This document shows positions 1 through 50,827 of a stretch of DNA of 50,827 nt, piece by piece. The notes below the pieces were generated by a model, which was not told where the DNA came from, made no database searches, and was given only the letters and a program-made list of their open reading frames with translations. Location of the stretch: the NCBI GenBank assembly GCA_020283715.1, contig JAIQCW010000232.1, positions 1 through 50,827 of the forward strand, given 5' to 3'. The stretch's first letter is position 1; every line of letters starts with the position of its first letter. The stretch is from Cytauxzoon felis (lineage: Eukaryota > Apicomplexa > Aconoidasida > Piroplasmida > Theileriidae). The position numbers and the translations under genes were made by a program.

Positions 1-119
1 AAGCGGAGGGGGAAGTAAATAGAGGAAGCCGTCTGCAAGACGAAGGAGAGGTTGTACTAGAAGGTGGAAGAGGTGAAGATAGTGATTGGACCTCGAGTGG
101 AGTCGACTGGAGAAGTGAG
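1..119 (-). repeat. PQ repeat copy R1 (truncated by window edge)
   Basis: This is the right end of a PQ element. It has the GC-rich P module in reverse orientation (ending in GGAGGGGGAAGTAAATAG), then the hairpin word GTCTGCAAGAC and a GATTGGACCTCGAGTGG word. It lies just upstream of the XRN1-like exon, probably in an intron. The DNA to its right is G-rich (20 G against 6 C in 121-180). Confidence 0.85.
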
Positions 120-560
120 TTGGATTGGACTTCAATTGTGAAGCAATCGGATTCGGTGATGGAGGATGTGAAGTATGTTCGTGTGAGTAATTTGCGTAAT
201 TTGCATATACCTGCGTATAATATGGTGATGCCGAAGTTGGAGTATGGTTTTTTTCTGGGTCAGGTTGTGATATATTCGAGTCATGATAGGTTGGTTCCGA
301 TTGGTACAAGGGGTACGATTATAGGATTATATCCTCAAAAGGTTGATGATGATAGTGATTTGTTATTGGAGGTTTTATTGCATGAACCTCATTTATCGGC
401 AACTAATTTACATGGTAGATGCAAAAATATGCATGGTTTATTTGTAAATACACAACAAGTATTACCATTATTTCCTGAAAATGTACTCAATGTTGAAGAT
501 TATATGTCATTAATTACAAAACTCGATAGAAAAAATGCAGAATATATCAAATATGCCTAA
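120..560 (+). CDS. XRN1-like 5'-3' exoribonuclease, C-terminal part only
   Basis: This open frame enters from upstream without its own ATG and ends at TAA 558-560, so it is the last exon of a larger gene. The middle of the translation (VVIYSSHDRLVPIGTRGTII, then LLLEVLLHEP and LHGRCKNMHGLFVNTQQVLPL) matches the SH3-like/D1 region that follows the catalytic core in XRN1-type exoribonucleases. In that family the region has a PxGxxGTxxGI strand, a short acidic strand and a GGRCSxxRG-like loop. XRN1 proteins degrade decapped mRNA in the cytoplasm; XRN2/Rat1 is the nuclear relative. The catalytic N-terminus lies outside the window, so activity cannot be judged. The assignment rests on one conserved module; the splice acceptor is probably between about 130 and 165. 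Confidence 0.6.
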   Translation: MDWTSIVKQSDSVMEDVKYVRVSNLRNLHIPAYNMVMPKLEYGFFLGQVVIYSSHDRLVPIGTRGTIIGLYPQKVDDDSDLLLEVLLHEPHLSATNLHGRCKNMHGLFVNTQQVLPLFPENVLNVEDYMSLITKLDRKNAEYIKYA

Positions 561-1039
561 AATTAAATCACCTTGTAAAATATAACATTTACATGTTATA
601 AAGTCAATTTTATCACCTAAATTTTATTTATTTTAGCATTTGAACTGATATTTACATGTATTTAATTTTTTTTAATTTGCACCATAATTTTGTGGTGCAA
701 AATATCTAGAATTTTAAATTATATTTAAATTGATGAAAATTAATTTTAAATGTTATAAAATAATTTAAAATGACATTTACAACTGAAGTTTAGTATTTTA
801 TTCATATTATGATGTATTATTATTTATATATATCTACTACTATCTTATATAGGTACTGTACTTCACATCATGTTAGTATTTATATAGTATATATATATAT
901 ATATATATATAATTATTATACTACATTAAATTTTATATATTTCCATATTTAATGGATGACAAGAGTGACTTTCTTTACGCTACGTGATTAGCTTATTACA
1001 ATGCGATTTTTGCATTGCCATTTAAAACTTTAATATTCA
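561..1039. other. AT-rich intergenic stretch between convergent genes
   Basis: No coding potential was found on either strand. It holds the 3' flanks of the XRN1-like gene and the FAINT gene, A/T runs and one dinucleotide tract. Confidence 0.6.
889..911. repeat. (TA)n microsatellite
   Basis: An uninterrupted alternating TA tract of about 22 bases in the 3' flank shared by two convergent genes. Confidence 0.95.
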
Positions 1040-1903
1040 TTAAGGTGATTTTGAATACTTTCTATTTCTGAATCCCTTGGTATTTGGGAATTCTCTATCT
1101 TGACTAGTTAATTCATTCTCCAAATATGATAACATAGCGATGTGTCGTTTAAAATCTCTTTCATTAATCATGGCCCATCCATCGTCAACGCGTTTATACA
1201 TGTAAACTTTAACTACATCACGATTGTCAATTAGTGATAGCAACTCATTAGACTCAGAGTACTCATTGTAATACAAGTGAATTTCGGTCAACTTATTAAT
1301 GAAACAATACCAACTGGCAACTTTATAATCAACTATTTGGGCAAAATTATAGCCTTCATCGGCTTTGAATACTAAATGCCTGACAATACCCTGTAAGTAT
1401 TCAGACATTTTATAATTCTTACCATCATCCCAGACGTTCATATCCAGTATAATATCCTTTTCACAAAATGGACCCTTTGTATCATCATATATACCCTTTT
1501 TCAGGTCGGATTTCAAGTCATCAAATCTAGGCTTTGAAATTCTATACCATTGACAATTCCAGTGTGTATAATAGAAATCAGTATTCTTGAATGGTTTTAA
1601 TCCGAGAGTCAAACGGACTAGTACTACAAAATTACTACCATTTACTAGATATACCTTAACCTTGTCGGCTTTGATATTATTTCCAGAGACCTTCCATATT
1701 TCCTGATTTCTATATGATACTTTACCGAATTTAGCCTTTTTAGAATTAGGAGTGTATGTCAAACATAATTCATTGCCATTTTGACTCTTTTTAACATCTA
1801 TATTTTCTAATTTTTCCTTGGTAATATCAATAGTTAAATCATTAATTGCATAGCATGTGTAACATGAAAATATGATGAGTGATACCATAAAAAGTACTCT
1901 CAT
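1040..1903 (-). CDS. Secreted FAINT-domain (DUF529) protein
   Basis: A single-exon protein of 287 residues. It starts with a clear signal peptide (MRVLFMVSLIIFSCYTCYA) and has no further membrane segment. The mature part has the FAINT pattern: a basic strand ending in KFGKVSYRNQEIWKV, then KVKVYLVNGSNFVVLVRL and a Trp-containing strand near NCQWYRI. A second diverged repeat follows after about residue 150 (VVDYKVASWYCF, EIHLYYNE). The FAINT family is expanded in Theileria and relatives and is usually secreted into the host cell or parasitophorous space; no biochemical activity is established. The C-terminus is basic (NRKYSKSP). The ATG at 1901-1903 is directly followed by the signal peptide, which fixes the start. 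Confidence 0.75.
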   Translation of the reverse strand: MRVLFMVSLIIFSCYTCYAINDLTIDITKEKLENIDVKKSQNGNELCLTYTPNSKKAKFGKVSYRNQEIWKVSGNNIKADKVKVYLVNGSNFVVLVRLTLGLKPFKNTDFYYTHWNCQWYRISKPRFDDLKSDLKKGIYDDTKGPFCEKDIILDMNVWDDGKNYKMSEYLQGIVRHLVFKADEGYNFAQIVDYKVASWYCFINKLTEIHLYYNEYSESNELLSLIDNRDVVKVYMYKRVDDGWAMINERDFKRHIAMLSYLENELTSQDREFPNTKGFRNRKYSKSP

Positions 1904-2263
1904 TTTTCATACAAATTAATCGACGGAAAAGGAAGTTATCATAATGAAGATAAAAAATGCGATATATTTCTTACATGTTAATGAATGCTCATTCTATTCA
2001 ACATCAGCTACTATGGGGAATATTACACGTGATAAAATGAATTCTAAAAAGAAATTTAAGTGACATTAGGAATAAAATTCAACTAAAGATGAAAATTATA
2101 TGAACATTTCATCAAGTTGGAAGAATAATTTGCCCTCCAACTCTAATCCATGTTTCATGCAATCGTTACTATATGATGACGACATGATTAGTATAAAAAC
2201 GCTCTGGATTCCAGAGCATTCCATAAGAAACATTTGAATACATCATCACACTCTTGTGCTTCC
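1904..2263. other. Intergenic stretch between FAINT and perforin-like genes
   Basis: Both neighbours are on the minus strand, so this holds the 5' flank of the FAINT gene and the 3' flank of the perforin-like gene. A short open stretch (about 2187-2258, minus) could be an extra terminal exon of the perforin-like gene if a 22-nt intron is used. Otherwise only the hairpin at 2201-2217 stands out. Confidence 0.5.
2201..2217. repeat. Perfect inverted repeat
   Basis: GCTCTGGATTCCAGAGC is an 8-bp perfect stem around one base, just downstream of the perforin-like stop codon. It could be a 3'-UTR hairpin or chance; nothing else supports a role. Confidence 0.5.
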
Positions 2264-4831
2264 TCAATTTTCTTCATTTAATACCATACCATAATAAACA
2301 TATGCTCTATTGTAGATGTTTTTATATCTCGGATGTAAAAATTGCACAATTGGCGTATATTCAGCCTTTATCGGCATTGAATGATCAGAAACTGACTCAG
2401 CCCATTTATGAAAATCAATTGGCCTACCATTACCATATATATCACCACCAACTACAAAGCTGGTCTTTTTAGTGTCTAATGAATCATCACTGTTGTTCTT
2501 CGATTTTAACACGGATACTTCAACACTTGAATCTACGTTAGCCTTTTTAATCTTTGATGATAACATCGCAGATACATTTATACCCCTCTCCTTTAATCGC
2601 TCCTCCTGATTCTTATTTACCTCCAATGTACTAAATGTCTTGCCACCTGAATTGTAAATGAATGAATTACACCAATAATTTACCCAAATATACTCTAGTA
2701 GTTACATGAGTACCAAATGTCTCAAACAATTCAATCCATGGATTTATACCTAATTTAATGCATGCATCATTCCTCGGATCTGTCCTATACACCGATGGCT
2801 TACAACCGGAATCAATCGATAAACCATCAAATGATAAACCCAATCGCGATAATGCAGCCTCAAAACCCAATGTAAATGACCTATATAAGTATATATATTA
2901 AAGTATGTATCGAATGTGTTTACTTCACTCTATGTGAGGTTCAATCGCTATCTGCTCCACCTTCCATTCCACCTGAGGTCCTTCCACTAGGCGTGGAGCC
3001 TCTTATAATTACTTCCCCCTTCGCTTCCCTTAGATCAGCTACGGGTAGTCCACATGAAGTTTGATCTTCCGGGTTGATATATTATTAGTGATATTATGGG
3101 GATGATTATGGGGCTAACATAATATTATGGTGTTAATTAATCCATTTATCACCCAATTGTAAATAAAGCCTACATTTACCACGATCTCCGGGAGTGGTTC
3201 TACTCTTTAGAGATAGGTAATTGGAAGAAGCCTCCACGCCTAGTGGAAGACAAGGTGTATTGTACCTCAGTTGGAATGGCTATTGATGACAAGGAGTATC
3301 GATATCTCACTCACAAGCTCTTATATGTTATACATACCATTTTAGTGCGGTGGACATGCCAGCGACGTATTTGAAACAATAAGATTTATTGATGTAGAGT
3401 TTTTTATCTTGTGATTTGGAGGTGTCTTGAATTTGTTTGAAATTTGCCGAGGCTGAAAACTTTAATGCATCACCAGGCAATGCCAACGATACATTCGCAT
3501 CCGCCGATAACGCCTTCAAATATGCATCCGATGAACTGATCTCGGTGACCTGGAAAGGTGTAGGTTGAAGATGAAGGGAAATCAGTACTCATATAGTCAA
3601 CTTACAGTTTCAACTTTATGGCAAGAGGTATATGGTCGAATCCAACCTCCAATTGGCTGTAGAAATTCTAGGCTGTTTGATATACCACCATTATCAAGTC
3701 TCCAATGCATTTGTATAACACTTGATCTATAGCCCGGGTCCAACAAAGTCACTGAATCACCCAATGGATTTCCTTTAAATAAATCATAACCAGCTCCAAG
3801 ATATTCTATAGAATGAAATTAGCAGTTGAAATAGAAACAGAAAATTAATGTGTTTTAAATGAACAAATGGGATCGGTAATTCAAAAATTTACCTAATCCA
3901 GATGGTGTCTTATAATCGCCCGCATCTTCATCTTCTTCAGTCTCCTCCGGATCAACTTCAGTTTCCGCATCTTCATCGAGTTCCTCTTCACCATTATTTC
4001 CTTCTACTACATTTGATGTTTCGTTTCTTAAAATAATTCACCATCGTTCTCATCTCCATCTTCGTCTTCAAGTTCTGGTGCTTCATCGTCTAAACCATCT
4101 TCACCTTCCACCTCATCATCTGTAGATTTTCCGCCAAATAAGTCTAAATCTTCTTCTCCTTCTCCTTCTTCTCCTTCTTCATCACTTCCCTCTTCATTAT
4201 CTCCAGAGCCGAGATAGTGATTAGCAATTTTGGATGCGTATTTCATACCATGATCCAATACTAAGTTGCCAACCTCCTTTCCAGTTCTACTGGCAACTTT
4301 TCGCAATTTAGACTTTATGTTAAACAATCTACTCTTCTTTCCAGACTTGTTTTCTCTTTCATCTTCAACTTCATCATCAAACCTCCTCACAATAGCTCTA
4401 GGACGCTTATTATCAACATCTCTGACACCCTTCCTCCTGATTGCATCTCTTCTACTAATCGTATTCTTATCCTTCCTTACTCCCCTATTTTTTGGTGCTC
4501 CTCTAGGTTCGGGAAGTTCATTCCCTACTCTTTTGCCAGCTGCTCTTCTGGGCTTGTTTTTTGCACCCTTCTTCAACTCGTTGATCAGGAACTTAGTCTT
4601 TGAATCATCGGTCTTTTTTTCTTCAGCTATAAATGAATGGACGAAATTGGCCTTTAGTGGATGTTTACGGTTCGTATTCGAGCTATTTGTTTGCTTTATA
4701 TTAGGCTGAGCAATGTTTACTACATTATCATCGTATGAGCTTTCACCCTTTGGACCTGCCGTTACATGGAAGGTTAACAGGAAACAGTTGAAGAATAAAA
4801 AATTATAAACAAAGGCAAAATGTAGTTTCAT
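2264..4831 (-). CDS. Perforin-like protein (MACPF domain), six exons
   Basis: Exons (minus): 4042-4831, 3893-4006, 3606-3805, 3338-3549, 2684-2880, 2264-2646. They total 1896 nt with every junction GT-AG and in frame, giving 631 residues. Order: signal peptide; a long basic then very acidic low-complexity N-terminus (to about residue 300); then the MACPF domain. MACPF evidence: EYLGAGYDLFKGNP at its start, a CFKYVAGMSTALKW strand, and the signature FETFGTHVTTRVYLGGK (GTH motif), whose last glycines straddle a 37-nt intron. Near the end, WAESVSDHSMPIKAEYTPI resembles the MACPF C-terminal strand. Apicomplexan perforin-like proteins are secreted pore formers used in cell traversal or egress; which role applies here cannot be told. 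The usual C-terminal beta-rich domain is short or absent. The 457-nt intron 4 carries PQ copy R2. The first intron is only 35 nt, which makes exon 2 depend on that splice. Confidence 0.85.
2938..3290 (+). repeat. PQ repeat copy R2, inside perforin-like intron 4
   Basis: Module P (about 3010-3045) and module Q (about 3180-3222, CCACGATCTCCGGGAGTGG) are separated by about 130 bp of unrelated AT-rich DNA, more than in other copies. Hairpin words TCCACCTGAGGTCC-like and CCACTAGGCGTGG flank them. Hand counts: G17/C34 to the left (2761-2880), G27/C14 to the right (3361-3480). Confidence 0.9.
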
Positions 4832-5013
4832 ATTAGAATCTTTTTAAAAAATAGAGTTATTTTGTGAATATACTTTAGAGTATATCGATAAATTTGAAAA
4901 TTGTCTAAGTTCTTGACGTTGAGGTATAAATTAATAGAACATTTGGTTTTATTTCCAGTAAGTTCAAGATGATCAATGATTTTGACTCATTAATGGTATA
5001 ATATTGATGTTAA

Positions 5014-6567
5014 ATGTGTAGATTTTATACTTTAAGTTTACTTTTGAACCTGTATGTTATTATTTTGGTTAGAATAGATGCATATGTGTCATCACTGGGT
5101 CATATGTTTATGTTTTTCAACAAGATGTTGTATGTTGAATCTTATAATGTAAGGAATAGTTTGTTTTACATCTTTGGGAAGTATCCTTTATCTCGAAGAT
5201 GTATAAAATCGCAGAATTTGTTTCAAAATCGCAATAGACAATTGGTTTCATATTCTAGAGACAGTATACTTAATTATTTTAATGAAAAGATCAATCGTAG
5301 ATTGGATATTAATAGAGAGAATCCTATAGGAGTATTAACATTGATGATTAAAGATTACTTTACTAAACATTTATCAATTCCATTTAAATATATATCTATG
5401 GATTCATTACCTGTAACGATTAAGGAGAATTTTGATGAGTTACAGACCCCTTTGGATCATGTTAGTAGAGATCCTAGGGATACTTATTATTTATCTGATG
5501 ACTACATTAAAAGATATGAAAATTTGGCATCTCAAGAATACATTAAAGCTATGAAGATGAATGATAGTGTTGATTATGATCGTAAATTTATCGATTATTT
5601 ATCTATGGATTTAAATCATTCTAATATTGAATTATTACCTACACATATGACTGTATATTTGCCTGGTTTATTAAGACGTGGTATTACTGGAGCTATTTAT
5701 TCAGGTATTTTGACTTCATAATGTTAAATTTCTAATAAAATTTCAGGGCAAGTCTTTAGAAGAGATGAAATTGATTCACAACATTATCCTATCTTCCATC
5801 AAATTGATGGTTATTTATTATTTAACTCTGATTCAAATGATGGAAATGAACTTCTAGAGAATAATGAAAGAGTTAATTCTATAGAGAATGATGAAATCAT
5901 TAATCATTTAAAATATACACTTGAGAAGTTAATTGATTATATCTCTAGTCATGTTGATAGTAATGGTTTGAAATTGGAAAAGAAATGGGAAGATACAACA
6001 TTCCCATTTACACATCCATCATTGGAATTGTATATTAAACATGAAGATAAATGGGTTGAGATTTTAGGTTGTGGTAGAATTAAAGATATTATAATACATA
6101 ATAATTTTGAAAATTTTCAAACAATCAATGGTGGATGGGCATTTGGTATAGGATTAGAACGTTTAGCAATGGTTTTATGTAATATTACAGATATACGTCA
6201 ATTTTGGGATAATGATGAAAGATTTTTTAAACAATATAAAGATTCTTATGCTAATGGAATTTTACCCAAATTTCAAAAGTATAGTAAAAACCCATCAATT
6301 ACACGCGATATTTCATTTTATCTAATGGATTCTAATAATACATTCAATGAAGATGAAATGTTCAAAATTATTAAATCTATCGGTGGTAATTATGTCGAAA
6401 GTATTAATATCTTATCAGAATATTTCCATCCCGTCAAACAATTAAAAAGCCTCTGCTATCGAATTATATATAGAGGATTCGAAAATATCACCAATGATTT
6501 CGTTAATAAAATACATAAAAATATCGAAAATGAATTAAAAAATACCTTCAATATCGAAATTAGATAA
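5014..6567 (+). CDS. Organellar phenylalanyl-tRNA synthetase (single chain, FARS2-like)
   Basis: Two exons, 5014-5704 and 5747-6567, joined over a 42-nt intron, give 503 residues. The intron falls exactly before the class II signature VFRRDEIDSQHYPIFHQIDG. Downstream are the motif 3 region (GGWAFGIGLERLAMVL) and a C-terminal anticodon-binding ferredoxin-fold domain (from PKFQKYSKNPSITRDISFYL to the end), the layout of monomeric mitochondrial PheRS. The enzyme charges tRNA-Phe in an organelle. The N-terminus is hydrophobic (LSLLLNLYVIILVRIDAYVSS) and then long and basic. That fits a signal plus transit peptide, so the apicoplast is possible as well as the mitochondrion. The 5' end lies 182 bp from the divergent perforin-like gene. 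Confidence 0.88.
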
Positions 6568-6574
6568 ATACACA

Positions 6575-6825
6575 CTCGAAGTCCAATCCACCTTTCTTTG
6601 TCTTGCAGACAGCTCTTCTGATTACTTCCCCTTCCAGCTCCCGTAGATCGCTTCCAGGTTCCACTTGAGGTTACATTACTACCACCTTCATCATCGCCAC
6701 GATCTCTGGGAGTGGCTATACTCTTTAGAGATAGGTAATTGGAAGAAGCCACCACGGCGAGTGGCATGACCTCAGGTGGAGAGCTGTCTGCAAGACCAAC
6801 GTTGATTGTAACCTCAGATAGAGAA
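6575..6825 (+). repeat. PQ repeat copy R3, intergenic
   Basis: It lies between the convergent PheRS and CC2D2A-like genes, within about 10 bp of the PheRS stop. P module is followed by Q (GCCACGATCTCTGGGAGTGGC), with the word CCACGGCGAGTGG and closing ACCTCAGGTGGA. Skew: G12/C19 on the left (6421-6540) to G25/C13 on the right (6841-6960). Confidence 0.92.
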
Positions 6826-6879
6826 GATATTAGAGTGGACTTGGTATATATTAATGTATAGATGTTGTAATATATTATG

Positions 6880-9800
6880 TTAGATTTTCCATGGTATATG
6901 GCATCCGATGAATATCCAGGTTGAGAGTATTCCTCCTAATAGTGGGTATACTTTGGCATAGATGACATAGATTGGTTTATCTACATCATTAACGATTAAT
7001 TTTTTAAATCTTTTTGTACATGTGAGTAAGTTTCTGATTTCATTAGTGTCAGATGTAGAAAAATGTATGGGTAATCCAATGAATGTATGATTGTATGGTA
7101 TTGGTAGATGTTTTTTATACCAATTATATTGCATCGCTTCCATATTATAGTACCAATACCATTTAGATATTTGTTTGGACTCGTGAATTTTGAATTCATA
7201 TGGTATAGTCTTTGGAATTGTATATGCTTTATCAGCCATTGGTAATATCTGTGTCATATCTGTAGCGAATTTAGGTACCTTATGTATACTCGGTATATTT
7301 AAACCCTTGCGAAAGAAGATGATATTCTTAAATCTACTCCTTAATTTCATCGGCTTAGAACTAGGATAGAATTGTCTGAAATTACCAACACGATCTCCGG
7401 GAGTTGCTTTACCATTTACGGGGAGTAAATTAGAAGAGCTACCATTCCCAATGGCGTTGTTAGATTGAATAATATTGTTACTCGATGTGTTATCTCCTCT
7501 ATTCCCAGAGATCGTCTCAGTATTTTGATTTGTATAAGAATCGTCATTGTTTCTTTGATGTATTGAACACTTGATAAATTGAGGTATATATGACCTTGGA
7601 TCATTCCATAAAATATTTGAAGTCGTTGATTTCGGTGTTGATAGATCAGATACAGGTGTGAATGGACAAGAATCTAATGGTGTTGTATCATATCCTTGAG
7701 GTATAGACCTATTTATATTAATTTCAAAGCTAAATGTATTCAAATTTAAATGTCGTTCTAAATTAATCACCTTTATATTCCCAATGAATCTTGGTGATAA
7801 TTTTAATTTACCTCTTGATAATATTCTACAACTACCATTATATACACGAATATACTTGTAAATTGTACGTGTAAAAACCCTCTTTGATATCATATTTTGG
7901 TACCTATTGACTCTATCTGATGCTCTCACCATCTTCTCCTTTGTCTTACAGACATTTATCAATCCTTGTCTTCCACCTGAGGTCTTTCCACTAGGCGTGG
8001 TGCCTCTTTTATTTACCTCCCCCTCCGCTTCCCTGAGATCAGCTACGGGTTCCACTTGAGGTCCAGTACTACTCTTCATTCCACTCGCCGTGGTGGCCTC
8101 TCTATTTACCTCACCTCGACTCCCATTGATCGTCTCGGATTCTTCGCCACGATCTCCGGGAGTGGCTATACTCTTTAGAGATAGGTAATTGGAAGAGCTC
8201 TCTGCAGGAGAACGCGAGGTTGTAACCTCAGGTGGAACAGAGTCGGATTGGACCTCGGTGGAAGAGCTATCATTATTACAATTGGATGATGTTTCTATAG
8301 AATATGTAGAGTATGAGTTTTTGTATGGAGTGGCGAAGTGTTTGGGTGTTTTGAATAATTTTCCAATGAGTGCGATTGGTTTGAAATTTAAGAGGCGATT
8401 TTTCTTTTTTTGTACAACTTGTGTATATTGTTGATTAATAGTTGTACCATCATCTGTTGATGTTTCAAGTTCATCGAAATTTGTACTTGAATCACTATTA
8501 TTAGTTTTATTCAATTCATTTATAATATGATCTTGTTGTTGATTTATAGGTTTATTTGTATTTGATACAACTTTTTTACGTCTATTACTCCATCCAATAA
8601 GATTTGGTGGCATTCCTGGATCAAATTGTTGATCTAATCTTTGTCGAAATTCCAACATATCTATAAATGATTCGAGTTTCTCATACATTTGAACATCCGT
8701 AGATATTGTACAACCTAAACCTCTCTTTGCACGCATCAATTCAATCATATCACTAATATCATTCAATATATCACGCGATGTATCAATACTATATATGTTA
8801 TTATATCATCAAACGAATGTAGAGAGCGAGCTATTGTCTATCTCCACTTGAGGTCCAATCCTACCATCGTTCCACTAGCCGTTCCACCTGAGGTTACAAC
8901 CTAGCGTTCTCCTGCAGAGAGCTCTACCAATTACCTATCCCTGAAGGGTGGAGCCACTCCCAGAGATCGTGGCAACGTTGAAGGTGTAAATGGAATGAAG
9001 AATAGCACTAGACCTCGAGTGGAACCCGTAGCTGATCTCAGGGAAGCGGAGGGGGAAGTAAATAGAAGAAGCTCCATGCAATGGAAAAGATGGACTTCAG
9101 GTGGAGAGCAGGTATGGACCACAAATGAAGACAACACTTCAGTCATTGCATTCCTTCGTGCAAACGTACCATATATTATCGGAGTGTGGTGCGGTGATCT
9201 GTATATTGGAGTATAACGAGTCATTGATGTATGCATTGAGTAATGGTTTCCATTGATTTTCATTATCCAGATCGTAGTAGATGCATGATGGATGATGATT
9301 TTGTAAATTACCCCAGAGTTGTTTATGATTGAAGATACATTCGATTGATGAGTATGGTATTAATACGAGTGTTTCATTTGGTATTAGTAATTCCTATAGG
9401 ATGGATATATTAAATTAAATCATCTTTCAACCCCACTAGTTCTATAAATATATACATACCTTTCTTGCATGTAAATTTGATTCTACTTCAACATGTTTAT
9501 TGTTATTGTCGATATATCGTATTGATAGGCTAGACAGATCATATTCGATATCATCGATTTTATTAATGGGATTGATTGTAATTTTTTCATCTGCCATATA
9601 ATCATTACCGTATAGTTCATATTTTGTTAATGGTGGTCCTATTACTTGATTAACTTTGACATTCTTAAATTCATTTGATGAAGGTACCCCATTATTTACA
9701 TTTATATTGGGATAATTATCCCCATTTACCCCATTATTATTCATTATGATAGGTTGATAATTATAAGGAAATTGTTCAGGTTTAAAATTATATATATATT

Positions 9801-12595
9801 CATTTCTAATAAATCTTTTTGGTAGATGGAATATTTTTTTATTACCAGTTTCCCAGAATGAAATAGTACCTTCAGAATGTCTAGTCATAACCCAGCAATG
9901 TTCTTTAGTACCATAATCAAGTGTACCTTTACATACATAAGCATCATAACCTAAACCTAATAGACAACTACATAATAATAATGATCTATCATGTAATCCA
10001 CCTTTTCTAGTCATTAAAAATCTTGCAGGATGTTGCCATGATTCAATATTAATAAATCCACCTAATTTAACAATACCATCATCACGTACAGTAAAATTAG
10101 ATATCCAATGTAATAATTCACCAGGTGGTGATAATTGACTAGACATTTGTATAGGTGTAACAAAATATGGTAATGGTATAATTTCAGATGAAAATTTATC
10201 ACGTATTGATGAATTATTACATGTATTTAAAAATCTACGATGTGTAATAACACCTGGAAATTTATCATTATATATTCTTTGCCATTGATCAAAATATTTA
10301 TTAAATCTTCTAGATATATCTCTATATGTATCAGATTTTATATATCTATTTTGATCATCAGGTATAAATAATTCATCTGGCATTGGTGGTAATATATACA
10401 TTTCAAATGATATTGTTGGTTTACTACCATAATGTGGTACAGTAAATCCAGATAAATTTAATACATCAGAATATATTCTAGTATTATAAAACATTTCTGC
10501 ATTATTAGAAAAACCAGAATATGATGGTACCTCATTTGATGTACCATCAATTAAACTTCTATTTGATAATATACCATTTGTATATAATCTAGATAATGGT
10601 ATCTCTACACCACCTAAAAATTCACTTGATGTATCATCATGATCCCATACTTCAATTACTACTGGACCTTTAGATGATAAATCTATAGGTAAACTATATT
10701 TTATTAATGCTGGATCTGTTAATTCTTTACTATCAACTAAATGTATAGGAAAATACATATTTTGATTATATATTGGTGATATTGTAGATTCCATTATACA
10801 TGTACAATTTACTATACCATCCCATTTTACTTTTACCATTGGATCTGATGTATTAGAATCTGTATTTGTTGATGGTAAACCTTCACATCTTAATATCCTA
10901 ATCACTAAATATTGACAATTATAATCTAAATGTGTTAATAATGATGAACCAGATATCGGTTGTGCTGGACGTATCTTTATATCCTCAAAATATCCTATAC
11001 TAGCACTCTTTATACAACAACGTATATTTCCTTGTATTGTACCACTCTGCATATTCTGTGTACCTATAGCCAATTTCTTTACTATACCCCTAACCAATGG
11101 ATATTCCTTTACAGATCTCAATGATAATACACATGTACCCAATAACATCGGTGGCTTCTTCCAAAATTTATTACGAAATACAGAATATACTTTAACAACA
11201 AAATATGATATCTTCATCTGACGTAATGTACCACTAAATGTAAACATACCAGCAGATGACCAATAATCTACATTAGATATCTCAGTACTCTTTGTAACCC
11301 AACGCATACCCATACCACTCTGAACAGATACCTTCAACATCTTAGGTGATTTAACCAATGATTCCGGTAACTGCAAAGAATGAGTAAACCACCAATTCTC
11401 AAATACAAATACAAAATCAAATACCTCCTCTAATAACATCACAACATTCAATTTATGAACAGGTAATGAACCCTCAGATTCTGGAGTTATCTCATCATTA
11501 TCCTTATTACTACCACTATACATGTTCAACTTCATCGAAAAATTCGAACGACTCTTTATTATTTCATCAAAATTCATCTCCTGATATGCATACAAACTAT
11601 TCAAACGCAATCTATGAGTCTTCCACATCTCAATACGAACTATGTAATTCTTCAATTCACCATAAGGTATACACATACGACGTCTCTGCCATATAAATAC
11701 TAAAAATGTAATTTGTACTCTGTCTAGTAGTGTCGTATCTACCTCTTCTCCACTCGCCTCCACCTGAGGTCCATCCAACTCTCTTCCACTTATCTCCACC
11801 GTTGGTCTTGCAGGCTGCCTCTTTATTTACCTATCTCTAAAGAGTATAGCCACTCCCAGAGATCGTGGCGGAAGTGAAGGTAGGGATTGGACCTCGAGTG
11901 GAACCCGCAGCTGATCTCAGGGAAGCGGAGGGGGAAGTAAAAGGAAGAGCTGACGGCAGGACTTCGACCTCAGGTGGATTAAAACTTCTCTCGTAATTCA
12001 CTTGATAAACTTACTTGGTACGGAGAGTGTATGTTGCTGTCCGGGTTTGAGGAAATAGGATGGTGTATACATGGTAGTTTCTCTTGCGTATTTGGAATAG
12101 AGGTGTTTGACATTGATGGAGTAAAAGTATGTCTGGGCTATATTTTCTAAATTGTGGAATGATGATATGTAGAATACAGTATCCCATATCCTAGGTACAA
12201 GATCAGTATTGTAAAATTGTTCATTGGCACGAGTACCTAATGATCTAACCATTTGTAACTTTTGCCATTCCCTTGCATATTCACCGGCGTCTGTTGATGA
12301 CTCGGGCTCTGATTCCTGTGTATCAGTCTCGAAATAATTCCTATCCTCATTATCCACATTCTCTTGTTCTTCTTCCTCTTCCTATAGAGATTTGTATTAG
12401 AAGTATGCGGTAATTTCAACACACCTCTTCATCTTGGTATACTGTCTCAATCCTGAGGTATTTTGAACATGTGTTATCAAACAGAGGTATAGACTTCTTA
12501 ACCTCTACATCATCCTCACTACTTTCGTCGTAAATATCCTCTTCATATTCTGACCCTGATGGCTTGCTATGCTTCCAAACTTCTAGCTTGACCAT
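6880..12595 (-). CDS. CC2D2A/CEP76-like protein: C2 plus transglutaminase-like fold, five exons
   Basis: Exons (minus): 12425-12595, 12015-12381, 9460-11699, 9170-9393, 6880-8788. The sum is 4911 nt, in frame, 1636 residues, close to human CC2D2A. The first 100 residues are acidic. A C2 region lies near residues 480-600 (YLVIRILRCEGLP, SDPMVKVKWDG, VVIEVWDHDD, EFLGGVEIPL). A transglutaminase-like fold follows (GGLHDRSLLLCSCLLGLGYD, CWVMTRHSEGTISFWE, then IFNHKQLWGN). The C-terminus (FIGLPIHFSTSD, YPLLGGILSTWIFIG) matches the family's terminal module. The TGL fold is thought to be non-catalytic. CC2D2A and CEP76 act at the ciliary transition zone and centrosome. Introns 2 and 4 carry PQ copies R6 and R5. 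Exon 5 holds R4 in an open frame, unless R4 is a stop-free intron. ATG 12593-12595 was chosen as the first in-frame start. Confidence 0.78.
7386..7442 (+). repeat. Diverged Q module inside coding sequence
   Basis: It is translated in the CC2D2A-like frame as SSSNLLPVNGKATPGDRVGN. This parallels [20 protein letters not shown] from the intact Q module about 770 bp away in the same exon. DNA similarity (ACGATCTCCGGGAGTTGC, GGAGTAAATTAGAAGAGCT) supports a decayed Q remnant fixed as protein sequence. Confidence 0.65.
7935..8266 (+). repeat. PQ repeat copy R4, inside an open coding frame
   Basis: A full element with P (about 8010-8070) and Q (about 8143-8190) lies inside exon 5 of the CC2D2A-like gene and is read through without a stop, adding about 110 residues (for example [18 protein letters not shown]). 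Skew jumps across it although transcription runs one way through both flanks: G11/C22 (7801-7920) to G35/C6 (8281-8400). Confidence 0.9.
8838..9112 (-). repeat. PQ repeat copy R5, CC2D2A-like intron 4
   Basis: Reverse orientation (Q then P). The Q stem reads CCCTGAAGGG (8939-8948) where most copies have CTCTAAAGAG, a paired change. It ends with the CTCCATGCAATGG word and ACTTCAGGTGGA. The element fills most of the 381-nt intron 8789-9169. Confidence 0.92.
11743..11979 (-). repeat. PQ repeat copy R6, CC2D2A-like intron 2
   Basis: Reverse orientation, within intron 11700-12014. It has GTTGGTCTTGCAGGCTGCC on the left arm and GAGCTGACGGCAGGAC on the right arm. It shows one of the sharpest skew jumps: G12/C30 (11581-11700) to G37/C12 (12001-12120). 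Confidence 0.93.
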
Positions 12596-12714
12596 ACTAC
12601 CCACCTATGTTGATATAACTAACATTGCGATTTGAATTTTAGAAAAAAGGATTGAAACCTCCATTAAATTAATTAATATATATATAATTTTTAATAAAAT
12701 TAGTAATGTGTAAA

Positions 12715-14394
12715 TTAGATTTGATTTTTTGTCGATACTCGATGTGCAGCACCTATAGCCTCAGATAGCGATTTATAGCCTGAAAATAAAAGACGTTAAA
12801 TCTTGAAAATATACCCTTCCTATGTATCATATTGGCCAACTCTCTCTTCATTAAGCTCGGTAATTTAGGGCCTTGGTAAATCTGAAATTATGTGATGGCT
12901 TAATGTCTCAACCTACTAGAGCCGTATATAACTGACATGCTGAAGCGCCAGCCTCTATCATATCCAAGGCATCTTTAGCATCTGATATTCCACCGCACTG
13001 AATATATAAATTAATGAATATGAAAAACTTACGGCAATTATTGGTATCTTGCCGCTAGTTAACTCATAAAATTCGTGAATAATCTTTTGCGATAATGATT
13101 TTAATGGTTTACCACTTAGGCCACCCTTTGGATTGCCGATACTCTCCAGTTCTTGAGGTGGTACTCCAATCCTTGATACCTATGGAATGGTGATTGATAC
13201 TTGATCAACATACCGTAGTGTTTGTCAAAATCACACCATCGATATCATGTTCGAGTACCTATTGGAATGTGTTTAATAGACTCTATCAACTTACCACATG
13301 CGCTATATCCTCTAGTTGTCCTCTAGTAACATCAGGCTAAAGGTTGTTAACATAAATCTCATCAACATACTGAGATCTTGACGAATAAAAGCGGCTTTAT
13401 TCCAGTCGTATTAATATATTCCTTCACTTTCAAGTCAACGTTCATTAAAGTATCCTTTGCACTCTTAATCAACCTCACCAAAGGCTCACGCCTCTCATTG
13501 TCGCGCAAATTTGGGGTATTTGGTGAACTTATGTTAATAGCGATATAATCAGAGTAGACGGCAAGCTTTTGTATACATTTGTTGACATCTTCCATTACAT
13601 CTCCCTTTTTATTCGGCCCTATTGAAGTATTATAAGGAGATGAAAGTTAAATGGAAGAAGAAGGAAGGTAGTAATCAAGGAATATCACTATAAACTAACC
13701 TACACTGATGCCAATGATGGAATTCCTCGTTAGCGCATCATCGGCTTGTTTTCTTCTAGCTAGTTTGATATTCTCAGTAGCTTCATTAAGTCCAACACTG
13801 AAATTAGATCGGCGATTAATAGAAATGAAAAAGTACCTATTGAATCCACAGCTGTTAATAACGGCATATGAATTATTCAATCTGAAAATCCTAGGTTTAG
13901 GGTTACCATACTGCGGTTCCGGTAATATCGTCCCAACCTCTATGAAACCGAATCCTAATCTTAATATTTGTAGGGGTATTTCAGCATTCTTATCAAAACC
14001 AGCAGCCATTCCTATAGGACTAAAGAATCTCAAATGACCTATGTTATTATGTAGGATTGGTGGATCAGCCGAATAATCTACAGGAGAGATTCCATATTTA
14101 GCAGAAAGAACACTTATATCATGCGATAATTCTGGATCTAAATATTTTATAAAGCCCTTTAATAAGATGTCATAAAATACGCAGTTGACATCTTTAAGAC
14201 AAATTCCTACTAATGTAGCCGTTCCTGCGATAAATATACCACTAAACAACCATTTCTATGTATTATAAATATATTAAAATCATTTTTAAACTCACATTTA
14301 TCCTCCTTTGCTTATTCAAATTTACTACTACATTATCATCTACATTACGGAACAAAGTACAGCCTAAACGACGAAATGACGTAAATTTATACAT
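12715..14394 (-). CDS. Dihydroorotate dehydrogenase, class 2, mitochondrial
   Basis: About nine exons joined by 35-100-nt introns give roughly 400 residues. The start at 14392-14394 opens an Arg-rich presequence (MYKFTSFRRLGCTLFRN), then a hydrophobic segment (WLFSGIFIAGTATLVGICL). That is the layout of inner-membrane DHODH. Class 2 landmarks in order: GMAAGFDKNAEIPLQILRLG, EVGTILPEPQYGNPKPRIFR, NSCGFNSVGLN, ISVG, YIAINISSPNTPNLR (active-site loop), PLLFVKIS, DGVILTNTT, GGLSGKPL, IAcGGI and a final LYTAL segment. The enzyme oxidises dihydroorotate to orotate with ubiquinone as acceptor. It is the essential pyrimidine step in piroplasms, which lack salvage. Stop TAA is at 12715-12717, only 119 bp from the CC2D2A-like start. 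Confidence 0.92.
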
Positions 14395-14530
14395 TAAAAA
14401 TAAATTTAAATTTATTAAAATATTAATATTATCGTCGATAACCACAGGCTTCTAATCCATCAAAAAATGTACTTGATGTTATTATGGTAGACCCTATAAG
14501 GAACATGTAGTATGCATGAATTTAACATTT

Positions 14531-17500
14531 TCACCAACCAATTGAAGCAGTTTTTTGTATAGCTATTTCCAACGCTAATAATAACTGTTTGATTCCAATC
14601 TCTGGTATTTTTTTAGAATGTGCAACCTGAAATGTCCATCCATGAAATAATTATTACACAAACCTTGTAAATCTCCTCCTTCGGGAAAGTGTAATTCGGA
14701 ACTTCTACACCAGAAAGTGCTTGAGTAATCTCATTTGGACCAGTTACCAATGGAACCTGTGTCGCCACTGTAAATGCAGCCGTAACATTCGCCATCTATA
14801 CAATAAAATGATATCAAGATACTAAAACATACATCCATAAAACTATCCTCAGATGTCGTACCAATTACAAAGATCCTACGTTTATGCAGTGGCGCCTTTT
14901 TTATTAAAATCAATAAGCATTGCAATATATTGTTACTGAATCTTGGACCAATTGGCGTATAATCAATCAAACGTTCAATATTATCCAATATTATCAGTGA
15001 TTGCGGCGTCTTGTGAGCGTCGTCAAAAGCCTTGTGAATCGCGTTCACCTTAGCCAATTCCTAAATAGAAGATTATACATTTCCATTATCATACAGAACG
15101 CTATCCACCTGAGGTCCAATCCAACCTCTTCTTCCACTCGCCATTCCACCTGAAGTTACATCCAGTGTTGCTCTTGCAGAGAGCTTCTAATTACATATCC
15201 CTAAAGGGTAATGCCACTCCCAGAGATCGTGGCGAAGATGAAGGTATCGAGGATGTAACATCAGGTGGAACCCGTAGCTGATCTCAGGGAAGCGGAGGGG
15301 GAAGTAATTAGAGAAGCTGACGGCAGGAATGAACCTCGAGTGGAAGATGAGGTGCAGAAGATAGTGATTATCGGTTGGTATGAAAGAGTTTATCTTTGGA
15401 TGGACGGTTCTATTAATAGATTTTCAACATACTGATAATCCGATATAATTTTCTGGTGAGATAACTTTGACGAATGGGAAATTTGCGATGCTTGCTACAT
15501 GTGCAGCCAAGGCTGATTTACCACAGCCAACTTCACCATATAGCAATACAGATAAAACGGGTGTCTTGTCGGACTTTCCTACTTGTTCTGCTAACGTTAT
15601 ACAAGTTTCGAGTACAGAATGGAATTTATCACCGAAAGGTATTATGCCATGCCTTGAAAACATGCTCAAATTGGTAGAATCGACACCATATGCGGGTCTA
15701 ACCTCTGTTAATGCACATCTAAAATCATCGTGTTTGACAATTATTTTATCAATATCCTTAGGTTTACTTATATCATCGCCATCTACATGACGCTGGATAG
15801 CGTATGAAACGGCACATTTTACCAGACCCTAGAATATGTATTGTTTTCTAATGGAATTTTTCATCAAACCTCAAGCTCCGCACCGGAGTAATTCTTTGTA
15901 CATGTTGAAATTTCCTCCAAGTCTACATCATCTGATAAACGCTTAGATTCTCTCATAACTTTTGTATGGATTTTCAAAATCTGTACCCGTCCTTCTTTAT
16001 CAGGTAACCCAACTTCAATATGAACTTCAAATCTCCCTGGACGTAGCAACGCCTCATCAATCATATCTAATCGATTAGTCATTCCAATGAGCTGAAGTAT
16101 ATATGAAATTGACGTGAGTATACACACCAAAATGTTATTCAATGAATCTACACCATCTATTTTTGACAGTAGCTGATTGACAATACTGTCTCGAGCGGCC
16201 TGAATTATAATTTTAACTTTCTCCGTCGAAAACAAACCGTCCCAGATGCATCTGATCCTCTCCTTTGACATATAGAGTCAATCTCGTCGAAAATTATAAT
16301 ATGCAAACTTGACTTATCACCTAGTCTTGCGTACTCTTCCTCTGCATCTCGAAATAAATTCCTAATATTTTCCTCGGATTGACCAAAGTATCGACTCATT
16401 ATCTCCGGACCATTTACAGTCTAAGGATAGTTTGAGGTAGGTGGACAAAGTACCTTTGGTTTAGAACAATTTAATGCCTTTGAAATTTGCCTTGCAATCA
16501 ACGTTTTGCCTGTGCCTATTGAAGTGGAGATTGGCATTCGATATAACAACGTCATACATACCGGGAGGTCCATAGAGTAATAATCCTAAATATCATCGTC
16601 AAATTAGTAAATCGCTCACCTTTAACATGCGATATTCCTAGTTGCTTAAGTAATTCTTGTGGATAAATCCTAGAGGCAAAAGCTCTCCTGAAAATGTCAG
16701 CAAATTCATTATCCAATCCACCAATTCCAAGTTCCTCAAATTTAAAGTTGGGTTTAAATAAGCCCTGATTAGACTTTTGTATCTGATGTTCTACACCATC
16801 ACTTGTAAGGTATCCAAAGTCCAGCTTAGTATCATCGGCCACTCTGGCCTTCATGAGTATATTAATGGATTCCTCATTACTACCAGTCTTATTGGAGAAT
16901 ATACCAGTTACCCTGCAAGAATGAGTATTGAATTCAAAATTTTTACCTCAATCTCAATTGAACTTTGTCAAATAATATAGCTACTGACTGTGTCAAGTGT
17001 AAAATATGCCCTAGCAATGTAGCCCTGACCAAGTCCTCTAGACTGTCGAAATCCAATGACACTGAAACGTCTGTAAAATTGAAAACATGATAAAAAATGA
17101 ATTAAATCAGTTATATACAAGCAAAACTTATGTATTATACCTTTTTTTTGAGGTTTAAAATATGAAACTTGAAGTGCGATTCGCTCTGCGACGGGATAAG
17201 GTGTAGATACATCACCAAAAAACGATCCTCTTTCGGACGATTCAATGGTAATTGATATAGTTTCGCCAACAGAGGCGTTAATTAATTGTCTAATACAACT
17301 ATTTATAAATATATCGTCAGGACCAGCCAAGTTATGATATCTGAAGAAATGTTTATGAGAATGAAAATAATAATTCGACATACTTGGCACAAAAAACCAT
17401 TCCATTTATAACAGCATAGGCCATAGAAGATTTTGATCTTAATAATTCGTACAATTCACGATTAACATATACCTGTAGTTTTAATGCCAAATTGACCTAC

Positions 17501-17582
17501 ACATTTTTTTAAAACTTACACAATTTGTGTAGGTTAAACTCTCATCAGGGAGTTTACCTACAATTCTTTTAACTGATTTCAT
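14531..17582 (-). CDS. NSF/Sec18 AAA+ ATPase
   Basis: A multi-exon gene starting [20 protein letters not shown] (ATG 17580-17582), about 750 residues after splicing, near the family length. The N-domain is followed by D1: [20 protein letters not shown], a Walker A YGPPGTGKTL split by a short intron, Walker B IIIFDEID, sensor [20 protein letters not shown]2 has [11 protein letters not shown], then a degenerate Walker B-like ILDNIE, as expected for the structural D2 ring. NSF disassembles SNARE complexes after membrane fusion, with alpha-SNAP. The intron between the [11 protein letters not shown] and ELAKVNAIH exons carries PQ copy R7. The protein ends at [11 protein letters not shown] 14531-14533. 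Confidence 0.93.
15106..15344 (-). repeat. PQ repeat copy R7, NSF intron
   Basis: Reverse orientation, with Q then P. The Q stem is CCCTAAAGGG (15199-15208) rather than CTCTAAAGAG. It ends GAGCTGACGGCAGG-like and ACCTCGAGTGG. The left flank is only weakly C-biased (G23/C27); the right is G-rich (G27/C12, 15361-15480). Confidence 0.92.
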
Positions 17583-17663
17583 AATTATAATATAAATAAT
17601 GTAATTTTATTTTAAAAAATTATAGCAATATTCTACTCATTGCCCAATAGTGTAGCTACTACA

Positions 17664-18113
17664 TCACTCTAAATGATTCTTTACAAATGCTGTAAATGCC
17701 GGTACCAATGATTTCATAGAATTAACATGTAACAACTTCTTAATAAGTGATGCCGCCTTGTACCCTTCAACGAATTCAACTGGTGATACACCACTCGGTA
17801 TCTCTATAGATGAAGGTGTAGACACCTGCGTCGATACATCCTCCTTCTCATCCGATGATTCCTGCAACACCGATGGTGGATATGAATTATTCAAAGATGT
17901 ACAAGGAACATTACTGAATAAACCATCCTTACTATCCTTACTCTTTGTAGACTCATTGAGCATCATACTATCCTCCAAATATCTCACAATCTTACGACTA
18001 GGTGATTGAGAATCCAAAGTTAACTCCAACCTCTTCAATGTCTCTTCTATACTCTCTACACGCTTCAATAAGGTCTCGTTTGTACATATCGGATCAACCA
18101 TACTATATATCAT
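17664..18113 (-). CDS. Unrecognised acidic protein with N-terminal coiled coil
   Basis: An open frame of about 150 codons. After MVDPICTNE comes a heptad-like helix (LLKRVESIEETLKRLELTL), a Ser/Thr/Pro-rich linker (VSTPSSIEIPSGVSP) and a helical end (AASLIKKLLHVNSMKSLVPA). I do not recognise it. The start is uncertain: ATG 18111-18113 and ATG 18099-18101 are both possible. It could also be the last exon of the Asn-rich gene upstream, but I found no donor there with the right phase. It lies 81 bp from the NSF start on the same strand. The DNA is strongly C-rich on the + strand (G14/C29 in 18001-18120), fitting a position just left of R8. Confidence 0.55.
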   Translation of the reverse strand: MIYSMVDPICTNETLLKRVESIEETLKRLELTLDSQSPSRKIVRYLEDSMMLNESTKSKDSKDGLFSNVPCTSLNNSYPPSVLQESSDEKEDVSTQVSTPSSIEIPSGVSPVEFVEGYKAASLIKKLLHVNSMKSLVPAFTAFVKNHLE

Positions 18114-18138
18114 TATATACACAAATAATGCACACTCA

Positions 18139-18463
18139 ACCTGAGGTTACAGTCCACCTGAGGTCCTGCCGTCAGCTCTTCTATTTACTTCCCCCTCCGC
18201 TTCCCTGAGATCAGCTACGGGTTCCACTTGAGGTCCAGTACTACACTTCATTCCACTTGAGGTTACATCCAACACATCCTTAGCATCATCATCCATCATT
18301 CCCATGATGGATGATCCATCACTAACTTCATCACTACCTTCACCGCCACGATCTCTGGGAGTGGCTCTACTCTTTAGAGATAGGTAATGGAAGAGGCTCC
18401 ACGGCGAGTGGAGAAGAGGTTGACTGGACTTCAGGTGGAAGGCAATGTTGTAACCTCGGGTGA
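18139..18463 (+). repeat. PQ repeat copy R8
   Basis: P then Q. The P-Q spacer holds a perfect 12-bp inverted repeat, ATCATCCATCAT (18288-18299) and ATGATGGATGAT (18304-18315). It is nearly identical to R9 over about 200 bp. Skew goes from G14/C29 to G24/C10 (18481-18600). Confidence 0.93.
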
Positions 18464-18528
18464 ACAATGGTACTAATGTGTTATTTATAAACGTACCGAT
18501 ATTGATTATAATGTAGGAAATGATTAGT

Positions 18529-20438
18529 CTATGAATATATGATAACGTAAGGGTATGAACATACATTTGTTTGATTGCAGCAGTGAGTGCATTTATTTTG
18601 GTTACAGGTATTATGTCTTGTATTGAGGTGTAGATTGTTGTGGTTATGACAATATTGACATTGATAGACATTAAGGCAGTCAAATGTGCAATGGTTGTTT
18701 TTATTATCTTGTGGTTCATAATAATTATTATTGGTACATGTATCGATATAATCGCTGGTGCTGATTGTGGTACCACTAAGATTATAATCTTTAAATATAT
18801 CGGATTCCATTAGGTCATTATTATCTAGTGATTCATCATCATACATTGAATCCACATCTTTGGATAATTTCTTTAAATCAAATAATAATGTACTTGGATT
18901 TATATCGGGTGGACTATATGCCCCATTAGATTCATTTGAGTTTATTGAAATGTTGCATTCATTTGTATTATCTTGTAGATTCCATGATTCATTACAGGAT
19001 GATTTAACATCACTTGAATTATCTGGTGTATTATTATTAGATTTTTGTAATGATGAATTGTTATCATCACGTATCTCTTCTGGTATTACATCTAAATTAT
19101 TATTACAATATGATTTAATATTCGATTTCTCATCATGAGAATATATTTTATTATTATTATCCCCCACATTATTATGTACATGTAGGGCATTTTTAATGGC
19201 ATTTTCAATAATCATTTCGATATTAATAGGATAGCTTTGTACAGGATTAACATTAGACATATACATTGGATAATTTGATAAATAAGGATTAATAGAATTA
19301 CATCTATTATCCATATATGGTATAGGAACATTTTGATAAATTGTGGGGATATATACCTCAGAAGGTAAAACTTGTTGTATTGGTGGTCCATATTTCATTT
19401 TAAATGTATTAGCAAAATTTACTGTATTATTTGTTGGTATATATTTAGATATCATTGGATCATTCCTAGATCTCATTATATTCATATTACTTGATAAATA
19501 ATTTTTCAAATCCTCACGAACATTATAAGATGATTTATCACATCTACTATATGATTCACCACTCTTTGCATCCGTCCAATCCGATACCTGACTACAACTC
19601 GATTCATCATCCAATTGTGTAGGACATTTTGAACCAGCCAAATACTTTAATGCACCTATCTTCACCGATTTATCACATAATGACTCCAATTCATTTATAT
19701 CCAATGGACCAGATGTACTATTGTCATCTATAATATATACATATAATTAAAATAATATAAAAATGAAAATTGTCCATCGATGATTACTATCCACCTGAGG
19801 TCCTGCCGTCAGCTCTTCTATTTACTTCCCCTTCCGCTTCCCTGAGATCAGCTACGTTTCCACTTGAGGTCCAGTACTACACTTCATTCCACTTGAGGTT
19901 ACATCCAACACATCCTTAGCATCATCTTCCATCATTCCCATGATGGATGATCCATCACTAACCTCTCACCGCCACGATCTCCGGGAGTGGCTCTACTCTT
20001 TAGAGATAGGTAATTGGAATAGGCTCCACGCCTAGTGGAAGATAAGGTTGTAACCTCAGGTGGAGAGCTGTCTGCAAGACCAACGGTGGTTGTAACCTCA
20101 GGTGGAGGTTGACCACGTCATTGGGCGTCTATATAAGACGAAGGGTCATGGTTATTAACCATGATGGACGGTGATGGTAATTCATTTGCGTGGTCTTTAA
20201 CATGTTTGAAATCGGAATATGGGCACAATTCATCATTTAGTATGATGACATTGGTGGTGACTTTGAGTATTGGTCATATCTGTTGTCGTAGCGTTGTATA
20301 TATCAGGAAGTTCATGATTGAGTGATGGAAAGTGGTTGATTATTGACGTATGATATGGTTATGGTATCGAATGTAGATATAAATTGACATACCTTGATAT
20401 CTTTTCTTGTTATGGCCTTTCCTTAGAATTTGTTTCAT
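18529..20438 (-). CDS. Unrecognised Asn-rich protein with Cys/His-rich C-terminus, spliced
   Basis: The large exon (18529 to about 19715) encodes about 390 residues, rich in Asn, Ser and Asp. It ends in a dense Cys/His stretch (CLNVYQCQYCHNHNN, HNTCNQNKCTHCCNQTN) that could bind zinc but fits no family I know. Its 5' end has no ATG and sits behind an acceptor (TTATAG). Likely 5' exons are 20393-20438 (MKQILRKGHNKKRYQ) and about 20160-20260 (continuing VTTNVIILNDELCPYSD), joined in frame. The intron between would then hold PQ copy R9. The donor of the second exon is unresolved. The 3' end is also uncertain, because a donor at CCNQTN may join a further exon. Confidence 0.45.
19789..20108 (+). 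repeat. PQ repeat copy R9
   Basis: Near-duplicate of R8, 1.65 kb away in direct orientation. It carries the same P-Q spacer with one stem mismatch, plus an extra GAGCTGTCTGCAAGACC word and two ACCTCAGGTGGA ends on the right. Skew jumps from G13/C34 (19561-19680) to G31/C14 (20161-20280). Confidence 0.93.
20126..20163. repeat. Two short hairpins beside R9
   Basis: CGTCTATATAAGACG (20126-20140, 5-bp stem) is followed by CATGGTTATTAACCATG (20147-20163, 7-bp stem). Both lie directly right of R9 and resemble its hairpin-word style. Confidence 0.6.
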
Positions 20439-20629
20439 GTTGTATAAATTTAAATATGTTGTAATGGCATTTTAATGAGAGATAATAATGTAAATTGGAG
20501 ATTGTAATAATGAAGTAAAGGATGTTATTATAGAGGTTGGGGTTACACACTGTTGTTGTTGAGGTCTAGACAAGTTGAATTCCCCATGGTATATTAGAGT
20601 GTGTATATAAATTAATAATAGATTAAGAA

Positions 20630-23600
20630 TTAGACTAATGTGACTTCTTTAGTTTGTTGATTTTTTTTATATTCGATATTTCTAGCACGTTGTATTGCTT
20701 CTTGTCGATCTTTTTCGAAGATGAGATCGAATTCTTCACCAGATCCGGCGAATTCTTTTAATGATAATAAGAAATCACGTACATGTGTTTGAAATTTGAT
20801 ATGTCCATCGATTGTATTATCATCAGGTAGATTAATATCATTAGCATAATTGAATAGATCAACTACAAATGTATCAATTTGTTTAACATGTAATGAATTA
20901 AAACTTCTATTAATTAGATCAATTAAATATCTCATAACAGATAATCTTGTAAGATCATGTGTTGGATCATCTACCATACCACTTTCAATAAATTTTATTA
21001 ATAATTTTAATACTTGTGTTTGTAATCTAAATCCAGATTTATGTAATGTATCAGTTAATACACATAATATTTCTTTTAATAATATATAATAATATGCTAT
21101 ACAAAAACTATGTAATGGTGATTGTTGTGTTTTTCTATTATTATGTAATACCATTAAATTTCTTAAAAATTCTAATATAATTAATAAACCTTTTTCTGCA
21201 ACTGTAGGATGTTCATGTTTAAATGCCCATATTAATGACATTACAAATGAACTTTGTTTTTCAGATGATAATAATAATAAACCATCAAAACAATATTTAG
21301 TTACCTTCTGTAATAATTCATAAAAACATTCACGATGATCTGGATATGTATGAAAATCTAATTTCATCATATCTAATGTACAATCAAATATATTTTCAAA
21401 TATTTGTGGTAATACCACATTACAATTATTACCTAATTTTTCAATCATTATTGTAGTTAAACATAATACTTCATGATCTCTTGTTTCTGGTAATGAATTT
21501 TTATAATTTGTCATTATAATTGTTATAATAGAATCTAATATCTGTTTTAATATATTCTGATAATTAGACATGTTATCATTTATTAATAATTTTTGTTGTA
21601 TAGATGATATATATGTCTCTAATAAATGTAATATCGATCTTTTACATAAATGCATCATATTTATATTATTATGTTTAAAACATGTTATACCTAATCTTTG
21701 TATATCATATTGTATATATTGTGTATACATATTATATATATTTAACATATTCTCATATAAATATATTAATTGTTTTGTATATGAAAATCCTATACTCTTT
21801 GCTACTCTATTATTTATTCTTAATATTTGTATTATCATTCTACTATTCTCAATATTATATATATTCGATTGTTTATCATTCATATCATTTAATAATAATT
21901 CCCATTCTCTATTACAACGATTCATTAAACCATCTATTAATCCTTCTTTTAAATTATCATCTGTAGCTGATATTACATTACCAACACTTTCATAAAACCA
22001 TAATATTAATTTCTCATCTAATATCTCAGACATTATATCAGCCATCTGTATCAATTCTGTTATATATAAACCATCATCTATAGTCTGTATTGCAATCGCT
22101 TTCTTACAACTATTCGTTATCTTTAAAAATGTTTCACATGCCATCTGTTGTACACCAGGAAATGTTTCTCTCATAAATTCAAATAATTTATTCAATACAG
22201 TATGTAAAAAACGCCAATTCGTCTTCAAAAATCTAGGATATTGACCAACCACATACATTATATTTGATGCAACTATAGCTTTATTAGCTGTAGCCGTCTT
22301 TATCTCACATATATTTAATAAACATTTTATTACCATTGCTAAAAAACTCTTCTCAACATTCTCTTCCATAGAACCACTTATAGAACCAACACTATAACAT
22401 AATCTATTCAATGTAGTCGGATCCCATACTTCACGATTACCAATATTCGCATTCTCCATCTCCTTCTCTAATACATCAATCATTATACATTCTGTATCCT
22501 TCTGTATCATAGTAGTCAACATTATCTGAGTAGTCTTCATCTTATTATATAATGCTATCTCTGCAGTATTAGGATTATATTCACGAACAACCTCTCTAGC
22601 ATCACTATCATACATTATATAAATCTCCTGAGGCTTCGCCATCTTAGATATCAATACCTTCTGTACCTGAACCAATATCGGCTTATATATCGATAATCTT
22701 AATATGTCATTCGTATTCAAATTCAAACTCGAACGACAAAATACATCATTACCATCATTTATTATTATACCATGCTCAGCTGCCTTCTTCCTCTCATAAT
22801 CCTTATACTCCTTCAATAATTGACTACAAAAATGATGCCAATAATCCAATGTTATCTTAAACGTCTCCTCATGATTTATATCCGATATCAATACCAAACG
22901 CTCCAATGTAAATAATAATTGATCCTTACTATTCGGACACTTCTCTATTATATTCTCACGAAAATTACGCAAAAAATTCGTCAAACATAAACTAAATTGT
23001 GTATAAAAAGTCTCCCAAAATAACCTCATCGATGGTGAAACATGCTTCGGATCCTCATAATTCAATGTATTCAATGGCAATTGTGATATCTTATTAACCA
23101 ATTTAGGCCACATCGATACTATTCTGTGAGAAAAATTCTGCAATTCTTGACCAACCAATGATAAACTAGATACCTCCGTTAAACATTTTGTACATTCTAT
23201 GCGATATATAATAGGATCCCAAAAATTATCCAACAATAAATCAATCAATACAACAGTCACATTATTATGATTATATGATTCAAATACATATCCATAAGGT
23301 ATCCATTTAAGAAAATGTGATAAACATGTCAATGTCTGCTTTACCAATGATGATCTTATTACATCCGGTGATTGTATAAAGCTATTCAATACAAATAAAC
23401 AAACATCATAAATCTCTCTAAATTCTGCCGTCATTCTAGATATCAATTTTTGCACTCTACGACTCTCCATCGAATCCTCACCAAAATCAAATATCTCCTC
23501 ACTCAACATATTCAATAAACGCATGTTGTTCTCACAAATATTTTGCGATAATTGAGATGATTTACATATTTCCGATATAAAATTCGGCCATTTATCCGGC

Positions 23601-24026
23601 CACTCCTTCTTTACAATCTGTATCAAACATTCATTTATCTTAGTCAAAAAAATGCTTCTCATTCACACATACTTCATCATCCATACATAACTTTATAACC
23701 AATTCCGATACATACTGTTTTATACCCGCCTTCTCTTCATTCGGTAGTATATTCCATCGTGACTGTATACAGATCTGTAATACTTGTAAAGCGTAAAACT
23801 TTGTATTTGCACTAGAAGATTTTGATAAGATCAATGCAACATGCTTCCATGTATCCGGCATCGATTTAAAATCCTCCAATATCTTATGGGCTACCTCCCT
23901 TTTCTGTACATTCATACCATCAAACATAGCCTCAACTACACTGTCCAATAATACTACCATTGAATCATCAAATACACGTGATGAATCCAATAATATATAC
24001 GGGTCTGTATATACACCAGTCGACAT
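20630..24026 (-). CDS. Exportin-1 (CRM1), with an apparent frameshift
   Basis: About 1130 residues, close to the family's 1070. It starts at ATG 24024-24026 (MSTGVYTDPYILLDSS). The importin-beta-like N-terminus has WNILPNEEKAGIKQYV and VKKEWPDKWPNFISEI, and then EEIFDFGEDSM, FLKWIPYGYVFE, ASNIMYVVGQYPRFLKTNWR, GVQQMACETFLKIT (central HEAT region contacting NES and Ran), RDHEVLCLTTIMIEKLG and a C-terminal DFLLSLKEFAGSGEEFDLIF. It exports leucine-rich NES cargo with RanGTP. The frame changes once near 23640-23662, in a run of seven T (minus strand). Either one T is extra, or a 34-nt GT-AG intron is removed there. The family keeps the residues that the intron would delete, which favours the extra T. 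Confidence 0.9.
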
Positions 24027-24789
24027 CTTATATATCACATACTCCTAATAAAGAAAACTTATCATTAATAATTTCTATAAATCATCGCTTAAAACACCTT
24101 AATTATACTCACTATCATTTCTATTACATATTTCATTAAATATTTTTGTTATACAAAGAATCCCGTACTCTATATTTAAAGCGTGCCCTACCTGTTCATT
24201 CGTATTGTAGTGTAAAATGATTCCTGCCTACACATTTACATTATGAATCATCCATCGTTTTTATTTTGCATAAAATTAAATTGTAATTACAATGCTATAG
24301 TCATGTTCCTTCATATCAATCTCTAAATTATCTCTCCAATGTATACATCATATGCGCATATAACTCTATTGATATGCTTAACATGCATTTTTTCCCAATG
24401 TATTTATCATGCATGAATATAGTTCAATATATATATTAATTTGTATATACGAAATTTTGCGTCAATTGTACTTTAGACAAGGGTACATGAATAGTGTGGT
24501 TTCGATACACTCATTAATCAAATCCAGCTGGATGAGTCTGAATTGTCTGAAAATTTTCCTAATATATAACTTCAAATTTCAGTTTAAATGTTTCCTTAAC
24601 AGTTTTTATACTATCGACCTATATCTCAACTAAGCTCATTGAAATTATATAGCCTTCTATAATTTTACATATACCATTTGGGTTTCGTATCGAACTGAAT
24701 ACTCTATACTTATATACGTGCTTTGGTCAAAGTATAACATATGTGCTGATAGTTGGTTCCGGAACTTGTCGACCCCTCCAGTAACGGAA

Positions 24790-24952
24790 ATGGAGAATGA
24801 TAAAGTTAGACATTATGATAGACACTTGAATGACGGAAAGGTAATCACATGTATTGTTAATTAAGGGACATTTGTATATGAAACGCTATGTATATGTGCT
24901 TAAGTTAATCCGAAAAGGGAATCTGAGTGGACCAATGAGTACGACAAAATAG
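24790..24952 (+). CDS. Possible 32-residue spliced micro-gene
   Basis: ATG 24790, exon to 24840, intron 24841-24904 (GTAATC...CTTAAG), second exon to TAG 24952. The predicted peptide is short and basic (NDKVRHYDRHLNDGK, then LIRKGNLSGPMSTTK). I do not recognise it. The local composition is more gene-like than the surroundings, but the exons are too short to be sure. Confidence 0.2.
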
Positions 24953-25127
24953 TGAGAAATGGAACTAGGACAAAATTTATATAAAATCATTAGAAAATTA
25001 ATAAAACAAAGAGAAATTATTATATAATGATGATATAAATATAATGGACCATATATTTATATAGAATCTCACGTAAAAAATAAAATATATAATTTGTACT
25101 GTATGCGTAGTATATTTTACAAACTAA

Positions 25128-25340
25128 TTATGACAGCCACGTAAGTATTGTTACACCAGCCGTCTCAATAGATAATGAAAAGTTAAAAGGCGTAATCAAT
25201 GGTGGCAAATTGTGAATATTTATAATAATAATGAAATACCATGTCACCACGACAACGATGGCATGACCCCCTACCCATGGTAATAATATAGACCTCACTC
25301 CACCATAATTGGGCAATGATTGTTTAATAAATTGTATTAA
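25128..25340 (-). CDS. Possible small membrane-protein exon
   Basis: An open frame encoding two hydrophobic stretches (GGHAIVVVVTWYFIIIINI and TAGVTILTWLS) around a Pro-rich turn (LPPLITPFNFSL). It is less AT-rich than its flanks. No ATG or clear acceptor was found upstream, so it may be a missed exon or chance. Not recognised. Confidence 0.25.
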   Translation of the reverse strand, partial: LIQFIKQSLPNYGGVRSILLPWVGGHAIVVVVTWYFIIIINIHNLPPLITPFNFSLSIETAGVTILTWLS

Positions 25341-25979
25341 GATTGTTAAATTGTTTTAAAAAATTAACATTTGAAAACGGTTGTATGTATTAAAGGTGGA
25401 TTAGATTTAACCGTTATAAATTTCAAGACGGAGCTGTCTAAATTAATATTTAATTCCATACGGTAGATAATACGGAATTCTTAGTGTAAAATATTAAAAA
25501 ATTACAAAACTAATTCTATAGAATAATAATCATCATTTCTTATTGTTCTATAATACAGGATAATCTTATATTATTGAGATTAAAATTTATATACCCACAT
25601 AGCGATCTCACTATTGGTTTCTATTTCAAAGCCATTTAATAATCACAATGTTATAGTATAATCTTATTAACTCTTTTTTTTTGCTGTGACCTATACAGTA
25701 TTATATTTTATAAAATAATTCTATGAATCGATTTTATCATTTAAACAAAGAGTTGCTCTCTAGCTTACCTTTGCAATATAAATTACTATACTTACAATTA
25801 ACTGAAATTACTTCGAATTTATGGTACTAAAATACACAAACAAATTTATTTAATCGATATTATATGCAGTATATCATTTTTCCAAAAATATATTTTGATC
25901 ATCGAACCCCTAAAATTTCTTATGATTAGCGTACAATATTATTAACTTCTAATGCAGATATTGATTTTATCTTGATGAT

Positions 25980-28160
25980 ATGGAGAGTATTATTCCGAAT
26001 GGTGTTAATGATGAAAATTTTAATCCTATCAAGTTAAACAGGGTAGATGACACGCCTTTTGTAAGTTATAAATGTGACAATACATATGGAAAGTATTGTA
26101 CAGCTGGAGCGACTCCTACTACTGCGGTGACTGTATCGGAGTCGCTTGGTTCGAGTTTCTCGACTAAATCATCGTTGCACAGTAGTAATGCATCACCTAC
26201 TAATAAATTATTGGAGCATACTAATGCAAGTAATGCTACAAATAAGGTTAACGTGTTGTTTAATAGATTTTCACCCGTATTAAAGGGTAATTGGGTAACA
26301 TTTAGGAGGAAGTATATGGAAGGTCCAGTAGTGGGTCGTGGTAGTTTTGGAGTAGTGAAAACGTTATTTTCAATGGTTGATTTATTGGAATTACAGCAGT
26401 TATTACCTACAAGGCTGCGTTTACCTGCTAATAGGTTACATGAGGGTATTAAATCATTACCTAATGGTGAGTACGAGTTTTGTGGTTTACCATTACGTAA
26501 GCCTACTAGGGCTGCTAAAATAATGAATTTGAGTCATATAAAGAAGGTATCTGGTACAAAAAACATTTTGCACGTATTACGTGAGGTATCAATTGGTGCA
26601 TGGACGGATCATCCGAATATTGTGAATGTTAAAGAAATATATATGGATGGTGTTGATGATTTGGGTAATATAACGGAGGCTTTTAAGACGATGTCATCTG
26701 AGAACGTCAAGGTATATTTGGTTATGGAATATTGTAGTGGAGGTGATTTATCATCTAGGCCAATTCCAGAAGTTGACAAGGAGGAAGTAGTAATGAGGAT
26801 GTTTTTACATATTTTTAGAGCATTGAGTTATTTAAATAGTCGTGGTATAGCTCATCGTGATGTAAAACCAGAAAATTTTCTATGGAGTGAGGACAATATA
26901 AATTCAGAAGTCAAATTAGCTGATTTTGGTTTAGCTAATTCATCATTACGTCCATTGAAAACTAGAGCTGGTACAGCATATTATGTTGCTCCAGAAATTG
27001 TAATGTATGCTCCTAAATCAACATATTCTGTTAAATGTGATTCATGGTCTGCTGGTGTAATGTTACATGTTTTCCTATTGGGTTCATGTCCATTTCATTC
27101 AGATTCTGATGCAAGAACTTTAGCTAAGGTTGTTAATGAGGAAATTGATTGGACACATGAAAGATATGCTGCTATACCACCAGATGCATATGATTTATTA
27201 AAGAAATTATTAGTAAAAGCTCCACATAAAAGGATATCAACAACAAATTGTTTAAGACATCCATGGTTTCGTCGTTTAACTGGTGAAACATTTATACCAA
27301 TGAGTGTGGAAGATGCAACGGGTATAGTGGATAATTTATCATTATTTTATCGCTTTCCTATATTGAAACAATTAGCATTATGTTTAATGATACGTCAGAT
27401 ACCAGAATCAAAAATAGAAACATGGAAACAACGTTATTTATATTTAACTGGATTTTCAGAAGATGATACAGCTACTATAGATTTAGATACTATAAGTAGT
27501 TGGTTATTAAGTACTACAGACAATATGGATTCATTAGATGAATTATGTATAGAATCATCATCATGTATATGTAAAAACTGTAGACCTAAAAGAAGAACAT
27601 GTTTACGTCGTAGTATGTTATGGAAATCTGTTACAGAATTATCATCAATTTTAAATACATTTAATGATCATCATGTAAATATTAGTTTTACTGAATTTGT
27701 TGCATCACAAATGGCATCTAATTTATGTAAAAAGGATGATTTAATTACTGATGTATTTGCTGGATTACATTCTGATATACCAGGTAGAAGATGTCTATTT
27801 GTTGATGTACCCGATCTTAAACGTTTAGTTAATCCAGTTTATCAATGTACAGATGAAGATCTACAAGATGTACTCAAAGAAGCTGAAATAGTTGCACTCT
27901 CATGTTATATGGATAATACATGTGATGATGTAGACTTTCAAATGAGACGTTCTAATTTTATTAGAAATATCTGCAACTCACCAACCAGTACCAACTCATC
28001 TAATCTATCACTAGATGAATTCTTCGTCATGATGAAATATGCCAATCTACAATCAAACTTTGATTTCAAAAAACGATCCAGAGATGAGCTCGGTAATACA
28101 TATGATGATATCAAAAACTACCTTGCATCATGCAAAAAACATCACAAGAAAAAGAAATAA
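25980..28160 (+). CDS. CDPK-like Ser/Thr protein kinase
   Basis: A single exon, 726 residues. After a Ser/Thr/Asn-rich leader the kinase starts at about residue 110: glycine loop GRGSFGVVK, then an unusual insert of about 55 residues before the lysine strand RAAKIM, helix C glutamate in LREVSIG, catalytic loop HRDVKPEN, DFGLA, and APE in VAPEIVM. All catalytic residues are present, so it should be active. The kinase domain resembles calcium-dependent protein kinases. The C-terminal half (about 460-726) looks like a degenerate EF-hand region (FSEDDTATIDLDTISSWL, NLSLDEFFVMMKYA) with few complete calcium loops. It ends in a Lys/His tail (KKHHKKKK). Orthology to a numbered CDPK cannot be fixed by eye. 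G is rich at the 5' end and C at the 3' end. Confidence 0.82.
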   Translation: MESIIPNGVNDENFNPIKLNRVDDTPFVSYKCDNTYGKYCTAGATPTTAVTVSESLGSSFSTKSSLHSSNASPTNKLLEHTNASNATNKVNVLFNRFSPVLKGNWVTFRRKYMEGPVVGRGSFGVVKTLFSMVDLLELQQLLPTRLRLPANRLHEGIKSLPNGEYEFCGLPLRKPTRAAKIMNLSHIKKVSGTKNILHVLREVSIGAWTDHPNIVNVKEIYMDGVDDLGNITEAFKTMSSENVKVYLVMEYCSGGDLSSRPIPEVDKEEVVMRMFLHIFRALSYLNSRGIAHRDVKPENFLWSEDNINSEVKLADFGLANSSLRPLKTRAGTAYYVAPEIVMYAPKSTYSVKCDSWSAGVMLHVFLLGSCPFHSDSDARTLAKVVNEEIDWTHERYAAIPPDAYDLLKKLLVKAPHKRISTTNCLRHPWFRRLTGETFIPMSVEDATGIVDNLSLFYRFPILKQLALCLMIRQIPESKIETWKQRYLYLTGFSEDDTATIDLDTISSWLLSTTDNMDSLDELCIESSSCICKNCRPKRRTCLRRSMLWKSVTELSSILNTFNDHHVNISFTEFVASQMASNLCKKDDLITDVFAGLHSDIPGRRCLFVDVPDLKRLVNPVYQCTDEDLQDVLKEAEIVALSCYMDNTCDDVDFQMRRSNFIRNICNSPTSTNSSNLSLDEFFVMMKYANLQSNFDFKKRSRDELGNTYDDIKNYLASCKKHHKKKK

Positions 28161-28315
28161 AACTAATCTATTTCTTTATTTCATACTATACTATATATAT
28201 CACTCGAAACATACGGAGATGAGAAAAAATAGAAGTTATTGTACACCAAAGTATAGACATTGTATACATCCTAACGTCAGTTCTCCAATTAAGGATAGTA
28301 CTGCCATCAATGCCT

Positions 28316-28580
28316 CAACCGAGGTTCAATCTACATCTCTTCGTCTTGCAGGCAGCTCTCTATATGAGGTCAATCCTGCCGTCAGCTATTTTAATTACCT
28401 ATCTCTAAAGAGTATAGCCACTCCCGGAGATCGTGGCGGAGGTTGTGATTGGACTTCAGGTGGAAACCTCAAGTGGAACCCGTAGCTGATCTCAGGGAAG
28501 CGAAGGGGGGAGGTAATTAAAAGAGCTGACGGCAGGACGACCTCAAATGGAACGCCCAGTGGAACGACATCAGGTGGAAG
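28316..28580 (-). repeat. PQ repeat copy R10, intergenic
   Basis: The clearest fold-back copy. TCCTGCCGTCAGCT (left arm) followed by ATTTTAATTACC is mirrored by GGTAATTAAAAGAGCTGA and CGGCAGGA on the right. Q carries CTCTAAAGAG (28403-28412). Skew goes from G16/C24 (28021-28140) to G20/C9 (28621-28740). Confidence 0.94.
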
Positions 28581-28735
28581 GTCAGAATAAGAGAGATAGC
28601 AGTAGAGGGATTCCGGTGAATGACCATTAAAAGGAAAGATTTATATTGACATAAAATCAAATATGTAGATATTAAGGGTGAATAGATAGAAAATAATGTA
28701 AATTTACTAGTCTTGTCATTGTATCGTAATGTCTA

Positions 28736-28791
28736 GATAATCTCTACTCAGGCCTGATAACCTTTTTTGCCAAAGGCTGTTGCTGATTATC
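28736..28791. ncRNA. Candidate structured RNA or DNA hairpin
   Basis: Nested pairing: GATAATC (28736-28742) with GATTATC (28785-28791), CAG with CTG, and CCTTT with AAAGG around a TTTGCC loop. It is a GC-richer patch in AT-rich intergenic DNA. No known RNA family was recognised and the strand is unknown. Confidence 0.25.
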
Positions 28792-28880
28792 TCAATTTAA
28801 ATCACTTGTATAGTATTTTTTTTATTATTAAAATATATTTATTTAGAATGTTTATATATTTATGTTAATAAACTCACTCA

Positions 28881-31800
28881 ATGAATATTAAGACTAACAA
28901 CCTCTATGCATTATTAGGGGATGAGAAGTTTGATACCATTTACAACGGGACTGAACATTTTTCAAACTTAGATTCTGATGAATTATTTAATGTACTATAC
29001 CGTAATGTTCAGAAAGCTACAGGTCTCACTGAAAGACATGAAACAATAGAATTCATTAATAAGGATTGTACAAAATCATTAGAAGTTAAAGACAGATCAT
29101 TGAAAGGTAGTATTGATGTGTTATTACAACCTATATTGCGTTTGTTTTTAAAAACTGGTCGATATGTTAGTACATCATGTTGCTCTGGGCGTATAGTCGC
29201 TTTTGAAAATAATAGCAGTTCATCATATAACAAAGATTCGAATGTATATGGCCGTTCTGGCAGAATTCTCTACTCTAGTCATTGTATATTAAATGGTGAT
29301 GACGATTTCAATTATTTTAAACGTTCAATTACTTCTCATTTCGATGAAAAACATAAATGCTACATGAAAGACAACCCTGAGTATGAATTATCGGACTCAG
29401 AATTCAACGTACAAATTAAAGAAGTTAATGATCATACACATAATTGCAGTGAAAACCTAACAACAGCAGTATTTAATGACGTTGTACTAAAGTTTGAAGC
29501 ATTCCTTATACATATTGAATGTTCATCTATTAACGATGCAAAGGATTTATTGCAGTTGTGTAAAGATTGTGGACTGAAACAGTCTGGTATAATATCACTA
29601 TCTAAGAGGGTTATTTTAGCTATTCGTGGAATTTCAACAATGGAGGCTCCTATATTAATTAGATATTATACCAGTACATATGATGATTTTGGTAATGTTA
29701 AATCTCAACATCTTCACTCTTGTAAGTGGTTAGTTGATGATACATATCTTAAGATATTGATTAATTCTTCAAATAATAAATTAACTTCAAATTTTAAAGA
29801 TTTTGTTAAATTTTACTGGGGATTTCTGCACCATTTGGACCTAAGAAATACGGCCTTTTATAAATATAACTATTCATTGGATGATATACCTGATGATGTA
29901 TTGAATTACATTAATGGAATAAGTGATTCTGATTCTTACCAGAAAGGCGTTGATAAAAAGGAAATGGTACCGTCCTCTCATTTATTGTTGCATTCTAGAG
30001 CTATATATGAAGATGATAGTACATTAATGTCATTACATAGATATAATGCATGTGTTGCAGCTAATGATAGACATATTTGCATGTTTGGAGGTCGTATAAG
30101 GGGGAATAAAAACAGTGTAGTTGTATATGACGTAAGGAATTTAGATGCAGGATGTACATTCAAAAATGTTCCTGAGAATGGTCCGCCATGTTTGCAGAGT
30201 TCTGCTATGATATTTGATGGTAGAGGTAATTTCCTAATTTTTGGTGGTAGGACGTCTATAAATAATATATCAAATGACCTATGGATATTTCAATTGGAAT
30301 TTAACAATTGGGTGAAATGCACTTGTGATACCCTAAAACCTAGAGAAAGATATCGTCACTCTATATGTTTAAACGAATATTCCGATAATGTGCAGTTTTA
30401 CTTAGTAGGCGGTGCATATTATGCCCAACCTCTAGATGATGGATTATTGGATGATGTTTGGGAAGCTAATGTCAGTTACACAGTAGATGATAATTATAAA
30501 ATTATTAGTGCTAATGTTAAATGGAAGTGTCTACATGAGAGTACTAAGGGTTGGTGCTCGGGTACATTGATTTATTCTAAATATATGAATTCTTTATTAC
30601 TTGTGGGTGGTTATACATCATATGAAAATTTTGTATATTATAATCCAAAATATATTGATACCATTACAGCCTTCAGTTTAGATACATTAGAATATCAATT
30701 TATTGCTATTACTTCGCTTAATAAGCCTTTATGGCGTATGGGTCATATGATGGTCAAGGTTGAGGATGAAGAATATTTAATTATTGGTGGACTATGTTCT
30801 CATTTAGTACTAAATGATATATGGTATCTGAATATTAAATATAATTTCTGGTATTATATAGGTTTTATACCTGGTATACAATTTAAAATTAAGGCTAGTG
30901 CACATTATATTAAGGATAAGAATGAAATTGTAATATTAGGTGGTGGTATTGTTACGTTTTTATTTCATTCATTTTATGACAATCCAGTGCGTATAAAAAT
31001 TTCAATGAAGGACAACAGGAGAAATCCGACTAATTATGTTATTTGTAACAATAAAAAGTATATAAAGGCTATTAAGACTTTTTTGGAATCTGAGGGCTTA
31101 TATGATAAGAATAGAAAAATTGTTATGAAGAAGGACTTACCATTTTCTAAAACAGACGAATTGTTGTTACCAGAAAGCCAGCATAATTCTTATGGAGATG
31201 AATATGATAGTGGTGGTGAATTGAAAGATGAAGATTATAAGAATACTACGAATTGGAATGATAACGAAAGTATTTCACAATTTTCAACGTTTGCATATAT
31301 TCCAGTAGTTTATGTTGACAAAATTTCTTTCGATGAGACTTTAAATTCATCCATTGTTTATAACAATGGTTGCTGTGTTTTTGATGTTGATTTAGTTAAT
31401 GTGGAGTCTACACTCGGAATATTTGATTATTTCAACGACTTAATATCATATTTGGGTTATAGAGATGTAAAATTACCAACAAAATATATTATGATTGGTG
31501 ATTGTATTATATTTTCAGCATCTGAATTTGATGAAAGGCTTTTGCATATAAGTCAATCATTGTACGATTTATATGCAAAATTGTTGGGTGTTAAGAGTAT
31601 TGCATTAATGGATGAGGTTTTTGGTGAGAAGAGGATTCCAAAGTGTAGAATATTAACTGGTACAGGAAATGTTAAACATAAAGAGAATGGTGTATATTAT
31701 GTTTTCAATGTAGCTAAGAATATGTTTTCTTCTGGTAATTGTTCTGAAAGGTTAGTTGTATATTAAAATTTAATCATCCTTTCCTTTAGGATAAGAATTC

Positions 31801-32600
31801 CTAAAACTTATTTTCAATATAGTAATAGAAAGATTGAAAAGAAGATGATGCAGAGTAGCGATTCGAAGAATTGTGAATCGATATCCGAAGTAAATGTGGT
31901 TCGACAAATATCACCACTTATACATGCACCTAAATTGCAATCTGGTGAGATAATTGTGGATTTATACTGTGGTATTGGATACTTTGTCCTCCCATTATTA
32001 AAGTATACCACAGAAGATCAAGTAAAGTGTGTATTTGCTTGTGATATAAATCCAGATGCTATAAAATTTTTAAATTGTGGAATTAAAGAGAATGGTATAA
32101 ACCCTAATCGTATAATTACACATGTTGGAAATTCTAATAATTTTGGTGTAGACTTTGGTTTCGAGTACACTAATAATGCTAATCGTGTAATCCTAGGTTT
32201 ATTACCTAGTAGTGAAGGTACATGGAATGCAGCACTTAGAGCGATTGATTCAGTAAATGGTGGTATTATACATGTTCATGGTGTAAGCGAGTTAAAATTT
32301 ACCGATGAAGACACAAAGATATGCGTTGATTTGTTGCAAGAATGTAATTATAACTATTTGAATATGTCTGAGAACTCTAAAGCACAAACACATACTTTAT
32401 ATTCCAAGGGTTGTAAGAATGATAAAAGGCATTGTGATTATGCACAATATGTCTTGCATAAATTTCATAGTTTGTGCCTTGAAATGGATAAATTTAATGG
32501 TTGCAATTGGAGCTTGGAATTACTACAAGTCGTTATTGTGAAACATTACTCTCCACATAAATATCATTTTGTAGTAGACTTGGCTATACGGCCATTATAA
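28881..32600 (+). CDS. Fused wybutosine-synthesis protein: TYW3 - kelch (TYW4-like) - TYW2
   Basis: Two exons, 28881-31750 and 31790-32600, over a 39-nt intron: 3681 nt, 1226 residues. Residues about 60-280 are TYW3-like (YVSTSCCSGRIVAF, then VLKFEAFLIHIECSS, GLKQSGIISLSKRVILAIRG). Residues about 370-700 are kelch repeats (ICMFGGRIRG, FLIFGGRTS, FYLVGGAYY, LLLVGGYTS, YLIIGGLCS, IVILGGGIV). The last 400 are TYW2-like: MFSSGNCSERIRI just across the splice, SAM-binding VDLYCGIGYFVLPLL, then LGLLPSSEGTWNAALRAID and IIHVHGV. TYW2 transfers the aminocarboxypropyl group from SAM and TYW3 methylates N4 in the wybutosine pathway at tRNA-Phe position 37. The TYW4 methyltransferase half was not seen, only kelch. 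The same order is known from the plant TYW2/3/4 protein. All three parts are cytosolic. Confidence 0.87.
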
Positions 32601-32630
32601 TTTTATTAATTGTATTTTTTATATATAAAA

Positions 32631-33148
32631 ATGGGTTCAAAACATCATCCAGATTTAATAATGTGTCGTAAGCAACCAGGAATCTGTGAGTTTATGACGC
32701 TTAGTATACACTTCAATATATACTTTAGCTATAGGAAGGTTGTGTGAAAAATGTGATGGTAAATGTCCAATTTGTGATTCATATGTACGTCCGCATTTGT
32801 TAGTGAGAATATGTGACGAATGTAATTACGGTGCCAATCAGGTATGCAATTTTATTCTTTAAAACATCGATCTCATTGGACTCTATAGGGAAGATGTGTT
32901 ATTTGTGGAGGTCAAGGTATATCGGATGCATATTATTGTAAAGAATGTTGTCAATGTGAGAAGGATGTAAGTTTCCAAAATGTATACAACAATTCCATTA
33001 ATGGATTCAACCAAAAACATAATTATATTTGAATAATTAACAATATTTTTAGAGAGATGGTTGTCCGAAAATCGTTAATTTAGGGAGTGCCAAAACGGAT
33101 TTATTCTACGAGAGGAAGAAATATGGTTATAACAAACAGACAATATAA
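32631..33148 (+). CDS. PHF5A/Rds3 splicing factor (SF3b subunit)
   Basis: Four exons, 32631-32685, 32729-32841, 32889-32966, 33053-33148, total 342 nt, 113 residues against 110 in human. Zinc-knuckle pattern conserved: [58 protein letters not shown], ending [20 protein letters not shown]5A sits in SF3b beside SF3B1 and helps shape the branch-point adenosine pocket of the U2 snRNP. The start lies only 30 bp after the TYW gene stop on the same strand. Confidence 0.95.
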
Positions 33149-33239
33149 TAAATTACTGTTAATCAACACTGTTTAAATTATCATAATTTTTTTGTAACTT
33201 ATTATGTAAATTCATTTAATTTTATTTATAATAAATGAA

Positions 33240-36200
33240 ATGGCGTCGGATTTGGGTTCTGATGTTGAAGTTAAATTAAAGGTGAGATCTATGCTTTAAC
33301 ATTAGCTTTATCCATTTTCTGACTTAAATTTACAACGTTTAAATATAGGATTCAACTAAAAGCAAGAAATCTAACAAGAAAAAGGTAATTTTAACCCTTT
33401 ACCTGTAATATTCCTCGTAGAAGGGTAAGGTTAAACAGGAGTCATCTGATGACGAATTTGACCAACTGTTGGCGGATTTAAATGCTTTAGATGTTAATGT
33501 GAGTAGAGTTTATATTTATATTTATATTATTTGTGTAGAATAAGAAGAATGATGTTAATGTAGTTGTAACAGTTAAAGAGGATTCACCTGAAGAAGTAGC
33601 CGGCGCTGCAAATGTTGAAGATGATGAAATGGAGGATTCCAAAGAGGTATCGTCAAAGACCTTGAAGAATAAAGCGAAGAAGGAAAAGAAAAAACAGGCT
33701 AAATTACAAAAAAAACAGGAAACAGTAGATGCTGTTGAACAGAATGATGTAAATGTCACGTCTACTGGTAAAAAAACCACATCAGCGGCTGCCAAACTTG
33801 CAGCTGAAATGCAACGTAAAATTAGAGAGGTATGGATAATTTTTATTATATCTCACCACTATGTAGCTTGAGGAACAAGCCAAACGTGAGGAAGAGGAGC
33901 GATTAAGATTGGAAGAGGAACGTAGAAAGTATGTTTATGCAGGATATATGATAATTATAACTTCATAATCACTTAGACGTGAGGAAGAGGAAGAACTTAA
34001 TCGTTTAATGTTATTGGAGAAACGTCGCCAACAACGCAAGGAAAAGAAAGAGCGCTTGAAGAAAGAAGGAAAATTGTTATCAGCAAAAGAAAAATTGGCA
34101 GCACAAATGAATAAGAAGTTTTTGGAACAAATTGGTTTGAATAACATCGTAGGAGGCTCTAGTGATGAAAAACTCACTACAAAAGTCAAATCTGTAAAAA
34201 AGCCTAAGAAAGTCAGGAAATTTGAAACAATTGAAGATACTGCTACAAATAGTATATTAATTACCACTTTTTAATATTTATAATCTATTAGGTGAATCTG
34301 ATACCAAATATGAAGAACCAGATGAAGAAGATGAATCCCAAGTTGAGGTTGAACATGTTCTCGACAATTGGGAACAACTGGATGAGGATCGTGATGGTAT
34401 AGAAAATAAAGTTTTAAAAGTCCAAAAAGTTGCTAAACATGAACAAAGAATAAAAGAAGATGAAGAAGACGAAGATGATATTTATGAATATCGCTCTCCA
34501 ATATGTTGTGTGTTAGGTCATGTCGATACGGGTAAAACGAAATTATTAGATAAAATCAGACATAGTAATGTACAAAATGCTGAGGCAGGTGGTATTACAC
34601 AACAAATTGGTGCTACATTCTTTCCTAAAGATATGTTAGATATGCATTGTAAAAAGGTTTGTAATTACAACTTTCATATCTTGACTCTGTAGATAAGTGA
34701 TGATTTAGTTGTTAAAAGCCCAGGTTTATTAATTATTGATACACCTGGACATGAATCGTTTAATAATTTAAGGGCACGTGGCTCATCGTTATGTGATATT
34801 GCCATACTAGTGGTTGATATTATGCACGGATTAGAACCACAAACATTGGAATCTATAGAATTATTAAAAGCACGTAAATGCTACTTTGTTATTGCATTAA
34901 ATAAAATCGATCGTATATATAATTGGAAAACCAATCCATGGTCCGAATTTATGTCAACGTTCAATACACAAACCGATGATGCCAAAGCTGAATTTGATCA
35001 AAGAGCCAAAAATATAATGTTGGAATTATCCGAGAATGGATTAAATAGCTCATTATATTGGGAAAATGATAATATTAGAAAAACTGTGTCAATATGTCCA
35101 ACCAGCGCCATCACCGGTGAAGGCATACCTAATCTACTAGCACTAGTTGTCAAACTCACACAATTACTCATGGTCAAAAAACTCACATATACTGGTGATC
35201 TTAAATGCACCGTACTCGAAGTGAAAACCATAGAGGTATGTTCAACAATACAATAATTATAATACAATAACGTTCCATGTATACCCCATAAAACCCCATA
35301 TCGAATATGTTTCTTGATTACATTCATTGAAGTAATAAACTAACAATATTTGAAATACTCCCATAAATAGATTATTATCCACGACTTTCAGGTATACTTT
35401 CCATTGTCTTGTAGGAACTCTTCCACCTGAGGTCCAATCCTACTCCACATTCCACTCGCCGTGGAGGCCTCTTCCAATTAGCTATCCCTTAAGGATAGAG
35501 CCACTCCCGGAGATCGTGGCGAAGAGAAGGTAGTGATTGGACCTCGAGTGGAACCCGTAGCTGATCTCTGGGAAGTGCAGGGGGAGCTAAATAAGGGAGC
35601 TCCATGCAATGGGAAATAGAGGTCCACTTTATGACCTACTGGCAGACAACGTTTCATCTATTTACTGTGTTTATTGCTTCAATATAAAGAACATTTTATT
35701 TACTATTATCTTGTTAATATAAATTTATTTATGTAAAATTCTACCCAGTTATAAATTAATTAATATAGGGTTTGGGTACAACTGTGGATGTGATACTATT
35801 AGATGGTATATTACACGAGGGTGATAAAGTAGTGATATGTGGTTTATCAGGACCTATTGTAACCACTATAAGGACATTGTTAACTCCACAACCACTATCA
35901 GAATTACGTGTAAAGGGTGAATATATAAAACATAATAGTATACGTGCAGCAATGGGTGTAAAAATTGTAGCACATGGACTTGAGGAAACTGTAGCCGGTA
36001 CAGAATTATACGTAGTGGATGAAAATGATGAAAATTTAGAAGAATTATGTAATGAAGTAATGAAAGATATGTCATCAATATTTGATTCAGTTGATAGAAC
36101 TGGTATTGGTGTATATGTAATGGCATCAACACTAGGATCGTTAGAAGCATTATTACAGTTTTTAAATGATAAAAAAATTAACGTTTTTGGTGTTAACATC

Positions 36201-37102
36201 GGTACTGTACAAAAAAAAGATGTTAAAAAAGCATCGATTATGAGAGAAAAGGGTTATCCTGAATTCTCTGTTATATTAGCATTTGATATTAAAACCACAT
36301 TAGATGCTGAAAAGGAAGCTGAAATATTAGGCGTTAAAATCATGTCTGCTGATATCATCTATCATCTGCTAGATTCATTCCTTAAATATCTTGAAGAACA
36401 ACAAGAAATTAAAAAACAATCACAGATATCATCTGTTGTATTCCCAGTCGAACTCACAATTCTACCAAATTGCATCTTCAATAAAAAAGATCCTATCGTA
36501 TTCGGTGTCCATGTCGATAATGGTATTCTAAAAACTAATACACCGCTAGTCGCACTCAATAAAGGAAGTGTAAGTTACATATTTTATGTTATAAAAACAT
36601 ATTATACTATAGCAATTATACATTGGTCGCGTTGCCAGCCTCGAACATAACAAAAAACCCGTTGATAAAGCTGTAAAAGGTATGTATCGAATGAATCTAA
36701 ATAATAAGGTGTTATTAATATCACGTATTAATATCCTTGTCTTTTACATATTTTGTCCTGCCTCAGCTATCTGCAAGAGGAACAGGAGTGATGGAATTGA
36801 TGGACAATGAAGTAAAATGAGGTTGAATCTTATAGTAATAATTGTTTGACTTGTGACTAATGATATATAGGGCAAGAAATATGTATGAAGGTTGTTGGTG
36901 AGCCGAATATAGCATATGGACGTCATTTTGATCATACTGCCAAGGTTGTATCCAAAATATCACGCGAATCTATCGATATTTTAAAGAATTATTTCAGAGA
37001 TGAAATGACAATGGTGAGTAATCAAATATTTTATAATTCATTGTATTACAGGACGGATGGAAGATTATACCACAACTCAAAAAGGTATTCAATATAATAT
37101 GA
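33240..37102 (+). CDS. Translation initiation factor eIF5B
   Basis: About twelve exons and 900 residues. The first exons are tiny (33240-33281, 33349-33384, 33421-33498) and encode the usual Lys/Glu-rich N-terminus. GTPase landmarks: [27 protein letters not shown] (switch I), [10 protein letters not shown] (switch II), [16 protein letters not shown]. After a 534-nt intron carrying PQ copy R11, domain II resumes at [20 protein letters not shown], then domain III ([20 protein letters not shown]) and domain IV. It ends [16 protein letters not shown], like the human end that binds eIF1A. eIF5B drives 60S subunit joining. Donor and acceptor sites follow GT-AG throughout. Intron 36679-36871 has a faint PQ-like remnant (CAGCTATCTGCAAGAG near 36770). 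Confidence 0.94.
35415..35630 (-). repeat. PQ repeat copy R11, eIF5B intron
   Basis: Reverse orientation. The Q stem is rebuilt as CTATCCCTTAAGGATAG (35482-35498), a 6-bp stem that differs from other copies but still pairs. P is diverged (CTGATCTCTGGGAAGTGCAG). Skew goes from G18/C33 (35101-35220) to G31/C12 (35761-35880). Confidence 0.92.
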
Positions 37103-37207
37103 TACATCTCCTCAAACCTACTCTTACAACTATAAATAAACTAAAAATTCAACTTATTCCCAAAATACATATATATATAAATGTATTGAAAAATATTTTT
37201 CAAAAAA

Positions 37208-38463
37208 TCATTTAGCTGCGTTGAATACATCACAGATGTTCGATCTGCAAATAGGACAATACTTGCTCTTTTTAAACCACTTCAAGAGACAATCCTTATG
37301 GAACACATGACGAATATCACATGGCAATACCAAAACCTTGTCATCATCATTCATGTCCTAATAAATTTTAAACTTGAAAATAAAAAACTTACCAGTATAC
37401 ATATAGCACATAAACGTTCACTCAACATTGCATCGTTATCACATGCATCCATTAAAGATTTCGATGTAACAACGTCATCAGTATGCTCTGAAACTGTAAT
37501 TACAACATCTGGAGAGTAATGATGTGAATTGATTATCAAAATACCATCCGATTTATCCTTGTGAGTAATTGGATAATCTGAGGTTGTAAAAATGATGATT
37601 GGGTTGGATAAACATACAGAAATCAGATTTACTTCCAGATTTTATGGCAACTAACACATCCTTGTACTTAACAGTTTTCAATTTGCTTATTATGTTCTAT
37701 AAAGTAAGAAGGGAATAAAAATTGTTAACAAACCTTTGGTATTCCACACGACGCCGTAGGTAGCGTACCGTGTCTGAAATAGATAATCAGGAACAGAGCA
37801 AAATACAATAACAAACATATAAACGCATATGTAATCATAGGAACAATATAAGAAGCGATAGTAAGACAGAGCAAAAAATAGCAAATTCGTGATGAAGAGG
37901 ATTCTAAATCTTCATGAGGATTGATTCCAAGATAGTAAATAGTTAAGCCTATCCAGAATACAGTAAATATATTGTATAAACTGTGAGACATGCGTAGAGT
38001 CCTATAATCATTACTGTTCACTGCATGATATTTCAGGGCCCAAGTACTATTTACAATATGCCAAATGGCACGTAACAACCACAATACTATCATTGCTTCA
38101 GAAGGACGGGTTTGGATCTAAAGAATGGATGATATTAATGAAATGAGTAAATACCTTATAAAATCTAACATTATAATGAAAAATAGCCCAGAACGTCAAT
38201 GATACTATCACCACAAGTAGAAACAGATGCAAATAAAATAAACTCTTGAGTACAAAAAGTCTATTTGTATGTAATTGTGTATTATTTTGCATCGGTGTAT
38301 TTGTATTGATGAGTTGTGCAACTCTAAGATATTCAAGTATCCCATGTGTATTGGCATTGTTGGAATCATGTATGTTGTTGGTATTTTGTGAAACAGGACC
38401 ACCAAATGATCTATGATCATTCAATATAGATCCATGGGATCTGTATGATAAATCTCTATACAT
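37208..38463 (-). CDS. Multi-pass membrane RING-H2 E3 ubiquitin ligase
   Basis: A spliced gene of about 370 residues. The Ser/Asn-rich N-terminus is followed by at least four hydrophobic segments (LFLLVVIVSLTFWAIF, YNIFTVFWIGLTIYYLG, LLCLTIASYIVPMITYAF, CLLLYFALFLIIYF). The C-terminal RING-H2 is assembled across an intron: CAICILDMNDDDKVLVLPCD, then HVFHKDCLLKWF and CPICRSNICDVFNAAK, with all Cys/His ligands in order. The architecture suggests an ER or other endomembrane ubiquitin ligase, as in the ERAD family; the substrate is unknown. The TGA stop is at 37208-37210, tail to tail with eIF5B at 106 bp. No PQ copy interrupts it. Confidence 0.82.
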
Positions 38464-38708
38464 TATTTCAAATTATATGTACCATCACTATAATACGCTG
38501 AACCATCTTATGAAAAAACGATATTTCATAATAAAGATTAGATTAAAATATTATAAATCATTTACAAATCTAATTTAAATTAAATATTATACATATAAAA
38601 AAGTTACATTTTTTATAAATTGTGATCGATGGTATCCATTAGGTCTCTACGTTTATAATCTCCTAGGGCTTCCCCATATAAATAAACATGTATAAATATT
38701 GGCTCTAT

Positions 38709-41700
38709 TCATTTGCTTAATATTAATAATTCCTTAACTATTGCTGATTTACAATTATATAATTTTGGTACCCATAATGCGGTGCGATATTTATATGAAT
38801 TTAATAAATGTTCACTCTCTAATCGGAATGTTACCCACTATATATATATATTACATATGATATAATAAAAAAAGACCTACCACTATGCGTCTAAACATTT
38901 CAATTAATGATATAACTAATATTAATATATCAGATGACAAATTTTTGTTATCTATTAATTTGAATGGAGTCGTAGTCAATGCCCATGTACAACGGCAAAA
39001 TAAATTAACTATACAGGCAATATAATATGCTTCTTTTCTATATAACATTCTATCTTTTCTCCTATAATATAATTATATATTATCTAATAATATTCAATTT
39101 ACCATTTGAATATATCGGTAGGTAGTGAAAGTCCCCAATCAATAAAGTAATCCCAAGAAAAATTATAAATTGTAGCGACTGCATAACATGATATTGTAAG
39201 ACCTAAACACCAATTGCTTGATAAAATATCCAATTCAACCCTACAATATTATTATTTATAATTAATTTAACCATACCATTTAATCGACGATACAATAACA
39301 CATGCTATACCAGATAAATATTTAATCATATTTCCAACATGTAACAATTCACGATCAGCCAAAAAACGCCTCAAACATTGACAAAAACGTATAAAATATG
39401 GGAATAATATTATCAAAGGTACAATCCAATCATATACAACTATATTATAATAAATATTAAGTTTCAATGCAAAGCCTTCATATAATATGGCTTCCATTGT
39501 CTTGTAGATATACCTCCACCTGAGGTCCAATCTACCTCTTTTCGTCCTGCAGACAGCTTCCTTTATTTAGTTCCCCCTCCGCTTCCCTGAGATCAGCTGC
39601 GGGTATTCCACTTGAGGTCCAATCATTATATTCGCCACGATCTCCGGGAGTGGCATTACTCTTTAGAGATAGGTAATTAAAAGAGCTGTCTGCAAGACGA
39701 AGAGAGTTGGATTGGACTTCAGGTGGAGGTTCCATGTAGTGGTAAAAATGTAATTCAATGGAAGTTGACGGAGGAAAAGATGATATAATAATTATCGGTA
39801 AGTTATTTCATTCATTAAGTAGATTCAAGAAAAAGATATAGTTAAAACATACTTGGGTGTAAACGATTTGAATTTGTATGCATTGTATATCTGAGTGTAT
39901 AATGATTAAAATATTGTATAAACATACATAAAATATGAAAAAATATATGCAAAATCGGTTAGCGTTCTTGTGAGTGATGTTAAAATATCAGCGATAATAC
40001 TGTCATTTAATGTAATAGGTGGTCCTATGAATAATGGTGATAATAATACTCGTATAATTGCCATAAAAATTCTCATTCTAATTTTCAATTTAAAATTTTT
40101 ACCAGGAGTGAACATGATACCAACTTCAATAATAACTAAAACAAGTGGATATATATAATACCTGATAATAATTATAATAAATTTTTTAATAAAAAAAATT
40201 TACCTTACATGTGCTCCCATTATTGATAATTTACAATCCATTAAAAATATAGAAAATACAATCAAACAAAATAATGCTTTTAATGACCCAAATAAATAAA
40301 AATCACGATGACTTATTGAATAATTATTACTCAAACCAAACATAAACCTATAAAATTATATTTATTCATCAAAATTTATCCACATAAGGTTATAACCACC
40401 GTTCCAGTTGTTACAACCTTGCATTCTCTTGCAGAGAGCTCTCCACCTGAAGTACAATCCACATCTTTTTGTCCTGCAGACAGCTTCTCTAATTACTTCC
40501 CCCTTCGCTTCCCCGAGATCAGCTACGGGTTCTACACTTGAGGTTACATCCTCAACTGTACTTCCGCCACGATCTCCGGGAGTGGCTCTACTCTTTAGAG
40601 ATAGGTAATTAAAAGAGCTGACGGCAGGACTGACCTCAGGTGGAGTTACGAGTAATGGTGATAGACTTACTGATAATTTACTCCATATGTCTCAAGGTAA
40701 TGTTGGCACCATCCGCATCCCCACCAGATGAGACTATAGACAAAGAAGAATCGATAGATTGGTAATTGTGAGAGAATGATATTGACATCAACAAATCTCC
40801 CAAAATCATATGAGCATAAGAAAACACATAGTATTAATAGTATGGTACAAAGCCCTAGTATATAAGAAAGATCATGTGAGTGTAGAATTTGCGAATCAAG
40901 TTTATTTTCTACATTTTTTTTTAAATTTGCAAAATCTTCATTATGCACTGGTGAGACTAATCGAAATAACCTGAGGATACTATCATTTACTATTTTATAT
41001 CTATCTATTGATAGTAATACAGATTTATGTGATGGATAAACATCAACGAGATCATTAGTACCCAATAATTTATCCTTCTTTTTTAATAATTTATATACAC
41101 CTAATATATTAACATTGAGATAAGACTTCAATTTATCACATGAATCCCATAGCGCTGTACATGCTCTTTGTACTAATTCCCTATATGGTTGATCTATGGA
41201 TCCTTCATGTTTCTTGATATCCCTCTCCATATAATTAATTAATGTAGTTATAAATTCCATTTCTATTATATAATGAAGTACAACAGTGCGTATATCTTCA
41301 CGTAGTAACTTATTAAATATTGATAATGAATAGACTGTACTATAAGGAATACGGTTCCTAAATGTAATATTCATGCGACTAAATTTAACATTAGCAGAAG
41401 CTGAATTAATTGTATTGTTTATAATGCCTGTGAGTTGAATATCATTTTTGTCATTATTTTGTTCAACAAATGGATTCTCGAGAACTCCCATATTATCAGG
41501 AGTTAAATTTGCAGGAGAATGTACATCATCAGAGATTAAATCTCTGGACAATCTATCTAAAACAGTAGTAGATGATCTTCTAGAGATTATATTTTGTTTA
41601 TTTATTAAATTTTCTGATGTTAATAATGAAAATCTACCATCATTTGTAGTAAATGATAATTTACTTAAATCTAAATGACCATGTTCTTCATACGCTTGAC

Positions 41701-42169
41701 TAACCACTTCTAAAACATTCAATACATTTTCAGATTCATTTTCATCAGGAAAATCTATTTTTGTAACATGTTCATCATTTTTTTCGGTGCAAACTGATTT
41801 AACGGGTGAGTTGTCTGATGAGACGTTAGTGGAAATAACATTTTCCGTCTGATCATTATGATCTTTTTCTGATGGTAACTCATTAGAATTATACTCTAAT
41901 GACATACTATCTAAATCTTTTACTTGCAGATCATCATCATTTTTAGATGGATCCATTAATTCTAAAGGAATAGAAATCGAATCATTAATTAGACCCTCTA
42001 ATGTAAACAAATCATGTGATAATACATACTCTTCGTTATCCTTCTTATCTTCATTGAGATCTTTATATTTTTTCATGCCTTTTAAAAGGCGCGTCAAATG
42101 TTTGTACCGTATATATTTATCAGACCATTCTTTTATGATAAATGTTTCTAATTTTGATCCAAACTTCAT
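38709..42169 (-). CDS. SPX-EXS protein, XPR1/PHO1-like phosphate exporter
   Basis: A spliced gene, roughly 930 residues. The SPX domain starts at the ATG (MKFGSKLETFIIKEWSDKYI, KHLTRLLKGMKKYK) with a long acidic Ser/Asn-rich insert. It closes near residue 350 (LREDIRTVVLHYIIEMEFIT, LNVNILGVYKLLKKKDKLLG), where basic residues would bind inositol pyrophosphates. Membrane segments follow (LSYILGLCTILLILCVFLC, FFFVYSLIWWGCGW), then the EXS domain: PLVLVIIEVGIMF, YFIRFCQCLRRFLADRELLH, IKYLSGIACVIVSS, YNFSWDYFIDWGLSLP, RRIVWVTFRLESEHLLNSY. XPR1/PHO1 proteins export phosphate. Two introns carry PQ copies R13 and R12, 660 bp apart. TGA stop at 38709-38711. Confidence 0.9.
39512..39732 (+). repeat. 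PQ repeat copy R12, SPX-EXS intron
   Basis: P then Q. The arms pair with each other: CGTCCTGCAGACAGCT (left) and AGCTGTCTGCAAGACG (right). It is open in one frame across the whole element. Skew goes from G11/C19 (39361-39480) to G21/C9 (39781-39900). Confidence 0.93.
40396..40644 (+). repeat. PQ repeat copy R13, SPX-EXS intron
   Basis: P then Q; the arms differ (GTCCTGCAGACAGC left, GAGCTGACGGCAGGAC right). The left flank is C-rich (G9/C20, 40201-40320). The right flank is balanced (G32/C35, 40681-40860), the one clear exception to the skew rule. Confidence 0.93.
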
Positions 42170-42276
42170 TTTTAATAAAAACAACGGGTAAAAATGGTCT
42201 CATTTCACCAGAATTATAAATTTATAAAAATGTGGTTATGTTCATGTTATGATCATTGTACTACCACTACAGACAA

Positions 42277-43779
42277 ATGTTAACCTGTGAATTTTTATAT
42301 AAATTCGACTTAAATAGTCAACCAGATTGTATAAAATCATTTCCATATAAAAAATGGCAAGGTATTATAACACATTTATATAATACTCTTGACTTTTAAT
42401 TTATAATGTGTAGATAACCATTTTCAAGGTCTAATTATTATCGCAACTTACAATTATAATCAATCTACAAATACACGGCACGGAAATTTATTATGTTTTA
42501 ATCCCCTAATATTTCTTAATCGGTTCGATTTATAATTACATTTATATCCTATAATAATTTTATAGTATATTGTCTAATGATGTTAATAACAATGTATCTC
42601 TACCAAATTTCTATAACTATCCACATCCCCTACCTGGAATCTTGAAATTTTCATGGATCCAACTGAATAATGTATTTTTTTGTATCGTTTATAACTCATT
42701 TCATCCAAGGGATATGGAGTTGTATGCTTAACATCTGATCTACGATTAGTGAGATTTAAAATCGAATATGACTCTATATGTCAAGGATACCAATTCACAA
42801 AACTTGACGAAATCAAATTATCAAATAATGATTACGTTGGCTTATCTTTGACATTAGGTGATGATTGCGGAAGGTGAGTTGTTACATATAAGTAACGATG
42901 TCTAAATCTAAGGCTTGTATCAGTGACCGATTCAAAAGGTTATGTGTATATTGTAAAAGATGGTATCATCAATGATAAATGGTTTGTATGAATATATAAG
43001 ACGAGTCGATATAACTATAGGAAAGCACATGAACTGGAAACATGGACGAATGTATTTCAAACTGATAATCAAAATATAATTTACACTGGTTTGTATTGAT
43101 GAATATACTACTATTAAGTCTGGATATCATCTCCATTGAATCTCTGATGTCTATAATGAGAGCACTTGATATCATCCTCTATAGGATCCGATGATAGTTA
43201 CATCAAAATATTTGACCTGAGGAATGATGATAAATTAGTATCAACAATAAAATGGTATGCTGATAAAGTATATTTTAGTATTTTTTAAAAACTATTCATT
43301 CAGTCATGATGATGGTGTGACTACATTACAATTCCTACCAAGTAATAGTAACATATTATACACTGGAGGGTAAATTATGAATAAATTCTCATTAAATTGA
43401 CTTAGATTTGATAATAAAATTATACAATTTGATATAAGAAATATATCTAAACCATTAAGTAATATAGAACTGCATTGTCCAATTTGGTATATAGACTTTA
43501 TAAATAACGGTGACCAAATACATATTGCTGGTTGTCATAATGGTTCATTTATTTATAATACAATTGATTGTATGTATATTTTATATATTTATATACTTGT
43601 ATATTATAGGTTTAAAATTTGAATTGATTAAATCTTATATACCTGATGACCCATTAATATATAGTACAGCACATTTGAATTATATAAATACAACAGATAA
43701 TGATAAAGACAATCCATCATCTAAATATATTTATGCATGTTCAAACTATTATAAGCAAACTATAGAATTTTATTTATAA
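42277..43779 (+). CDS. DPH7-like WD40 protein (diphthine methylesterase)
   Basis: About ten small exons, in frame: 42277-42361, 42414-42522, 42566-42671, 42710-42873 and so on to TAA 43777-43779, about 360 residues. The order of blades follows DPH7/WDR85: an N-terminal strand KKWQDNHFQGLIIIATYNYN, LSLTLGDDCGRLVSVTDSKG, DKWKAHELETWTNVFQ, IIYTGSDDSYIKIFDLRN, CHDDGVTTLQFLPSN, ILYTGGFDNKIIQFDIRN, then SKPLSNIEL and IWYIDFINNGDQIHIAGCHN. DPH7 demethylates the diphthine intermediate on eEF2, a step of diphthamide synthesis. Intron sizes are about 35-50 nt. The SPX-EXS gene diverges from it at 107 bp. Confidence 0.75.
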
Positions 43780-44719
43780 TATTAATTTACATTTAATTTA
43801 TATGTTCATCTAATTACAATACACATTACTCATATGCATGTTAAAGGTTATTACTATTCCATTCGCATAATTTATATATTTTATAATTCCAAGACTTGTA
43901 AGGATTAATTTAATCATACAGTTGAGAATAATTCGATTCACATGTAAAAATAGTCAGTTTTATCCATAGATCAGACATCTATAGTGTACAAATTTATCTA
44001 TTGTACATGCATTCATGATTTTGGCATCTATCTTTAAATTATGTAAGTCTAGAAAATTATAAATCATTACACATTTGACAAGACGAATTTAACTATGATG
44101 TTAAATAAAGTGTATTTAACTATTGCATATTTTAACTCGACTAATACATGATGACGGTATTGTACTAGGGTTAACTATAGATTATTTTAATGAAATAATG
44201 ATCAAGTTTTGTGGAGACTTGGATTTATATCCAACGTCCAATGATGATTTTGGGTTTAGAACAATTTCCAATTCATCATATTCTAGGGGAATGACTTATA
44301 TATTAACGGATCCTAATAAATTGTAGATGATGTAGAGTATTTTTCATTATATTAAGTGCGGAATGATTGTTTGAATGAATGTGCATGGGTTAATGGATAA
44401 GATGTTGTAGAAGCTATTTCCGAGAATTTAAAAAATTCCAAGGGTTGTATTGATAAAAATAGTTTTAAAAAAATATAATTGTAGATTTTCATAACGAGTT
44501 GAAGGAATTTACGGCAATGTGTAAGATGTAGTTAAGTAGACATTGGTGTAAGGAATAATAGCTTGTACTGTTAAAACTCCCATTCTATAATCTAAAATCG
44601 ATCGAGACATATATATTTCAACAATGTATAGATTACATGACCGTAAATTACGTCAATATATCAATGCTCCACATTACACCTCGTTATGCACAACATGAAC
44701 CTCTATCATTTAGTTACAA
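43780..44719. other. Poorly resolved region with possible broken or spliced coding pieces
   Basis: Open pieces include 44123-44326 (+; FGFRTISNSSYSRGMTYILT) and about 44437-44532 (EAISENLKNSKDFHNELKEF after removing a 41-nt intron). They look protein-like, but I could not join them in one frame with a start codon. A short gene of unknown function or a decayed gene is possible. 43780-44100 shows nothing. Confidence 0.3.
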
Positions 44720-47700
44720 ATGTCAAGGGAAGGTGTATGGAGTGTAGCACTAGACGATGCTACGGTTGATTTGGTGCATATAAAGTTGAAGAAGGATTGT
44801 TCAATAGACAGTGAAGAATATAGAACATTGGTATTGGAATATGTTAATGATATAAAATTGTCTAATAATAATGTATTATCAATATCACAAGGTAATTATT
44901 AATAAATTATAAATTACTATAAATTAGGTATAATAACATCATTAGGTGTATTAATTAAACCAATTGGTAGTGTAGATAACTCTTGGTATGATAAATATAA
45001 GAATCTGGTCATTGGTAATATAATTATCGAAGATTCTACATATAATTCTATCAATAGAAATGATAAATATATTAATGATGACTTCCCTAGTGATAAAATT
45101 ATTATAGGAGAAGATATTAATCCATTCATATTGAACATTAAATATCTAGGCATTGGTTCATATTATCATATCAAATCCCTATATCATTATTTTATAGGCA
45201 TTAATAATAATACATCAGAATCATTATGGTTTAAACTTAATGTCATCTCTAATTGCCATACTTCAACTTTAAAGCCACTCATATTTACCGGAAAAGTAAT
45301 TTTTAATAGAGTCTTAAATATCAATATCTATGTGTATGATAAACATTTCATACTATTGGAACTCTTCAATACCAATGGTTCTTTCATAACCAAAATAATT
45401 TCATAACACTTTAGCAAAATTAGAACTCGAAATCATAGACTTGAAAATTAAAGATTTAAATTACGAAGATACACTAGTAAGTAATACATATTTATACCCA
45501 GCTATCATTACTCTTTCTTCACAATGTGATATCATTCATATGAGGTCTTTCCATTCGCCGTTCCACATTAGGTCCTTTCGCTTCCACTCGGCGTGGTGCC
45601 TTCCCTATTTAGTTTCCCTCAAACTCCCTGAGATCGTTTTCGGTTAAAGACCCTGAGTCAACCGGAGTTGATACTCTACTTCTAGCACAATTTAATGAAC
45701 TCATCAATAAATATGAAGTTAAACTTGAACAAATTGGTGCTTCATACAAAGCGCGCCCTGATACAAATGGTACAATTAGTGTTTCAGATGTAACTGATGA
45801 TACTGGTGCATATAAAGGTTTTAAACACGATCTTGGTGGAACTACTTATACTATAAACCGTATGACAATCCATGGACAGGTAGTAGATATTGATGATTTA
45901 AAGGGTACTAGTACTATTTCTGGCAAACGATACGTATTTGTATATTTTAAAAATAATGACAGCAATAATGAAAGACCACTATTGATATGTTTAGCTGTAA
46001 ATGATAGGGAAGCTGATAATAACAATATTTGGTATAAGCGGATTAAAAATGGCGATGACTATTTATGGCAGAAGGATGGAACTACTTTTCAAAGTATAAA
46101 ACCAGGTGGAGAAGACGGAAATACAATCGTTGATGAACTTAAAAATCAGCTCGATACAATTAATAATCAAGTTGGTACTAAAGATAAAGGTTACCCTAAA
46201 CCAGAACTTGTCGTAACATTAGACTATGCTGCAAAGAGTGATACAGCTGAAATTAAATATCGGACGGGTGATAAACAAGTTATTGTTACACCAATATCTG
46301 GTACAAGTTTCAAGGGTTATAAGCATGATCTTGGCGGTCAGGTGACTATAGATAAAGTTAAAATACATAATATTGACACAAAAATTACTGGTGATGATCT
46401 TCGTAATAAACGATACGTATTTGTATATTATGCTGCATCTGGTGATGAAAATCTTCATAAGCCATATTTAATATGTTTGGCTAAGACAGATGGAGTCGAT
46501 AACGAGAATAATAAATGGTATAAACGTGAGACAGGTCTCACATGGACCGATGACAGTACTAATTATAGTAGTAAAGATCAACGCGAATTAACGACCTTGC
46601 AACTAAACTCACTCAAATTAAAAGTACACTTGAAAGTGCTTCTGATACAGGTTATACTCCATTAGGTTCTATTGAAATTGATATAAGTCAAGCGCCTCAA
46701 AATCCTGCTACCAATACTGATGGAGGCAAGTATGGATCTGGAGGTATAACGATTCAAGTGTCGAAGCAAGTTGTTAAACAAAATGATCAAGCTAGTGCTA
46801 AAGAGAGTGAAACGTGGAGATGCCATAAGCATTTTAATACTTCCGGATTTACACTCGGAAAGATTACACATAGTGATGTTACTATGAAGACTCCTAGCAG
46901 TGTAAATCCTCCATTGAATGATAATATGAATAAGCAAATTGAACGAGACGGTGCTATATATGTTTATTATAATGATCCTAATAACATAACTCAGCCTAAA
47001 GTAATATGTATATCTAAAGATAATCCTGCTACTACTTCTAATAACACGTGGTATAAGGCAGGTACCGGTCCCGCTGATTGGAGTGAAGATACAACTAATT
47101 TTAAGAATACAAATCCAAATAACGTTCAAGAATCAGCACTTAATACAGCTACAGCTACTAGTAGCCTTACTGTTCAAGGTAGTACCAATTATGTAATTAA
47201 ATTAGACAAGAGGCCCCGTACTACGGGAAATATTCAGTATAGAACAAAGGATATAATTACTGTTACGAAGACAGATGGTGCTGAAGGCACTGCTGTACCA
47301 GCTAATTATGTCAGGTATACACATACACCTGATAGTCCAATTAGTGATACAATTACATATAAACATAATGGCTTTGACTTGACATTCGATCAACCTCCTA
47401 CGGGAAATGTTACAGCAGTTTATGTTTATTATGAGAAAACTAACGACACAGATAACTAATTCCCTCTAATTGTTTGTATCAAGAAATCAGATAATGAAAC
47501 AACGACTTACGCATACCATAAGAGAGGGAATACATGGACGACAATTAGTACTGATCTTGATAAGGTTGATCCCGATGATCATTGGCCTCAAAAGGAAGTT
47601 CCTACTAAAAGCGTAAAAATCATTGCAAAAATCCTATCAATATTATAAACCTGGAAGCGATCTACGGGAACTGGAAGGGGAAGTAAATAGAGGAGCCTCC

Positions 47701-47773
47701 ACGGCGAGTGGGAAGACAAGGTGGATTGGAACTGGGTGGAAAATTTCTACAGGATGAAGAAGATATTGTATAA
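44720..47773 (+). CDS. Unrecognised spliced gene with a 2.3-kb last intron
   Basis: Starts MSREGVWSVALDDATVDLVH at ATG 44720. An in-frame 34-nt-class intron (about 44893-44927) joins SISQ to GIITSLGVLIKPIG. A further intron (about 45380-45416) joins LLELFNTN to AKLELEIIDLKIKDLNYEDT. That exon ends at a strong donor, GTAAGT at 45478. The next in-frame acceptor (TTTCTACAG) is at 47752, giving a seven-codon last exon 47753-47773 (DEEDIV). The predicted protein is about 250 residues, rich in beta-type strands (FILNIKYLGIGSYYHIKSLY). I do not recognise it. The long intron holds the FAINT pseudogene between two half PQ elements. Losing the true last exon to that insertion is the alternative. Confidence 0.5.
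45535..45640 (+). repeat. PQ half-element R14a, left of FAINT pseudogene
   Basis: It has words CATTCGCCGTTCCAC, TTCCACTCGGCGTGG and a diverged P (TTTAGTTTCCCTCAAACTCC, CTGAGATCG) but no Q. Module P is in + orientation. Confidence 0.85.
45641..47648 (+). pseudogene. FAINT-domain protein pseudogene fragment
   Basis: About 2 kb coding for at least four FAINT-type repeats, each with a RYVFVYF or IYVYYNDPN strand, a PLLICLA/KVICISK strand and a W-containing end (NNIWYKR, NTWYKAGTG). It has no ATG-plus-signal-peptide start: the frame opens directly out of the PQ half-element. One base is missing or extra near 46590, where the frame changes. An in-frame TAA at 47457-47459 interrupts the last repeat, which continues as FPLIVCIKKSDNETTTYAYH to a stop at 47646-47648. 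It is flanked by inverted half PQ elements and sits in an intron of the 44720 gene. The family is normally secreted; this copy looks dead. Confidence 0.75.
47655..47740 (-). repeat. PQ half-element R14b, right of FAINT pseudogene
   Basis: It has CGATCTACGGGAACTGG, AAGGGGAAGTAAATAGAGG, then CCTCCACGGCGAGTGG. This is the reverse complement arrangement of R14a, so the two form inverted ends about 2 kb apart. Confidence 0.85.
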
Positions 47774-48116
47774 ATTTTTCATGTATATAAATAAAATCAA
47801 TATATAGTACATCTTACCCTTTGTTTTAAAGCCAAGAAACCAGATTAACCTGGTATATAGTATTCAAAATGAAGTATTATCGAAAGGTTCGATCATATTT
47901 ATAAAATGGTGAGTAATATAATTAGATTTTACTGATTGTTATGGCAGGAATGTCAGGCAGTCATCATTTAATAGAAAGTATTTGTTATGGACTAATATCC
48001 AAATATAACTTTTATTTATAAAATCTGTGGTGTGTATATGTAGATGTGTATTTTAGTATAGACTAAGTACATTTAAAGAGATTTAATAATATTTAATTTA
48101 TAAATTTATATGTAAT
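47774..48116. other. Intergenic, nothing seen
   Basis: AT-rich stretch between two + strand genes. No ORF, repeat or structure stood out apart from A/T runs before the 48117 start. Confidence 0.5.
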
Positions 48117-48639
48117 ATGTATAATTTCATTATAATCGCAATATTGTTTGTATATTTTGTTAGTGTTAGATGTGATGTTACTGATCAATCGGAGGGTGTA
48201 AACGACATCGACAAGCGTTACGCGGCTGCGGAATCGTTTAAGTTACAAGAGGATATTAAATCATTGAATGATAGTAGTGAATTGATTAAGGATTTGAAAA
48301 GGTATGTCTGATGGCGTTTTCAAGTTAGTTGTATATGACTATACTATAGAGAACATGAGAATATTGAGAAGGAGCTTGAACAATCGGTTGAGAATACAAA
48401 GTTAAATGATTTGATAAAGAAACGTGATGAACTGTTGGTTAAAATAGCGTCAATAAGTAAAACATTACGTATTGAACATGATATCGCGTTTCCTGGTACG
48501 CTAATTTTGTATAAAACACGTCAATATGCCTATAGAATTGAAAGATCAGCCAATAATTATAATCGCTAAAAATAAAGATGATAATAAATTAATAGCGAGT
48601 CAATTAGCACATATTGACGGTAAAATTTTTATAAAATAA
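48117..48639 (+). CDS. Small secreted coiled-coil protein, unrecognised
   Basis: Three exons (48117 to about 48301, then about 48349-48519, then about 48560-48639), giving about 145 residues. A signal peptide (MYNFIIIAILFVYFVSVRCD) is followed by an acidic helical region (AAAESFKLQEDIKSLNDSSE) and a clear coiled coil (IEKELEQSVENTKLNDLIKK, ELLVKIASISKTL). It ends DIAFP then ELKDQPIIIIAKNK. No family was recognised. The signal peptide and the absence of a later membrane segment suggest a secreted or vacuolar protein. It is followed after 11 bp by another small gene on the same strand. Confidence 0.65.
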
Positions 48640-48650
48640 CGATAATTTTG

Positions 48651-49189
48651 ATGATAAATTTAGGATTTGAAGATTTTATAAATAATATTCAATCTCCTTG
48701 TAATATTCTGGAGAATTTGCGAATTAAATCATTGGATTCAACAAAGTATGTGCATGTAACATTTACACACTGATTGGTGTAGGAACGATATGAAGGACAT
48801 ATTTGTTATGGAGCAGAAAACTTTGGATTCTATGGGTATTAAGGAGCGTTTAAATTATGGTAAGTTGTAATTGTAAGGAATTGCCGTCTATAATACTTTT
48901 GTTGCATGATTATGTATATTATACTTTATAATGTTCAAATTATAAACATGTATGGACATTCGTTTAATTATACCAAGGAAATATAAGGGATATTTTTACA
49001 ATTAATATCCTAGATGTAATGATTGTATAGACCTGAATTATAGTTAATAAATCCCAAAGGTGTAATAATACATTATATTAATATATAGACCGTAATATGA
49101 TTGAACACTATGAGCTCATAATGCAAGAAATTGAAAAGGGTATAGAATCAGTCAATAATGAAATACAATCTTCCTGGAAGTACTATTAA
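48651..49189 (+). CDS. Small helical protein of 90 residues, unrecognised
   Basis: Exons 48651-48745, 48783-48859 and 49089-49189 total 273 nt and join in frame with GT-AG sites. The second intron (229 nt) is long for this region. The protein is helical throughout (MINLGFEDFINNIQSPCNIL, DIFVMEQKTLDSMGIKERLN, IEHYELIMQEIEKGIESVNN) and ends SSWKYY. The pattern resembles a small coiled-coil subunit of a larger complex, but none can be named. Confidence 0.6.
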
Positions 49190-49405
49190 TAATAAGGGGT
49201 TTCATATCATTGCCACATATTGTGGGGAATTAGAATATATTTGTAAATAAACTCTCATACTATAAAGTGATTACATAAGCAGGTCAATATTTTAATTTGA
49301 ATGATAGTTATAAATGTGTATATGTAAACGTTGGAATTTGTAAATTTATTATTGGAATAATTAGTATTAATCCTCGACATTCGGGATTATGTTGTATAAT
49401 TGGAT

Positions 49406-50827
49406 ATGTTCAATCCAAGGCCATCGAGTGGCATAAGCCATAATTTCTCCAAGCAGTCGAATATTACGACTTCACTTGACCATTTTACAGATGATTCTTA
49501 TCTAAATAAACCAAAAATCAATAATACCAGTACAATAGAATCCTCTATCGATGAAATTAAACACGTAGTCAATCTCGATCCTCACCGCATCAATAAAGAA
49601 CTTGATGTCACAAAAAATGTCGTCGAATTAGCCATGGATGGCATATTCGATAAAAATTACCTACTACAACTCATGTACAATTATAATAAATATTGCAAGT
49701 TCTCAAGTGATACACCCACATTCCGTTTCGTCGATGTCAATGTTAAAGAATATGAAACACACGAAGATAAAATCAAAAGAAGTATATATACTAAACCCGA
49801 TAGTAAAAAACCTTACTTTGATCAATTCTCTAAAGGACTCAAAGGTACGTTTTAATCCATAATCATAAACGATTTATCCCCACCATCCATATAACGTCAA
49901 ATCCTACTCTTCATACCACTCGCCATTCGACCCGAGGTCCAATCCATCTTTCTTCGTCCTCCGTCAGCTCTCCACCTGAGGTCCAATCAAACTCTTCTTC
50001 CACTCGGCGTGGAGCCTTCTTCTAAATACCTATCTCTAAAGAGTAAAGCCACTCCCAGAGATCGTGGCAAGGATAGTGATTGGACCTCAAGTGGACTACC
50101 CGTAGCTGATCTCAGGGAAGCGGAGGGGGAAGTGAATAGAAGAGGCCGTCTGCAAGACGAACATAAAATTGTAACCTCTGGTGGAATGGCTAGTGGAGAA
50201 GACATACATTGAACCTCAAGTTGAGACTTGACGATCTACTAAAATATTCAACTTTATGGTGTTTAATTATATATATTATGAATTTCATTAACGATTTATA
50301 GGTAAAACTGGTCATGGTGTTCGTATGATGTATAGGGATGATGAAATGCGTCGTAATGATGGTGTAATTGGTGTTGAGACGAATGGTAGATTGGATAATG
50401 GTTATGATACTCGTCGTGGTATTACTGATTGGAATGAGAGTGTTTTACTATCTAGTTTGAAATTGAAATCTACTGATGGTGATGTTAAGAGGAGTTCATT
50501 TATGACACCGAGTATGAAATATAAGGATTTGAATTATATGAATCAGAGGAGTATATCTCATGAATTTAAAACTGGTTTACATCATAATTTATCACATGAT
50601 CTTAGGAGTGATGGTGGATGGAAGAGTGATAGATTATCATCATTTGAAAGTAATAAAGAGATGGGTCTATTGCATACATTAGCTAATAAAGTTTTCCCTA
50701 TTAAGAATACTAGTGTTGTTAATAAAGAAGATCAATCATTATTAGAACGTATATTAGATACTCCTTTAGATAATCATGAGGATAACAAGCCAAAGGTATT
50801 TACTGAAGATAAGACGAGATTATTTGA
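49406..50827 (+). CDS. Unrecognised protein, runs off the window
   Basis: Exon 1 starts at ATG 49406 (MFNPRPSSGISHNFSKQS) and ends at a donor 49845. Exon 2 starts at 50302 and is open to the window end. The splice gives GLKGKTGHGVRMMYRDDEMR in frame. The visible 300 or so residues are hydrophilic: a helical acidic part in exon 1 (INKELDVTKNVVELAMDGIF) and a Ser/Asn/Asp-rich exon 2 with repeated short basic turns. No domain was recognised. The 457-nt intron carries PQ copy R15. Exon 1 ends balanced to C-rich on the + strand, and exon 2 begins extremely G-rich, the strongest such contrast here. Confidence 0.6.
49898..50226 (-). repeat. PQ repeat copy R15, intron of the terminal gene
   Basis: Reverse orientation with an extra left word set. 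Both strands stay open for more than 60 codons across it (+ strand reading YLSLKSKATPRDRG and [15 protein letters not shown]). Skew goes from G15/C19 (49741-49860) to G35/C8 (50281-50400). Confidence 0.93.

Follow-up and report, generated by a model that had tools for sequence, protein, structure and literature searches.

What produces the strand asymmetry that surrounds a dispersed repeat in this DNA? Throughout the window, by which we mean the whole 50,827-nt stretch analysed, copies of a repeat here called the PQ element recur, and a sequence-only reading had noted that the + strand is C-rich and A-leaning to their left and G-rich and T-leaning to their right, and had proposed that they are, or mark, closely spaced sites of bidirectional replication initiation. 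The elements of the window, one stop-free frame and one gene that contain them and one sample of the flanking halo are given below; weak or contrary sides were judged from 120-nt counts, and the T/A exceptions named are among others.

1..143, + strand: outward arm of an element truncated by the window start; right flank G/C 37/13
2922..3301: element with a − arm (2936-3077) and a + arm (3179-3273) in a single footprint
6555..6854: two-armed element; flank G/C 11/17 left, 27/14 right
6883..8805, − strand: stop-free frame of 641 aa with an element in frame; weak Pfam match to CEP76_C (E 1.1e-5) at residues 569-636
7922..8276: two-armed element (Q− ... P+), open in frame in the ORF 6883-8805 (−); G/C 11/22 left, 34/7 right
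8277..8576, + strand: sample of the right-hand strand-asymmetry halo beyond the footprint
8831..9135: two-armed element (P− ... Q+)
11726..11991: two-armed element
15057..15374: two-armed element (P− ... Q+); weak left side, G/C 24/26
18101..18502: two-armed element
19768..20123: two-armed element (Q− ... P+)
28280..28585: two-armed element; A > T on the right side
34261..36650, + strand: eIF5B/IF-2-like gene; IF-2 and GTP_EFTU_D4 above cut-off, GTP_EFTU and GTP_EFTU_D2 below theirs
35388..35639: two-armed element in the inferred intron of the eIF5B/IF-2-like gene; right side contrary, G/C 11/15
39486..39770: two-armed element (Q− ... P+); A > T on the right side
40374..40659: two-armed element (Q− ... 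P+); weak right side, G/C 25/22, with A > T there
45501..45652, − strand: single − arm; outward (left) side C-rich, G/C 10/19
47621..47778, + strand: single + arm; right side without G excess, G/C 15/17
49876..50238: two-armed element (P− ... Q+)

The statistics cover ~3.3% of the genome, 287 kb of one assembly in 27 stretches, with 102 two-armed elements: 12 from the window, 44 from loci mostly picked at or near element hits and 46 from loci picked by contig number. Eleven of these stretches (L009-L019) come from contigs on which elements had been hit, and most of the eleven sit at those hits or close by; the GC and TA steps described below persist in the other stretches; L001-L008 were left out of all statistics, and L025 (222 nt) holds 0 elements.

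PQ elements are quasi-palindromic mosaics, the arms of which are built from a common word set and directed away from the centre. Divergent arms were found in 101 of 102 clusters at an 80% criterion, with none convergent, the signs of the arm words having been propagated from P and Q seeds; genome-wide counts of exact P/Q pair patterns, which are independent of that propagation, gave 551 divergent and 0 convergent pairs. Across its 8.6 Mb the genome carries no fewer than 2811 P cores, a density of one every 3.1 kb or higher, and the copies lie between genes, in one intron and, in frame, in exons. The arm interiors are themselves skewed, towards C in the left arm and towards G in the right (−0.29/+0.29), and the outer ends appear ragged in the 60 arms inspected out of 257. 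Word variants 10-100 nt apart showed no association at p<0.05 in 21 pairs (smallest p 0.055; n 36-62, hence of limited power, with rows holding unclassified variants removed pairwise and one of the eight variants giving no usable class), which is consistent with exchange between copies. Substitutions within arms showed no significant strand asymmetry in six comparisons (smallest p 0.091).

With repeats masked by k-mers and sensitive blastn, the step over 150 nt was positive for GC at 97 and for TA at 93 of the 102 elements. Masked flank GC skew ranged from −0.37 to −0.25 on the left and from +0.23 to +0.32 on the right in every bin up to 150 nt, and TA skew had the same sign. The pattern first described for the window thus holds outside the repeat, as all 12 of its two-armed elements have a positive GC step in 150-nt flanks beyond the footprint. 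Averaging around PQ copies, the check that the sequence-only reading had proposed, carried out here on the 287 kb, placed the step at elements and not at random sites, where 2000 unmasked positions drawn gave a mean of −0.09, with 693 of 1624 scoreable sites positive (15-65 nt bin). That the sign is independent of element orientation and gene strand was likewise borne out: the step is equal with flanking frames on either strand, and an effect of gene strand was rejected on this basis. The skew is real and is not merely the repeat's own sequence. As a separate observation, the 120-nt flanks originally counted by hand consist largely of repeat, which across the 102 two-armed elements accounts for 80% of the sequence lying 60-180 nt from an element's centre.

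The halo is flat for ~110 nt and gone by 300-400 nt. Read outward 5' to 3', the strand has an excess of G and T and a deficit of C and A, with base fractions in the first 100 nt outside 270 arm edges of.19-.21 for G,.10-.12 for C,.37-.39 for T and.29-.31 for A, and the profile at these edges is near-symmetric by 320-400 nt. At the repeat edge TA skew flips, from A>T inside to T>A outside, and GC content drops to 0.29-0.33 outside the masked edge. Step size correlates with element length (rho 0.35, p 2.5e-4, n 102), an arm's own length predicting its halo no better than the length of the other arm (rho 0.17 and 0.20), and halo strength is independent of the longest G run in the arm and of whether the arm is P or Q. 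When divergence was used as a proxy for age, near-consensus copies had a halo as strong as that of diverged copies, with flanks taken from k-mer cluster edges, before blastn masking.

Some elements lie within coding frames. Using stop-to-stop frames, which are not annotated genes, 25 of the 102 elements are open in at least one frame, against 3.0 expected from shuffles. All 17 testable in-ORF copies share one phase and sense, compared with 27 of 55 others in that phase, a count that is partly circular because a shift tends to break the frame. Pfam matches were obtained for nine of the 16 element-bearing frames that were scanned. Judged from sequence, PQ elements are thus inserted in frame into protein genes that are otherwise unrelated, with the same reading frame conserved, and some copies are apparently translated within ordinary proteins. 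In an RPF2-like gene (whole-sequence E 2.2e-9, no single stretch falling under 0.001 alone), the codons flanking the insert align to the protein family, and third-base usage switches across the insertion.

The halo is strongest at third codon positions. Third-position GC skew on the left was −0.69 and −0.74 for frames on the + and − strands, and on the right +0.61 and +0.62; where elements are distant, the coding strand has a value of about 0.25. Within 0-120 nt, two-fold G/(A+G) was 0.56-0.59 where the sense strand runs outward and 0.07-0.08 where it runs inward, and 0.22-0.25 at 600-1000 nt; two-fold T/(C+T) was 0.92-0.97 and 0.68-0.73, respectively, and 0.88-0.89 at 600-1000 nt. Because synonymous sites are shifted on both axes, outward from A to G and from C to T, a mutational cause is likely; the direction of these changes is read from composition. 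Two frames, actin and HSP70, which we take to be highly expressed, showed no A-to-G shift (0.20 and 0.26), and ordinary transcription therefore seems not to produce the pattern here.

Together, these data point away from replication origins and towards a mutation process that is local and strand-specific. The PQ copies form an abundant family of quasi-palindromic mosaic repeats in a piroplasm-like apicomplexan, and the element, not fork direction, would be the cause of the halo. Our tentative preference, which falls somewhat short of an even chance, is that a short outward opening of the strands, anchored at the element, drives A-to-G and C-to-T change on the outward strand, with divergent transcription or R-loops the most likely source. 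The purine-rich arms may repeatedly open the duplex outward over 100-300 nt, the outward strand being either displaced or freshly synthesised; the likeliest form would be short divergent transcription with RNA:DNA hybrids, and the second likeliest outward-primed or repair DNA synthesis. Arm words would be kept alike through recombination or copying among thousands of loci, and the positions would have existed for long enough to let synonymous sites change. In composition alone, the elements match divergent GC-rich promoters, each being a GC-rich island flanked by A-to-G and C-to-T asymmetry in mirror image. Mammalian CpG-island promoters are the nearest parallel: the available portion of PMC2927911 describes an asymmetry of the same sign, with A-to-G mirrored upstream and antisense transcription or origins proposed. 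The two share the GC-rich island, same-sign downstream A-to-G and C-to-T, mirrored upstream A-to-G and local C-to-T decay; however, in that portion of PMC2927911 local C-to-T at the promoters extends over 1-2 kb, whereas the PQ halo ends by 300-400 nt, is tied to a dispersed repeat and is found also in exons and an intron.

Two specific routes within the preferred reading were tried and rejected or not supported. Nucleation of R-loops by G runs does not fit a halo that is independent of the longest G run, and the lack of dependence on G runs or on P or Q arm weakens the case for G clusters as nucleators. Pol III transcription ended by T-runs fared no better, as the halo was reduced no further by T5 runs than by A5 controls; for T4 runs the excess over A4 controls was slight and confined to two of four bins, so that such transcription is at best weakly indicated. 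Scans of the window found no Rfam match at the gathering threshold, and bacterial-type promoters and terminators in 39000-41200 were at chance level (15 vs 15.0 and 1 vs 0.9).

The leading alternative, which we regard as possible though unlikely, is that the palindrome repeatedly suffers breakage, stalling or template switching and that error-prone repair synthesis then extends 100-300 nt outward, wobble errors in the new outward strand giving A to G and C to T, while gene conversion keeps the arms alike. Such synthesis accommodates the sign, short reach and strand-independence of the halo and the palindromic arms, as well as the unassociated word variants and the absent age dependence. It is opposed by human meiotic breaks. 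As we interpret the available part of PMC7615360, these share with PQ elements strand-asymmetric mutation on both sides. The bases that mutate there are C and A of the single strand exposed by resection, and on the forward strand that stretch is the one to the left of the break; this predicts a G/T-rich left flank, the opposite of that observed, and the affected region spans 2 kb compared with 0.3 kb for PQ. Synthesis would thus require that the new strand carries the errors, not that an exposed strand is damaged, and simple resection damage (5' to 3', with the 3'-ended strand mutated at C and A) was rejected because its predicted sign is opposite to that found.

Alternatively, the elements may have inserted into strand switches that already existed, at divergent promoters, R-loop sites or origins. 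We consider this improbable. The halo of near-consensus copies, equal to that of diverged ones, and the lack of significant strand asymmetry among arm substitutions agree with such target choice, and divergent steps without an element do occur (35 scanned peaks of z>=3 in 238 kb). Strong ones are nevertheless rare, with 7 scanned peaks of z>=4 in 238 kb against 29 of the 102 elements. The presence of elements within coding frames, the change in third-base usage across the RPF2-like insertion and the increase of the step with element length also argue against it.

Replication origins with skew set by fork polarity, the proposal from which this work started, are a similarly poor prospect, and if anything slightly poorer. 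What survives of that proposal is a process that is outward, bidirectional and strand-asymmetric, with the sign as described; fork direction from initiation sites does not. The sign agrees with a leading-strand excess of G and T, the step is bidirectional and gene-strand independent, and its reach is slightly longer at wider gaps. However, a fork sawtooth should decay over a length that scales with the spacing to the next element, and the reach was ~300 nt at gaps of 400-900 nt and ~500 nt at gaps above 1800 nt, where the start was somewhat lower (0.37 vs 0.24). Skew return was thus not proportional to that distance, and the near-fixed reach does not support fork polarity, although a polymerase hand-over confined to the first few hundred nucleotides of an origin would evade the objection. 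No kilobase-scale sawtooth is present, mean skew beyond 400 nt being about zero or slightly reversed. The density of P cores also counts against origins, as do the copies within coding frames and in an intron, which are not expected of a dedicated origin. At the kilobase scale, cumulative skew in the window has its minimum at ~24.5-26 kb, where the long frames change from the − to the + strand, and no element lies between 20123 and 28280.

The trivial explanation, that the flanks are decayed outer arms and the skew is repeat composition, is very improbable: some outward flank words do resemble arm words (AGGTTG 27 vs 1 on the other strand, TCGAGT 21 vs 2), so that a few decayed arm words remain unmasked, yet the TA flip and the GC content of 0.29-0.33 at the masked edge show that the flank is not simply decayed arm, and in the RPF2-like gene the family-aligned codons outside the insert still switch third-base usage.

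Among repeats, MITEs or fold-back elements and introner elements are likewise non-autonomous-looking, of inverted-repeat architecture and found in genes. PQ elements resemble MITEs in their inverted repeats and presence in genes; the three transposase/integrase Pfam families searched (PF13358, PF10551 and PF00665) had no match in the genome. A retroelement was rejected, as PF00078 was found only in one 1010-aa frame that by eye is telomerase-like, leaving the elements with no reverse transcriptase of their own. Introner elements differ in carrying splice sites at their ends, which PQ elements lack in the two genes inspected: the intron inferred in the eIF5B-like gene (35236-35768, GT...AG) contains the element, its own GT and AG lying >100 nt away, and in the RPF2-like frame the nearest GT[AG][AT] is in native codons, ~18 nt before the left border.

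The closest known kind is the Rickettsia palindromic element (RPE). RPEs (Ogata et al. 2000, 2002, via the portion of PMC10969869 available) are palindromic, lie in frame in unrelated genes, where they encode a conserved peptide, and occupy other genomic sites too; PQ elements, with inverted, outward arms, share the palindromic architecture, the in-frame position in unrelated genes and the presence elsewhere in the genome. By contrast, and comparing descriptions rather than sequences, PQ elements belong to an apicomplexan nuclear genome, are far more numerous (at least 2811 P cores), are modular mosaics and have a flank halo, of which that portion of PMC10969869 makes no mention for RPEs. No earlier description of PQ elements was found in the literature, as judged on titles and abstract openings, with subscription literature mostly outside reach.

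It is conceivable, if doubtful, that this nuclear genome has been seeded about every 3 kb with a self-homogenising palindromic mosaic repeat translated within host proteins, each copy of which runs a short, strand-specific and bidirectional mutation process, previously undescribed, that rewrites the codon usage of its neighbours. If so, thousands of natural sites in one small genome would report a local strand-specific mutation process, with native synonymous codons beside many of them as the read-out, and the cause of short-range strand asymmetry, whether transcription, R-loops or primed synthesis, would be directly testable. They would also warn that GC-skew steps at repeats need not signify origins. 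The elements would, moreover, give protein-coding palindromic repeats a counterpart among eukaryotes, within a group that the available part of a survey (PMC9141347) describes as without DNA transposons, MITE candidates there having been dropped as likely false positives. As to the host, its exportin-1 is nearest to those of Babesia and Theileria (60-63%) and falls inside a supported 12-row piroplasm group.

The assembly comprises 8,623,106 bases in 181 contigs, the window being contig C134, and the sequence read here, the window plus 26 further stretches (numbered L0xx), totals 287,120 bases; stretches L001-L008 were omitted from the statistics. Over-represented words in these 287,120 bases fell into 169 clusters with a median length of 235 nt and a GC content of 0.50, compared to 0.26-0.28 at 300-520 nt beyond the arms. 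In 102 clusters the words ran in both directions, and at an 80% criterion for words pointing outward, 101 of these were divergent; the remaining one (in L017) fell narrowly below and none of the 102 was convergent. Exact-pattern counts over the whole genome agree with this order, as the arm cores P and Q formed 551 P-minus/Q-plus pairs spaced 20-50 nt and no convergent pairs spaced 15-45 nt. At one mismatch or fewer there are 2811 P cores genome-wide and no matches to the reversed pattern. Because P and Q have a GATCTC-GGGA heart in common, the element is quasi-palindromic and presents a C-rich left and a G-rich right side whichever way it lies; this explains why the sequence-only reading found the same sign in both orientations. 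Footprints average one per 1.7 kb of the sample (166 in 287 kb); long element-free stretches are L013 1-10000, L012 1-8135 and L019 1-9600.

Among 111 matches, the arms carry short hairpins in several self-complementary versions (CTCTTTAGAG, 60; CCGTTTACGG, 11; CCCTTTAGGG, 3), with none found in 22, and the P stem pairs are preserved at four column pairs in 109, 107, 88 and 87 of the 111. Arm variants 10-100 nt apart showed no significant association (of 21 tests, none fell below 0.05, the lowest p being 0.055), as expected under heavy exchange among copies, albeit with limited power at n = 36-62. Gene conversion may operate among copies. Tandem GTTCTTCCGGGTTGACATC-like units lie within some element centres (L014, L017, L034).

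The elements are flanked by a halo of strand-asymmetric composition in non-repeat DNA. After repeat masking by k-mers and blastn, GC skew to the left and right was -0.33/+0.27 in the 0-25 nt bin, -0.25/+0.23 in the 100-150 nt bin and -0.13/+0.12 in the 200-300 nt bin; beyond 400 nt it was near zero or slightly of the opposite sign, and the outer plateau spans ~110 nt. TA skew agrees with it in sign within the flanks, where GC content is 0.28-0.34 up to 300 nt, and it reverses across the repeat edge (A>T inside, T>A outside). The averaged step from left to right flank that the earlier reading anticipated is present at elements and absent at random sites: it is positive in 97 of 102 elements for GC and 93 of 102 for TA. 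Its sign is the same for PQ, QP and other arrangements and whichever strand carries the flanking frames, bearing out the claim that neither orientation nor gene strand matters, and is alike inside and outside frames. Positive steps were found in 12/12 elements of the window, 43/44 in loci selected mainly on or close to element matches, and 42/46 (negative in 3) in loci picked by contig number.

The halo extends to synonymous sites. Near elements, GC skew at third codon positions ranged from -0.69 to -0.74 left of the element and from +0.61 to +0.62 right of it, whichever strand is coding. At two-fold sites on the outward strand, which runs 5' to 3' away from the element, the A-to-G axis, G/(A+G), rose from 0.25 to 0.56-0.59 and the C-to-T axis, T/(C+T), from 0.88 to 0.92-0.97, with the mirror image on the inward side. 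That both transition axes are shifted fits mutation bias rather than selection on proteins. Actin and HSP70 frames showed no A-to-G shift; their positive GC3 skews (+0.40 and +0.77) arise because C is rare there.

Single arms (n = 66) had an outward halo of 0.33 within 0-50 nt; their inward side bore a weaker skew of opposite sign (-0.09 to -0.19, to a distance of 200 nt), which would fit a hidden or lost partner. Where elements are split by a centre of 73-906 nt (n = 19), the outer flanks showed -0.30 and +0.30 and the centre no pooled outward step (+0.10 and -0.06), with several individual exceptions. The outer flanks of the arms also contain more TGTATA (103 vs 26) and GAGTAT (49 vs 4) on the outward than on the other strand.

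These patterns suggest that the element itself causes the halo, presumably through an enzyme. In a study of CpG-island promoters (PMC2927911), an asymmetry with the same sign and both transitions is discussed in terms of antisense transcription or origins. Given this likeness, we rank first, as most likely, that short divergent strand opening outward from the element (transcription or R-loops) would produce the halo, and second that local outward DNA synthesis does so. Counted against the proposed strand opening are the lack of dependence on G runs (neither T-runs nor G-runs clearly modulated the halo), of strand asymmetry inside the arms and of any age effect. The sequence-only reading took the elements for densely spaced initiation sites with fork-polarity skew between them. 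However, halo reach barely grows with the gap to the next element, from ~300 nt at gaps of 400-900 nt to ~500 nt above 1800 nt, and the halo starts lower at wider gaps (0.24 vs 0.37), which argues against that origin model. Mutation of the human meiotic-break type, which on our reading of PMC7615360 affects C and A on the strand 3'-ended at the break, would give a G/T-rich left flank, the reverse of that observed.

Elements are found between genes, in frame within exons and in an inferred intron:

Window 35388-35639: element within inferred intron 35236-35768 of an eIF5B-like gene

Footprints were open in at least one frame in 25 of 102 cases, vs 3.0 for shuffles, and 21 of 102 lay wholly within a single frame no shorter than 120 aa. 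All 17 in-frame elements with both P and Q hearts use one phase and one sense, a count that is partly circular; 27 of 55 other elements are in that phase. Pfam domains, including ABC (two), Sec1, Sec7, PIG-V and Brix, were matched in 9 of 16 element-bearing frames scanned and not in 7. By structure, the Sec1 frame matched Vps33, the Brix frame RPF2 and an ABC frame ABC-F proteins. In the best structure match of the RPF2-like frame, chain residues 139-190 precede the insert and 192-242 succeed it. The GT[AG][AT] closest to the insert's left border sits in native codons ~18 nt upstream, making splicing of this insert unlikely; exonic copies are presumably translated, and would then share peptides of the form NYLSLK...ATPGDRG. 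Among the 50 native codons ahead of the insert, G is the last base in 1 and C in 9, compared with 14 and 3 among the 50 that follow. In the window, a lone P-like unit of direct-repeat family D2 (7384-7454), translating as SSNLLPVNGKATPGDR, shares its frame with the in-ORF element at 7922-8276. Window frames at 45613-47459 presumably resemble FAINT-domain (DUF529) proteins of Theileria.

Palindromic repeats placed in frame, as the elements are, are known in Rickettsia (review: PMC10969869). According to an apicomplexan survey that discarded its own MITE candidates (PMC9141347), no transposable elements were found in C. felis, T. parva, T. annulata or T. orientalis, and T. equi and some Babesia have LINE-like ones; a T. 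parva study likewise states that none had been found to date (PMC2612703). We found no match in the assembly for three transposase/integrase families searched. The sole reverse-transcriptase frame found (1010 aa; L035 1-2829, from position 73693 of contig C56) looks telomerase-like by eye. As to the host, the exportin-1 frame (window 20630-23662, - strand) shares 60-63% identity with Babesia and Theileria proteins and groups within a supported piroplasm group.

A second repeat family, AT-rich and ~260 nt long, has 13 copies in the sample:

L018 6541-6796: second AT-rich repeat
L021 197-452: second AT-rich repeat
L023 2464-2730: second AT-rich repeat
L024 9179-9429: second AT-rich repeat
Nine others

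It adjoins an outward arm in 12 of the 13 copies, and on both sides in 7.
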